This document shows positions 1 to 64,000 of a stretch of 64,000 nucleotides of DNA, piece by piece. This DNA comes from Closterium sp. NIES-65. Lineage: Eukaryota > Streptophyta > Zygnematophyceae > Desmidiales > Closteriaceae. Each line of letters opens with the position of its first letter. Position 1 is the first letter of the stretch. The notes under the pieces are model-generated. The model saw nothing but the letters and a program-made list of their open reading frames with translations, searched no databases and was not told where the DNA came from. The stretch covers positions 186,001 to 250,000 of the forward strand of contig CANXME010002332.1 of the NCBI GenBank assembly GCA_948144175.1, in the 5' to 3' direction. Position numbers and translations under genes: made by a program.

Positions 1-1
1 G

Positions 2-1207
2 GAGGAAGGAGGGAAAGAGGAGGTTTGGCTGTCAGCTTTCTCGGCTTTTCCAGAGGCCGGAACATCAGCGAAGCAAGTGGAGACCACCCTTGCTTCTACC
101 TTTGCTCCTAGATACGGCCCAGATGGCGCTTTGCATGTTGCTAGTCGGTTGGAGCACATGGGAGGGCGACATATGGAAAGGAGCCGCAGCCGTGGTGGCA
201 GTGACCCTGAGTTTGCTCTGCGTGGCAGTAGCACCAACCCCAGCAGTGTCATGAGCAACGGGATCCACAATAGCAATGTGATGGTGGGAGCGCGTGGCAC
301 CAACAGTAGCCTTTTCAGCAGCACTGCCACCAACTCAGCGAGCGATGCGGGAAGGAAGAGGAAAAGCCCAGAGCGCCCCACTGGTTGCGCTACAGCCGCA
401 GCTCACACGCAGCAGCACGCCAGGCAGGCCTCCCATGCGTGCTACAGCCGGAGCGTGCTTGGGCCGGGCAGCGCCTCGTTTTTTCAGGCAAACCCAGAGG
501 GACCCCCTGCGGTAGCGGCGTCTATCATGCACCCTGCCATGGTTGTTAACGTTAACCCTCATATCCTGCCACATGTGAGGACCCAACAGAATGGTGACCT
601 GGAAGGCATGTGCACAAAAGAACACGTCGACGTGACTTTAGTGTCGACCCAATTGTCGCCTCGGGATGAGCACATGGTGAGGCATGAGAGCGAGACCAAC
701 GGCCTCAACTGCGACGTGCACGACGAGTGCCGCACGGACGATGCTTTGGATGATCCCAAGGGCCACGAGCGCAGCAACATGCCAGACGAGTGTGGCACAG
801 GCGACGAGTGGCTGCCTCGGTGCCAAGGCGTGAGGATAGGTTCGGCGCCGAACAAGAGGATTAAGAGCCGGAGCATGGCAGAGCGGAGGAGGAGGGAGAG
901 GATCAGTGAGAAGCTACAGAGGCTGAGGGCGAAGGTGAGGGGGCGAGGGGACACATGCGCGATGCTGGGCAGAGCTGTAGGGTATGTAGATGCGTTGGAG
1001 AGGAGAGTGATGGAGCTAGAGAGGGTTATCATGACGGCTGCCGCATCTGGGAGGAGTTTTTTTGCTAGTAATGCATTTTCCGGTGTCGGTTTCGCCAGAA
1101 ATGCTTTTGCTAATGATGCTGCAACACCGAGTGGGATACCAGCTGCACTGGTATCGGTCCCGACTGGCCTTGGGAGTGACGGTGTTGCTGCCTGGCCTTG
1201 GGAGTGA
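2..1207 (+). CDS. bHLH transcription factor, 5'-incomplete
   Basis: DNA-binding basic helix-loop-helix regulator of the nucleus. The domain lies at about 860-1030: a basic stretch with the core MAERRRRERIS, helix 1, a short loop (VRGRGDT), then helix 2 (MLGRAVGYVDALERRV). The RSxAERxRRxRIS pattern is closest, from memory, to plant group IX (AKS/bHLH122-like) proteins. The usual His at basic position 5 is Arg, while Glu9 and Arg13 are kept, so E-box binding is plausible. The frame is open to the first base of the window. The first in-frame ATG is at 158, so either translation starts there or an upstream exon is missing. The N-terminal 250 residues are low-complexity (Ser/Gly/Ala/His) without a known domain. 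The stop is TGA at 1205. Family call firm, subgroup tentative. Confidence 0.8.
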   Translation, partial: EEGGKEEVWLSAFSAFPEAGTSAKQVETTLASTFAPRYGPDGALHVASRLEHMGGRHMERSRSRGGSDPEFALRGSSTNPSSVMSNGIHNSNVMVGARGTNSSLFSSTATNSASDAGRKRKSPERPTGCATAAAHTQQHARQASHACYSRSVLGPGSASFFQANPEGPPAVAASIMHPAMVVNVNPHILPHVRTQQNGDLEGMCTKEHVDVTLVSTQLSPRDEHMVRHESETNGLNCDVHDECRTDDALDDPKGHERSNMPDECGTGDEWLPRCQGVRIGSAPNKRIKSRSMAERRRRERISEKLQRLRAKVRGRGDTCAMLGRAVGYVDALERRVMELERVIMTAAASGRSFFASNAFSGVGFARNAFANDAATPSGIPAALVSVPTGLGSDGVAAWPWE

Positions 1208-2759
1208 GTGAGCATGGCTGGTCAGTGGAGGGGGCTTTGGCCTACTGTATGCTGGTGGAGCTTCGACGAATGAAGCATGTGGATCAGATTCTTGGTTCCA
1301 CCATATCCGTGGTGGAAGGATCCGCGGGGTTTGTTTGGTCATATTCTTTGGATCTTTCCTGCAACTGCTTTGTGAGCTGGGTCTATTCTATCATATGTAC
1401 GGTACAGTACCGTGTCTGATTTCTGTTCTTCTATAGGTATAAGTATATTCAGTTGCCACATGTGCATGGTGGAACCTGCTTGACTGGGGTCACTACTGTT
1501 GTACAAAACCAAATTGTACGGTATGGAAGTAAGCTCAGTTACTCAAAGTACCTTGTACAATTCACACAGAAAGTATCAAACTTATTGGCATGCATCAAGT
1601 TCCCTGCGACGCAGATTGGTTTGGGCTCAGGAACCACTCGCCGTTCGATCAGGTTGATCGTGAGGCGATGGATAGGCGAGCCGATTTCCCGCCATCACTG
1701 ACACGGCTGTCAGGTGCCACCGCTCAATTGGGCGGCTCGCGCGTAAAGACGCCAAAACCCGCTCGGCTGAAACTCGACAGTTTTCAGTAACCTCTGACGA
1801 AATATTAGTCTTGTTCGCCAGGAGATGTTTTTCCAGTAGCGAACGGGTAATCCTTTCCTTGAGATCCAGCTCGCGAAACTGACAACGAGAAATGTTCCGC
1901 CTGTTTGGCAATCCATGAGCAGCGGAGGGAATTGTTTGCTCATCCCGCCTTCCTGGCCTTCACATCCACCCCCCAGGCATCCTCTTCTCCCTCCTCACCT
2001 AGGAATTGCCTTAGTCCCCATGCTATCCTATTGCAGTCTGGTTCTTCCCTGAATGTCCGAGTCCATAACAGCGTAGGAATTCTCCGCTCTTAGGCTCTGC
2101 TCGTATTCATGGCGTCCTTGGATCCATGTCTCATCAAGTACCTCAGCTTTACCAGCCACTACTACGTACCGCTACGTTGATAACAGCAGATTGAGCACGT
2201 TTCGTGCTGGCAGGAGTTCCCATGGCTCGACAATGCTTGCCACCTCTCGTGTAGCTGAAGCCAAAAGACTTGACCATCCTTTAACCGCCAGATATTTTGT
2301 TTTCCGTTACTATTCATCGCAATTAGTATCAGAGGTGATGTTTCTCGTAAACGGATTTTGCGACTTAACAATGGCGGTGGCTGTGGCGACGGCGTCACAT
2401 AGATCGTCGACAAAGCTGCACGTTAGTCATGGTCGTCGTTGACGGGGTGTCTACGACGGTGACGATCGATTAGGAGAGTCATCCAACGGTGTGTTGAATA
2501 GAAAGCTCTTCTTGACGGCAAAAGCGACAAGACGAATGCGATCAGTATTTTATCTTCTGAGGCGTAACGAACCTGCTGACGAAGCAGTAAAACCTCCACG
2601 ACCACTGTTACTTGGGAGAAGCGACGGTAGCAGTTTCACGAATAGCAGTACTTCATACTCCATTACTCTCCCGTGACGCTCGCCGTCGTGATGTCGTCGC
2701 ATTCAGCTGATTCGCGTCCAGCTCAAGGCAAGAGATGTCGTGTTGTGTCAAATCGCGTC
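1208..2759. other. intergenic, no gene recognised
   Basis: About 1.5 kb of mixed-composition DNA downstream of the bHLH gene. Only short frames occur, with no recognisable protein motif. It probably holds the 3' end of the bHLH transcript. I see no RNA gene or transposon end. Confidence 0.5.
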
Positions 2760-2765
2760 CTGCAC

Positions 2766-2925
2766 ACGGGAGTCGTCGCATCTTGATACTCGCCGTCTGG
2801 AGTCGTCGCAGCTTGATCGTCGCCGTCTGGAGTCGTCGCAGCTTGATCGTCGCCGTCTGGAGTCGTCGCATCTTGATCGTCGCCGTCTGGAGTCGTCGCA
2901 GCTTGGTCATAGCCGTCTGGAGCAG
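2766..2925 (+). repeat. 30-bp minisatellite, about 5 units
   Basis: Tandem units built on GTCTGGAGTCGTCGCAGCTT followed by GATCGTCGCC. Copies differ by single bases. The period is a multiple of three, so open frames across it are by-products of the repeat. Confidence 0.85.
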
Positions 2926-3004
2926 TAGAGGAGCGTGGTGGTGATCGGCGGGTTCGAGATTTTTAGATGCACGCGATCATCCCATCGGCGGTCGCTTTCG
3001 TGAC

Positions 3005-3310
3005 GTGGTGAATCGCGCACTGCTCACAGTCGCGAGACGTCGCATTTTGGTGAATCGCGTGCTGCTCACGACGCGCGACGTCGTATTTTGGTGAATCGCG
3101 TGCTGCTCACGACGCGCGACGTCGCGGCTTGGTGAATCGCGTGCTGCTCTTACGACGCGAGATGTCGCATCCTGGTGAATCGCATGCTGCTCACGACGCG
3201 CGACGTCGCAGCTTGGTGAATCGCCGTGCTGATCAAGACGCGAGACGTCGCATCTTGGTGATGCGTGCTGCTCGCGACGTGAAGCGTCGCATCTTGCGTG
3301 CTGTCACGGA
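3005..3310 (+). repeat. 41-bp minisatellite, about 7 degenerate units
   Basis: Units start GTGAATCGCGTGCTGCTCAC and end with a GACGTCGCA-type core shared with the neighbouring 30-bp array, so the two arrays may share an ancestor. Copies are more diverged towards the right end. Confidence 0.8.
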
Positions 3311-3935
3311 CGAGAGTTGTCGCGCTCGCCGGCGTCGACATCAGCTCTCAAGCGTCGGCGAACTGCAGCGATGGTTCAGTTGTAAGGCAAGCGACAAGGC
3401 GATTAAGATTCGACTGACGGCAATCGACAAGGCGATTCGGGCAGCTTGAGAACTCCTTTCGCGAACGGCGACGAGCGGGAACCACGATGGTGAAGGAGCA
3501 CGATTCTGAGCGACGGACGATGAACTCCGAGCAGCGACGAGTGACGGACGACATGCAGCGAAACGTTTGAGAGACGGATGGTGATTAACGGAAGACGAGC
3601 AGCGCACCACGAGTGACGGCGTCTGCCATAACGACCGAGCGACGAGCGAGCAACGACGCTCGGCGCCCTAGCGATCAGCGAGCACCGACGCACGGCGAAC
3701 TGCGAACGACGAACGGCGAGCGACGCGCGTCAGTGACGAGCGACGGACGAGAGCGTCTATGGAGAGTTACTGGGCGGCGACGTGCCGAATGGCGAGTTAC
3801 TCAGCGGCATCGGCGACGTGCGGAATGGCGTGCTGCGTGAAACAGTTTGCGGAACGGCGTCGAGCTGCGTGCGACGGTGTGCGGAACGGTGATGCTGCTG
3901 CTTGCTGCTCCTCCCTCGGACGAGTCACATTCAAC
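3311..3935. repeat. degenerate GACGAGCGACGG-rich tract
   Basis: About 600 bp of loosely periodic GAGCGACGA/GCGAACGACG words. Shorter blocks of the same vocabulary recur at about 4395-4505 and 5100-5240. The blocks near 3940, 5235, 5975 and 6635 are each followed by a GCTAAGTT(C/T)CCTC sequence, suggesting one dispersed repeat with a conserved junction. Confidence 0.6.
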
Positions 3936-4559
3936 CCCTACTCTTCTCCTTAGCTAAGTTTCCTCTCCCCTCCCCCCCCCCCCCCCGTCCTCCATTGCTC
4001 ACCATCCGTCTCTTTCACTCTTGGCAAATCTCAAGGCACATTTGTTTCTTGGCTTATGGTGGTGGTGGTCCATGGTGCTATGGCAGCAGAGCTCATGTAG
4101 AGTGCAGTGTAATGGGAGCGGTGGGAGAGATTAGTGGGAGAGGGAGTGCATTCATGCCATGCGTGCGTCCCTCTCTACCCCAGTCCCCCCTCGCTGGCTC
4201 AGCTAGCTGCTGTAGTGCCGTGGGCCACTGTCGCCATGCGCCTTCCCCTTTCCCCCTCCCACCACGATCCAACCACTCCATTTTCGTTGTGCTCCATTTT
4301 CAAGTTTCTCAATACTCGCTCTTTACAGCTTCGGCTCTATTGCCACCTTAATTCCACCTCAAATGCTTCCCAGTGACGGATGGCGAGTGAGGGGCCTCGG
4401 CCATATCGACCGAGCGGCCCGCGAGCAACAACGCACGGCGAACGAGCGAGCAGCAAGCGACGCGCCTCTGTGACGGGCGACGGACGAGAGAGTCGGAGGA
4501 GAGGCAATGCCGTTCAGCCAGGGCGTTCAGCCACTGCCATTCCTGGTGAAGTCCTCTCA

Positions 4560-5100
4560 ACTCCACTCCCATTTCTCTTGTCTCGCTTTTGTTCGCGCAC
4601 AATCGATTTTAAAACTTTTCGAAAACTGTGCGAGTGGGAGTGTGAGGGCGTGTGGCGATGGTGGGCCGTGGCACAAGGCAGCTGAGCGCATGTAGGTAGA
4701 GTTGTAGGGGGTTAGTATAGAATTCATTCATCCTCATGCCCGCGTCCTCCTCCTCCTCAGTCCCCCCTTGCAAGCTCGCTCGCTGCCAAACTGCCACGGG
4801 CTGCCATCCGCCACACTCCCTTCGCCTCCCACGCTCCTCTCAACCCCTCCCATGCCGTTCTGCTTTTGGCTCGTTTGCTTCCATGCTCTCCTGCACCTTC
4901 CCATGCGTCTTGCTTGCTCCAGATCTTGTTGCATGCCTCCGTTTCCCCCTGTTCCTCCAACCTCACCCCTCTGTGGCTGCAGAGGCAGCAGCAGCAGCAA
5001 CCAGGAGCGTAGTGGGCTGCAGGGAGCTCGTTTTGTCCGCCTTCCGGAGAGCTTGTGGCACAGCAGAGGGACCTTCCACAGCAGGGAGAGTATGGGGAGT
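4560..5100 (+). repeat. composite repeat copy C (head fragment)
   Basis: Matches the head of composite copy B (minus strand, about 63,400-64,000) almost throughout: the 5' module, a C/T-rich stretch, the Gln/Ala-codon-rich GGCAGCAGCAGCAGC segment, and a single unit of the 18-bp motif at about 5065-5090. After GGAGAGTATGGGG the two diverge, so the copy is truncated. Confidence 0.7.
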
Positions 5101-5946
5101 GATTGGAGCGCGGGAACGCGTCAAGCGAAATCGGCGAGCGGAAACGCAATACATGGCGCGCGCATGGCGCGGCGAGCAGACGCGGCGACGATGCGAGCAG
5201 AGCGCGGCGAGCGCGGAGCGACGAGCAACGAGCAGCTAAGTTCCCTCCTCTGCTCTTGCACTCCCCCCTTCCCCCCACGCCCTCTTGTCATTGCACCACT
5301 GTATTGTGTCGCTGCATCCCGCGTTTCTTGTCACACACTTGTCCCTGTGAGGCGCATGGTGGCGGTGGGTCAGGGCGCACCATGGCATCTGAGCTTATAA
5401 AGAGTCCAGTCCAGAGAGTCTAGTGGGTGTGGCTTAGGATAGCAGTGCATTCATGCCATGCATGCGTCCCTCTCTTCCCCAGTCCCCCCTCGCTGCCTCA
5501 GCTCGCTGCTATGGTGCCCTTGGCCCACCAACTCCATGCGCCTTCCCCCTCCCCCCACTCCCAACCACTCACTTGTCGTTCCACTCAGCTCACCGTTCAC
5601 TGCATGCTTGCTTGCCGTTTTTCCCTTCTGCCACTTGCGTACTTCCTGCTAGTCACTGGTCTTCTCTCCTCTTTTCCTGCCTGCATCCCTCTACCAGCGC
5701 ATCTACTGGGCGGCAGCGGCAGGGAGCAGGGAGGAGCAGTGGGAGCAGCGTGGTGAGCGGGAGAGGCGAGCAGTGGGATGACGCACGGCCTGGGCTGGCC
5801 TTGCTGACCACTGCTGCCGATCTGCTGGACTACTGCTGGGAGGGCGCCCTGCTGACCACTGCTGCCTCCTACATGCCCTGCTGACCACGCCACTCCCTCA
5901 CGTGCCCAGGGACGTTGAGTGCTGTTGCTGGGAGTGTTGCTGCTGA

Positions 5947-6912
5947 CATAAGCAAAGCGACGAGCAGCTTCTGAATCCCGCTAAGTTCCCTCCTCAACCC
6001 TTGCCATCCTTACCGCCACTTTACCTTGTAATTCGTGCTCACAATTGCCCAGCTCTCTTTTCAAGCATGCTTCGAACCAAAACGCCGCCTTCGCATGAAG
6101 GTATTAAAAACGTTCGCATGGCGATGGTAGCACATGGCTCTGGGGCGGCTTGAGCTCACACTAGAGTCCTAGGGGGGCTAGAATAGAAGGCACTCACACT
6201 CACGCCCGCGTCTCGTCCTCGTTGCCTGCTAGCTCGCCAACCTAGTGCCATGGGCTACCATCGCCTCCTCTTTCACTGACGTTTCTATCTTCCAGCGTTC
6301 ACTTTATTATCCCTCAGTTTTGTTTTCCTCCTTCTACCACTGCTCCTTTACAATCATACAATCATGTCCCCTTCTGCCTTCCCTCCTCCCTCCCACTCGC
6401 TCCCTTCCCTCTCGCACAGGGCTGTGGCAGCGTGGTGCGGGGAGGGAGGGCGGTGGGATGACGCACGGCAGGCAGTCACAGCGGCGTGCGTGCCTCCTGC
6501 TTGCCCTGCTGACCACGCCACTCCCTCACGCACCCAGCGACCTTGAGTGCTGCTTCTGGGAGGGCTGCTGCTGGGAGTGCTGCTGCTGGGAGTGTTGCTG
6601 CTGACATCATCAAAGCGACGAGCAGCTTCTGAATCCCGCTAAGTTCCCTCCTCAACCCTTGCCATCCTTACCGCCGCTTTACCTTGTAATTCGTGTTCAC
6701 AATTGCCCAGCTCTCTTTTCAAGCATGCTTCGAACCAAAACGCTGCCTTCATATGAAGGTATTAAGAAGTTCGCGTGGCGATGATAGCACATGGCACTGG
6801 GGCGGCTTGAGCTCACTCTAGAGTCCTAGAGGGTTAGATTGCACTCACACTCGCGCGCGTCTCGTCCCACTTGCCTGCTAGCTCGCCAACCTAGTGCCAT
6901 GGGCTACCATCG
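5947..6912 (+). repeat. direct duplication of about 310 bp
   Basis: The segment at 5947-6255 recurs at 6605-6912 with about 95% identity by eye, offset about 658 bp. Both begin AAAGCGACGAGCAGCTTCTG and end in the TGGGCTACCATCGCC module end. The DNA between them also repeats CTGCTGGGAGTG units. Confidence 0.8.
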
Positions 6913-7427
6913 CCTGTTTCCATTGCATCCTTCCTCCTTGGTTTCACTTCTGTTTTGCCTGCCTTTGCTTCATTTGTCACTTGTTAATATTATCTTTCAC
7001 TGCTATATTTCATCCCTGGACCAGTTTCCTGCATCCCGTATCCTTTTTTCTCCCTCTCGCCAGCCCATGCCCTGGTTTCGCTTCAAAAGCGAAACTCGAC
7101 ACAGCTGTGGGCCATCCAGCCTGGTTTGACATCCAGCATCAGCACTCGTTTCACATTCATGCATTCATCGTTATCATGCATTCATGTATAGCTTCAATAC
7201 TCCTGTTGTCCTGTTGTCATTTACTCTCTCATTTCCTCTCCCTGCCTGTTTCACCTCCACCACCTGCTCCCTCCACCCATCCTCCCTCTACCCACCCCCC
7301 CTCTCTCTACCCATCTCTGTTCAGCAGCGTGAACTCAATTCGGGTGGAGGGGTGCGATTGCTGATGGCGCAGCGTGTGCCACTGGTGAGTGTGATGACTC
7401 GCTGCTCTGGTGAGAAGCCTTTTATCT

Positions 7428-7840
7428 GACTGCAGGGCAGCGCCTAACTACAGGTACGCTAACCCCACTCTGACTACAGGGCAGCGCCTAACTACAGGTA
7501 CGCTAACCCCACTCTGACTACAGGGCAGCGCCTAACTACAGGTACGCTAACCCCACTCTGACTACAGGGCAGCGCCTAACTACAGGTACGCTAACCCCAC
7601 TCTGACTATAGGGCAGCGCCTAACTACAGGTACGCTAACCCCACTCTGACTACAGGGCAGCGCCTAACTACAGGTACGCTAACCCCACTCTGACTACAGC
7701 GCAGCGCCTAACTACAGGTACGCTAACCCCACTCTGACTACAGGGCAGCGCCTAACTACAGGTACGCTAACCCCACTCTGACTACAGCGCAGCGCCTAAC
7801 TACAGGTACGCTAACCCCACTCTGACTATAGGGCAGCAAC
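7428..7840 (+). repeat. 44-bp tandem repeat, about 9 units
   Basis: Nearly perfect units containing GGGCAGCGCCTAACTACAGG and TACGCTAACCCCACTCTGAC. Differences are single bases (GGGC/GCGC, TACAGG/TATAGG), so the expansion is recent. Confidence 0.95.
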
Positions 7841-7964
7841 TAACCCTGATCTATGGAGAAAGGGATAATGAACAAGCAAGCAACGAAAATTAGCAGACTG
7901 GAAAGAATGAAGAAAGGTTAACTTTGTGAGTTGTCAAGATAAGCTTGATCTGCTGTAACTCTTG

Positions 7965-8250
7965 TAGGCTGTTGGCTGTTGACTGTTGGCTGTTTGCTGT
8001 AGGCTGTAGGCTGTAGGCTGTGATATGTGTCACTTTACTCGTAAGTTGTAGCTCTACGATTGTTTTAGCATGAAGAACAGAGAACAGCGGAGCAGAGGAG
8101 CAGAGGACAATCCACGTGGAGGGAAAGGAGAGGAAGCAGAGGAGGAGAGGAGGAATTAGAGGAGGAGGAGGAGGAGAGGAATCAGAGGAGGAGGAGAGGA
8201 AGCAGAGGAGGAGAAGAGGAAGTAGAGGAGGAGAGGAAACACAGGAGGAC
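7965..8250. repeat. GGCTGTT/GGCTGTA microsatellite and purine tract
   Basis: 7965-8030 is a run of 7-bp GGCTGT(T/A) words. 8085-8250 is an impure AGGAGGAGAGGA purine tract on the plus strand. Both are simple-sequence DNA without coding features. Confidence 0.75.
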
Positions 8251-8704
8251 AAGAGGTTGCTTCAGCAGACCTGGTAAGATCTCCCTTGCCCTTTCATTCC
8301 ATCGTCTCCATCGCCCTTTTATTTCATCGTCCCTCTGTTCCTGTACTCGCATTCTGCTCTCTTGCCACTTCAACTCAGTATGAGTTGTTGATCTGCCACT
8401 GTCTCAGATGTTCAGAAGCTCCGGATTATGCACAGAGAGCAGACAAGAGGGAGCAGCGTCGAGGGAGAAGACTTCCGTCATTTACCCCTCTTATCCTCTT
8501 CGCCTCACTCCTTCAATGCTCTGCATGCCATTCACTCCTCAGCTTCACTCTCACTTGTCTGTCTATCTCCACATTTCCTTCCTCCCCCAATTGTTCCTTG
8601 CATCCCACTCACTGTGGCAGCAGAAGGAGCAGCAGCAGCAGCAACCGAGAGTGTAGTGGGCAGCAGAGAGCTCGCTTTGCCCGCCATCTGGAGAGCTTGT
8701 GGAA

Positions 8705-9377
8705 CAGCAGAGGGACCTTCCACAGCAGAGGGACCTTCCACAGCAGAGGGACCTTCCACAGCAGAGGGACCTTCCACAGCAGAGGGACCTTCCACAGCAG
8801 AGGGACCTTCCACTGCAGAGGGACCTTCCACTGCAGAGGGACCTTCCACAGCAGAGGGACCTTCCACAGCAGAGGGACCTTCCACTGCAGAGGGACCTTC
8901 CACTGCAGAGGGACCCTCCACTGCAGAGGGACCTTCCACTGCAGAGGGACCTTCCACTGCAGAGGGACCTTCCACTGCAGAGGGACCTTCCACTGCAGAG
9001 GGACCTTCCACTGCAGAGGGACCTTCCACTGCAGAGGGACCTTCCACTGCAGAGGGACCTTCCACTGCAGAGGGACCTTCCACTGCAGAGGGACCTTCCA
9101 CTGCAGAGGGACCTTCCACTGCAGAGGGACCTTCCACTGCAGAGGGACCTTCCACTGCAGAGGGACCTTCCACTGCAGAGGGACCTTCTACTGCAGAGGG
9201 ACCTTCCACTGCAGAGGGACCTTCCACTGCAGAGGGACCTTCCACTGCAGAGGGACCTTCCACTGCAGAGGGACCTTCCACTGCAGAGGGACCTTCCACT
9301 GCAGAGGGACCTTCCACTGCAGAGGGACCTTCCACTGCAGAAGGACCTTCCACTGCAGAAGGACCTTCCACTGCAGG
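8705..9377 (+). repeat. 18-bp array (alpha), about 37 units
   Basis: Unit CAGAGGGACCTTCCACTG, with an early CACAG variant that gives way to CACTG after the first dozen units. The period is a multiple of three and lacks stops in several frames on both strands, which creates long artificial frames (hexapeptides RGTFHC, AEGPST). Copy C has one unit here and copy B four or five. Confidence 0.95.
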
Positions 9378-9699
9378 GAGGCAGCGCTTGTACCAGGGAG
9401 AGTATGGGGCTGGCCGTGACCTATCGAGGTGTGCCACTTTTTCCAGTTCTACATCGAAAACACCGTTCTCCACCCCTCCCATGCCTTGCTGTCATGTGTT
9501 CATTTGCTTCGAGTTCAGTTCCACCCCTCCCACTTCCCATCCTTCTCTCTGGTTTCAGTTTTTGCTGTGTGCCTCCTTCCCCCCGTCCCTCCCTCCTCCC
9601 CCCCACCCCTCAGTTTCCTCCATTCTGTGTTAAGTCTTTCTTGCTAATGTTCTTACATATCTCGTGCCTGTCTTATGGCCTGCACTCACTCGCCTTCTG

Positions 9700-9995
9700 C
9701 CCTTCCCTCCGCCCTGCCCCATTCCCTCCGCACTGCCCCATTCCGTTTTGCCCTGCCCCATTCCCTCCGCCCTGTCCCATTCCTTCCGCTGTGCCTCATT
9801 CCCTCCACTCTGCCCCCTTCCCTCCCCCCCGCCTCATTCCCTCCGCCCTGCCCCATTCCCTTCGCCCTGCCCCCGTTCCCCTCCACTCTGCTCCATTCCC
9901 TCCGCCCTGCCCCCGTTCCCCTCCACTCTGCTCCATTCCCTCCGCCCTGCCCCCTTTCCCCTCCACTCTGCTCCATTCCCTCCGCCCTGCCCGTT
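9700..9995 (+). repeat. 20-bp array (beta), copy A, about 14 units
   Basis: Unit CCCTCCGCCCTGCCCCATTC, with a longer CCCCGTTCCCCTCCACTCTG variant alternating in the second half. Homologous to the 28-unit array of copy B. Confidence 0.85.
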
Positions 9996-10189
9996 CCCCT
10001 CAGGCCACTCATGATGCAGCAGAGGAAGCTGAGTGGCACACTGGCAACACCAGTTGCTCCAGCAGGGGCGGATGCAGAGCGAGCGCTAGTGCGGGAGGGG
10101 AGGGAGGGAGTACGGGACAGCATCTGTGGGTGGCACTTGAACTGCTAGCTACGTGGCTTCTCAAGTGACTCACCTTTCCGTTTTTCACC

Positions 10190-10395
10190 TGTAAGTCAAT
10201 CTCCTGACCTTCCAGTCACCCATCGCCCTCGCCTTCCTGTTATTCAGCTCTCTCTCCTTCCAGTGGGTCAGCTCTTGTCCTTCCAATGAGCCAACGCCCT
10301 CATGTTTCAGTAAGTCAATGCTTTTCCTTTGAGTGAGTCGATGCTTCTCGTTCCTGTGAGTCGACGCTTCTCCTTTCTGTGAGTCGACCTTCTCC
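10190..10395 (+). repeat. diverged 23-bp-type array (gamma), copy A
   Basis: Degenerate units around GTGAGTCGACGCTTCTCCTT, reverse-complement-related to the clean 23-bp array at 62,082-62,345 of copy B. Only the last two or three units are regular here. Confidence 0.7.
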
Positions 10396-10559
10396 TCTGA
10401 TCCAGGCCCTTCTTTGGATGGCTCATTGTTTGTGGGGGAGCAGCGGCGATGCAGTGCCAGTGAAGACGTGTGGTGGTGGTGGGTGGGCCTGTTGCCGTCG
10501 CAGGGGCTGGGCTGGGCTGGACCCACATCTCTACCAGCGCTCATGGGTCATGCCTCTCT

Positions 10560-10835
10560 ACACCCACCCGTGCTCCTCACTCCCTCCCATGCTCCTTACT
10601 CCCACCAATGCTCCTTACTCCCACCCATGCTTCTTCCTCCCACCCTTGCTCCTTACTCCCACCCATGCTTCTTCCTCCCACCCTTGCTCCTTACTCACAC
10701 CCATGCTCCTTACTCCCACCCATGCTCCTTACTCCCACCCATGCTTCTCCCTCCCACGGATGCTCCTCACTCCCGCCGATGCTCCTCGCTCCCACCAATT
10801 CTCCTCACTCCCACCCATGCGTCTCCCTCCCACCC
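10560..10835 (+). repeat. 19-bp array (epsilon), about 14 units
   Basis: Unit CTCCTTACTCCCACCCATG with CTTCTTCCTCCCACCCTTG variants. Copy B has essentially one unit at the matching place (near 61,430), so the expansion is specific to copy A. Confidence 0.9.
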
Positions 10836-11461
10836 TGTTTCCCAGGTCTGCACAGGCTGGCACAGATCCTTGGAAGAGCAGCACAAACACAGTCAAGGAA
10901 GATGGTTCTTTGTCCTTTTGGTAAGCGTGTAAATTTCCTTCTCTCCTACTCCCCTGCTCACAAGTGCTCAGAGGCCCTCGCACTCTGCATTTTGCTGCTC
11001 ATTGCTGTTGTCATTCCTTCTTTGTTCATTCACGTCATTGCACTCTTTGCCATGCAGGAACACTCTTTTTGTGTATCGTCATTTTGGACCAACAATTATC
11101 CATTCTCAGTTCATTCCCTTGCATGTCACCTGATGTTTTTTATGTGAGCAGCTACAGAGAGGGAAGGGAAGATGGACGAAGCGTGACCAAGGGTGCTACA
11201 TTTGTAGCAATCTTAGTCACTGTGACAAGATTAGACATAGCAGTAGCTAGTTCATTCTGTGACGCCAAATTTCTCGCGAGGCCACGATGCCTAGGACTTG
11301 TAGTAGGGTAGGAACAATGTCGTGGTATGGTTTGAGGTATATAAGTGGGCAAGGTGGGAGGTATGGTATGGGGCAAGGTAAGCAACAGGGAATGGGGTGG
11401 TGCAGGGGGTCTGCTAGGCACAAGAACCAGGAGTGGTTGGGCTGGCAAGTCAGGAACCTAT

Positions 11462-12115
11462 CAAATGCAGGGAATGATGGTGGGGACACACTAACAGCAG
11501 GGAAGGGTGGCAGGGACACATTAACAGCAGAGAATGGAGGCAGGAACACATTAACAGCAGGGAATGGAGACAGCGACACACTGACAGCAGGGAATGGAGG
11601 CAGGGACACACAAACAGCAGGGAACAATGGCAGGGTCACACTGACAGCAGGAAATAGTGACACGGACATGTTAACAGCAGGGAATGGTAGCATGGACACA
11701 CTGACTGTAGGGAATGATGGCATGAACACACTAATAGCAGGAAATGTAGGCACAGACACATTTACAGCAGGGGACAGAGGCAGGGACACACTAACAGCAG
11801 GGAACGGTGGCGGAGACACGCTAACAGCAGGGGATATGGCAGAAACACATGTAACAGCAGAAAATCGTGGCAGGCCATACACTAGCAGCAGGGAATAGTG
11901 GCAGGCTAAACACTGACAGCAGGAAATAGTGGCAGGTCGTACACTAACAGGAAATAGTGGTAGGCCATACACTGACAGCAGAAAACAGTGGCAGGCCAAC
12001 ACTAACAGCAGGAATAGTGGCAGGTCACACACAAACAGCAGAAAATAGTGGCACGCCACACACCAACAGCAGGGAAAAACGCCAGACACACTAACAGCAG
12101 AGAATGGTAGCAGAA
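11462..12115 (+). repeat. 30-bp array (zeta), copy A, about 21 units
   Basis: Units of ACAGCAGGGAATGGAGGCAG plus GGACACACTA. The first dozen are 30 bp and stop-free (decapeptide LTAGNGGRDT); later units shrink to 27-28 bp and read GGCAGGCCATACACT. Counterpart in copy B at 59,835-60,640. Confidence 0.9.
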
Positions 12116-12289
12116 CAGGGAAAAATAATCCCCCTCCCCACCGCCAGCTCCTTACCCCCTGTTGGGTCCTGTCCCTTAAACTTCATTCCTAGTGCTGACC
12201 CTAGTGACAATTTTTGCCGCAAGTCCCTAATACTAGCCCTACTAGCATGCTTCAACCCTAGTGCTGTCCTTATATTTACATCTCTAGTG

Positions 12290-12362
12290 CTAACCCTAGT
12301 GGCAATCCATGTCGCTTCATTCCTTGAATAGACATACAACTCTATGAATCTTGTGCCCATGC
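12290..12362 (-). pseudogene. detached copy of hnRNP-like last-exon end
   Basis: On the minus strand this encodes MGTRFIELYVYSRNEATWIA, matching MGTRYIELYLSSRDEATRIA of the real last exon. It lies about 90 bp beyond that gene's stop codon and is followed by unrelated sequence. Confidence 0.85.
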
Positions 12363-12446
12363 ACTAACGGTGCTTGCTCAGAGCAGCCTGTACCTCGCAA
12401 CACCCCCGTTGTCCCACTACCCTTCCCATCCTCCCTCCTTTCCCCC

Positions 12447-15400
12447 TCATCTCTGAGTGCTCGCCCGCGTGGCTATCCTTGTCGCTTCATCCCGCGACGA
12501 CAAATAAAGCTCGATGTATCTCGTGCCCATGCGCTCCCGGTCCTTGCCCAGCGCCGCCCTCGCCTCGTCTGTGGAGCCAAACTCCACGAAGGCCTCCCCT
12601 GTGAGACGGCCGATGCTGTTGGTGATGATATGCACTGCTGCGTCTGCCAGAGGGTACTCGCCAAAGAATTCGAGAATGTCCTGTAGGTGGGAGGGAGGAG
12701 TATGGGGAAGGATGGGGCATGGAGCAGGGGAAAAGGATGCTGTTGGTGATGATGTGCACTGCTGCACCTGCCAGAGGGTACTCGCCGGAGAACTCGAGAA
12801 CGTCCTGATGAGATAGAGGGGAGGACAGCACATGGGGCATGGGGCACGGGGCACAGGGCATGAGAAAGAAGGATGGAGTTGGTGATGCTGTGCATTGCTG
12901 CGTATGGGGGTAATCTCGGAAGAACATGGGGGCAGCAAGGGGAGGGACACGGGCATGGGGAATGGGGCATGGGGCATGAGGCATGGCGCATGAGGCCTGG
13001 AGCATGGGTATGGGGCACAGGACATGGGACATGGGGAATGGAGCATGGAGCATGGGTATGGGGCATGGGAAGAGAAGGATGGCATTGGTGATGATTTGCA
13101 CTGCGCCCTTCCACTGCAACCCACCGCACCCCACTCCACCCCACCGCACCCCACTGCGCTGCACTGCACCCCACAAAGTTACGTGGTCTCACCTTACTAG
13201 TGGCGGAGAACGGCAAACCCCTCATCTTCACAATACTCGACTCCCGCGCTGCAGGGCCTATTCCTCCCTCGGCCCCGCGCCCTCCCCCTCCCCCTCCCCC
13301 TCCGCCTCCCCCATAGGCCGCATGTGCATGCCCGCCCATGCCCTCGCCCCCATACCCCCGCTCCCCCCGCCCCCCTCTATCTTCTGCAGAATAAGCAAGA
13401 AAGGTGTAATGGGGAGTAGGGAGAGCACGGGGAGGGGGAAAAGAAGGATGGCGGGGGAAGAAAAGAAAAGTTGGCTATGACGTTGCGGCACTCTGCTTTT
13501 AAGGCAAAACAGCAGCATAAACGCGAGTGATTGTGTGAATAGGAAAAACCAGAAGGGGGAGAAGGGAGAGCACAGCCGGGGGGGGGGGGGGGGGGGGGGG
13601 AGAGGGGGGGAGAGGGGTAAGGTAAGCAGAGAAGGTTGGCTGTGACAAGGCAATACAGCAGCGTAAACGCGAGTGAGTGAGTGAACAGAAAAAACCAGAA
13701 GGGGGAGAAGGGAGAGCACGAAGGGGTGGGGGTGGGGAGTGTGGGGGCGGAAAGAGGGGGGGGGGGGAGGTAGGGATGAGGGTAAGGGATGGAGAAAAGG
13801 TTGGCTGTGATGTTGCGGCATAAACGTGACTGAGAACCCATCCTCCCCCATGGCCCATCCACCCCCATGGCCCATCCACCCCCATGGCCCATCCACCCCC
13901 ATGGCCCATCCACCCCCATGGCCCATCCACCCCCATGGCCCATCCACCCCCATGGCCCATCCACCCCCATGGCCCACCCACCACATCCCACCCACCTTGC
14001 CCTCCCCCACGCCACCTACCTTGGCCCCCGCCGTGGTAGGTCCCCCCGTCCTGCGCCACCTCGTTGGCGATGGCGTTGTAAAACTCCGCCTTCTTGGCGC
14101 GGAACACCTCGATGTACCGCCGCCCCATGTGCATCTTGTTGCGCTGCCGAGGAAGAGGGGTGGGGGGGAGAGAGGACAGGGGGGACACAAAGGGGGAAAG
14201 GGAGAAAAGGAGATTGGTTCCCTGTTGGTGCGAAACACCTCAATGTGCCGCCGCCCCATGTGCATCTTGTTGCGCTGGAGAATGGGGAGGGGGGGAGGTG
14301 GAGGGGATGGGAAAGTGGGGGGGAAGGACAGTGGGAACGCAAGGGGGAAAGGGGGATTGGTTCCATGTTGGTGCGGAACACCTCGATGTACCGCCGCCCC
14401 AAGTGCATCTTGTTGCGCTGGGGGTGGGGGGGGAAGGGGAGGGGTAGGGGGGAACAAGGGCGGAGGGTACGGGTGGAAGGGGGAAAGCTAGGTCCTTGTT
14501 GGTTCAAGTGTGGGGGAGGCGCGGGGAGGGAAGAAAGACAGGGAGGGACGCAAAGGGGGGGAGGGGCGATGGGTCCTTGTTGGCGCGGAACACAACACCT
14601 CCATGTACCTTCCCCATCCCACCTGCCCCCATCCCACCTGCCCCCATCCCACCTGCCCCCATCCCGCGTCCATCCCCCGCGCCCATCCCGCGCCCACCTC
14701 GCGCCCACCCACCTGTAGTGCAAGCTCGGAGTGGAGAGTGGAGGCGAAGAGCACAAACGCTTCCCCCACGAGGCGATGCTCCTTGCGCACGAATAGAACG
14801 TCCACGATCTCGAGCCCCGCAAAGAAGTCCGCCACGTCCCCCTCCTCCACGCGGAACGGCAGCCCGCGCAGCTTCACCACCGGGATCTGCCGCGCACCTG
14901 CGCGCCCGCCCATCATCCCCGCGCCCCCCCCCATCCCCGCCCCCGGACCCCCGCCCATCATCCCCATCCCGCCCGCGCCCATCATCGCCCCCCCCGGGCC
15001 CCCCATCCCGCCCATTCCCCCCATCCCCGCCATTCCCCCCATTCCCGGCATGCCCCCCATCCCCGCCATTCCTTGCATCCCCCCCATCCCGCCCATTGCG
15101 CCCATTCCGCCCATCCCCCCCATGCCACCCATCCCCGCCATCATCATGAGGTTCATATTGGCGAGCGCGGCCGCGTCCGCTGCGCCCATTCCGCCCATGC
15201 CCTGCGCGCCCGGGGGTGCTGCACCCGCAGGGAAACCCGAACCCGCGCCAGCACCGCCGGCGGGAATCGAACCCACGCCACCAACGCCCGGAGGACCACC
15301 CGCTCCAGCCGCACCGCCCCCAGGAGCACCCGCACCAGCACCACCCGGACCGAAACCGCCCGAACCACCACCACCACCTCCCGGAGCCGCGGCACCACCC

Positions 15401-15456
15401 AAACCTCCCCCGTAGCCGGTCATGCCTCCCGCACCACCACCCACACCTCCTGGCAT
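12447..15456 (-). CDS. hnRNP H/F-like RNA-binding protein, two qRRMs
   Basis: Predicted nuclear pre-mRNA-binding protein of the hnRNP H/F-GRSF-ESRP type. Four exons: 15456-14713, 14143-14020, 13383-13193, 12680-12447. They total 1293 bp and 430 residues, with GT/AG junctions and matching phases. Residues 1-185 are Gly/Met-rich repeats (GMGGMGG). RRM1 spans about 186-275: VVKLRGLPFRVEEGDVADFF, DVLFVRKEHRLVGEAFVLF, then GRRYIEVFRAKKAEFYNAIA. RRM2 spans about 337-420: IVKMRGLPFSATS, HIITNSIGRLTGEAFVEFGS, GTRYIELYLSS. The KLRGLPF cores replace aromatic RNP1 residues, as in quasi-RRMs. The start is the first ATG after an in-frame TGA. Introns 1 and 3 hold partial exon copies. Downstream it faces composite repeat A. 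Confidence 0.9.
12738..13108 (-). repeat. partial copies of hnRNP-like exon 4
   Basis: Three echoes in intron 3 at about 12,738-12,806, 12,872-12,925 and 13,077-13,108. The first keeps an acceptor and the residues DVLEFSGEYPLAGAAVHIIT, then loses homology. The others keep only the HIITNSI region. A GGGGCATGGGGCATGAG microsatellite separates them. Confidence 0.85.
13570..13985. repeat. poly-G run and 17-bp minisatellite in intron 2
   Basis: 13,578-13,600 is an almost pure run of more than 20 G on the plus strand (C on the transcript). 13,850-13,980 is about eight units of CATGGCCCATCCACCCC. Both lie in intron 2 of the hnRNP-like gene. Confidence 0.9.
14230..14610 (-). repeat. partial copies of hnRNP-like exon 2
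   Basis: Three echoes in intron 1 at about 14,230-14,276, 14,371-14,419 and 14,578-14,609. The first two keep CAG plus RNKMHMGRRHIEVFRTN-type coding sequence and then drift into intron. The third keeps only YMEV and a broken remainder. The exon used in the intact frame is at 14,143-14,020. Confidence 0.9.
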
Positions 15457-16489
15457 ATTGCCGAACCTGCTTGCCCAACCCAAACCCCCATAATCAGTTC
15501 ATCCAATGCGAGTCTAGATGAGACACATTTGCCCTAAATTTGACCAGTCTAAACACTCAAGGTGATGACAGATGGACGGACAGAGAAATCCAGAGGACAA
15601 CGGAGTGGGCGATACACGAAAGAGAGCGATGTCCGATTTATATTAAGTGGGTAATATCAAGTTGCGATGTGCGAACCCTTGACAAACGCTCCAACCGAGA
15701 CGCGGATATGACAAAAAAAAAGACCCTTCCCTTCCATTTCCCCGTTGCCCTTGTTCCCCTGGTCCACCCATCCCTCCACCTTAACCCCCAACCCGGCCCC
15801 CAAAAATAACCGAGTCCGGGAAAGGGGAAATCCCGGAGCATTATTGAATGTCAAAAGGCGGTAGGGCATGAGTAGGCAGAAAAAAAAAGATAAGTCCGCG
15901 GATCAATAAACAGCAATACATATAGAAGGACGGCAATATATTACCCTTGAGAGTACATTTCGTGTGGTTTCCGCCGGCCGTGAAAAAAACGCGAAAAGAA
16001 ACTTTGACGATTCTCTGATCAGCTGTCCGCGATGCGCGTTCTCGGGTCTAGACGCTGATTAGAGAGATCAATATGCGGAAACCAAGGAGCAAACTGGGAT
16101 AAGGAAAGAGAGGGAAGAAGCAGCGACAGCTGCACAATCGTGAAGGGTTTGACCAGAAAGCTGATGACCACAATTGTGTGGTTGTGGGTGGAAAATCAGC
16201 GAAGGGTGATGCGACGAGTGTTACGCGGTTCCAAGTGTTTCAAATTACAGTAATTAGTTCCACCTGATGCAAACATCTAATACCACAAGAATGTCAAGGT
16301 TACTGAACCAATGCAAACATCTAATACCCAGCGCCTACCCATGGAAAATCCTGCTTTTGAATTTTGCATGCATACAACCCTCGACTCAAAACACAATGTT
16401 TGTGTACAGAATTTGCCATTTCACAGGTACAAAGCCCAATCAAGTGGTGCGGGCCAGATGAATACGAAGCTGCTCCTTGTGTGTAACAG
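15457..16489. other. intergenic between two minus-strand genes
   Basis: Holds the 5' leader and promoter region of the hnRNP-like gene and the 3' end of the next gene. AT-richer than the flanks. ATGCAAACATCTAATACC occurs twice (about 16,267 and 16,311). No RNA gene or coding feature seen. Confidence 0.5.
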
Positions 16490-17530
16490 CTAAGGTTTCT
16501 GCTTCCCCGTTTTGGAGAAAATGCGATCTAGGTCCTCAGTTGCCACATTGGAGCTGACGGACGCACAAGGGAGTGATGGTGGCAGGAGATGAGGGCATTA
16601 AGAGGGGAGGAGTGTGTGATGCATTGGATAGGGAGGAGTGTGATGCATTTGATAGGAAGGAGTGTGATGCATGGGAGGGGAGGCTTGCGATGCACAGCGC
16701 AATCCTCATAAAAGTATGAGGAAAAAAAAATCTGCGGACATGTGTCACGCAAAGGCCGAAGACAAGATAAAAAATAGGTAGTGCAAGTGTGATCAAGCCA
16801 GGAACGAGTTGGAGAGAAACACAAGTGGAGGATCGACAATTCCACTGAGAGGCACTAACCGGCCTCGGAGTTGGGGTGGTAAAAACGAATTCACAGCAAC
16901 TGCCGCTGCGCCTAATCCTCCTGCTCTTCCCCCTGCTCCTGCTGCTGCTCTGCCTATTCCTCCTCTTACAGAACCACTTCCTGAAGCTGCCAGACCTGCT
17001 CCCGAGCCTCCCTTCAGAGCCTTTGACGGAGGCTTGGGAAGAAGCATGTTAGGGTTGGGATCAGCACGCTTTCTGGAACCTTCGATTGTACTTTCTGTTG
17101 GTCCTTGCAACCTCCCACTCGGACCCCCTCTCCCGGCTGTTCCAATAGCGAAGCTGAGACTATCGGCAGAATCCCCTAAGAGATTCGCAGCGCTCGGTAA
17201 AATCACACGGGACGGTTGATTGGCTGGCAGGTGCTGGATCGGTGACTTGGAGGACATTCCCAACGAAGGCTTGACAACGCGTTGCGACGAAGCTTTCCCC
17301 TGCCCTGATGCCTTAGAAGGTGCTGAATTGCCAGGAGATGAGAGCTGGCTAGAGTCTGAATGGGCTATGGAAGCTTTTGCGGAACTTTCTAGTTCAGCGG
17401 CACAAGAGCCCTCTGGTTCGGCACGCTGCGGCGCGCTGGCCTGCGCCGGTCCTTCCGCTGGTTCCTGCGCGCCGCGCTCTCCCTGATCGGAGTCGTCCGA
17501 ATCGTAGTCGTAGCCGACGAGAGACGCCAT
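16490..17530 (-). CDS. conserved disordered plant protein, FLPPQL/TED motif
   Basis: Two exons, 17530-16860 and 16553-16490, join in phase (735 bp, 244 residues). The long exon would otherwise run into intron sequence; splicing restores FLPPQLRGR followed by SNVATEDLDRIFSKTGKQKP. That C-terminal pattern (FLPPQLxGRxNVxTED) resembles, from memory, small uncharacterised plant proteins; function unknown. The N-terminus MASLVGYDYDSDDSD is an acidic Ser/Asp cluster of the kind found in nuclear proteins and CK2 substrates. The middle is Ser/Pro/Gly/Ala-rich and predicted disordered, with a basic RKRADPNPNMLLPKPPSKAL stretch. A PRCC-like splicing role is possible but weak. The gene is divergent from the DHQ-SDH gene, 777 bp apart. 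Confidence 0.75.
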
Positions 17531-18307
17531 TGGGATGGAGCGTGATCGCGAGTGGGGTGCAAGCCGATCAATTCTGGAGAACGGAAAATAGCTGGATGAT
17601 GGAGAAACTCTGAAGTCAAATCAAATGGAAACAAACGTTGACAGGCGAGTGCTGTCGCAACGATCTGCGAACTCTCTTTGCGATAGCAAGAACGGCTCAC
17701 AATTTGGGAATCAAAAGAACTCGGTCCATCGTAGCCGTTCACTCCCTGAAAAAAAAAACGAAACGCGATTCTTGGTGCTTCATCTCTCGGGTGTCCAGCC
17801 GATCTGTTACCAATTTCTGTGATAGCATGTTTCGCCATACCATCTATGGACGTGGATACAGCTTCTACGGTCAAACTAGGTTAATTGAGCTTTAGAGCGG
17901 TGAAGCATGAAACCACTCCACTAGCCCCAAGAAAGCATGCACCGGGTCATGTCGTTTGGCACTTCCGCAATGGCATGCGAAGGGGCCACCCCTGTGTAAC
18001 AAGCTCGTGTGCGATGAGGAGAAACGCGTGCGACATACGTCTCTTGCGCTGCGTGCGACGCATTTTCTTGTATTTTTTGGCTTTTCTTTTACACCGCACT
18101 TGCCTCATTTGTCTGCCTTTCTGTTCTTTCTCTTCCTCCATTCACTGCAACTTGCATCTCTTCTCCTGCCTGCTTTTGCTGGCGTTCTAGGTTAGGGTTA
18201 CAGCAAGTTGCTGGCAAGCACGCAGCAAGCAGCGGCAAGCGAGTAACCACACGGGCAGCAACAGTATATCGTTAGGAATTTCAGGGGTCATTATTCCTCT
18301 TTTCCCA
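17531..18307. promoter_or_regulatory. divergent intergenic region
   Basis: Separates two genes transcribed away from each other, so both promoters should lie here. I see no TATA box at a convincing distance from either start. Short frames in it lack any motif. Confidence 0.4.
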
Positions 18308-21300
18308 ATGGCTGTTGCGTTTCGTCTCAGCACAGCCCTACTCCCCTCGCTCGCGGCACCCATAGTGTCTCCCACCAACGCCGCAAAGCCCTCCCTTTCT
18401 TCCGCATCCCGCGCCGCCTTGCTACCTTTAATTGCCGTCCGCGCTACCGTTACTCCTCAGCGATCCCCCGCGTGTCGAGCATCCACGGTCGTCGACTCGG
18501 CCACGTCAACAGAAACCATGGCTGACGCGGCAGCTCCGGCGACTGACGTCAACGCGTCCGCTGGCGGCGTCGATTCGCGCAGCGGGTGCAGGATCTGCGC
18601 GGCGGTGACGGCGACGACGGTGGGTGGAATGCGGGAGCAGATGGCGCAGGCCAAGGCGGCGGGAGCGGACACGGCGGAGCTCCGCGTTGACCATTTGACC
18701 GAGTTTGACCCGAGCGTTGACCTCCCTGCGCTCCTAAACGGCCGCTGCCTGCCCGTTATTGTCACATGCCGGTATGCTCCCTTATCCTGCTAAAGTGCTG
18801 CCATCCTGTCACTAGAATGTTGCTAACAGCACGTTGCTAGTCGTCCTACCACTCATACCGTTCCTCCTCTGAGGCGCCTCGAAACTTGTTCCTTTATCCT
18901 GCTGCTGGCATGCTGTCACTAGAATGCTGTCAGCGCGCTGCTACTGGTCCTACCACTCATACTGTTCCTTTCCCCAAGCCCAACCTTTCTTTCCAATCCC
19001 AACCTTTTAGCCCCACGCCCAACATCCCTAACCCCCCATGCAGCCCACGTGGGAGAGGGCGGCAAGTACGCCGACCCAGACGAGGAGAGAACAGTTTCCA
19101 TACCTCTTACCCCTAGGATAATTACCATGCAACGTCCCTATCACCCCGTGCAGCCCCACGTGGGAGGGCGGCAAGTATGCCGACCCGGACGAGGCGAGAA
19201 CAGTTTCCATACCTCTTACCCCTAGGATAATTACCATGCAACGTCCCTATCACCCCGTGCAGCCCCACGTGGGAGGGCGGCAAGTACGCCGACCCGGACG
19301 AGGAGAGGCGGCAGCAGGTGCTGGCGATGGCCATGGAGATGGGAGCTGAGTTCATTGACGTCGAACTGCAGGTAACGCGTACAGGGAGTGGGCATGTCCG
19401 CAAAGGGTAACACCTTATGCAGCGGCAGCAGGTGCTGGCGATGGCCGTGGACATGGGCGCCGAGTTCATTGACGTCGAGCTGCAGGTAGGTAGCTATAAC
19501 GCGTACAGGGTGTAGCATAAGGTGATGGCTGTGGACATGGGCGCCGAGTTCATTGACGTCGAGCTGCAGGTAGGTAGCTATAACGCGTACAGGGTGTAGC
19601 ATCAGGTGATGGCCGTGGACATGAACATGGGCGCTGAGTTCATTGACGCTGAGCTGCAGGTAACCATAACGCGTACAGGGTGCAGCGGCGGGGTGGTGGC
19701 TAGCAATGGTAACAATTGAAGAGCTTGACTCGTTAGAGCTCATCTTAGACTCTCGAGCCTCCTTCCCCTGAGCCTCACGATTCTCTCTCTCTCTCGCCTT
19801 GCACCCCAAACCTTCCCATCTGCCCTCCCCTCCTCCGCAGGTCGCCTCCGAGTTCATCCAGAAGCACGTTGCACCCCGCCGCGCCGCCGCCGCTGCTGCT
19901 GCCGCTGGTGACGGTGTGACTGCAACGCGTGTGATTGTATCGAGCCACAACTACAGCGTGACCCCGCCATTGGAGGAGCTGCGGGCGCTGGTGGCGCGCA
20001 TAGAGGCTGCTGGGGCAGACATTGTCAAGTTCGCCACCACGGCCACTGATATCACTGACAATGCACGCGTGTTCCAGATACTCAAGGAGGCGCAGGTGGG
20101 TGCATGGGTGGGTGCTGGTTTTAGGTGATGTTTGAGGTGGTGAAACCCTGACTGGCGCTGACGTGGTCAAGTTCGCCACCACAGCCACTGATATCACTGA
20201 CAATGCACGCGTGTTCCAGATACTCAAGGAGGCGCAGGTGGGCGGGTTGCTGGGTGGGTGGGTGGGTGGGTACTCGTCTCCCCCCCCAGCGCAGCGCCCC
20301 AGTGCCCCACCACAGCTCTGGTCATGGGTCCTGAGTGCCTCATCAACCGCCTCTTTGCGCCGAAATTATGATGATGCCTGCTCTGCATTCTCTGCCTTAC
20401 TCCCCTCCCCCCACTCCCCATTCCTTCTTCCCTTCCCCTCCTTCCCCCCCGTCTCCCTCGCTCTCCAAGCCCCTCCCCAGCGCCCCACCATAGCACCGGT
20501 GATGGGACCCAAGGGCCTCATCAGGCGCCTCCTCGCACCCAAATGTGATGACTCCATGTGATGACTCCTTGTGATGACTCCATGTGATGACTCCATGTGA
20601 TGACTCCATGTGATGACTCCTTGTGATGACTCCATGTGATGACTCCATGTGATGACTCCATGTGATGACTCCTTGTGATGACTCCTTGTGATGACTCCAT
20701 GTGATGACTCCATGTGATGACTCCTTGTGATGACTCCATGTGATGACTCCATGTGATGACTCCATGTGATGACTCCATGTGATGACTCCTTGTGATGACT
20801 CCTTGTGATGACTCCATGTGATGACTCCATGTGATGACTCCATGTGATGACTCCATGTGATGACTCCATGTGATGACTCCATGTGATGACTCCATGTGAT
20901 GACTCCATGTGATGACTCCTTGTGATGACTCCATGTGATGACTCCATGTGAAGACTCCATGTGATGACTCCTTGTGATGACTCCTTGTGATGACTCCATG
21001 TGATGACTCCATGTGATGACTCCTTGTGATGACTCTATGTGATGACTCCATGTGATGACTCCATGTGATGACTCCATGTGATGACTCCTTGTGATGACTC
21101 CATGTGATGACTCCATGTGATGACTCCATGTGATGACTCCATGTGATGACTCCATGTGATGACTCCATGTGATGACTCCATGTGATGACTCCATGTGATG
21201 ACGCCTGCTCTGGATTGTCAGCTCGGCCTTACCTAACCCTCTCCGCAAATCTCCATTCCTCATCCCTGCCCCCCCCATTCACCCCAGCGCCCCACCATAG

Positions 21301-24300
21301 CACTGGTAATGGGAACCCAAGGGCCTCACCAGTCGCCTGCTCAAGGCTCACGCCCTTCCCCTCTCCCCTCTTCCCCCTCTAACCCCCCCAGCGCCCCACC
21401 ATAGCGCTGGTAATGGGACTCAAGGGCCACATCAGCCGTCTCCTCGCACCGAAATTCAATGACGTCTGCCCTGCCTTACACTCCCCTCTTCCCCCAACCC
21501 CCACAAACCCCCCTCCTCCCTTCCCCCCCCGGTTCCCTCCCCCCTCTCCTCCCTCAGCGCCCCACCATAGTACTGGTAATGGGACCCAAGGGCCTCATCA
21601 GCCGCCTCCTCGCGCCCAAAGGCAATGGCATCTGCTTTGCACTCTCTCCGCCCCCCTTCCCCCACCCTCCATCCCTCGTTCCCTTCCCCCCCCCAGCGCC
21701 CCACAATCGCATTGGTGATGGGTCCCAAGGGCCTCATCAGCCGTCTCCTCGCGCCCAAATTCAACGCCTTTCTCACCTTCGGGGCGATCACCCCTGGCGC
21801 TGAGTCAGCGCCAGGTCAGCCGACGGTCGCTGAGCTGGCGGGCACGTACAGGCTGGCGGGCGTGGGCCCGGCAACGCACGTGTTTGGGCTGGTGGGGAAC
21901 CCGGTGGCGCACAGCAAGGGCCCTGTGCTGCACAATGCGGCGTTAAGGCATGTGGGGTATGACGGCGTGTACGTGCCATTCCTGGTGGACGATGTTCCGG
22001 AGTTTCTGAAGACGTTTGACGGCCCCGATTTCAAGGGGTTCAGGTGGGTGGAGGTGGAGGTGGAGTGGACTAGGGCCTTTTATGTTGTCTGCTTTTTTTT
22101 TCTTCGTCCCGCTTTCTCCATCCACCAGTGCCCTGTATGCGTTCCCCACTAGCTGTCCCCCTCGCTTCTTCTCCTCCCCGTTCTCCCCCCCCACCCCCCC
22201 CCCTCCCCAACACTCACCCCCCCCTTATCACTCCCCCACCACAACACCCCCCGCCCCTTTCTCGTCCCCACCACCCAGTGTGACCATTCCGCACAAGCTC
22301 GCGGCGTTGGAGTGCTGCTACGATGTGGAACCTCTCCCCTCCCCCCTTCTCTTTCCAACCCCCATCATTCGCCTCCCTTCCCCTCCCCCCTTCTCTTTCC
22401 AACCCCCATCATTCGCCTCCCTTCCCCTCCCCCTTCACCGCTCACCCCTTCCCACACCGTCTCTCCCAGTGTGACCATTCCCCACAAGCTCGCGGCGTTG
22501 GAGTGCTGCCACGATGTGGAACCTCTTGCCAAGGTGACCCTGCTGTAGTGACCTTGCAGTAGTGACCTTGCAGTAGTGACCTTGCAGTAGTGACCTTGCT
22601 GTAGTGACCTTGCAGTAGTGACCTTGCAGTAGTGACCTTGCTCATGTGCTGTGCGCTTGCGTAGATGACCTTGTTTGGTGGTGTGCCATATATCTCCCTG
22701 TACTCTCACCTCACACGCATGTTACCATGTGTCTCCGACCCTTGTTGTGTGTCATGCATGACACGGTTCCATTGTTGGCATCAAGTGTATGCTCCCACCT
22801 CTCTCCCTTCCTCTACCACTAATTCGCATGCGGGTCTCCCCCCATTAGAGCATAGGTGCTGCCAACACCATCATTCGGGGAGAAGATGGGCGGCTGAAGG
22901 GGTACAACACAGACTGCATGGCAGCCGTAGAGGCCATCGAGGACGGGCTCAGGCAGGCAGACGGATGCAGCAGATACACAGAATCCTTTTCCCCTGTCAT
23001 CTCAGTCTCCTCTCCCCTTCTCTTCCCATCTCCGTCCCTCTGTCTACCCATCAGAGCATAGGCGCTGCCAACACCATCATTCAAGGGGAGGGCGGCCGGC
23101 TCAAGGGGTACAACACAGACTGCATGGCGGCCATAGAGGCCATCGAGGACGGGCTCAGGCAGGCAGACGGAGGCAGCATCAGCAGTAGCAACGCGGAAGC
23201 TTCCTCCTCGCCCCTCGCCGGCCGACTCTTTGTGGTTGTGGGGGCGGGGGGTGCCGGGAGGGCTCTGGCTTTCGGTGCTAAAGCAAAGGGTGCGGATGTG
23301 ATTGTAACAAATAGGAGCTACGGCAAGGCGGAGGCGCTGGCTGCGGCTGTGGGCGGCACTGCCGTGCCTCTGCCGTCTGGTTCTGGTGACGTGGCAGCGG
23401 GTGGCGATGAGCTGGCGGCGGTGTTGCAGGAGATGCAGAGAGGGAGGAGTGGGCGTGCTGTGCTGGCAAATACGACCTCTGTGGGCATGCACCCTCATGT
23501 GGACGATACTCCGGTCAGCAAGGTGAGAGATATGTGTCTGCAGTTGTGTTTTGTTCGAGTATTCTCAAACCACATTAGGAGATGCAGAGGGGGAGGAGTG
23601 GGCGTGCTGTGTTGTTGAATACGACTCCGGTGGGACTGCACCCTCGCGTGGACGATGCACCTATCAGCAAGGTCTGTTCCTGGTGGATGGGCAGCATGAC
23701 AGAATTGTCACCCTTCTCTTATTGTCACATTTCTCTTATCGTCACACTTCTCTTATTGTCACCCTTCTCTTATTGTCACCCTTCTCTTATTGTCACCCTT
23801 CTCTTATTGTCACACTTCCACAACATATGTCGATGTTTCCCTTTTGCATGTTCCCAAGCAGGCTGTGTTGCAGGAGTGCAGTCTGGTGTTTGACGCGGCA
23901 CCCACCCCCATGAAGACCCCGCTTCATCAAGGATGCAAAGCAGGCAGGAGCCTCAACGATCACACTTCCACTAACACATTTCGGTATCCTTATCTTTCTT
24001 GTGTTCCCAAGCAGGCTGTGTTGCAGGAGTGCAGTCTGGTGTTTGATGCAGTCTACACCCCCATGGAAACCCGTCTGCTCAAAGAGGCGAAGCAGGCAGG
24101 AGCTGCAACGGTCAGTGGCGTCGAGATGTTTGTTGGCCAGGCGGCTCGACAATTCGAGCTCTTCACTGGAAAGCCAGGTGGGTGTACTTTCATCATACGT
24201 ATGGATATTAAAGTTTTAAGCTTACGCCATGCGTTATCTTGTTTGCGCCCTTGTGTTGATGTACCCACTCCCTTTTTCTGTTATACCCCCCACCCCCCTG

Positions 24301-24360
24301 TGTGCGTGCTTTGCAGCTCCTGTGTCGTTGATGCGTGAAGTGGTCCTTGCATCGTTATAG
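18308..24360 (+). CDS. DHQ-SDH: 3-dehydroquinate dehydratase/shikimate dehydrogenase
   Basis: Bifunctional plastid shikimate-pathway enzyme: dehydrates 3-dehydroquinate and reduces 3-dehydroshikimate with NADPH. Eight exons: 18308-18771, 19263-19371, 19841-20095, 21697-22043, 22470-22533, 23055-23522, 24015-24177, 24317-24360; 1914 bp, 637 residues, all phases consistent (plant enzymes are about 600). Residues 1-70 are Ser/Ala/Arg-rich, as in transit peptides. The dehydratase has ELRVDHL, VTCRPTWEGG, the catalytic His in VSSHNYS and the Schiff-base Lys in DIVKFATTATD. The dehydrogenase has GLVGNPVAHSKGPVLHN, SVTIPHK (catalytic Lys), YNTDC (Asp), the NADP loop GAGGAGRAL with TNRS, and NTTSVGMHP. 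Nearly every exon has partial echoes, and intron 3 holds a 13-bp satellite. Confidence 0.96.
19037..19662 (+). repeat. echoes around DHQ-SDH exon 2
   Basis: The true exon (19,263-19,371) is preceded by two copies of its acceptor and first 55 bp (about 19,037-19,100 and 19,147-19,202). It is followed by three copies of its last 60 bp plus donor (about 19,421-19,486, 19,523-19,587, 19,605-19,662), each with the GTAGGTAGCTATAACGCGTA-type intron start. Left echoes keep the left border; right echoes keep the right border. Confidence 0.9.
20158..20245 (+). repeat. echo of DHQ-SDH exon 3 end
   Basis: Repeats the last 75 bp of exon 3 (from GTCAAGTTCGCCACCAC, including the Lys codon) and its GCGCAG/GTGGG donor. 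Almost identical to the exon. Confidence 0.9.
20286..21632 (+). repeat. five echoes of DHQ-SDH exon 4 start
   Basis: At about 20,286, 20,476, 21,284, 21,390 and 21,556. Each has CAG, then RPTIALVMGPKGLISRLLAPK-like coding for 60-75 bp, then intron-like C/T-rich sequence. The true exon starts at 21,697. Most differences are third-position changes. The 13-bp satellite separates echo 2 from echo 3. Confidence 0.9.
20541..21205 (+). repeat. 13-bp satellite in DHQ-SDH intron 3, about 51 units
   Basis: Unit ATGTGATGACTCC, with an A/T variant (CCATG or CCTTG) distributed irregularly along the array. It begins directly at the end of an exon-4 echo (after GCACCCAAA). The 13-bp period opens all minus-strand frames, giving fictitious ORFs of SHGVITWSHHMES. 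Confidence 0.97.
22279..22335 (+). repeat. echo of DHQ-SDH exon 5
   Basis: CCACCCAG then VTIPHKLAALECCYDVEPL, running into intron with no donor. The functional copy at 22,470-22,533 continues to AAG/GTGACC. Confidence 0.9.
22537..22645 (+). repeat. 14-bp minisatellite after exon 5
   Basis: About seven units of GTAGTGACCTTGCA. The first unit overlaps the exon 5 donor (AAGGTGACC), so the array appears to have grown from the donor itself. Confidence 0.9.
22850..23955 (+). repeat. echoes of DHQ-SDH exons 6 and 7, with a 17-bp array
   Basis: 22,850-22,970 repeats the start of exon 6 (SIGAANTIIRGEDGRLKGYN). 23,578-23,672 repeats its end (LLNTTPVGLHPRVDDAPISK) with donor. 23,860-23,955 repeats the start of exon 7 (AVLQECSLVFDAAPTPMKTP). 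Between the last two, 23,703-23,818 is about seven units of CCTTCTCTTATTGTCAC. Confidence 0.85.
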
Positions 24361-24884
24361 GAGCCACTAAGGAAGCACTAGTAGAAATCATGCATTGATG
24401 AAAAAGTGGCACCTGTTAATGCTTGCTGTACTCTATTTAGTCTGGTAATGTGTTCCTACTGGTTCAAGTATCCATCGTGTAGTTCAAGATCTTTCAACTT
24501 CATCCAGTCACGAAACAGCTTTATTCGCAAAGCTCTTCGTCGCTGCTGCAATCCCGATGGCGATAAAATGGTAACAAGTCTTTGCCAGATCAAGTGCCTT
24601 GGTCACCAACCGAGCCTTGAGGTCGCTGAGCCTCGAATTTGCCAGGGAAAGCTACTTGTGGGGAGGCGTGATAAATGTCAGCCCAGCTGCTGGACATAGT
24701 TGTCAGTTCTTTCGTTCTCTGAAGACTAGGTGTCGAGCGCACGGCAGCTCACATTGTCTGCCATTACGGTGAAAACCACGCGTTTCGAAATCTCTGTGGT
24801 CCTTCTCTCAGAGTCCTTCAACGCTAGAATTTCCGCCAAAGTTCCGCCGGCATTCCGCAACCCTCCTCTCGCTCCCCTCGCATC
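24361..24884. other. intergenic, no feature
   Basis: About 520 bp between two same-strand genes: the DHQ-SDH 3' UTR and the F-box gene promoter and leader. Short frames only. Confidence 0.5.
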
Positions 24885-27800
24885 ATGGAAGCGGAGGAGC
24901 CTCCGCGCGCGCGCACTCTCCGTAATGCCGCCAAGCGGTGGAGCGTGCCGGCCGTCCTGCACCCCGCGTCGGGCCGGCTCGTCCCCATGGACGACTGGGC
25001 GATCTCCGCCGCCGTCGCCGCGCATAGCGACGGCGCGCCGGTCGCCCCGTCGGCCGCATCTTCCAGCCACGACGATTTCTTGAAGAATCTGACCAATCGG
25101 AGCCGGAAGTGGATTGGCGGAGCGCGCACGGCCGGAAGGCCCGGGACGTCGTCGTTTCGGGACGCGGATAATGCGGCGGCTGCGGCGGCGACGCCGGGCG
25201 CAGCGCCGGCCGCGCCGCCGTCGCTGAATAACGTGCCGGATCCGGTGCTGCTTAAGATTCTGATGCGCGTGGAATCGCCCAAAGACCGAGCGTCGTGCGC
25301 GCTGGTAATGCCCTTTGTCATTTTGAAGGGCAGCCAGCGGTGTGCGCGCTGGTAATGCCCTTCAAAACTAGCGTCGTGCGCGCTGGTAATGCCCTTCAAA
25401 ACTACAGATTGTCATTTTCATAAGAGTCATTACCAAGTTTTTTATGACATTGGGAATGGTTTTTTTCCTTTTCGTGGTCATTTTTCAATGAATCGCTTGC
25501 CGGCCCTGTCATAAATAGAAATGACTTCTTCCCAGGTCTCTCTCTGTCTCCTCTTTCAGTCGTCGCGCTTCCTCCTCCTCTCCCCTTCCCTCACTTCCCT
25601 CCTTCCCTTACCACACCATTGGTGCCCCCCCCAGGTCTCCCCGCGCTGGTTCTGGCTGGAGAAGCGTTCCCGCCGCGCAGTGACCCACCTGGACCTCTCC
25701 CAGCCGTCGCGCTTCCTCGAGTCGCTCCCCCTCGCCTTCTTCCCGCGCGTCACCTCGCTCTCCCTCAACTGCTCTCTCTACCGCCGCCCCTGCTCCGCCG
25801 ATAGGCTCTATGACTTCAGGGAACTGCACGTGCTCGAGCTGCTGCATCTCAAACGGATCCTGAATCAACGGCCCTGGGAGAATCTCGAGTTTGTCGGCTC
25901 GCATTTCCTGCTAGAGGGGCTTCCTAAAACGGGGATGGGGTACGGTGGAGGGTTTGTGGGCGCGGGAGGGGGAGGGGGAGGGGGAGCCGGTGGTGGTGGC
26001 GGTGCTGTTAACTTGCAGAGTGGGAGTTTCAGTGCCAGCGCTTCGGTTTCCACTCCAGGTGTTACGACCCCGGCTGTTGCAACTCCAGGTATGGTGACTC
26101 CTGGCGGGGTAATCACCCCGGGCGGGGAAACTACCCCCGGGTTTCCCGGCTCGGAAAAACCCGCGAGTAAATTTTCCCGGGATGGTGGCGCGGGGTCAAA
26201 GTCAGGCAGAGGGCGCTCAGGAGGGGGGGGCGGGCCAAAGGTGTGGGATATGATGGAGGAAGAGGAGGTGGTGGGAGGAGGGGGGGGAGGAGGAGAGGTG
26301 GCGGGTGCAGGGGAGGGAGTTGGGGGTGGGAGAGGAGGGGTTGGAGCTGAGTTCATGCGGATTGGGTTCTTTGACAAGTGTGGGGCATCGCTGCAGTCTC
26401 TGATCCTGGAGGGGGGACGTAACGTTACCAACATTGAGAATATCGCCAAGGAGATATCCATCAAGGTGAGAGGCAGGAAGGGTAAGGGAGTCGGGTAATA
26501 AAGGGAATAGGGAATAGAAGGTAGCGCAAAGTGAACCAAGGGATCATCGCCGTGAAAGGTCTGCTGCTTTGGTACTTGGTTATAGGCTGTTTTGCCTGTT
26601 CAACAAAGGTGCCTTTTGAGTCGGCTCATAAGTTGTTTTGGTCCTTGGTTATAGGCGGTTTTGCCTGTTCCACAATACGTATTCCCAGCGTCTCTCATCT
26701 CTCTCTCCTCTTTTCTCTCAGCTCACCCAATCGCTCCATACTTCACCACTCCATTCCCACCTTTCCCAACCTCCATTCCATCTATCCCACCCTCTACACT
26801 CCCCATTTCCCACTTTCGACACCCTTCCCTTTCCCACCCTTCCCTTTCCCACCCTTACCTCTGCTCCGCCCATTCTCCTCCTTTCTTCCCCCACAACCTC
26901 CCCCCCACAGATGCTAACCCAGGAGCTAGCCCAGTGCTCCGCCCTGCGCCATCTGGTCATCTCCCAAACCGTCAAGGGCAACCCGCGCCTGCTCGAGCGA
27001 GCCTTCTCCTCGCTGCCCCTGCTCACCTACCTCGACCTGGGCAACCTCAAGATCGAAACCCCGGGGGCGTCTGGTCCCCCGCTGCTGGGGGCAACGGATG
27101 GGATGCTGAGGGAGGTAGCGCGGTGGTGTGCGGTGGTGGAGGAGGTGTATGTGGGCCCGCATGCAACGGTGGTGGGGGTGGAGGCGGTAGCGGGGAAGTG
27201 CAAGCAGCTGCGGGTTCTTGGGGACGTGACTGCTGCGTGCCGGGACTCCATGCATGTCATGAACAAGGTGAGATGCTCTTATGGGACGTCCCAACCCAAG
27301 GTGTATGTGGGTCCGCATGCGACGGGGGTGGGGGTGGAGGCGGTAGCGGGGAAGTGCAAGCAGCTGCGGGTTCTTGGGGATGTCGCTACTGCGTGCCGGG
27401 ACTCCATGCATGTCATGAACAAGGTGCGCTGAGGGGGAATAAGGTGAAACGCAAGGAAGGGGAGGGGACTGGTTTGGGAAGAGATGTGAGGTCGATCTGT
27501 CCGGACCATCCAGGGTGCTCTGTCAAAGACTCTGATGCCCCAACCCCTTTGTGACCTGTACCCTGGTTTCTTCTCAATGCCCTGAAGGTGGGACGCTCGT
27601 CCCTCTCGTTCATCCAGCCTCACATTACCACCATCTACCTCTCCCTGTTCCCCCCCATCCCCCCACCCCACCCTCGTCCTCTCTCCCTCCCCCTAGTGGG
27701 CCACTAATGAGACGCTAGAGGAGGTGGGCCGTTCATGCCCCTCCCTGCGCTCGCTGCTCATCCGCTGCAACGCAGACATCACAGACGCAGGCCTGGTGGC

Positions 27801-28203
27801 GCTAGCAGCACTCAACCCCAACCTCACCCATCTCAACGTCTTCGCCCTCGCCCACTCCCTCACATACATCTCTCTCGTCTCCGCCGCCCGCCACTGGACC
27901 TCCCTCGAAACCCTCATCCTGCCCTTCTGCGAGCGAGACGACCGAGCCGACCTGCCCGACCTGGTGAAAGTCCTTTCCAGCTGCCCGAAGCTGAAAGTTT
28001 TCTCGATCGGGCTGTGTGCGCATAGGTATTTTGAAGCGTTGTTGGAGCTGCTGGGATCGTGTTCGTGGCTGGAGTATGTGTATCTGTATGAGAGCTGCCA
28101 GGAGGGGCATGAATTCACCATGGCTGATCTCAGGAAGGCTGCTGCCAAGGAGAAGAGGAAACCGCTGATTTGCTACGCTGCTGGGTCGGCTGAGGGGATC
28201 TGA
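24885..28203 (+). CDS. F-box/LRR protein
   Basis: Likely substrate receptor of an SCF ubiquitin ligase. Four exons: 24885-25304, 25635-26465, 26911-27267, 27697-28203; 2115 bp, 704 residues, all junctions in phase 0. Residues 1-112 are Ala/Arg-rich linker. The F-box spans about 113-155 across the exon 1/2 junction: LNNVPDPVLLKILMRVES, DRASCALVSPRWFWLEKRS. LRR-like segments follow (VTHLDLS, ITSLSLNCS-type, ELHVLELLHL), then a Gly/Thr/Pro-rich insert (about 245-390), then more LRRs (LRHLVISQT, LLTYLDLGNLKIE, CKQLRVLGD, LRSLLIRCNADITDAGLVAL, LTHLNVFALAHSLTYISL, LKVFSIGLCAHRYF). The C-terminus is basic, KEKRKP. The subfamily is not assigned. The last exon is echoed three times downstream. Confidence 0.85.
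25335..25400 (+). repeat. two echoes of F-box exon 1 donor
   Basis: TGCGCGCTGGTAATGCCCTT occurs at the true donor (25,297-25,316) and twice more within 100 bp. Any of the three GTAATG donors could be used; only the first gives the short in-frame exon 1. Confidence 0.85.
27299..27430 (+). repeat. echo of F-box exon 3 end
   Basis: Repeats the last 125 bp of exon 3 (VYVGPHATGVGVEAVAGKCK to MHVMNK) and its donor. The frame stays open and most changes are silent or conservative. Confidence 0.92.
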
Positions 28204-28261
28204 TGACGACTGGGTGGTGAGTTGCGGCTGCAGCTGCAGTTGGTGACCACTGGGTGGGGAA

Positions 28262-28916
28262 ATGGAGTGGAGTGGAGTGGAGTGGAGTGGAGTGGTGTTT
28301 TGTGAGGTGCTGGAGTCGTGTTCGTTGCTGGAGTATGTGTATCTGTATGAGAGCTGCCAGGAGGGGCATGAATTCACCATGGCTGATCTCAGGAAGGCTG
28401 CTGCCAAGGAGAAGAGGAAACCGCTGATTTGCTACGCTGCTGGGTCGGCTGAGGGGATCTGATGACGAGTGGGTGGTGAGTTGCGGCTGCAGCTGCAGTT
28501 GGTGACTACTGGGTGGGGAAATGGAGTGGAGTGGAGTGGAGTGGTGTTTTGTGAGGTGCTGGAGTCGTGTTCGTCGCTGGAGTATGTGTATCTGTATGAG
28601 AGCTGCCAGGAGGGGCATGAATTCACCATGGCTGATCTCAGGAAGGCTGCTGCCAAGAAGAAGAGGAAACCGCTGATTTGCTACGCTGCTGGGTCGGCTG
28701 AGGGGATTTGAGGATAAATGAGCCGTGAGTTGCGGATGGGGCGGCTGCAGTTGGTGCCTACCGGGTGGGGAATTGGAGTGGAGTGGAGTGGAGTGGAGTG
28801 GTGTTTTGTGAGCTGCTGGGGTCGTGCTCGTGGCTGGAGTATTTGTATCTGTATGAGAGCTGCCAGGAGGCTGCTGCTTAGTCTCTCTTGGTATACTGCT
28901 GGGTCGGCTGAGTCAT
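28262..28916 (+). repeat. three tandem copies of F-box gene end
   Basis: Copies at about 28,300-28,462, 28,541-28,711 and 28,801-28,916 of the last 165 bp of exon 4 (SWLEYVYLYESCQEGHEFTM onwards), including stop codon and 3' flank. Each is preceded by a GGAGTGGAGT run of variable length. The first two are nearly identical to the gene; the third is worn and shortened. Confidence 0.92.
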
Positions 28917-29771
28917 TCTGATGATGACCGGATGGGGAGGGGAGGTGTAGTGGAGCCTTGAAGTAGAGGAATCTGGGTAACTGCTATACTAATGGATCGG
29001 CCGAACGGGCTTGATGAAAAGTGGGTGGGTGGGGTAGTGTTGTGGTGTGGTGGAGTGGACATAATATTTCCAAGGGATGTGAACCTTGCCAGTCTATACT
29101 GAGGTTTGAATAACAACTTCGAAGAAACATTTCACATCTGTTTTAGTTCCTGAGCAGCGCTTTTACGTCCAGCTTGTATTCTACCGAGGTCGATATAATG
29201 AGTACGGAAATTAAAAATCTGGACCACGTGTCACCGAGTCGGGCACCCTCATAGCTGGCCCGTGCATTCGAGGACGAGTCACGCGAAGTTTGCTAAAGGA
29301 CACTAATTCATGCGCATCAGTCAAATGCGGCACCGCGGGCGGGTACATCGCGCCGCGTCCATTCGCCAATCATCGCGAATGAGGAAATCAAACGCGAGTC
29401 GGAGGCATCGGGGCTGCATGATGAGATGCGGCGCGAACTCGCAGGAGGAGGCATCGATGGCGCAGGAAATTCCTCCAGCAGAATCGCGCGCAGGCTCCAT
29501 GAGCGCGCAAAAAGCTGGCCCTCTTATTCCCCTGCGAGTGTCCTCAGGCTCTCTCGCTAAGCGTGTTTGGTTGTCCTTCCAAAAACATTCTCCCACTGCG
29601 CTGAGTAGATCTCTCAGCCTTGGCAAAGTTTAGCATTCCAGCGCAGTGACGTGGTTGTTGCATTTGTTTCACCTCGTGATTTCATCTGGTACTGCGAGCT
29701 AAGCAGTCAGTCAGACACCGAACAGAGCACGTGCAGGTGCAAGTGCAGTAGCAGCAGTAGCATACGGCGGC
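28917..29771. other. intergenic, no gene recognised
   Basis: F-box gene 3' region and the promoter and leader of the OBAP gene. A 107-residue frame at 29,310-29,633 has Arg/Ser-rich composition and no motif, so I do not call it. Confidence 0.5.
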
Positions 29772-32548
29772 ATGGCGACCAGCACTCGCCCGCCCGAGAA
29801 GTCGCCCTCCCCGTCCCGCCCTGAAGAGGTAGGCGCGGCAGTATCTCCTCCCTCCCGTTGCACACCCCTTTCACTCCCCATCCTCTCCGCCAGCCGTTCT
29901 CCCGCCCACCCCCCAACACTCTCCCCCTTTGCCCTTCCCCCTCCCCAACACTCTCCCCCCTTGCCCTTCCCCCTCCGCATACAATCCCCCCTTGCCGGGC
30001 GACGCGCCTTCCATGGGGACTCGCGCCCGCATGTTCACCCCCACGCTGCTGTAACTTTTGACAATCGATTGTACAAAAAATAGTCCTTGCAGCCGCTCTA
30101 TTCCTGTCATCACGTGACTACTCACTGCTCCACGACCATTCCCGCTTTGCCACTCTCTCTTTTCTCTCTACCATTCTTCCTTTTCCCCCCTCCCAGGTGC
30201 CGGGCGAGGCCCCTTCTATGGCAACATCTGCACTCGCGACACAGCTTCTCTTCTGCTGTCGTTCCGCCCACTCACTTCTGCTAGCACGTGAGCACGTGGG
30301 CGCAGATTGTGTCATCCTCTTCCCCGCGCCCATCCCCCCGCACCCCATGCCCCCACGCCCCTCCCGCCCACCGCCTTCCCCAGGTGCCAGGAGAGGCCCC
30401 TTCCATGGAAACATCCGCCCTCGAAGGCAACCGCCTGTGCGCGTGGGCGCAGTACGCACAGAGCCCAATCTTTAGTGGGTGGGCGTCACACACTGCTTCT
30501 TGCTCCCCACTCCCATCTTTTCCCCTCCCTTTTTCCCTCCCCCAGGTCCCTGGAGAGGCCCCTTCTATGGCAACATCCGCCCTCGAGACAACTGCCTCCC
30601 TCCTCAAGTCGTTCTGCCAGCACGTGAGCACGTGAGACAACCCCTTCCTCAGCACGTGAGCACGTGAGAGTCAGTGTTACCCTCCCTGCCCGTCCCCTCC
30701 CTTGTACTGTTCCCATCAGGTGCCGGGAGAGGCCCCTTCCATGGCAACATCCGCCCTCGAGACGACTGCCTCTCTCCTGCAGTCCTTCCGCCCACTAAAG
30801 TCCTTCTGCCAGCACGTGAGCACGTGGGCGCACTACGCGCAGAGCCCTGGGCGCATGATCGAGACGCACCACCTCGTGGTGCGACTCACAGAGGACGTTC
30901 TTCAGTGCATCGTGTTTGACTCTGACCAGCCCAACGCTCGCATCGTTGGTAAGTTCAGTTATTTGAAAGTTTCCCTTTTTCCTCGCGTAGTCTCTCCTCT
31001 CCTCTCCTCTCCTCTCCTCTCCTCTCTCCTCTCCTCTCCTCTCCTCACCTCTCTGCTCTCCCCTCCCCTCCCCTCCCCTTCCCTCCCCTCCCCTCCCCTC
31101 CCCTCCCCTCCCCTCCTGTCCTATCCCCTCTTTCCTCATGGAAAACTTGAATCCTCTGTTTGTGTCACGCCAACCCATCTATCACCCATCACCCTCCAGG
31201 TGTGGAGTACATCGTAACCGAGGCGGTGTTCAAGAAGCTTCCGGAGGAGGAGAAGCACCTGTGGCACTCGCACTACTATGAGGTGAGCATGCATGTGGTG
31301 TGCATGCATGTTCGGAACATGCACTGGAGGAGGAGAAGCACCTGTGGCACTCGCACTACTATGAGGTGAGCATGCATGTGGTGTGCATGTGGTGTGCATG
31401 CATGTGGTGTGCATGTGGTGTGCATGCATGTTCGGAACATGCACTGGAGGAGGAGGAGGAGAAGCACCTGTGGCACTCGCACTACTATGAGGAAAGTACT
31501 TACGCATGCATGGCTGAAAATCATTGCTGATCGCTGATGCTTGTGATTTTTCTCAAAAGTTGGCTAATGCTTTAGCCATGGCTAAATATGGCGTGTGATT
31601 CTTCTCTTGTGTTTGCATGCACCACCAACCTGGGTTGGTTCTGGTTTCACGCTGTTACAGAATTTCTTGCATATGTCATGCCATCCTCGCATGCCTCTTC
31701 CTCTCACTGGTCATGGATCCTCCATTGCATATCCCCTCACATGCCTGTTTCCATTCCCGCTGCCCTGCTCTTGCTTCTAACTCATGAACATACCTGTGAC
31801 GGCCAGTGGATGAATCCCGGCCTCTTTCTTTTACTCTCCTTTGCCGCTCTTCCCTGTCTCTCCTGCAGATCTGTGACGGCCTGTGGGTGAACCCGGGGGT
31901 GCCAGAGACCATGCAACAGCAGGAGCTGAAGAAACTTGTCAAGACATCCCTTTGTTCACTCTCCTCCCACCCCTCTCCCCCTCTTCGTCTGCAAGGCAGA
32001 TCTGTGACGGCCTGTGGGTGAACCCGGGGGTGCCAGAGACCATGCAGCAGCAGGAGCTGAAGAAACTCATAAAGACGTACGGCAAATTCTGGAATACCTG
32101 GCAATTTGACAGGGGGGACCCTCTCCCCCTCGGCCCCCCTGCCCTCATGCTCTCCCCCCAAGATCACCCCTTGGGTCGTGTTTCTCGTGCTCTGGTGGAG
32201 CAGAGGGATGCGGCGTTGTGGATAGAGACGGGGGAGAAGCGGGAGCAGCGGGCGGCGCTAGTGGACAAAGAGTGGGCGGCGACGGGGAAGGACCGGGTGG
32301 CGGACTGGTGGATGGAGAGTGGCAAGGGGTGGGTGACTGAGATGAGGGCAGTTGAGCTGGAGAGCATGGGGATGGGGAAGGGGGGGCAGGAGACAGGGGG
32401 TGTGCCGTCTGTGGTTATGGGGGGAGGGGGAGGGGTGGAGGGGAAGAAGGAAGGGGAGAAAATGGGGAAGGAGCGTGGCATGGGGGTGGGGGAGGAGACG
32501 GGTTTGGCTGGGCGTCCGGCCCAGTCCTCTGTGATTACTCTTGAGTGA
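29772..32548 (+). CDS. OBAP: oil body-associated protein (OBAP/DUF1264)
   Basis: Lipid-droplet-associated protein of the DUF1264 family, needed in seed plants for oil-body structure. Four exons: 29772-29828, 30720-30948, 31200-31282, 32000-32548; 918 bp, 305 residues, phases 0/1/0. Family landmarks in order: VPGEAPSMATSALETTASLL, MIETHHLVVRLTEDVLQCIV, FDSDQPNARIVGVEYIVTEA, LPEEEKHLWHSHYYEI, LWVNPGVPE, YGKFWNTWQFDRGDPLPLGP, LVEQRDAALWIETGEKREQR. The usual length is about 240; the extra 60 C-terminal residues are Gly/Lys/Glu-rich and without homology I know. No signal peptide or membrane span. Tail to tail with the DUF2039 gene. Exons 2-4 have echoes. Confidence 0.93.
30197..30634 (+). repeat. 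three echoes of OBAP exon 2 start
   Basis: At about 30,197-30,301, 30,382-30,470 and 30,546-30,634. Each has CCCAG and VPGEAPSMATSALE, then partial matches to the CQHVSTW region. A weaker fourth trace is near 29,990. The true exon begins at 30,720. Confidence 0.92.
31000..31130 (+). repeat. CTCCT/CCCCT pyrimidine tract
   Basis: Pure C/T run of about 120 bp in OBAP intron 2: first TCTCC words, then CCCCT words. Likely slippage-prone. Confidence 0.95.
31325..31946 (+). repeat. echoes of OBAP exons 3 and 4
   Basis: 31,325-31,372 and 31,446-31,493 repeat the end of exon 3 (EEEKHLWHSHYYE), separated by a GTGTGCATGCATGTG microsatellite; only the first retains a GT donor. 31,869-31,946 repeats the first 75 bp of exon 4 (ICDGLWVNPGVPETMQQQEL), with CAA/CAG and CTT/CTC silent changes. 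The true exon 4 starts at 32,000. Confidence 0.9.
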
Positions 32549-33027
32549 CCATTCCGAGATGACTGTTAGTGACCATGGCAGGTGGTTTAGTGCTGAATGA
32601 TAGCTTCATGTGATGTGCCACACCACTCAGGGTGGGGTGTGTGGTGGTGGGGGAGGAGACGATGGGTTTGGCTGGTGGTCATCTGACTTAGTCTTCTGAA
32701 ATGAGTGTGGTGTACATACAAAACTTGTTGATAGATACTTACCGTTATACCCAGGTGAAGCTGTAATTGTGGTGTGGAGGAAGTAAATCCATGTGTACCA
32801 TTCCAAAAAACTAGTAGATTGGTCAGCTACCTACGGTACTAGCTACATTGAACATTCCTTATACAATATGTCAGAATATTCAATTACTCTCTGCGTACAC
32901 TTCAATGGCCCCCTTACATTGCACTGAAGTTTCTCTGTTCGGCAGTATCAACCCTCTGCCCCGAACTGATACCCTTGTCGTCGATCAACAGCTGTCTCAT
33001 GGACTTTTAATCGATTAAAGAATCAGC
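32549..33027. other. intergenic between convergent genes
   Basis: AT-richer spacer between two convergent stop codons; it should contain both 3' UTRs and polyadenylation sites. GGTGG-rich near the OBAP end. No further feature seen. Confidence 0.5.
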
Positions 33028-36000
33028 TCATGTGTTGTCGTCTTTCTTAGTCTCAGCACCGTCCGCTGTTCCAACACCTTTGCTTGCATCCTTGCAATCA
33101 TCATCCTCATCCTCATCCTCCTGCCCCGCCTCTCCCCCATCCCCATCCCCATCCTCCCCATCCTCCTCTCCCTCCTCATCCTTCTCCCCCTCGTTCTCAT
33201 CCTTCTCTCCTTCATCCTCCCCCTCATCTTCCTCCCACTCATCTTCCTCATCATCATCCTCATCCTCCTCACTATTGTCTCCCTCTGCTGCTTTCTTCGC
33301 TGCTTTCTTTGCCACGCTGTTTGCCGCCCCTGCATTGCCCTTCTCCATCTGCCACACATAAAATCCAACGGCACCAGGATGGCAGGCAGTTTTGAGACTT
33401 TCCAAACCTTTGCCACGCTGTTTGCTGCTCCTGCATTGCCCTTCTCTATCTGCCACCACAACAGAACCGGAGGCAGCACAAACACAACCAGCAGTCATGT
33501 GTTGCGCGTCCATTTCTCTGAGCACCAGCATTGAAGGACAACAGAAACGATGCTCACAAAGCTTGAGCCTTTTGATGCTCTAGACCATGGACTAGGGGGA
33601 AGGCTCTTAGACACCTCAGGAATTGAGCACACCTGAGCACCTGAGCACCTGGAGACACCTGGACACTTGGGTAGCTTGGCACCTGGACACTTGGCCACCT
33701 TGACACCTGGACACCCGAGCACATACCACACGCAGCAAGCTTCGCCTCTCCCTCTCCCTCAGCCTCCCGAGGGCGTGCAGCACGCAAAGCAGAGTGGCAC
33801 ATCTGGGCATACCTGGGCACACCCAATCACCTGGGCAGGGGGGAAAGACAAGCACGTACCGCACGCAGCAAGGGGGAAAGACAAGCACGTACCGCACGCA
33901 GCAAGGGGGAAAGACAAGCACGTACCGCACGCAGCAAGGGGGAAAGACAAGCACGTACCGCACGCAGCAAGCTTCGCCTCTCCCTCTCCCTCAGCCTCCC
34001 GAGGGCCTGCACAGAGAGAGAGCACAGTGGCAGAGAGTGGAGAGCAGACAAGGGATGGGGCTTTAAGTCCACTCGAAAGTTCCCTCAACCTTCAAAGAGC
34101 TGCACACAGAGGCAGTGGCGGAAGCAGAGAGCCAAGAGGGGGGAGGGGAGAAGGGTTGCAAACAAAAACAGAGCACATTGTACCCAGGTATGCTCTGTAT
34201 ATCGCCCCCTCACCTCCTCGAGTTGCTTCATCTCATTCTCCCGCACTGCTGCTCCACTGATGCATGGGTGGGTGGGTGGGTGGGTGTGCAGAGCGGTGCA
34301 GGCATGGACAGCAGAGTAGACACAACGAGAAAAACATTATGGGAGGGAATGGGAGTGGAAACGAGAAAAGGAAGCGAGTCGAGGGAGGAAGAGGAGGGGG
34401 GTTAGAAGGGTAAGCGTCTTATGCTTGCACAATCTGTTTGGCAAAAGGCACGAAGGCAAACAGTGCGAGGGCAGAGCAGATGGGGTTGGGGGTGCAAGGA
34501 TTGTGCGTCTCGAATGGTCTCACTCTTGCACGATCTCTTTGGTGGGCTGCCGGCACTTGGCACACAACCCTTTCTCCTGCGCACATGCTGTGTGCCATGC
34601 ATGGATGGATGGGGCAATGGAATGGATACATGCAGGGAAGACAGAAGAAAGGCATGAAGAGGGACTCTTCCACGATCTCTTTGGTGGGCTGCCGGCACTT
34701 GGGGCACAACCCTTTCTCCTGCGCACATGCTGTGTGCCATGCATGCGTGGACATGCGTGGAGCAACGCATACATACATACACACGCAATGCATGCATGCA
34801 TGGATGGATGGATGGATGGATGGATGGATGGGGGGAAATGATGGGGGAAGACATACGTAAGCTCAGGCAAAAGTTTCTGACTCTTGGATCTTTTTTATAG
34901 CTGAGATGAGGTGAGGAAGGAAGGAATATATGGATGAAAATCCTATCATGCAATGGCATGATGGATAGTGCAAGTGAATGGCATGGCGCACACCTTGAAA
35001 GTATCAGATAGTTGGTAAGATGAAGCACCTTGGCACCTTGGCAACGTGACATGCACTTTTGCAGATGGCATGGTATGGCATGAATGGCATGCCTCACCTC
35101 TGCAGATGGTATGGTATGCCATGAGTGGCATGCTCCATCTTGAAACTATCAAATGGTTGGTAACTTGGCATGCCTTTCACGCGCACCTCTGCAGATGGCA
35201 TGACAGTGCAGGGATGGAATGCGCACCTCTGCAGATGGCGTGGTATGCGTCTTTCACATTCCTCTTGCCACATGCTTGGCTGTGATTGGTGGACCCAGGA
35301 TTGGATGAGGGAGAGAAGGGCAAGGGAGAGAACGGGAAGAAGGGTGAATGAGTGGTGGGAGGGAGATACAGGCACCTCAGGGATAGGGCAAGTGGAAAGG
35401 AAGGGGAGTGGAGGGATGACGAAGGGAAACCAGACTTAATGGATGAGCGAGAAAAAAAACAATCAAGAGAGCGCACGTCAATTTCCCAGAAGAAAACCCA
35501 GCAACCATATAGCATGTGTAGCCTGTTTGAATCGACTTAACCCAGCAACCATATAGCATGTGTAGCCTGTTTGAATCGACTTAACCCAGCAACCATATAG
35601 CATGTGTAGCCTGTTTGAATCGACTTAACCCAGCAACCATATAGCATGTGTAGCCTGTTTGAATCGACTTAACCCAGCAACCATATAGCATGTGTAGCCT
35701 GTTTGAATCGACTTAACCCAACAACCACATCGCTGTGTTGGCCTCACAGCTCTATCAGCCGGCAGGCGTCACAACTGTAACGACTCAAGCACCATTTTCT
35801 GGTGTTGCTTCCGCGTCTCACCACTTGGCAGGCTCGGTGAGAGGCTTGTACTTGCCGTACCTGCGCCCAGGGGCGGAGAGGGGGGACAAGGGCGATGAGA
35901 ATGGGGTGTGGGTGAGGGGAGGTGTGGGAGGAAGAAAGAGAGGACTGGGGTGAGTGGTGTGTGTGGGGCGTGGAGGTGACGTTTGAGTCGACTCAAAAGT

Positions 36001-37790
36001 CACCTCTCTGTATGTGGAGCGTGGAGGGTGTAACAGAAAGCTGAGAGCTGTGGCGACAGAAAGGAGGGGCAGGGAAGAGGGGAGTTGGGGAATAGGGGGA
36101 GGGAGACGTAGGAGGAATGTGCAGGGGAAATGCTGGGGTCGGTCAGCAGGGAATGCAGCAGACGGAGACATTCATGTGCAGAGTGTGTAGCACCCGTTTC
36201 CGCTACTAAAGATTCTCCCCCCTTTCTCGTCTCTCCTCTTTCCTCTCTCCCCTCGCCCATTCAATTCCCCAGCACTCCTCATCCCCCGCCACTCCCACTC
36301 CAGCATCCCTCAAGTCAGCCCGACCAGCCCACAACTAGCCCTCCTGTTGTGGCCCCACTCAGCCCCTCACAGCACACACCACTGACATGAGAGGCTTCAT
36401 GCGATCTGGTCGCAGCAGCGCCGCCACACGAGAAGCCCTCTCGCGCCCGGCCCATTCAACCCCACTCCCAGCCCTGCTCAGCCGCTTTCAACCACTCACT
36501 TGCGGCGCCATGCGATCTGCTCGCTGCAGCGCCGGCACACTCCTGAGATGTTGGCAAACGGCCTCGACTTGGTGCCCAGCTCCTGGTGGGAAGTTGGGAT
36601 GGGAGGGGAAGGGGGGAGAAACCAAAGGGGTAGAAGGGTGTTAGGAGGGGGGAGTCAGGAAAGCGAAAGGAGGTGTTGGCGAATGGCCTCTCGACTTGGT
36701 GCCCAGCTCCCTTGTTCTTCGCTTTCCTCCTCCCCACATCCCACTGCCTCCTTGTGCCCCGTGCCCCGTGCCCCATGACCCATGACCCATGACCCATGAC
36801 CCATGACCCATGACCCATGACCCATGAACCATGACCCGTGCCCTGTGCCCTGTGCCCTGTGCCCCATGACCCATGAACCATGACCCATGACCCATGACCC
36901 ATGACCCATGACCCATGCGCCGTGCCCCGTGCCCCATGAACATATAGCTCCGAAACCCACACTGCCCCTCTCCCTCTCGTCCTCACACTGCTCCCTCCCT
37001 ACTACCCGCTCTCTCTATCCTTCTTTCTTTCCTTCTTGAGAACTCTCCAAAGTTTTCCCCTCGTCTCCTCCCTTTCTCCCCCTGTCTCCCACCCCTTCGC
37101 CTCACTGTCTCCCACCCCTTCGCCTCACCGTCTCCCACCCCTTCGCCTCACTGTCTCCCACCCCTTCGCCTCACTGTCTCCCACCCCTTCGCCTCACTGT
37201 CTCCCACCCCTTCGCCTCACTGTCTCCCACCCCTTCGCCTCACTGTCTCCTTCTTCTACACGTTGCTCTCTGAAACCCATGCTGCCCTGCCATGCCATAC
37301 AACCCAAACGCGAGGAAGGGCGCGCACTCACACCTTTCTCCCCCTCACTCCCCGCGCTTCCCTCCTTCCCCCCCCCCCCTCTCTGGGCTCACCGTTTCTT
37401 TCTTCTGCACGTTGCGTTCCGGAACCCATGCTACCCTGCCATGCCGTTGGGAGGGAGGGACGTGCACACAGCCAGAACACACACACACACACTCCAGGGT
37501 TTAACCGGGGTTCTGGGTTCAGCAATCCATGCTACCCTGGCACGCCACGGGAATGGCACAGGACGGGGACAGTAATCCATCAAGGGTTCAACTTGAGTTG
37601 TGGATTTGGCAGACCCACGCTGCCCTGGCAGGAACAGCATCTTGCAAAAACCACTGCCTTGGAGTGCGTAGGCGGGTTCTGCAAGGCACACGGGACGGTC
37701 GGGCAGAGGGTTTCGCACGTTTCGCAGAGGGGCTCACTTGTTCTGGTGCTTGGGCGCGCCTCTCGATGGCGCTCCCCTTCTCGTCGACAT
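33028..37790 (-). CDS. C9orf85/DUF2039-like zinc-ribbon protein
   Basis: Conserved eukaryotic protein of unknown function. Nine small exons: 37790-37738, 37435-37393, 36582-36500, 35860-35822, 35279-35227, 34587-34524, 34256-34214, 34006-33959, 33348-33028. They total 747 bp and 248 residues, with every phase consistent. Landmarks match the family: the start MSTRRGAPSRGAPKHQNK, ISGVCRRCSEQIAWRRKYGK (first CxxC), YKPLTEPAKCQACGKRNVKD (second), AYHAICRACAQ, GLCAKCRQPTKEI (third and fourth), then EEALGRLRERERRSLLRAME. Four CxxC-type pairs suggest two zinc ribbons. The last exon encodes about 75 mostly Glu/Asp residues, ending ETKKDDNT. Plant and animal homologues are shorter but also end acidic. 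Five of the exons have nearby echoes. Confidence 0.9.
33404..33970 (-). repeat. echoes of DUF2039 exons 9 and 8
   Basis: 33,404-33,465 repeats the first 45 bp of exon 9 (MEKGNAGAANSVAK as IEKGNAGAANSVAK). 33,725-33,785 repeats the whole exon 8 coding block (ALGRLRERERRSLLR) with an altered donor. 33,843-33,958 is about four tandem copies of the exon 8 donor region, each ending in GTACGTGCTTGTCTTTCCCC on the minus strand. An ACACCTGGACACTTGG-like microsatellite fills 33,610-33,720. Confidence 0.88.
34662..34739 (-). repeat. echo of DUF2039 exon 6
   Basis: Acceptor plus ACAQEKGLCPKCRQPTKEIV, differing from the used copy (34,587-34,524) by Ala to Pro between the cysteines, and lacking the GT donor. 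GGAT and ATGC microsatellites lie beside it (34,770-34,832). Confidence 0.9.
35049..35215 (-). repeat. echoes of DUF2039 exon 5 end
   Basis: Short copies of the YHAIC-R coding region and donor (minus-strand CATCTGCAGAGGTG) at about 35,060, 35,100 and 35,190, beyond the true donor at 35,227. Confidence 0.75.
35498..35735 (+). repeat. 44-bp tandem repeat, 5 units
   Basis: Nearly identical units with CCCAGCAACCATATAGCATG followed by TGTAGCCTGTTTGAATCGAC and TTAA, inside DUF2039 intron 4. Same period as, but unrelated in sequence to, the array at 7,428-7,840. No spacers differ between units. Confidence 0.95.
36380..36712 (-). repeat. echoes of DUF2039 exon 3
   Basis: 36,384-36,430 repeats the end of exon 3 (CSEQIAW-RRK region, degraded). 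36,675-36,712 repeats its start (ELGTKSRGHSPT-like). The intact exon lies between them at 36,582-36,500, so again left and right borders are copied separately. Confidence 0.8.
36764..37250 (+). repeat. 7-bp and 23-bp arrays in DUF2039 intron 2
   Basis: 36,764-36,930 is a run of CCCATGA heptamers with CCCGTGC and CCTGTGC variants. 37,087-37,250 is about seven units of CTCCCACCCCTTCGCCTCAC plus TGT. Both are strongly strand-biased. Confidence 0.93.
37246..37637 (-). repeat. echoes of DUF2039 exon 2
   Basis: The 43-bp exon 2 (37,435-37,393) has three imperfect copies at about 37,246-37,290, 37,517-37,556 and 37,590-37,637. Each has GGCAG plus the AWVPE-type start; only one besides the true exon keeps most of the exon. 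Confidence 0.82.
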
Positions 37791-38550
37791 CTCCGCCCTC
37801 CCTCCCCCGCTTATCGATCACCACTCCTCCTCACTCCTTTTCACTCGTTTGTATTCCTCTACAACCCTCCGCTCCCCTCTGGTCCCTTCCCTCACAGCCT
37901 GTTTCCGCGCGAAGTCCTTTACGACTCGCACCTTGCAACGGCTAACCTTCCTAACCCGTTGCAGTGGTCTCAGTGAGAGGACAAATCAGGCGCCTCAAAA
38001 CCCGCAGGGTTCCACGTGAGAGATTTCAAGTTTAGCCGTGGAATGCGGGCGGCTAGACGGCTGAAGTCTACAAGTCCCGGGTCTTTCTGGTAAGCGCCGA
38101 AAGAACCAGGTAGACAGAGTGGGGGCAACGGCGCGCGCGTTACCTACGACTTCGCGCAAGAACTAAGCAAAACGAGTAGGAGGTTCTCCACTAAAAGTGG
38201 AAGAAAAATTGGTTATGTCCGCTCGCGCGGGATGCCTTAACCGTTGTGTGTTGAGAGCCCGAAGGCTAATCTCGTCCTTGTCGAGGGAGATGCTAACCTT
38301 CTCTCGGCTCAACGAACACACAGATAGTGAGTAAACCAAAATCCTAGAACTATCGTGTTTTGAAATGAAGTGTTTCATGGGCTCGTTTACATTAGTGCTT
38401 TATTGTGCTATCAACTGCTCCATAGCACGTGGCATGCTCAACACGGCGAATGGCTTGTACAGCTGGTAACAGCCACCTCGCTATAATCTCTCAGTTTGAC
38501 ACCCTTGAAATTGCCATGCTGGTGAACAGCACATCCTGGTGGATGTGGTA
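37791..38550. other. intergenic, no gene recognised
   Basis: Upstream region of the DUF2039 gene, up to the target duplication of the LINE. It includes G/C-rich sequence at 38,040-38,230. No tRNA fold or conserved frame recognised. Confidence 0.5.
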
Positions 38551-38566
38551 ACACGAGTGTAACCAC
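38551..38566 (+). repeat. LINE target-site duplication, 3' copy
   Basis: ACACGAGTGTAACCAC, identical to 42,215-42,230. It directly abuts the minus-strand element end TTGTCAATAAA. Confidence 0.88.
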
Positions 38567-41500
38567 TTTATTGACAATATAAAGGGTACAAAAGTACACG
38601 AGTCAGGAGGTTAGACTGGTAGCTACGGTAGCTAAAAGAGCCTGTGCAAAGGAAGCAGCAGGAGTAGTCCCTCTATCACTTTCAGTAATCATTCCCCAAG
38701 TACGCAAAGTCCGCTGCCGACGGTGGAATAACTTCCGAAGGGATAGTGCTGGACGCTACTGTGAATCGAACCTGTGCCCGCCTGCAGATTGTGCGGGCCT
38801 GCTCACGCTGGTGGACGAGGGAAATGCGTTTGTAAAAACTGGTCTCGAAGAGTTGTGGAATGAGGTCAGATGAACCGCTCAAATCGCGAAGACGCGAAGC
38901 ACCACGACGACTGCAGTGTCGGAGGAAATCCTGGAATGACTTCCCAAAACACCCGAAAGTCTCAAGCGCCAGTGGAAGTAACTTGACGTCGGGACGGGCG
39001 TGCAGGGATGGTGCGTACAGAGTTGCCTTCTCAGTCTCGCGTGTAGCTGCGGCTGACCCAATGACGGTGGCAGCATTGGAGTGGGGGAAGCCGTGCTGCG
39101 AGTCGGCTACCGAAACGTCCAAAGCCAAGGTGGTGCCGGATTGGAGGTCCCTGCAGGTGATGTCAGGTCGGCGGCCTGGAAGGAGGTGGTGGTCTTCCAA
39201 CTGCGACACGAGACCAAGCTCCAAGATAATGCGGTGCAGTTCGTGTTTGATGGCGTCATGCACTCTGGTAGGCTCGTTGTTCTTGGGGCAGCGTAGGGCA
39301 TGGGATGGGAGGGAGGAGTCAGAGAAAGGATGTCCACAGGCGCAAGTTTCAGCGGAGCTAAGGTGAGGAATGGGGAGGCCAAGGCGGATAGCAGCAGCGA
39401 TGCGCCATTCGGATTCAGTGAGCTGCAACTGAGGCGAAGAAGGAGCCGCAGTAAGCCAATCCCCCGCATGCGGGCCCTGCAGGGAGGTTAAACGGGCCAG
39501 GCGAAGTGGGGAAGTGACAGACGAGCGGACTTTTTCGAGCAAAGAAGCCTCAAGCTGCTGTGAGAGATGAGTGAAGAGTTTGGGGGGATAGCCGGGTAGG
39601 AGGTGGGACCAGGAAGGGAAACGGTCACGAACTTCTTTTGGGAGCATGGCAGTAGCAGCTGGAATGAACTCGTCGAGGCGATGAATGGTGTCAGATGAGA
39701 GAAAGGGGCGGAAAAGTGGTGAGCCGTCAGTGATGAAGTGAGTGGACAGTAGTGGAAGCGACTGGGCCCAACTGCAGAGGTAACTAAGAGGTGCTGTAGA
39801 GGCGGAGGAACGAAGGCCAAAGCCCCCAAGGCGAATTGGAAGAAAGACTTGCTGCTGCGCTGTTTTTGTCTGTTCCGTGTCTAGGATCCAATAACCGGGG
39901 CCAAAAAGCTGGGTGAAATGGTCCAAGAGGGTAGAATCCCAAGAGCTGAAGAGGTCATGAATCTCTGGGAATGGCGATACAGTCCGGAGGAGGAAGGAAG
40001 GACGGGCTGAGACGCACTGGGAGAGGATGCGGGAGGCAGTCTGAGGGTCATGAAGCTGGTGAAGAAGAGGAAGAGAGGTAGTAAATGAGGCGAGCTTCTC
40101 CTGTACTGTGGAGATGATGTAGCCGTCCGAGCCAATCGGGACCCCCGCAACGTTGAGGCCGTTGGGAGCGATAGGTACACCCGAAGGAGTTGCGCAGCCC
40201 TGAGGCCAGTCAAGAGGGCACCAGATGGAACACTTCGAGGGTTGGACTGTAAGGCCCAAGGAATGAAGGCGGTCGGTCAGGGCTGTGAAGGCAGTGGTGA
40301 TGATTGAAGGAGGGCCAACGAGGAAGGTGTCGTCAGCATAAGAGGAGATGAAGATGGATGGGAACTGGTTTTGTGTGGGAAGAATGGCAAGCTGCTGGGT
40401 GAGGGCGTAGAGAAAGGGACCGCAGGGGTCCCCCTGGCGCACACCCGAGGCGGACTCGAATGTATGGAGGGTGGGGCCGTTGCGGTAGTGAAGGGGAGAC
40501 GGGGAGGAGTAGAAGAGGCTGAAGTAGGGAATGAGAGGAGAGAAGGGTGAGGAGCGGAGAGCCTCGAACATGGCAATCCTGTTGAAAGAGTTGAAGGCGT
40601 TAGCGACGTCAAGCTGAAGCACCGCCCAATCAGGATGGAGGGAAAGGGCCGATTGTACGGCATGCGCCATCACCTCTATGCCTGCAGGAACCGCGACCCC
40701 GAACTGCAGGCATGGAAGGAAGGTGTCACGCATTTGCTGCTTGAACATGAGGGTGATGCAGCGGGAAAGAAGGCGCGGGAGAACTTCACCAATAGCAATC
40801 GGCCGGACCCCACCCTGCGGCTTCTTAAGGGCGACGAGAGTAGACGCAGTGTAATAGGAGCGGACAGAGAGTGGGAGCTCGGCCTGCAGCCAATTCTGGA
40901 AGAGGCGGAGGAGGGAGGGAAGGTGCTGCTGGGAGGTAAGGAAGGTGTCTCTGAGGTGCTCAATCAACCAACCCGAAGGGCCAGCCGCGGTACCCCGTGG
41001 GGCTGATCGAAGAGCCAGGTGGAGGAGCGGGGCTGAAAGCTGTGGGTAAGAGTCTGGGGTGAAGGTGGATATCCAATGAGGAAGAGGCTGCGGAGCTGGT
41101 GGATGCTTGGAAGAGAGAGAGGAGATGGTTTCCGAGGAGGGGGGTGCGAACTCGCCGGCTTCCAATGCTGCCAGGGAGCGAGACCAGTCGCCGCACTTAG
41201 CAAATCGCGCGGCACGATGGAGGCGAGCCTGCGTGGCTGTGGAGCGTGCTGAAGCAAGGTTGAGAGGGCGAGCAGCAGGGGTGGCAGCGGCAGAGGCTTC
41301 AAGGAAAAGCGCATGCCAGTCCCCACTGATGAAGCGCTGAGCAAGAAGGGCACATGCTGCGGTAAGCGATTGCGAAGGGGTAGCTGCAGTTAGGCGGAGG
41401 ACGAGGCGCGGAAACGCAAGCAGGATAAGATGCGCAGCAGTGTCAGAGGGATGCTGTGCAAGCCGACGAAGGGGGATAAGCATGGCGTCAAGCACAAGAA

Positions 41501-42214
41501 GGCGAATGCGAGGAGGGATGCGGCGGATGATGGGACCGGGAGAAACCACCGGGCTGAAGAAAGCGGGCCAATCCCACTCAAGGACAGCATCCCAGGTGGC
41601 AGAAGGGATTGCTGGCGGAGTGGAGGCCTGCGCAGATGCAGGCTGAGCGCGAGGAGGGGCGGAGCGAGGAGGAGGACATGCAGCTTGCTGACGTGCGGTA
41701 GAGTTTTGCTGGCAAGAAGTGGTATGACGAGTCAAGGCACCGGCATTAGCGCAAGGTCGGTGGCATATAGGGCAGGAAAAAGAACGGGCAGCAGGAGGAG
41801 GAGGATTGGTGGGAGGAGCTGCTGCGGTGGAAGTAGAAGGGGGCGGGGGAGAGGTAGGGAAAGGAGGAGGATCATCAGTGTAATGCGAGAGGGGGTGTTG
41901 ATCGTTGGCAGTGGCAGGTGGGGTGGCATGGTCCGTTGATTGAGCGTCTCGAGCAGGGGCAGAGGTGGAGCGAGACATCGAAGGATGGGATGGCCGCGCC
42001 GAAGTCATGGCGTCTGCAATGACTTGGTGAAGGGCGTCCTTCTGTTGCTGGGAGATAAGAGGAGGCTTATCGTGAGGACGAGAGGCGTGTGTAGGAGAAG
42101 GAGGCGGGGGCTGAAGTGAGGTTTGCTGATGGTTGGAAGAAGAGGGTGGCGGTAAGATTGGCGGAAGAGGAACATGGACAGTAGCGAAAGAAGGGGAAGG
42201 GCGGGCGCGCCCTG
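38567..42214 (-). mobile_element. full-length RLE-type non-LTR retrotransposon (LINE)
   Basis: 3,648-bp element on the minus strand, bounded by a perfect 16-bp direct repeat. The 5' end (42,214) starts CAGGGCGCGCCCGCCC. The 3' end (38,567) closes with ATTGTCAATAAA, with no poly(A) tail. It holds one long open frame. The frame stays open upstream into host DNA to about 42,563, but that part lies outside the element. It sits in the region between the divergent DUF2039 and PLA-I genes. Confidence 0.9.
38682..42008 (-). CDS. LINE ORF: zinc finger, RT, restriction-like endonuclease
   Basis: 1108 residues counted from the first ATG inside the element, apparently intact. Order: N-terminal zinc finger at about 75-97 (CPICHRPC, then HTTSC, a CX2CX12HX4C pattern); Ala/Pro-rich linker; reverse transcriptase with GVRPIAIGEVLPRLLSR, QLDVANAFNSFNR, GVRQGDPCGPFLYAL and the catalytic SYADDTFLVG near 556; thumb; a Cys/His knuckle near 888 (CACGHPF, then HALRC); and a PD-(D/E)XK restriction-like endonuclease near 945 (GRRPDITCRD, LALDVSV). 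There is no APE endonuclease domain. This layout fits R2-like/early-branching LINEs with sequence-preferring nucleases. Upstream in-frame codons within the element lack ATG, so the start could be non-AUG. Confidence 0.92.
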   Translation of the reverse strand: MTSARPSHPSMSRSTSAPARDAQSTDHATPPATANDQHPLSHYTDDPPPFPTSPPPPSTSTAAAPPTNPPPPAARSFSCPICHRPCANAGALTRHTTSCQQNSTARQQAACPPPRSAPPRAQPASAQASTPPAIPSATWDAVLEWDWPAFFSPVVSPGPIIRRIPPRIRLLVLDAMLIPLRRLAQHPSDTAAHLILLAFPRLVLRLTAATPSQSLTAACALLAQRFISGDWHALFLEASAAATPAARPLNLASARSTATQARLHRAARFAKCGDWSRSLAALEAGEFAPPSSETISSLSSKHPPAPQPLPHWISTFTPDSYPQLSAPLLHLALRSAPRGTAAGPSGWLIEHLRDTFLTSQQHLPSLLRLFQNWLQAELPLSVRSYYTASTLVALKKPQGGVRPIAIGEVLPRLLSRCITLMFKQQMRDTFLPCLQFGVAVPAGIEVMAHAVQSALSLHPDWAVLQLDVANAFNSFNRIAMFEALRSSPFSPLIPYFSLFYSSPSPLHYRNGPTLHTFESASGVRQGDPCGPFLYALTQQLAILPTQNQFPSIFISSYADDTFLVGPPSIITTAFTALTDRLHSLGLTVQPSKCSIWCPLDWPQGCATPSGVPIAPNGLNVAGVPIGSDGYIISTVQEKLASFTTSLPLLHQLHDPQTASRILSQCVSARPSFLLRTVSPFPEIHDLFSSWDSTLLDHFTQLFGPGYWILDTEQTKTAQQQVFLPIRLGGFGLRSSASTAPLSYLCSWAQSLPLLSTHFITDGSPLFRPFLSSDTIHRLDEFIPAATAMLPKEVRDRFPSWSHLLPGYPPKLFTHLSQQLEASLLEKVRSSVTSPLRLARLTSLQGPHAGDWLTAAPSSPQLQLTESEWRIAAAIRLGLPIPHLSSAETCACGHPFSDSSLPSHALRCPKNNEPTRVHDAIKHELHRIILELGLVSQLEDHHLLPGRRPDITCRDLQSGTTLALDVSVADSQHGFPHSNAATVIGSAAATRETEKATLYAPSLHARPDVKLLPLALETFGCFGKSFQDFLRHCSRRGASRLRDLSGSSDLIPQLFETSFYKRISLVHQREQARTICRRAQVRFTVASSTIPSEVIPPSAADFAYLGNDY

Positions 42215-42230
42215 ACACGAGTGTAACCAC
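42215..42230 (+). repeat. LINE target-site duplication, 5' copy
   Basis: ACACGAGTGTAACCAC, identical to 38,551-38,566; the next bases outward differ on both sides. Confidence 0.88.
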
Positions 42231-42677
42231 CCTGACAACCTCCCTCCTCCCTGCGAAATGGCGCGCGCTACAAGCCGGCTGGTGCCGCTGACGACAGCAT
42301 TTGATCGGGGTGAAACAAAAACGTTCCAGAGAGATATGCCGCGTTGGAGAGGTTTGTCTAGTTGCCGAGTAAACATGAACCATCTGGAAACGGGCAGCTG
42401 AGCCAAACCAAGTCAAGCGGCCCATTGATAATGGAGGTAGAAGAGTGAAAGGATGCGCATGGCTATGGTGCAGCGCAGAACAAGCTCTGAACGAAACCGA
42501 GCAGAGAGACCGAGAGATCACCATTATTATACCACATCGCGCACCGCGTGCGCCGTTTTGCACAAAAAAAACTCCCGGCGCTCTTCTTTTTGTGATCTAG
42601 AGTTTCTTATGACGACCGTGTGATGAGGATGTAATGGCGATGGATTTAATAACTGAGGACGTATTTCTCTGTGACTA
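42231..42677. promoter_or_regulatory. PLA-I upstream region
   Basis: About 450 bp between the LINE insertion site and the PLA-I start codon; it should hold the proximal promoter and leader. No clear TATA box. The LINE lies immediately upstream in the opposite orientation. Confidence 0.4.
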
Positions 42678-45600
42678 ATGTCCGTTCGCTGTCCTAATAA
42701 GGTACATCTTTCTGACGAATCACGAGACTCCAAGCGTAGACGGATTAGTTCGTCGCGTATTCCCGATCCAGAGCCTGGGAGCGTCTCACTCGGCACGTCG
42801 CGACTGATCCAAGAGTCCGAATCGAGTCTGTTCAGATCCGGCTCCTCGATTCTCTCCCGCAAACTCGGAATCGCCTCCAAGGCGAAAGAGCAGCAGCAGT
42901 CAGATCAGCTTGGTCAGCCATCGTCTCTCCAGGGTCCGTCGGCATCGCTTCAATCGCCGTCTTTTCAGCTTCAAGCGCAGTCGCGTCCCGTTCCTGGTTC
43001 GACATCCTTCAAACGATCTTCGCGCGTCGCTGAATCTCCCAACTCAATCGCCACGCGTGCTTATCCGAACGTATCTCGTCCCGCGTCGCCTGGAATCGCT
43101 GCGGCTTCAGGAAAAAAAGAAGTCGACGAAGCTGGAAGATCACGAAAATCTCAACGATCTTGCAAATCTCGAGGACATCTAAGGAGTTCGCGGCAATCCC
43201 AAGGGATTTTACGAGGTAGAGACTTTGAAGGAGCGACAGGTGCTTACAAGCGGTTCAAGATGTCGTGGATGGGGGGATGGAAGCGGGAGACGGACAAATT
43301 CCAGCTCGAGTTAGGCTACGGGGAGAAGGAGAAGCAGAGAGAGAAAGATCTCCCCGTTGAAACCAACGGCTTAGATGGGACCACGTCGTCCGCCGCATCT
43401 GACGCTGGGGATGAATCGGACGGCGAGGGTGGGCCTGGCGCGGTGGCGAGAGCGTTACTGAGCAAGATTCGCGAGCCAATGGTGAGCGCGGAGCGACAGT
43501 GCAGGTTTCGCATTCAGGTCGATTGGTCTGCTGGCGACGACGAGGAGCAGGTGGCGTTACGGTTACAATCACTCGTGATGGTAACCCTACCTCCGCCCCA
43601 TGACCACGTGGTGGTAGGCATGCACGTGGAGCCACGTGGCGAAGAGAATCAGGACAGCAAGGCAGCATCACCCGAAGCAGCACCAGACGAAGCATCAAAA
43701 GACTCAGGAGATGAACGGCTGAGATTGCAGGATTCTGGGAAGTGGACGGTCCGGATGAACATGAGAGTGCACAAGCAGAGGGAACCGCTGCACGTGCTGC
43801 GACTGACGCGAATAGCCGCCAGCAGCAGCTCGTCCTATTCAGGCAGCGATGGGCTGTCCATGCTGGCTAAGCTGCTAGACGCCAAGGGTGTCGCCCTCCA
43901 CCGGGCTGACGTCGCTGCTGCTGCTGCCAGCGCGATTCCCACAGGGACCTCAGGTGGAATTTCAGGTGCAGGAGGGGGTTCTGTTGGTTCAGGTGGCGGT
44001 TCAGGGTCGGGCGGGAGTGCAGGGAGTGGTGGGGCTCTGGTAAGGTCAGGATCGGGAGATGGAAGCGAGAAAGGAAGAATGTCAGCAGGGGGACGACAGC
44101 AGCAGCAACAGCAGTTTCAGTCAGTATCCGCTTCCCCAGAGCAGCAGCAGAAGCAGCAGCAGCAGCAGGTGCTGTCAACAGCAGAAGCGGAGAGCATGTT
44201 GGGTTACTCCGACCACTGGCGCTCGTTGAAGGCCCTCTCCCTCTCCTCCTGCTCCCTCTCTGTAAGCACATCAACCTTTCTCAGACCTCCTGTGCCCCGT
44301 TTATAAGCATATCAATCCCTCCCTAACCTTTTGCCTTCTCTGTAAGTGCGTGTTGCCTTTTTTAGGCCCATGCTGAGGTACTGGATGCGGAAAGCAACCT
44401 TCTTAGTGCTCGTCTTTGTCCCCTCTCTCTTCTTCTTTCTTCCTGACCCAATGTCCTTCCCATGAATCTGCCCCTGCTGGAGGTACCGGAGGTGGAGAGC
44501 AAGTCCCTAGCGCCACTGTTTTTTCCTCAGTAGCCCTTCTTCTTCCTACCCCCACCCCAGGTCTTGCCCAATTTCACCATGAACCTGCCCCTGCTGGAGG
44601 TACTGGAGGTGGAAAACAACCTTCTGAGTGCTCCTCTTTGTCCCACCCTCTCTACTTCTTTCTCCTGAACCAACCCCACTCCAGGTCCTCCCCAACTTCA
44701 CCATGAACCTGCCCCTACTGGAGGTACTGGAGGTGGAGAACAACCGCCTGAGCGCGCTGCCGGGGGAGATCGGGCAGCTGCAGCAGCTGAGGGTGCTGCG
44801 CGCTGATAACAACCAGCTCACCACCGTGCCCAGTGAGTCACGCACACTTGGCAGCTTCTGTGTGCCCAGTGCGTATCTCGTAATGCACCATAAAGAGGGG
44901 TTAGCTGCAGCAGCTGAGGGTGCTGCGCGCTGACAACAACCAGCTCACCACCGTGCCCAGTGAGTCACGCGCAGCAGAATCTTTAGGGCTTGTAAGGCAT
45001 TTCAGAATCAATTTTCTAGGCCCGTGTGTTTAGTGAGTGATTCTTAGTGTTACTAAAAGAGGGGATTAGCTGGTGCTGCGCGGATGCGCTGATAACAACC
45101 TGCTCACCTGCCCAGTGAGTCACGCCCACAGTATAGTTTTGATTGAGGTCTGTGCTGTGTGTCTAGTGAGTCTCTCTTCCCATGGCACACAGCACAGACC
45201 ACCTTAAAGAGAAGGCAGCTGCAGCAGTTGAGGGTGCTGGATGTCATCTCTTCCATATAGCAAGTTCAGTTTGAGACGGCCAAGGAGGCTACGAAGAAGA
45301 GAATTTCCGACGTGCAAACTCAGCTGAGGGAAAAGGAGATAGAGCTGATGCGGGAGAAGGAGATTTTTGTGTCAAATGAGAATGAATCTGGCCAAGCTGA
45401 GAGGCATGGTCAATGAATTCTCCTTTGACATGAAAATGCTATTTCTCCCGCATGAGCTCCATCTCTCTTTTCTCTCAACTGAGTCACACACAACAGAGTT
45501 GAGGTGTCTCAGGAATTGAGTATTGAGCCCTCTGTGCAGAGGAAGTTGTCTAATAAAAGTGTGCACCATCCCTCCCTTGCCATGCCAAGTGCGCGTGTGG

Positions 45601-48600
45601 ACTTATCTGGACCGTGCTCCTCGGTGCCTAGTCCTGGGCCCTGTGCCTGGTCCTGGAGACCTTGCATGCATTGACTAAAGCATGTTACGTGCTCCAATCG
45701 TTAATTTCACACACACCCTCTTGTTCCTCTCCCCTGCCCTCTTTCTCCTGTCCTAAACCATCCCTCCCCGTGGCAGTCACACTGCGGGAGTGCACCAACC
45801 TGAGGGAGCTGTCCCTCGAGAACAACCGCCTTGTGCGTCCCCTCCTCGACTTCAGGTGCGTCTGCTACGTGCCTTTCACTCCACTTCTTCCCGCCTTCCA
45901 CTCTTCCGCTACCCCTTTGCCACTCTTCTGCCACTCGCCTTCTGTCGCCACTGCTCCTTGCGCTGTTGTTCCATCCCCTAATCAACACAACCCCTTCCAC
46001 TTGGCAACTCAATCCACCCCCTTGCAGGTGCCTGGCGGACCTGAGGGTGCTGCGGCTGTTCAACAACCTGCTCGAGTTCATCCCGGAGATCCTGCCTGGC
46101 TCGTGGAGCGATCCCTACACCATCCCCAATCCACAAGTCCCAACCATTTCCTTCCCCACCGCCTACCCCTCGCCTGCCCCCCTGTGCGCTGCAGGTGTTT
46201 GGCGGACCTGAAGGTGCTGAGGCTGTTCAACAACCCGCTCGAGTTCTTCCCAGAGATCCTTTCTTGCTTGCGCCACCATCCCTACATCAACCACATTTCA
46301 CAACACCGCCCTCCAAGTTCCAATCACACTCCCCCCCCCCCTTCTACCCTCCATCTACCCCCTGTCCAGGTGCCTGGCAGACCTGAGGGTGCTGCGGCTG
46401 TTCAACAACCCGCTCGAGTTCTTCCCAGAGATCCTGCCCTGCCGCCACCTGCGCATGTTATCCCTTGCCAACGTGCGCATTGTCAGCGACCCAGACCTCA
46501 AGATCGTTGACGTTAGCATCGTGGTGAGTCCATCATTGCACAGACTGTCGCGTTTAACAGCGTTTGAGGAACACGTTTGCCCTCATACTCGGCCACTCGC
46601 CCATTCCTCGTTCTCTTCTCTCCCGCCCGTCCCGCCCCCCTCCCCTCTCATGCATCTTCAGCAACTGGAGGCGCAGCAAGGCTCCTACTTCTCTGCGTCC
46701 AAGCACTGCCTGAGCGACTTCTTCGCCCTCATCTTCCGCTACTCGTCCGTGCACCACCCGCTGCTGGCGTCCGCCCTGGCACGCATCTGTGAGGACCGCG
46801 AGAACCGCGCGGCCATTGGCAAGGATGAGAGCGCGATCAGGCAGATCGTGAGCATGCTGCTTGCTGACTCCAAGCACGTGGTGAGTTAGAAGGGGCCGCA
46901 TGGGAGGAGGGCATGGGCTGTGGCGTGTGGAGTTGGGTGGGGCTGGAGAGCAGATCAGCAAGGATGCGAGCGCTATCCGGCAGTTCGTGGGCATGGTGCT
47001 GGCAGACTCCAAGAATGTGGTGAGTGGGTGGGTTTGCTTGCGTGGGGCATGGGCTATGGGGCGTGAGTTGTGGTGCATGGTTGATGCGTGGGTGGTGGTG
47101 CATGATCATGCCACATGCCCTGGCGTCACATAGTAGTGGTGTCATCTGCTCATTGCTGTGTCTTGAGGCGGCTCAAATCCTCTCCAAACACCCCTTCTCC
47201 ACCCACACCAGGTGGAGCAGGCGTGCCATGCCCTCTCCTCCCTGGCAATGGACGATGCACTGGTGACCCATCTGGTGAAATCGGACGTGCTGGCGGCCAT
47301 CTGCTCACTGCTGCTCTCCCAGCACTCCCGTCAATCCCCCAACCCCCCATTCCCTCTTCCCCTTCCCCCACCCTCATCAGGTGGAGCAGGCGTGCCATGC
47401 CCTCTCCTCCCTGGCAATGGACGACGCACTGGTCACCCACCTGGTGAAGTCAGACGTGCTGGCGGCCATCTGCTCGCTGCTGCTCTTTGAGACACCTCAA
47501 GGCAAACCCTAAACCCCCCGTCTTCCTCCGCCCCTTCGTCCACCCCCCTCCCCCCCGACACCAGGTGGAGCAGGCGTGCCATGCGCTCTCGTCCCTGGCA
47601 ATGGACGATGCACTGGTGACCCATCTCGTGAAGTCGGACGTGCTAGCAGCCATCTGCTCGCTGCTGCTCTCCCAGCAGCCGGAGATCCTCGTGTCAGTGC
47701 TGCGCGTCATTGCCAACCTCGCCCTCGCCTCCGACTCCGTCGCTGCACGCATTCTGAACGTCGATTCTGCGGCTATTCTCACCAGTCTGTGTCATCATAC
47801 ACACATGATGGTACGCGTCTGTGTCATCATACACACATGATGGTACGCGTCTGGGGGGTAGGGGGTGGTACTGGATGGGTGGTTCGGGTGGGGTATGCCA
47901 TGTGGCGTGCAGGATGGTTGGTAGGGGTAGGGCATAGTGTGTGGTGGTGTACTCCCAGCAGCCGGAGATCCTCGTGTCCGTGCTGCGTGTCATTGCCAAC
48001 CTCGCCCTCGCCTCTGACTCCGTTGCCGCGCGCATTTTGAACGTCGACTCGGCGGCCATTCTCACCAGTCTGTGACTCTGTGCCACCACACGCACATGAT
48101 GGTATGTGTGTGCGGGTGCGGAAGGGGGAGAGGGGGGGGGGGAGGGGTGCTATATGGCGTATGTGCAGCATGCAGGGTGGTATGTGGATGAGATGTATGG
48201 CTCGTAGCGTGCAGGATGGTATGGGTCGTGTGTGGGGTGTGGCATGCTTAGAGCCATCTGCTTGCTGCGGCTATGACTGTTGCATCTCTCCTTTCCCCCA
48301 CTCAAAGTTCCACCTTGTGAAGCGCCCTGCTCTGCTGCTCTCTCCCCCTCTCTTCCTCCATCCATACCTCTCTCCTCGAAACCTTCTGCACCCTTCTCAC
48401 CGCCACCCTACCTGCACCCTTTCCGTTCTAACCTCTTCCTTATTGGTCGTCCAACAACCCCACGTTTTTTTCCCTCTCTCACCCCCTTCCCTCCATCCTC
48501 CTCCTTCTCCTAGGTGCAAACTCAAGCCCTCATGGCCGTGGGTAACTTGTCATTCTGCCCGGACAACCGCCGCCTGCTGGTGGCCCAACCAGGCTTCCTA

Positions 48601-51600
48601 GACGGGCTCTATCACCTCGCCACAGGGGGCGCGGGGCTGGGCGGCGGGGGCTTCGGGGGCGGGGGAGGGGGAGAGGAAGCGGGAGAAGGGGGTTTGGGAG
48701 CGGAAGGGGAGGGGATGAGGGGGGGTGGAGGGGGTGTGGGCAGGTACCAGCACAGGGCGCTAGTGGTGGAGGTTCCAACTGTCTTCTCGTTTCGCAAGGC
48801 GGCAGCGCGGGTGCTTGCTATTCTGGGTAAGCTGGCTTGCTATATCGGGTAGCCTGACTTGCTATTTCTGGTAAGGTGCCTTGCCATCTTGGTTTGCTAG
48901 CATATCTCCCTTCAATCTGTCCCGTTCGTGGGCATTGAAAGGGAGAACCGGCTGATGCAGGAGGCGCTATGCACTAGGCCAGTGGGGCAGAGGTGCATGC
49001 ATGCGCGTGCTGGTGATGGAGGAAGGGGGCATGCGCGGCATGGCAATGGTGCGGATGCTGCGCAGCTAATCCCACTCCTCCTCCCTCTCATTTTATCCTG
49101 TCCCTGCTCGCTCTCCACTGTGCTATGATGTGCTGTGATGTGCTGTACTGTGTGGTGTGGTGTGGTGCGGTGCGGTGCACTGCAGGTGAAAATCGGCTGG
49201 TACAGGGAGCATTGTGCACGAGGGCAGTGGGGCAGAGGGGTGTGCGTATACTAGTGATGGATGGGGGCGGCATGCGGGGCATGGCCATGGTGCAGATGCT
49301 GCGGCAGATCGAGGGGCGCACGGGCAGGCGCGTGCACGAGCTGTTTGACCTCGTGTGTGGCACGTCCACTGGTGGCATGCTGGCAGCTGAGTTGGGAATC
49401 AAGCGCCTCACTTTGGACCAGTGTGATGATGTCTACAGGCGACTGGGTGAGTGGGTTTTGGGGGGTTTGTGTGGCTGTAGGGTAAAGGGAACTGGGTTTG
49501 GGCAGGCGTGTGCACGAGCTGTTTGACCTCGTGTGTGGCACGTGCAGTGGCGGCATGCTGGCAGCTGAACTGGGGATCAAACAGTTGACTCTGGATCAGT
49601 GTGATGACGTCTACAGGCGCCTGGGTGAGTGGCTTTCAGAGGTTTTCAGGGGTTTCTGTGGCTCTAGGGTGAGGTGCGTTTGGGGCACGAGCTGTTTGAC
49701 CTCGTGTGTGGCACGTGCACTGGTGGCATGCTGGCGGCTGAGCTGGGGATCAAACGGTTGACTCTGGAACAGTGTGATGACGTCTACAGGCGCCTGGGTG
49801 AGTGGGGCTTCAGGGGTTTCACATGTGCTGGTTTTCTATGGGTGTGGTTTCTGTAAGGTTTGTCGTGTGAAGTGGATTCTGGGCACGAGTTGTTCGACCT
49901 GGCATGTGGCACGTGCACGGGCGGCATGCTGGCAGCAGAGCTGGGCATTAAGCGCCTCCCAACACCGTTCCAGGAGCTCTTTAAAGATCAGTGCGATGAT
50001 GTGCACAGCCGCCCCACAACACCACCACCCCGCCCCCTCCTTCCACCATGCCCCTTGCTTTCCCCCCTCCTCCCAGGCAGGCTGGTGTTTTCAAACATGG
50101 AGGCAATGGAGTCGGCATCATGGCGGAACAAGCCGACTGTAGATGTGCCTCTAAGTCAAGTTGCGACCAACCCCTGCTCTCTCCGTGTTCAACCCCCTCT
50201 CTCCCTTCCCACCAGGCAAGCTGGTGTTTTTGAACGTGGAGGCGATGGATTTGGCGTCGTCGCAGGACAAGCTGGACCAGCTGTACAAGAGCTCCTCGCA
50301 TAACCCCTTTTTGCACACCCCTTATTCTCTCCATGGTTCAACCCCCTTCCCCTCCCGCCAGGCAAGCTGGTGTTCTCAAACTCGGAGGCAATGGAGTCGG
50401 CATCGTGGCAGGACAAGCTGGACCAGCTATATTGTATCCGATACCAACCCTTCACCACGCCCCTTGCTATCCCCGTGTTCAACTCTTCCTTTGTTGAACC
50501 CTAATCAACCCCTCCCCTCTCACCAGGCAAGCTGGTATTCTCAAACGTGGAGGCGATGGAGTCGGCGTCGTGGCGGGACAAGCTGGACCAGCTGTACAAG
50601 AGCTCGTCTCAGAACTACCGCGTGGTGGTGCACGGCAGCAAGGTGTGCAGAGGGGTGACGGGTGGGTGCATGTTAGGTGCTGCAAGGACCATGGGGGGCG
50701 GTTGTACACAAGCTTGACCAGCTGTACAAAAGCTCGTCTCAGAACTACCGTGTGGTGGTGCATGGCAGCAAGGTGAGCAGAGGGGTGCTTGCAAGGTAGC
50801 CGTATAGCTGAGCATGGTTTTCTCACTGGGGACAACACAGATGGCCGTGTTTCAAGAGCTTTCAGAGTTTGTTACTAGTGCACTTAATGGGTATGAAGTA
50901 AGTGTGTGCACTTCATGCGCTGTCTGTTAGGCATTTATATTTAAATTGATATCCACTTTCATTCAGGTGTGCATTTCTGTCCACGGTCAATTTGGCTCTG
51001 GAAAAACTTATACAATGTTTGGAGATTCCGCTGAGGATGCCTTCCGTGGAGTTATTTCAAGATTAGTTGAGCAGATGCTCAGCTGATTTTGAAATAACTC
51101 CACAAAGAGCATTCTTAGTGAAGTATCTGAACATAGCGTACGTCTTTTCGAATCCAGTTTGACCTTAGGCAAAAATGCACACTTAAATGTAAATGGATGT
51201 CAATTTAGATGTAGTTGCCTAACAGCGCATCACGCCCTCTCTCCTCTCCCGCCACCTCATCTTTCCTCGAAGACGCAGCACAACGCGGAGCATTTTGAGC
51301 AGTTATTGCAGGGAGATGTGTTGTCCCTGATTCTGCCCCCCCCCCCTCCTCCTTTTCCCCTTCCCCTCCACTCTTCTCCTGTTCCTCCCACTCGCAGCAC
51401 AACGCGGAGCAGTTTGAGCAGCTGTTACATGACATGTGCACGGACGACGATAGGGAACTGCTCTGGAATCCGCAGTCATATTCCCTTGCTTGCTCCTGCT
51501 TCTCCCCTTCCCTGCGCGCATTCCCTCTCATTCCTCCCACCCACTGGCAGCACAACGCGGAGCAGTTTGAGCAGCTGCTGCAGGAGATGTGCACGGATGA

Positions 51601-54600
51601 CGATGGGGACCTGCTCATCGACTCCGCAGTCAAGGGCGGGCCCAAGGTCTTCGTGGTGTCCACCCTCGTTAGTGTCACACCCGCCACACCCTTCGTCTTC
51701 CGAAACTACCAGGTGAGGCTCTTACCAATTGCTAATTGCTGAGTGTGGGGTGCACTCTGCCAATAGCCTTCCTGCCCCCTAACCCTCCATCCAACGGTTT
51801 CCATGCCATCCACCCGGGGCTATCCGCGTGCAAGTTGCAGCCCTTTCTGGTCTGCGCCTTCTTTCCCCGGCATCACTCCCCTAACCGTTGCTGCTACTTC
51901 CTTCTTCCCTCATCCCTCATCCCTCTTCCCTCTTCCCCCATCCCCAACAGTACCCTCCTGGGACCAGGGAGACCCCCCACCCCCCAGCCGACGGGTCCCC
52001 CATGCCCATGCCGCCCCCCCGCATGCGCACATCGGGGCTATCCGCGCTGCTAGGCACGTGCAAGATGCAGCTCTGGCAGGCCATCCGAGCCTCCTCCGCA
52101 GCTCCGTACTACTTCGACGATTTCGCTGTTGGCCCCCACCGCTGGCAAGACGGGGCTATTTTCGCAAATAACCCTACAATTGTCGCGGTGAGAGAGGCCC
52201 GGCTGCTCTGGCCGGACCTGCCGCTGGACTGCGTGGTGAGCCTCGGGTGCGGCTCGGCGCCGCCGAAGCTGCGCGGGAGGCCCGGGTGGAGGGTGGCGGA
52301 TACGGGGCAGGTGCTGGCCGAGGCTGCCACGTCGGTGGAGCAGGCGGATCTGGCGTTTGAGTCGGTGATTCCCATGCTGCCCGATGTGAAATACTACCGG
52401 TTCAACCCAGGTCAGTGGTGAAGCGAGAGGGAATGATTGCAGGTGAGAAATCTGAACGAGATCACCTGCAAGCTGGTATTTGAGACGTCTCAAAACACGT
52501 TTTTTGAGAGTTATAACGAAGAGTTTCGAGATTTGTTAAGGGAGCAATACAAAGAATGGAGATAATATCCTTGACATCATCAAGGGACATAGAATTTTCC
52601 ACGGTAAGAACGGCAACACTACATTCACTGGCATGACATTAGTCACTTCGGCATCTATAGCGGATGCAGTCGATGTTCTTGCTTATGCAGGAAAAAGAAG
52701 GTGAGGATAATCCATCTAACAAATCTCGAAATCGGATAATCCCTCACCTTCTTTTTCCTGCATAAGCAAGAACATTGACTGCATCCGCCATAGATGTCAC
52801 AGTGACTAATGTCATGCCAGTGACTGTAGTGTTACCGCTCTTACCGTAGAATATTCTGTGTCCCTTGCTGCTGTCAAGAATATTCTCTCCATCCCTTGTG
52901 ATTGCTGCCGTACTGCTAGAAAATCCGTTTAACAATTTTTAAACTCTTCCTTATAAATCCAAAGAAAAGTGATTTGAACTTTCTACCTTCCTGAGAGTCA
53001 CCCTTCCAAACCCTTCCTACCCCTTCTAAGTGCTCCCAAACCTCCCTTTTAGCCCTCTAGTACACTAGTGAACAATCGGTGCAGCATGGACTTGACCTGG
53101 GCAAGACCGATCCAGCAGAGTGGGAGAAGCTGGAGCTGTTGCCCTTCAAACCTTTCAAACCCCTTTCAACCGCTCCCGAACCCCTCTTCTAACCGCTCCC
53201 AACCTTTTGATACACGCAGTGGACGAGCTGTGTGGCATGGACTTGGATGAAACGGACCCAGCGGAGTGGGGGAAACTGGAAACAGCCACGGATGAGTACC
53301 TCACAGCAGTCAACTGCGACATGGCAGAGCTCTGCAAGTACCTGCGCCTCTGCTCCCTCCACCTCCCCTTCCCGTTCCCCTTTCCCCCTTTCCCTTTCCT
53401 CCGTCCCCATTCCCCCTCCCCGCTTCCCGCTTCCCCTTTCCCCTTTCCCCCTCCTCCCCAAGCAGTGGACGAGCGGTGTGGCATGGATCAGGATAAAACA
53501 GACCCAGCGGAGTGGGAAAAACTTGAAACCGCAACTGATGAGTATTTGACAGCAGTCAACCGCAACATGGCCGAGCTCTGCAAGTACCTGCGCCTCTGCT
53601 CCCTCCACTTCCCCTCCACATTGAATACTTCCCACCACCCTTCCCTCCTCCGTCTTCCCCCTTCCCCTTTCCTGTTTCTCGCTATCCCTTTTTCCCTTGC
53701 CCTTTCCCCCTCCTCCCCAAGCAGTGGACGAGCGGTGTGGCATGGATCTGGACGAAACAGACCCAGCGGAGTGGGAAAAACTGGAGACAGCCACTGACGA
53801 GTACCTCACAGCAGTCAACCGCGACATGGCAGAGCTCTGCAAGTACCTGCGCCTCTGCGTGGCTCAGGAGGAGGCAGACAAGGCCGCCGCCGCAGCACTG
53901 TTAGGCGGAGCAGCAGCAGCAGCAGCGGCAGCGGCAGGGGGGTATAGGAGTCGGCCGGGGAGTCGGCCGGGAAGCATGCCCGGCACCCCGAGAGCCGCTG
54001 GCTACTCTAGCCCTGCAGCAGCACCTGTTTACCCTCCCATTGTGCTCCCAGCATCGCCTAGGTCGCCCAAGACGTCTGCCCCCGCGTCGCCCCTGGCCAA
54101 GGTGATTGGGCCGCAGGGGGATCAGAGGAGGGGAGCCAGTGGCAGCTCGCTGCACGCGATCAATCCATACCGTCGGCACGTGCTGCTCGTGGACTCCATC
54201 CGGCCGTCCGTTGCCCGCCGGCCCTGGCAGCACTCGGCTCGTCTCTGCTGCTCTGCCATCGGCGGCGGCGGTGGCTATATCAACAACAGCAGCATGGTTT
54301 CTTCTCATGAAGCAGCAGCAGCGAGGCTCGCAGGGATCATCAGCAGTATCAGCACGGACGGTGGCAGCACTGGCAGTCTGCTGTCCCACCTGCGCCGCCC
54401 CCCTAAGGTAGACGAGCATATCTGTGAGCCCTGCGACCCTCCCTCTGGCAGCACTGCTGCTGCTGCTGCGTCCACTGGGCTGTATTTCTCCACCTCTCTC
54501 CAGTCCCCGTTCAGCTCCCGACCCTCCAGCGTGCCTGGGAGTCCCCGAATCACAGGGTCAGCTTCGGCCATGGCTGCTGCTGCAGCTGCGGCTGCTGGAG

Positions 54601-57600
54601 CATCTGCTAGTGGTGGCGCTAGTCCCCATTTTGGGTCTGCTGCAGGACTGGCAGCACCAGCAGCAGCAGGGATAGCTTCAGCCGGAGCTGCTGGGATGAG
54701 GAGGTCCGGTAGCAGCACGGCCATAGCAGCAGGTCTGGGAATAGGCTCGGGAGGCTCGGGTGGTGCGGGTGGAGGTTCGGGAGGGACAGTGGGAAGGGCA
54801 GGTGTCCGAAGGGGAGTGGATGGAAGGGGAGGAGGGGGTGGTGGTTCCCCCGTGTTCCGAGTTCCCTCCAACCTCGATCTTAACAAGCCAACAGGGGAAA
54901 CCTCACGTCCTGCTACTGCCAGCATCACTCCTGCTGCTGCTGCTACTCGTGCTGGGGCTGGGTCTAGTACCAGAGCAACTAGTACAGAGGACACACCTCT
55001 GGGAGTGGAAGCAAGTTTCCGGCCCTGGATGGCCGAAGGGGAGGACTCAGACGGGGAAGAGGAGGGGCAGGGAGGCAGGAGCACCAGGCAAGCAGGCACG
55101 GGAGCGGTCACACGGGGTTACACGCCAACATCAGCATCAGGCGCAGCAGGGGCAACGGTATCGGCAACAGCAGGGAGAGCAGCGGCGGCGGCGGCGGCGG
55201 CGGCAGCAACGCTGCCGAGTGTGGGGGCACGGCTGAAGCCAGTGTGGACGGAGGGCGGGTCGAGGAGGGCGGTGGCGCTGTCGCTGTCTCCCCCGGCAGC
55301 AGCACTCATGCAGCGCCTGCAGCAGGCTGCTGGCGTGGGCCTAGTGCACCTGGCGCTACCCTGCGACCAGTCAGGCTTCATCCTCACGTGAGTGCCATTG
55401 CTCACTTGCTCTCCCTGGTCTGGCTCATGCGCAAGGGCCTTCCCTGGCTCCCGGTCTCAGCTGTTCTCTCGGCCCATCCGCCCTCTTGCCCTCACCCTAT
55501 GTACTGCTCTGCCTGCCCATTGTCCTGTGTTGTTCTCCTCCTCAGCTGGACCACTGAGGCCCTGTCAGTTGCACAACTCAGTGATTCCACCTCCCACCTG
55601 CTCTCTCACACCGTCCCTCATCTTTCTGTTTTTCTCCTCTCCTCTCCTCCCTCCTCAGCTGGTCATCTGAGGTCATGTCAGTGGCAGAGCCTAGTGACTC
55701 CGCCACGCGCCTGCTTGCCCGTGCCATTGACAGCATCGGCTGGTGGAACCCCGCTCGCCGCCATGCTGCTGCCCTCGCCCACTCTCTTGCTGCTTCTGCT
55801 GATGCTGCTGGTGTTACCGCTGCTGCTGCTTCTGCTGCTGCCGGTGCTGCCAAAGCTCCAGTTTCTGGTTCAGGTGGTCTTGCTTCGGCGCCTGGTTCGG
55901 CCTCAGCTTCGGCGGCTGATCTGGTCGGGCTTGCTGCCACTCACCATGGAGCCAGCTCCCCCGGGCTTGGTCCAGTGAACGCAGCAGGTTCGGCAAGTGC
56001 AAGACTGGCAGCAGGTTCGGGATCAGCAGGCTTGGCAGGGGTGAGTGCTTCGGGTAGTGGCGGCGGCAGTGCGAGGGGCATCAGTGGAACTCCGAGTTCC
56101 TCTGGCGCACCTGTCACTGCTGCTGCCACGGCAGCTGTTGCTGCTAGCCCTGCTGGTGACTCCGCTGCTGCTGCTACTGGTGCAGCAGGTGGTGTGAGAG
56201 GTGCCGGGCCGCCTGGTGCTACTGGGGGAGCGGTTGGAGGAGCAGGAGGAGGGGGAGGGAGGGGGAGTAGGGGAGCGGGGGAGAAGGCACCGGCGAGTTT
56301 GTGGGAGTTGGTGCATGTGGCGAGCTGCTTTGTGGTGGATGGGGTGCTGCATCGCTTCATGGGCTGCCACACTCAGGTATGCCACGTGCTGCTCCTCTTT
56401 CAAGCCACCTCAAAAGCAGTCTGTGGGAGTTGGTGCATGTGGCGAGCTGTTTCGTGGTGGATGGGGTGCTGCATCGCTTCATGGGCTGCCACACTCAGGT
56501 GTGCCAAGTCTTGTCCTTTTCAATGTATGGGTTGTCACACGTGCTATGCCAAGTGGCTTGCCCTCACTGCTACTTCTCCAAACCCTGGGTTGTCACACGT
56601 GCTATGCCAAGTGGCTTGCCCTCACTGCTACTTCTCCAAACCCTGGGTTGTCACACGTGCTATGCCAAGTGGCTTGCCCTCACTGCTACTTCTCCAAACC
56701 CATCACTGAGTGTTTCCCCCGACATCCCTTTCTGGCTGCCACTGTTTCCCTGTTTGTCATTTTCCTGCGCAGATCCTGCCGGGCGGCATGGAGGTGAGCA
56801 CGTATCTCTTCAGCTGCACGGCTCCCGCCGTCCACCTCACAGAAGCTGACATTCGCTGGATGGTGAGTTGGGATGGAGATGGGGTGATTGTTAGAGGGAT
56901 TGAAGGTTGGAGGGCTGGATTATGGATGGCGCCTGGTGGCCCCCGCCGTCCACCTCACAGAAGCTGACATTCGCTGGATGGTGAGTTGGGGTCGGGTGGT
57001 GGCATGCTGGGTGGCGGGTGGTGGGTGGTAGGTGGCGGACGGTGGATGGTGGATGGTTGGCTATGCATGGGTGTCGGATGGTGATTTGCATTTGAATGAT
57101 GGCTGGATGGCTGCCTCGTGGCTCACTGGCGTGTGGCTTCATGCTGCATGCTGGTGGAATCTCTATGTGGGTCATGTTTGGGCACCAAACGGTTGTTGTT
57201 CTGTGTGTGCACATTCTGCCTTGCATGCTGGTGGAATCTCACTCTATTTTCTCTTCCATCGAATCTTCTCTTCCATCTTTCCTTGTCTTCCTGCTGCCGA
57301 CCTGTTTCCTGCCTCTCCGTCGCCCTGCCTCTGCCCTGCAACCACCCACACAGGCATCTTCATGGAGGGATTGCATCATAGTGTGCACGGGCCAACAGGG
57401 GGCTCCCACCGCCCTTATACACACCTTTCCTTACCTCTCTGCCTCCGTGCCCTTCCTATTCTGCCTCCCTGCCTGCCTGTAACCACCCACACAGGCTTCT
57501 TCATGGAGGGATCGCATCATAGTGTGCACGGGCCAACAGGGGGCTCCCACCGCCCTTATACACACCTTTCCTTACCTCTCTGCCTTCGTGCCCTTCCCAT

Positions 57601-58145
57601 TCTGCCTCCCTGCCTGCCTGTAACCACCCACACAGGCTTCTTCATGGAGGGATCGCATCATAGTGTGCACGGGCAAACAGGGGCCCCCCACCGCCCTCAC
57701 AGAAGCTTTTCTGGACACCGGAGCCAAGGCTGTCATCGCTCCTCCTCCTGCCGGTTCCTCTTCATTCCCTGGTCACTTTGCATTAAATGCTGCTGCTGCG
57801 GCAGGGGCAAGTGGCATGTCTCCTTGCGTCGACTCGGCCTATCAAGGAGTTGTGGGTTTGGATTTAGCGGCGGCAGCAGCTGGTGGGGATGTGGGTAGGT
57901 TGGGGAAGAGGGAGGCCTGGTTGGATGACGTGGAGGCTTGGATTGGCCGGGAGGATCGGGTGTTTGGTTTAGCGGTGGAGAAAGAGCAGGCAAGTGCTAA
58001 AGTGGAGGAAGAGAGGTTGGGGTTGTTTTTGAGGGATCTGTACAGTGGGTTGTTTGATGATGGATTCTCGGCTCCTGTAGCTTTGGAGGAGACCCTGAAG
58101 GCACATCCGGGGATGAAGTTCTCATGTCATGTCAAGAAAAGGTAA
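42678..58145 (+). CDS. PLAI: PLA-I type patatin phospholipase with LRR and ARM repeats
   Basis: Lipid acyl hydrolase, homologue of Arabidopsis pPLAI. Fifteen exons: 42678-44261, 44685-44832, 45777-45855, 46370-46523, 46662-46880, 47565-47810, 48514-48826, 49186-49446, 50527-50642, 51551-51712, 51951-52410, 53725-55387, 55659-56376, 56773-56862, 57636-58145; 6723 bp, 2240 residues, all phases consistent. LRRs about 529-655 (LEVLEVENNRLSALPGEIGQ, LRVLRLFNNPLEFFPEI). ARM repeats about 656-914 (ICEDRENRAAIGKDESAIRQ, VEQACHALSSLA, ALMAVGNLSF). Patatin from about 930: DGGGMRG oxyanion loop, GTSTGG nucleophile Ser near 975, Asp in WQDGAIFANNPT near 1160. C-terminal family segments include LTEADIRWM and RDRIIVCTGKQGPPTALTEA. 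The Arabidopsis protein has about 1300 residues; the surplus is a 528-residue N-terminal exon and a low-complexity Ala/Gly/Ser linker in exons 12-13. Confidence 0.95.
44360..45240 (+). repeat. echoes around PLA-I exon 2
   Basis: Left copies at about 44,366-44,515 and 44,560-44,640 repeat the start (NFTMNLPLLEVLEVENN-like). Right copies at 44,905-44,965, 45,065-45,125 and 45,215-45,240 repeat the end (LRVLRADNNQLTTVP) with the CCCAGTGAGTCACGC donor, increasingly degraded. GGTCTGTGCTGTGTG and its complement form a small hairpin at 45,147-45,201. Confidence 0.87.
45262..45484. repeat. foldback insert K1 with coiled-coil fragment
   Basis: Inverted repeat in PLA-I intron 2. The left arm (about 45,319-45,390) reads CTGAGGGAAAAGGAGATAGA, then GCTGATGCGGGAGAAGGAG. 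The right arm (45,415-45,484) is its diverged complement (CTCCCGCATGAGCTCCATCT). Left-arm translation gives a heptad-rich ATKKRISDVQTQLREKEIEL stretch. Probably a fragment of a coiled-coil protein gene, possibly the same kinesin as K2 and K3. Confidence 0.65.
46020..46270 (+). repeat. two echoes of PLA-I exon 4 start
   Basis: At about 46,028-46,100 and 46,195-46,265: CAG plus CLADLRVLRLFNNLLEFIPE, and CLADLKVLRLFNNPLEFFPE with one changed codon. Both lose homology after EIL. The intact exon starts at 46,370. Confidence 0.92.
46951..47022 (+). repeat. echo of PLA-I exon 5 end
   Basis: Repeats SKDASAIRQFVGMVLADSKN plus donor GTGGTGAGT, about 70 bp after the true donor. Confidence 0.88.
47211..47493 (+). 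repeat. two echoes of PLA-I exon 6 start
   Basis: Copies at 47,211-47,322 and 47,381-47,490 of the first 37 codons of exon 6, with acceptors. Copy 1 differs from the true exon at seven codons, all silent; copy 2 is also silent-only until the end. Neither has a usable donor where the homology stops. Confidence 0.95.
47811..48100 (+). repeat. echoes of PLA-I exon 6 end
   Basis: 47,811-47,845 repeats the last 30 bp and donor. 47,952-48,100 repeats about 140 bp of the exon end (QQPEILVSVLRVIANLALAS) with a shifted tail and its own donor. Confidence 0.9.
48930..49068 (+). repeat. echo of PLA-I exon 8 start
   Basis: Degraded copy of GENRLVQGALCTRAVGQR through the oxyanion-loop region, here with the DGGG codons disrupted. 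Precedes the intact exon 8 (49,186). Confidence 0.88.
49503..50000 (+). repeat. three echoes of PLA-I exon 8 end, Ser to Cys
   Basis: At about 49,503-49,627, 49,683-49,797 and 49,880-50,000. Each repeats HELFDLVCGT through DDVYRRLG (third copy partly replaced). In all three the patatin nucleophile box reads GTCSGG or GTCTGG, whereas exon 8 reads GTSTGG. Copies 1 and 2 end in the exon's own G/GTGAGTGG donor. Confidence 0.93.
50080..50780 (+). repeat. echoes around PLA-I exon 9
   Basis: Left copies at about 50,080, 50,219 and 50,367: CAG plus KLVFSNVEAMESAS with drift, of 55-90 bp. The true exon is 50,527-50,642. A right copy at 50,703-50,773 repeats LDQLYKSSSQNYRVVVHGSK with donor GTGAGC. A strict left/right border pattern. 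Confidence 0.92.
50820..51233. repeat. foldback insert K2 with kinesin motor fragment
   Basis: AT-rich insert in PLA-I intron 9. 50,841-50,898 encodes AVFQELSEFVTSALNGYE and ends in a GTAAGT donor. From 50,967, after TCATTCAG, comes VCISVHGQFGSGKTYTMFGD, a kinesin P-loop (GQTGSGKTYTM) exon, then AFRGVISRLVEQ. The left arm (50,917-51,076) pairs with a diverged inverted copy (51,080-51,227). The tip is nearly perfect (GTGGAGTTATTTC and its complement at 51,047-51,107); the outer parts have many substitutions. Confidence 0.85.
51271..51480 (+). repeat. two echoes of PLA-I exon 10 start
   Basis: At about 51,276-51,325 and 51,399-51,480: CAG plus HNAEHFEQLLQGD and HNAEQFEQLLHDMCTDDDRE. The intact exon starts at 51,551. 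Confidence 0.9.
52498..52975. repeat. foldback insert K3 with kinesin motor fragment
   Basis: Clean inverted duplication in PLA-I intron 11. Plus arm about 52,500-52,713, loop about 20 nt (52,714-52,733), minus arm about 52,734-52,975; the inner 150 bp match at about 85% by eye. The plus arm encodes ESYNEEFRDLLREQYK and GHRIFHGKNGNTTFTGMTLV, ending AYAGKRR at a GTGAGG donor. The minus arm encodes GHRIFYGKSGNTTVTGMTLV. This matches the kinesin-14 motor segment YNExxRDLL...HDxNGNTxVTxLT. AT-richer than the surrounding introns. Confidence 0.9.
53068..53620 (+). repeat. three echoes of PLA-I exon 12 start
   Basis: A worn trace at about 53,080-53,140, then long copies at 53,220-53,352 and 53,467-53,602: CAG plus DERCGMDQDKTDPAEWEKLE through AELCKYLRLC, then C/T-rich intron. 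Copy 53,467 differs from the true exon (53,725) at 12 codons, nine silent. Confidence 0.94.
55541..55605 (+). repeat. echo of PLA-I exon 13 start
   Basis: CTCCTCAG plus CTGGACCACTGAGGCCCTGTC, encoding WTTEALSVAQLSDSTSHLL against WSSEVMSVAEPSDSATRLL of the true exon at 55,659. Confidence 0.85.
56413..56702 (+). repeat. PLA-I exon 13 end echo and 58-bp array
   Basis: 56,413-56,502 repeats LWELVHVASCFVVDGVLHRF through GCHTQ and a donor. 56,529-56,702 is three units of 58 bp beginning GGGTTGTCACACGTGCTATG. The unit contains WVVTRAMPSGLPSLLLLQT-type coding similarity only by chance of frame. Confidence 0.9.
56935..56990 (+). repeat. echo of PLA-I exon 14 end
   Basis: Repeats APAVHLTEADIRWM coding (CCCCGCCGTCCACCTCACAG onward) plus donor GTGAGTTGGG. 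Confidence 0.92.
57350..57565 (+). repeat. two echoes of PLA-I exon 15 start
   Basis: At about 57,354-57,420 and 57,495-57,565: CACACAG plus ASSWRDRIIVCTGQQGAPTA, then intron-like sequence; units repeat at about 141 bp. The intact exon starts at 57,636. Confidence 0.93.
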
Positions 58146-58795
58146 AGTTGTATCAAGAGTATATTCATACAAGATGCTAAACACAAGCCTACCGTGAGTG
58201 TTATGAGTATCTGACTATTTTAGCGTATGAACGAGCCGACCTGTACCGCGCAAATGGTTTGCGTTTCCGCGCCAATGCGTGCCAGCGGTGCTTGCTGCGC
58301 TGGCGCGCGGCGATGCTGGAATGTCAGGAAACTGCACCAGAAGCATCGCAGATTTTCCATCTCCACCCCACCGATCTCGTCTAAAACGCACAAAACCGCA
58401 TTCAAATCAGCCCGATTCACCAACAACCTCCATGAACTGCCTTTCTCCTCCTCCTCTGCCACACGCTTCTCCCAATTGGATCATCTCGAGGCAGCTCTGC
58501 ACTCCCGAGATGGCTCGAGTTTTTCAACTCGTGACTTTCCTTCTGTCTTCAGTAAAACTCCGAGTTCACCATCAGCGTTCCTTTCAGGAACTCGGCTTCT
58601 TTATCAGACACGTTTCCGTATCGTGCCTCGCTGCTAATTGCTTAATCCGTCTCCGCTGTTTCGCAACGATCGTCGTCCACCGCGTCTAACTGTAGATCGC
58701 GTACCGAACGTCCGAAAAGCGTCATCGAGCGTCTTCGCCGATCGACAACAGATTCTTTCGTCAACAGCTAACGGACTGAACAAAAGAAAGACGCA
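58146..58795. other. intergenic, leader of HIG1 gene
   Basis: Between the PLA-I stop and the HIG1-domain start, same strand. Overlapping 90-136 residue frames here have no motif and are not called. Confidence 0.5.
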
Positions 58796-59645
58796 ATGGC
58801 CGACTCTGCGAGCGGATCTGCAAGCGCGCCGAGCTCAGATTTCTACACCGCTGCGGGATTCAGAAAGTGGGTCGTCGAGAACAAGATCAAGGCTGTTGGT
58901 GAGCGCAACTAAAACCCGTTAGTATCACTATTGTCCCCACATTTCTGCTGCTCGGAAAAACGAGCAGCGACAAGTTACACCGAACGGATCTTGAAAACGA
59001 GTAAAGAAACACAACGATCACGCTTTGGTCTGTTTGCTGCGTCTGGTTGTGACATTAGAGTCTGGTTCTGCCAGTCCATCATGTGATTTATAGACGTTGG
59101 CGGTATCATGAATGACTGCGTCAATCCCTATCGCTCGTGGGCTTGTTCCGAGGTTCTCTATGGCAGTGTTCGAATATCAGAAACATTGCTAAAGTAATTT
59201 CCACCAAAACTCTCTCATTCACCTCGATTGTGTCCGGCCTCTCAGGTTCACTATGGGCGTCAGCGGTGGGAGGTTCCATTCTGTATAACTTCAGGAAGCC
59301 TGGGGAGAAGATGAGCGTCAAGATCATCCATGCGCGGTAAGTTCTAGGAGTGCTGCTGTTCTAGTCTTTGGGTCCTCTCTTCGATAATCATGTGCAGCAC
59401 TGACATCTCACAGATGACATGTGCCTCAACGCTTCTGCTATTTGCAGCTCACAATTGGCCATGCTTTTGTGTGCTCTAGCGGCCTCCTCAGCTCATTTCT
59501 GATTCTTTCCTCATGTATTTCCCACAGGCTACACGCTCAGGCATTGACATTGGCGGCATTGCTGGCTGCTGGCGCTGTAGAATACTACGAGCATGCCTCG
59601 GGAGCAAAAGTGGAGAAAGTTGCTGAACAAACGAAATTGCATTGA
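58796..59645 (+). CDS. HIG1-domain mitochondrial protein
   Basis: Small inner-membrane protein of the hypoxia-induced gene 1 / Rcf1 type, associated with respiratory complexes III-IV. Three exons: 58796-58898, 59246-59336, 59528-59645; 312 bp, 103 residues, phases 1 and 2. Landmarks: FRKWVVENKIKAVGSLWASA, VGGSILYNFRKPG (membrane span 1), MSVKIIHARLHAQALTLAAL (the family RxxAQ-type loop), LAAGAVEYYEHAS (span 2). The N-terminus is a Ser/Ala-rich 15-residue tail. The only multi-exon gene here, besides the small two-exon gene at 16.5 kb, in which I saw no exon echoes. Confidence 0.93.
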
Positions 59646-59834
59646 TGTCTCGACATTGAAACGTTATCAGTTCCATGAAGTGCATGCGCAATTCTTTGTA
59701 CATTAACATTCCACAGTACTCTAGTGGTCAGCTCTCTCTCTACGTGACATTGTGAGGCACATTGGGATGGTAGATGGGAGGTCTGGTCTGACATTATGTT
59801 ATTTACCGGAGTTCCCTAGTTTGGTGGCCTCATG

Positions 59835-60640
59835 CCCTGCTGTTAGTGGGTGGTTCCCTGCTAGCAGAGTTCCTCTGCCTTGCCATGCACTCTCTTGCCA
59901 TGGTAGTTTCTCTTCTGTTTAGAGTACCTTTCCGTCTTGCCATCATTCCCTGCTACCGTTTTGTTGTGCTAGCCTCATGCGCCGCTGTTGGTGCGTCACT
60001 TAGCAACATCATTCCGTGCTGTTGAGTTCTCCTGTGGCATTCCCTGCTTTTAGTGCATTGTGTTCCTGCCCACATTCCCTGCTGCAAGTGTGTTACTGCC
60101 ACTACCGTATTATTCCCTGCTGTGGTAATGTGTCCCTACCATCCCTGCTGTTAGTGTGTCCCTGTCATTTTCCCCTGCTGTTGGTGTGTCCCTGCCACTC
60201 TTCCCTGTTGTTAGTGTGTCCCTGCCATTCTTCCCTGCTGTTAGGACGCAGCACCTCTAGCACCATCCTGAGATCTACCCTGCGCAGGATCGAAAAGTGG
60301 AGGAATTTGAAATGGCGCTGAAAGCAGTACATGCTTTTGGCAGGTTTCCAGTCCGCTGGAATCAGCGATCCTGAGATCGATCGAGCAAAATTGCCAGAGG
60401 TGGCGTGTCCTTAGTGTGTCCCTTCCCTGCCATTCTTCCCTGTTGTGTGTTCCTGCCATTCTTCCCTGTTGTTAGTGTGTCCCTGCCATTCTTCCCTCTC
60501 GTTAGTGTGTCCCTGCCACTCTTCCCTGTTGTTAGTGTGTCCCTGCCATGCTCCCCTGTTGTTAGTGTGTCCATTCCCTGCCATTCTTCCCTGTCGTTAG
60601 TGTGTCCCTGCCATTCTTCCCTGCTGTTAGTGGATACCTC
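59835..60640 (-). repeat. 30-bp-type array (zeta), copy B
   Basis: Plus-strand units CCCTGCTGTTAGTGTGTCCC plus TGCCATTCTT, regular near 60,420-60,620 and degenerate towards 59,835. Interrupted at 60,241-60,405 by non-repeat DNA. Confidence 0.85.
60241..60405. other. non-repeat insert in zeta array
   Basis: About 165 bp unlike the array, absent from copy A. Contains ATCCTGAGATC twice (60,267 and 60,369). It could be a short transposon remnant or captured exon (KVEEFEMALKAVHAFG in one frame); origin not recognised. Confidence 0.5.
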
Positions 60641-61263
60641 CTGACCTGCCTGCCCAACCACTCTGTTGTTGTGCCTAGCAGACCCCCTCCAGACCATCCC
60701 CTATCGCTAAACCACTTTGCCCCATACCATACCTCCCACCTTACCCACTTCAGTATACCTCATACCATACCATAATGTTGCTCCTACCCTACTAAAAATC
60801 CCAAGCATCATGGCCTGGTGTGGATTTTTGACAACACATACTACCGGTATTTAGCCTAATTTGGCAAGCCACGGACTACATCTGCTACAAAGGTAGCACC
60901 CTTGGACACCATTCTTCTGTCTTCACTTCCCAACCTGTAGCTGCTTACATAAAGATAGCAGGGGGGCATGCAACAGAGTAAACGGAGTACAAATAACTGT
61001 TGCTTGAAAAAGGAATAGGTATGAAATATGTCTTGCATTGTGAAGGGCGTGATCGCATGAAGAATCAAGGGAGGAGTGACAACAGCAAGGAGAAGCAGGA
61101 TGCGAATGCAAGATCTGATGAGTGCATGTGAGAAGGGGACGAGGAGAGCAGGGTAGTTACGAGCTTACCCAAAAAGCCCAGACCTCCACTTCCAGTGTCT
61201 GTGTATGTGCTGCTTCGCTACCCTCCCAAGGACCTGTACCGGCCTTTAATGCCTGGGAAATAA

Positions 61264-61412
61264 GGGCGTATTCCTATCCTCCTATCAATCTGACCTCCTA
61301 TCAAGCTCACACTGAAAAATCCCCTATACCCGAAACCTCTCGCTACTTTTCACAGGCAAAAGGTACAATCTTGATAGGAGGTGGCTTGATAGGAGGCCGT
61401 AGGAATACGCCC
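61264..61412. mobile_element. 149-bp MITE with TAA target duplication
   Basis: Terminal inverted repeats begin GGGCGTATTCCTA at both ends, followed by a second matching block (CCTCCTATCAA). Flanked by TAA at 61,261-61,263 and 61,413-61,415. Three-base TWA duplications fit PIF/Harbinger-derived MITEs. The homologous place in copy A (about 10,838) lacks it. Confidence 0.82.
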
Positions 61413-61530
61413 TAAAGTGGGAGAGAGAAGCACGTACGGGTGTAGCATGCAATGAGCGCGGGTAGAAATGTCGGTCCAACCTTCGTACAGGTGGAGATGC
61501 ACCAGCCCCGGGGATGGGGCCATGCTCACC

Positions 61531-61826
61531 ACTACACCAGGCCCACCACTACACCAGGCCCACCACTACACCAGGCCCACCACTACACCAGGCCCACCAC
61601 TACACCAGGCCCACCACTACACCAGGCCCACCACTACACCAGGCCCACCACTACACCAGGCCCACCACTACACCAGGCCCACCACTACACCAGGCCCACC
61701 ACTACACCAGGCCCACCACTACACCAGGCCCACCACTACACCAGGCCCACCACTACACCAGGCCCACCACTACACCAGGCCCACCACTACACCAGGCCCA
61801 CCACTACACCAGGCCCACCACTACAC
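61531..61826 (+). repeat. 17-bp array (delta), about 17 units
   Basis: Near-perfect CCACCACTACACCAGGC units. All three frames stay open because 17 is not a multiple of three. Copy A has about one unit at the matching site (10,470). Confidence 0.97.
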
Positions 61827-62081
61827 CTCCTCACTGCACCACCGCTGCTTCACAACAAACAGTGAACCACATGCAATTGAAAGGCTCTTCGCAAGAGATT
61901 GGTGCAGAGCTTACAGAGTTGAGCATGAGATGGAGCGAAAGGAGAAGAGCAGCATGGAAGGAAAGATGGTGCCAACACGTTGCTACCGTTCGGCCAAAGG
62001 ATTGAAGGCTGGACCAGAGGGTTGGTGGTGGCCCGACCACAGGGTTTCCAAAGGGTTGGTCGATCAGCCGCAGGGAAAGGA

Positions 62082-62345
62082 TAAGCGTTGACTCACTGGA
62101 AGGAGAAGTGTTGATTCACTGGAAGGATAAGCGTTGATTCACTGGAAGGAGAAGCGTTGACTCACTGGAAGGAGAAGCGTTGACTCACTGGAAGGATAAG
62201 CGTTGATTCACTGGAAGGAGAAGCGTTGACTCACTGGAAGGAGAAGTGTTGACTCACTGGAAGGAGAAGCGTTGACTCACTGGAAGGAGAAGCGTTGACT
62301 CACTGGAAGGAGAAGTGTTGACTCACTGGAAGGAGAAGTGTTGAC
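62082..62345 (+). repeat. 23-bp array (gamma), copy B, about 11 units
   Basis: Units of GTTGACTCACTGGAAGGAGA plus AGC with A/G and T/C variants, much more uniform than the counterpart in copy A. Confidence 0.95.
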
Positions 62346-62562
62346 TGAATGAAAAGTCAAGAAGTTTACTCACAGGAGCCAATTGAAAAGGTGAGTCTAC
62401 CAACAGCTGGCAGTTGAAGAGCCACCAACAGCTGCTGCCCCACATTCCCTCCCTCCCCTCCCGCACAAGCCCTCCACACTGGCGCTCCACAGTTGCAACT
62501 GGTGTTGCCAGTGTGCCACTCAGCTTCCTCTGCTCCATCACGAGTGGCCTAAAGGGAATAGG

Positions 62563-63130
62563 GCAGGGCGGAGAACATGGGGCATAGTGGAGGGGAACGG
62601 AGGCAGGGCGGAGGGAATGAGGCATAGTAGAGGGGAACGCGGGCAGGGCGGAGGGAATGGGTGCAGGGTGGAGGGAATGGGGGCAGGGCGGAGGGAATGG
62701 GGGCAGGGCGGAGGGAATGGGGGCAGGGCGGAGGGAATCGGGGCAAGGCGGAGGGAATGGGGGCAGGACGGAGGGAATGAGGGCAGGGCGGAGGGAATAG
62801 GGGCAGGGCGGAGGGAATGGGGGCAGGGCGGAGGGAATGGGGGCAGGGCGGAGGGAATGGGGGCAGGGCGGAGGGAATGGGGGCAGGGCGGAGGGAATGG
62901 GGGCAGGGCGGAGGGAATGGGGGCAGGGCGGAGGGAATGGGGGCAGGGCGGAGGGAATGGGGGCAGGGGGGAGGGAATGGGGGCAGGGCGGAGGGAATGG
63001 GGGCAGGACGGAGGGAATGGGGGCAGGGTGGAGGGAATGGGGGCAGGGTGGAGGGAATGGGGGCAGGGCGGAGGGAATGGGGGCAGGGTGGAGGGAATGG
63101 GGGCAGGGTGGAGGGAATGGGGGGCGGAGG
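62563..63130 (+). repeat. 20-bp array (beta), copy B, about 28 units
   Basis: Units GGGCAGGGCGGAGGGAATGG, the complement of the beta unit of copy A. Long frames across it (GQGGGNGGRAEGM-type, or PPFPPPCPHSLRPAPIP on the other strand) are repeat artefacts. Confidence 0.96.
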
Positions 63131-63417
63131 GAAGGGCAGCAGGCGAGCCAAGAAACAGGCATGAGATATACACAAAATACTTAACACAGAATGGAGGAAA
63201 CCCGGGGGTGGGGGGGGGGGGGGTGGTGGGACGGGGGTGAAGGAGGCATACAACAAAAACTAAAAAGAAGGACGGGAAGTAGGAGTGTTGAGCAGAATTC
63301 GCATGGGAGGGGTGGAGAGCGGTGTTTGCGACCTACTCAGGGGTGTAGAACTGGAAAAAGTGGCATACCTCGATAGGTCACGGCCAGCCCCATACTCTCC
63401 CTGGTAAAACGCGCTGC

Positions 63418-63505
63418 CTCCCTTCAGTAGAAGGCCCCTCTGCAGTGGAAGGTCCCTCTGCTGTGGAAGGTCCCTCTGCTGTGGAAGGTCCCTCTGCTGT
63501 GTCAC
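63418..63505 (-). repeat. 18-bp array (alpha), copy B, 4-5 units
   Basis: Complement of the alpha unit (CAGTGGAAGGTCCCTCTG), with both CACAG and CACTG variants, flanked by the same spacers as in copy A. Confidence 0.92.
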
Positions 63506-64000
63506 AAGCTCTCTGGAAGGCGGGCAAAGCGAGCTCCCTACTGCCCACTGCGTTTGGCTCCCAGTTGCTGCTGCTGCTGCCTCTGCTGCCACAGGGAGGG
63601 GAGGTTGGAGGAACGGGGGGAAACGGAGGCATGCAACAAGAACTGGAGCACGCAAGCAGCATGGGAAGGTGCAGGAGAGCATGGAAGCAAACGAGCCAAA
63701 AGCAGAACGGCATGGCGGGGTTGGGAGGAGCGTGGGAGGCGAAGGGAGTGTGGCGATGGCAGCCCAAGGCAGTTTGGCGGCGAGCGAGCTTGCAGGGGGG
63801 GACTGAGGAGGAGGAGGACGCGGGCATGAGGATGAATGCATTCTATTCTAACCCCCTACAACTCTAATCTACATGCGCTCAGCTGCCTTGTGCCACGGCC
63901 CACCATCGCCACACGCCCTCACACTCCCACACACAATCGTATTCCGCTTTGAGAAAAATTGGAAATGTATTGCGCGTCAACAGAAGCGAGCCAGGAGAAG

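Follow-up and report, generated by a model that had tools for sequence, protein, structure and literature searches.

Why do exons of a desmid lie among partial copies of themselves? We analysed a stretch of 64,000 nucleotides (the window) of Closterium sp. NIES-65, in which six genes were modelled with 39 exons and GT-AG introns. The exons were searched against their own introns and 800-bp flanks. A partial exon copy is here called an echo, the intact exon in the gene model is called live, and L and R denote copies upstream and downstream of it. The models comprise eight exons for DHQ-SDH, four each for F-box/LRR, OBAP and the hnRNP-like gene, and 15 for pPLA-I (2240 aa), all five without internal stops. 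The OBAP model is 100% identical to the NCBI OBAP protein P0242, which comes from the second NIES-65 copy (99-100% exon by exon, exon 1 being left out of that comparison). The DUF2039-like model, with four exons, is incomplete and its last exon is cut at 200 nt.

Partial exon copies at splice borders

The search returned 70 raw matches: 39 in the adjacent upstream intron, 26 in the adjacent downstream intron, two elsewhere in the same gene and three in another gene. The last three are 100% identical and represent flanks overlapping a neighbouring gene. Five dinucleotide shuffles gave no match each, and the reverse-complemented introns used as a control gave three, all in the other-gene class and not checked one by one. 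Merging of one split match left 64 partial copies, 38 L and 26 R (Table 1), which bears out the roughly 60 copies in six of eight genes counted in an earlier note on this DNA; the other two genes, at roughly 16.5-17.9 kb and 58.7-59.6 kb, have no repeat cluster. The count of 64 is a lower bound, because shorter copies fall below the search threshold. Such shorter copies or repeats lie at 25289-25396 and 34975-35248 (local clusters) and at 48813-48884 (22-bp units).

Of the 67 same-gene matches, 65 are in the adjacent intron and in sense orientation. Introners are related sequences inserted in many genes, whereas the Closterium copies match the adjacent exon only. Introns are affected at several genomic places, as insertion of a mobile or Introner-like element would have it, but the adjacency of the same-gene matches, together with the trivial nature of the three other-gene ones, makes this origin barely credible. 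As the main cause Introner-like insertion is refuted, since each copy matches its own neighbouring exon.

The 64 sense-strand copies lie 32-1394 bp from their exon (median 202) and hold 26-159 nt of it (median 68), certain single copies being shorter than 50 bp. Half of the splice borders (33 of 66) and most introns (25 of 33) have at least one copy. Introns with echoes are longer (mean 669 vs 337 bp without), and echo number correlates with intron length (Spearman 0.78), in line with the proposal in the note that introns have been enlarged. Among 53 local repeat clusters, 35 cross an exon border, a trait of intron gain by tandem duplication, four are intron-only (one of them being two echoes of the same exon) and none is exon-only. 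The 25 kb of intergenic DNA hold 13 clusters, ten of which are minisatellite arrays. Minisatellites are plentiful in the window, with 115 overlapping rows in the repeat listing.

Table 1. Live exons and their echoes in the window, with associated repeats (positions in the window).
Feature	Span	Strand	Live exon	Upstream echoes	Downstream echoes	Remarks
hnRNP-like exon 2	14020..14417	-	14020-14143	14225-14274, 14368-14417		
hnRNP-like exon 4, terminal	12279..12906	-	12447-12680	12736-12804, 12872-12906	12279-12388	12872-12906 stops short of exon edge
DHQ-SDH exon 2	19044..19659	+	19263-19371	19044-19089, 19154-19198 (exon bases 1-45)	19422-19485, 19521-19569, 19599-19659	first downstream echo begins at exon base 46
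DHQ-SDH exon 3	19841..20237	+	19841-20095		20152-20237	
DHQ-SDH exon 4	20304..22043	+	21697-22043	20304-20367, 20481-20544, 21288-21342, 21392-21459, 21558-21620		
13-bp minisatellite	20543-21202					between DHQ-SDH exon 4 upstream echoes
DHQ-SDH exon 5	22279..22533	+	22470-22533	22279-22335		
DHQ-SDH exon 6	22849..23671	+	23055-23522	22849-22972	23577-23671	
DHQ-SDH exon 7	23862..24177	+	24015-24177	23862-23962		
F-box/LRR exon 3	26911..27423	+	26911-27267		27299-27423	
F-box/LRR exon 4, terminal	27697..28870	+	27697-28203		28304-28462, 28553-28711, 28810-28870	first two reach exon end (stop region), third does not
OBAP exon 2	30197..30948	+	30720-30948	30197-30304, 30384-30466 (two joined pieces), 30546-30634		
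OBAP exon 3	31200..31491	+	31200-31282		31326-31365 (GT), 31452-31491 (GA, donor lost)	
OBAP exon 4, terminal	31869..32675	+	32000-32548	31869-31945	32642-32675 (weak)	downstream echo short of exon end
DUF2039-like exon	34524..34729	-	34524-34587	34666-34729 (whole exon)		
DUF2039-like exon	33729..34006	-	33959-34006		33729-33774 (nearly whole)	
33-bp repeats with donor	33835-33971	-				at DUF2039-like exon 33959-34006
DUF2039-like last exon	33149..33449	-	33149-33348 (modelled)	33408-33449		
pPLA-I exon 2	44456..45239	+	44685-44832	44456-44502, 44561-44631	44903-44959, 45086-45108, 45214-45239	
pPLA-I exon 4	46028..46523	+	46370-46523	46028-46096, 46200-46277		
pPLA-I exon 5	46662..47019	+	46662-46880		46958-47019	
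pPLA-I exon 6	47212..48074	+	47565-47810	47212-47324, 47381-47486	47817-47842, 47952-48074	47817-47842: 32-bp unit, 2.2 copies in window, ~11 in contig C2261
pPLA-I exon 8, patatin start	48943..49958	+	49186-49446	48943-49062	49500-49624, 49685-49797, 49883-49958	
pPLA-I exon 9	50077..50772	+	50527-50642	50077-50133, 50216-50304, 50362-50431	50708-50772	
pPLA-I exon 10	51279..51712	+	51551-51712	51279-51320, 51398-51478		
pPLA-I exon 12	53094..55387	+	53725-55387	53094-53135, 53220-53353, 53466-53599		
pPLA-I exon 13	55546..56498	+	55659-56376	55546-55602	56418-56498	
pPLA-I exon 14	56773..56980	+	56773-56862		56938-56980	
pPLA-I exon 15	57354..58141	+	from 57636, modelled to 58141	57354-57415, 57495-57556		open frame closes at stop, 58145

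The exon start is reached by 34 of 38 L copies, and AG is kept in all 34 (one-base shift allowed). Seventeen of the 21 internal R copies extend to the exon end, 15 of them with GT kept, in agreement with the note that splice sites are retained. The five R copies of terminal exons have no donor to keep, and three reach the exon end. No L copy has the exon end only and no R copy the exon start only. The earlier note read this left-acceptor/right-donor pattern as a rule; the pattern stands, but it is geometry and no separate rule of mechanism. When the duplicated segment runs from the intron to mid-exon, the left product has the acceptor with the exon start and the intact exon follows to its right; a segment from mid-exon to the intron gives the mirror image. 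A copy lying entirely inside the exon would disrupt the protein and disappear. The terminal exons agree with this geometry: the exon end is present in the R copy of hnRNP exon 4 and in two of the three R copies of F-box exon 4.

Mutually exclusive duplicated exons are whole exons with both splice sites. Here, in contrast, 62 of 64 copies are partial, the whole or nearly whole ones belonging to DUF2039-like exons 2 and 3, and the inner edges are not splice-like: AG is found near the R start in 11 of 21 copies (null 8.0, P 0.12) and GT near the L end in six of 38 (null 9.1). Copies as small complete exons that bring their own splice sites were therefore rejected as an explanation, and the inner edges fit arbitrary break points. 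L ends and R starts are closer than chance (sum 96 vs a permutation mean of 219, P 0.037), in a weak test restricted to the six short exons flanked by copies left and right. The nearest pair, in DHQ-SDH exon 2, covers exon bases 1-45 and 46-109. Such complementarity is what two stubs of one break would give.

Origin of the echoes

The reading that we tentatively prefer, and to which we give a little less than an even chance, is that echoes are the scars left when breaks are repaired locally and recurrently, with the exon as anchor. After a break within an exon, repair would copy outward through the exon border and then end-join, restoring one whole exon and leaving a stub of the old one alongside, with an acceptor at the left or a donor at the right. 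Copies that break the protein would be lost; stubs in introns, presumably bypassed by splicing, would persist, drift, be re-duplicated or deleted, and lengthen the intron.

Intron flanks were measured for 51 copies, nine of which gave no usable value (0, partly alignment failures). The match continues past the splice site for at most 25 bp in 27 of the 42 measurable pairs and further in 15. With splice signals excluded, 21 of 51 flanks outscore every unrelated flank. Copying from a sister template should give an intron match that extends to the join, for which the median room is 82 bp, and the 27 short matches thus count against the proposed mechanism in that form. A diverged template would explain both the short intron homology and the third-position excess described below. 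Against it, no diverged genomic copy of DHQ-SDH exon 1 above 76% over 84 bases was found among the best candidates, and the translated intron tails of strain Naga37s-1 are, by eye, fairly close to those of NIES-65.

The 15 long matches favour plain duplication for those copies. Intron matches exceed 100 bp in certain cases among DHQ-SDH exon 2, hnRNP exon 2 and pPLA-I exons 2, 8 and 15, and flank identity is 0.92-1.00 for a single copy at each of four exons (pPLA-I exon 15, DHQ-SDH exon 2, F-box exon 4 and OBAP exon 3). Random tandem duplication of segments of roughly 80-260 bp, anywhere in the genome and by any mechanism, would draw on these long matches and on the four well-conserved flanks, on the sufficiency of geometry for the left/right pattern, on the abundance of minisatellites, and on the whole blocks that differ between the introns of two hnRNP copies. 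The live exon would serve as a fixed reference, so that old border copies stay recognisable and intron-only copies fade. Yet 35 border against four intron-only clusters are hard to obtain by fading alone, most intergenic clusters are minisatellite arrays, and 12 of the 16 measurable pairs with exon identity of at least 94% match for 25 bp or less into the intron (four match further). Random duplication also conflicts with the codon positions, and we regard it as rather unlikely, though as the strongest rival.

Differences between live exon and echo are 3.30 times as frequent at third as at first and second codon positions (exon bootstrap 2.5-4.3). When a neutral echo next to its own parent was simulated 500 times, the ratio never exceeded 2.12. 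Neutral drift beside the own parent, expected of simple tandem duplication, is not borne out, and the excess counts against the preferred reading as well as against plain duplication. By reasoning, gene conversion from the echo's own parent should not lift the ratio above 2. A fixed offset of allelic divergence was tried and fits poorly, the excess being greater in two older classes (0.053, 0.172, 0.173).

The third-position excess raises coding constraint, with echoes as alternative or decoy exons under selection. Three long copies of pPLA-I exon 6 show 26 synonymous and no nonsynonymous differences, 51 of 64 copies lack a frameshift or stop, the outer splice signals are kept as described, and one echo is included in the NIES-65 database protein P0121. 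On the other hand, 27 of 31 alignment gaps shift the frame, and the inner ends are not splice sites. Among 84 amino-acid differences with an outgroup residue, the live exon alone matches other strains in 69, the echo alone in five, both in eight and neither in two. Recent changes affect 8 of 4518 sites in echoes, close to 10 of 4299 live third positions, although these numbers are small. Constraint was set aside as less likely, and function appears improbable.

It is also conceivable, if unlikely, that the live exon has often come in from a diverged allele, the echoes being what is left, in two halves, of the resident exon that it displaced. Where introns are too different to pair, exons would be the sole recombination handles, giving exon-by-exon exchange and half-exon scars. 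Replacement would account for the restriction of echoes to borders, for intron flanks that are unrelated, for the surplus of third-position differences and for halves that complement each other, as well as for the switch of haplotype at hnRNP exon 2 (see below). If true, genes of this hybridising alga swap exon by exon.

Echoes in the rest of the genome and in other strains

A confinement to the window, considered in the earlier note, does not hold. Citrate synthase loci on three other contigs carry such copies and random genome stretches show similar clusters. The proposal of one recurrent process acting on segments across exon borders is supported. Pfam searches with 10 ORFs of four random stretches gave weak matches only, namely AA_permease_2 twice in L012 (1.3e-05, 0.023), SecA_SW in L016 (1.1e-05) and VanA_C in L015 (0.0043), and none for the remaining six ORFs.

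For five of the six genes the clusters recur on another NIES-65 contig, C2261, at 99.6-99.7% identity. Downstream echoes of hnRNP exons 2 and 3 are, by eye, present in C2261 and absent from the window copy. The echo of exon 3 has 88% identity across 89 bases, and the first 55 bases of its spacer had no match elsewhere in a 151-base search. At the end of hnRNP exon 2, beside these presence/absence echoes, window and C2261 switch from 99.6% identity to diverged sequence.

Could the assembly have interleaved haplotypes or paralogues? Near-identical locus pairs exist in the genome, and exon-like divergence among copies would suit interleaved alleles. The assembly, however, is described as built from 110 Gb of PacBio reads with Canu, Arrow, 10x and Pilon, and the read N50 of 30 kb far exceeds the length of any cluster (PMC10407611, section 19). 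This and the recurrence on C2261 answer the same worry in the earlier note. Moreover, predicted proteins of Naga37s-1 and of NIES-54, a genome reported as assembled by another method (PMC10407611), contain extra translated exon copies. OBAP proteins of other strains contributed little to the comparison. Interleaving is very unlikely.

Relation to known duplications and implications

Duplications of at least 50 bp of proximal DNA, mediated by repair, are described in vertebrates (PMC2671141). Like the echoes, they are local copies, tens to hundreds of bases long; they are ascribed there to break repair with strand copying, and their donors include partial exon/intron pieces (4 of 824 in Table 2). 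The echoes share the nearby direct copy of at least 50 bp, some single copies excepted, and have an empty site at hnRNP exons 2 and 3, through gain or loss. However, that study gives 824 close cases for the whole human genome, with annotated donors mostly introns, whereas half of the splice borders of six Closterium genes, and nearly only borders, are affected; detection methods differ (PMC2671141). In helq-1 worms, tandem duplications are attributed to end joining of aborted synthesis-dependent annealing, the extended strand being joined to the other break end to give a direct repeat, a model adopted here (PMC8654963). The worm duplications, reported to span some 100 bp to 10 kb (median close to 1 kb), arise in mutants, whereas the Closterium distances have a median of 202 bp, at exon borders in a wild strain (PMC8654963). 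A duplication across an intron-exon boundary in potato RdRp likewise leaves an exon piece in an intron, but is a single case that reportedly makes a new intron, while dozens of copies lengthen existing introns in Closterium (PMC4974935). Judged from sequence, our models would need only the introns between live exons. Fill-in by Pol alpha-primase at protruding break ends, followed by joining, is also described as producing small tandem duplications and shares the short direct repeats (PMC8355091), but would probably yield exact local copies including the intron part.

No comparable density in another genome was found in the open-licence literature searched, to which extent the statement in the earlier note that none has been described can be upheld.

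Database proteins of NIES-65, NIES-54 and Naga37s-1 already contain echo-derived segments, which is a warning for annotation. Here introns visibly gain length from copies of their own exon edges, so that growth via faulty local copying can be viewed directly. Two questions become testable: by what route introns lengthen in an alga closely related to land plants, and how the splicing machinery chooses among several AG and GT sites with near-identical exon context.

Gene models and echo census

Manual models with GT-AG introns were built for six genes of the window (see table). Pfam matches to DHquinase_I, Shikimate_dh_N, SDH_C, DUF1264, Patatin and LRR segments support the models; the RRM match of the hnRNP-like gene is weak (E 0.018), and "DUF2039-like" is a putative label taken from the earlier note. 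The OBAP model is identical to an NCBI protein predicted from the second genomic copy. The fold-back elements of pPLA-I look like small inverted-repeat transposons.

Modelled genes and other features, with positions in the window
Feature	Position	Description
DHQ-SDH		8 exons, no internal stop
F-box/LRR		4 exons, no internal stop
OBAP		4 exons, no internal stop
pPLA-I patatin		15 exons, 2240 aa, no internal stop
hnRNP-like RRM gene		4 exons, no internal stop
DUF2039-like gene		4 exons, model incomplete
DUF2039-like exons 2 and 3	34020-34190	in-frame join would need a possible 10-nt micro-exon (by eye)
LINE-like reverse-transcriptase element	38566-42215	minus strand, one 1304-aa open frame
Match of P0121 (NIES-65 predicted protein)	43479-44042 and 44685-44831	100% identity
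Fold-back (self-complementary) element, pPLA-I intron 2	45318-45484	
Fold-back element, pPLA-I intron 9	50924-51225	
Fold-back element, pPLA-I intron 11	52537-52912	
Long inverted similarity of window ends	4573-12126 and 59984-63999	~70-88% in longer pieces, gene cluster between
Strongly diverged block against second contig (at least one)	~8.76-14.0 kb	

Searching the exons against introns and flanks gave 70 matches: 39 adjacent upstream, 26 adjacent downstream, two non-adjacent in the same gene, and three in another gene, these being flanks that overlap. A dinucleotide-shuffle control gave no matches in any of five shuffles, and reverse-complemented introns gave three, every one classed as other-gene. 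Merging left 64 echoes (partial exon copies near an intact, live exon), 38 upstream and 26 downstream, with a median distance of 202 bp and a median exon part of 68 nt. Half of the splice borders (33 of 66) and 25 of the 33 introns have at least one echo, and echo-bearing introns are longer than those without. AG is retained in all 34 edge-reaching upstream echoes and GT in 15 of the 17 edge-reaching echoes among 21 internal downstream ones, values that are partly built in, since copies counted had to align to the exon edge.

The rule proposed in the earlier note, that upstream copies keep the acceptor and downstream copies the donor, is a matter of geometry. Duplication of a segment starting in an intron and ending in the next exon must leave acceptor and exon start, then the whole exon; the mirror case must leave the whole exon, then exon end and donor. 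Three of five downstream echoes of terminal exons reach the exon end and none has a donor, which is unexpected under a splice-site-specific process.

Echoes in a second contig and elsewhere

The echoes are very unlikely to be an assembly artefact and are not local to the window. The NIES-65 assembly (874 Mb, 2400 contigs) was, according to passages of the genome paper, built from 110 Gb of PacBio data (N50 30 kb) using Canu, Arrow, 10x scaffolding and Pilon (PMC10407611); the abstract, passages and two sections of that paper hold no mention of exon copies in introns. A second contig, C2261, carries a near-identical copy of the region, with 133 substitutions and 20 indels in 52,856 aligned columns (partly overlapping alignments counted). 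Among the six indels of at least 10 bp, four lie in minisatellites, one in a C run and one, of 16 bp, outside genes. The two contigs are 0.25% apart and the citrate synthase places are also paired; this region and others appear to be present twice in the assembly.

Left of window position 14009, identity of the aligned pieces in the hnRNP gene falls from 99.6% to 84.9–89.2%. By eye, downstream echoes of its exons 2 and 3 are present in C2261 and absent from the window copy, the exon 3 echo having 88% identity over 89 bases. After pPLA-I exon 6, a donor-bearing repeat of 32 bp occurs 2.2 times in the window versus about 11 times in C2261. The LINE-like element is absent from C2261 and is therefore probably a recent insertion.

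In 20 random 10 kb stretches of the same contig, echo-type clusters numbered 62; four stretches accounted for 41 and six had none. Within the window, the genic parts (23.3 and 15.6 kb) hold 24 and 13 clusters respectively, against 1, 0 and 2 in the remaining parts of 12.2, 5.8 and 7.1 kb. On three other contigs, citrate synthase loci were picked via Pfam, disregarding copies. Ten exon seeds gave 21 extra same-strand matches (including two forming a reciprocal pair within one seed, and four of 34–37 bp that may be minisatellite) and no opposite-strand ones, with at least one match for seven seeds. Predicted proteins of strain Naga37s-1 contain extra translated copies of pPLA-I exons 4, 8 and 9, which have echoes in the window too. 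Those of NIES-54 contain two extra translated copies of the start of F-box exon 2; the exon search of introns and flanks found no echo of this start in the window.

Origin of the echoes

Plain tandem duplication does not readily explain the shortfall of intron homology, the codon-position excess or the confinement to borders. Mean echo identity is 0.903 in exon parts versus 0.749 in the adjoining 40 intron bases, and in 49 of 54 pairs the flank scores below the exon part (Wilcoxon P 1e-9). Mismatches between live exon and echo number 106/1566, 65/1576 and 280/1561 at first, second and third positions, a base-corrected third-position excess of 3.16; the raw ratio of 3.30 (bootstrap by exon 2.54–4.31) compares with a maximum of 2.12 in simulations. 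The echoes decay despite this excess, since 27 of 31 gaps in them shift the frame and, of 84 polarised amino-acid differences (ungapped copies, three genes), 69 lie on the echo side and 5 on the live side, with 8 matching both and 2 neither. Of 53 repeat clusters, 35 cross an exon border, four are intron-only, 13 are intergenic (ten being minisatellite arrays) and one is other.

Measured from the splice site in 51 pairs, nine of which gave no value, the intron match was at most 25 bp in 27 of 42 pairs and longer in 15; in the 16 usable pairs whose exon parts are at least 94% identical, these numbers were 12 and 4. With such mixed lengths some echoes look plain and others do not, and plain duplication, the main rival to the break repair discussed below, is rather unlikely, a rating raised slightly by this measurement.

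As the specific mechanism, break repair anchored in exons, in which copying runs outward and the ends are then joined, is a tentative reading, evenly balanced before the intron-match measurement and just short of that with it. It fits the adjacency, orientation, arbitrary inner edges, complementary upstream and downstream halves (P 0.037) and turnover of the echoes. If a diverged copy sometimes served as template, break repair would also fit the three features that plain duplication does not readily explain. Two results count against such a template: a search of the NIES-65 genome for diverged copies of DHQ-SDH exon 1 turned up none above 76%, and between the contigs echoes (8/4518) and live third positions (10/4299) have similar substitution rates, though from few events. 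The counts for first and second positions are 8/8603, for introns 11/14136 and for intergenic sequence 58/19585.

Consequences for predicted proteins

Closterium gene models in the database (P0121, P0122 and P0001) take an echo as a coding exon or read through it. Predicted Closterium proteins carry false repeats that stem from echo-containing gene models.
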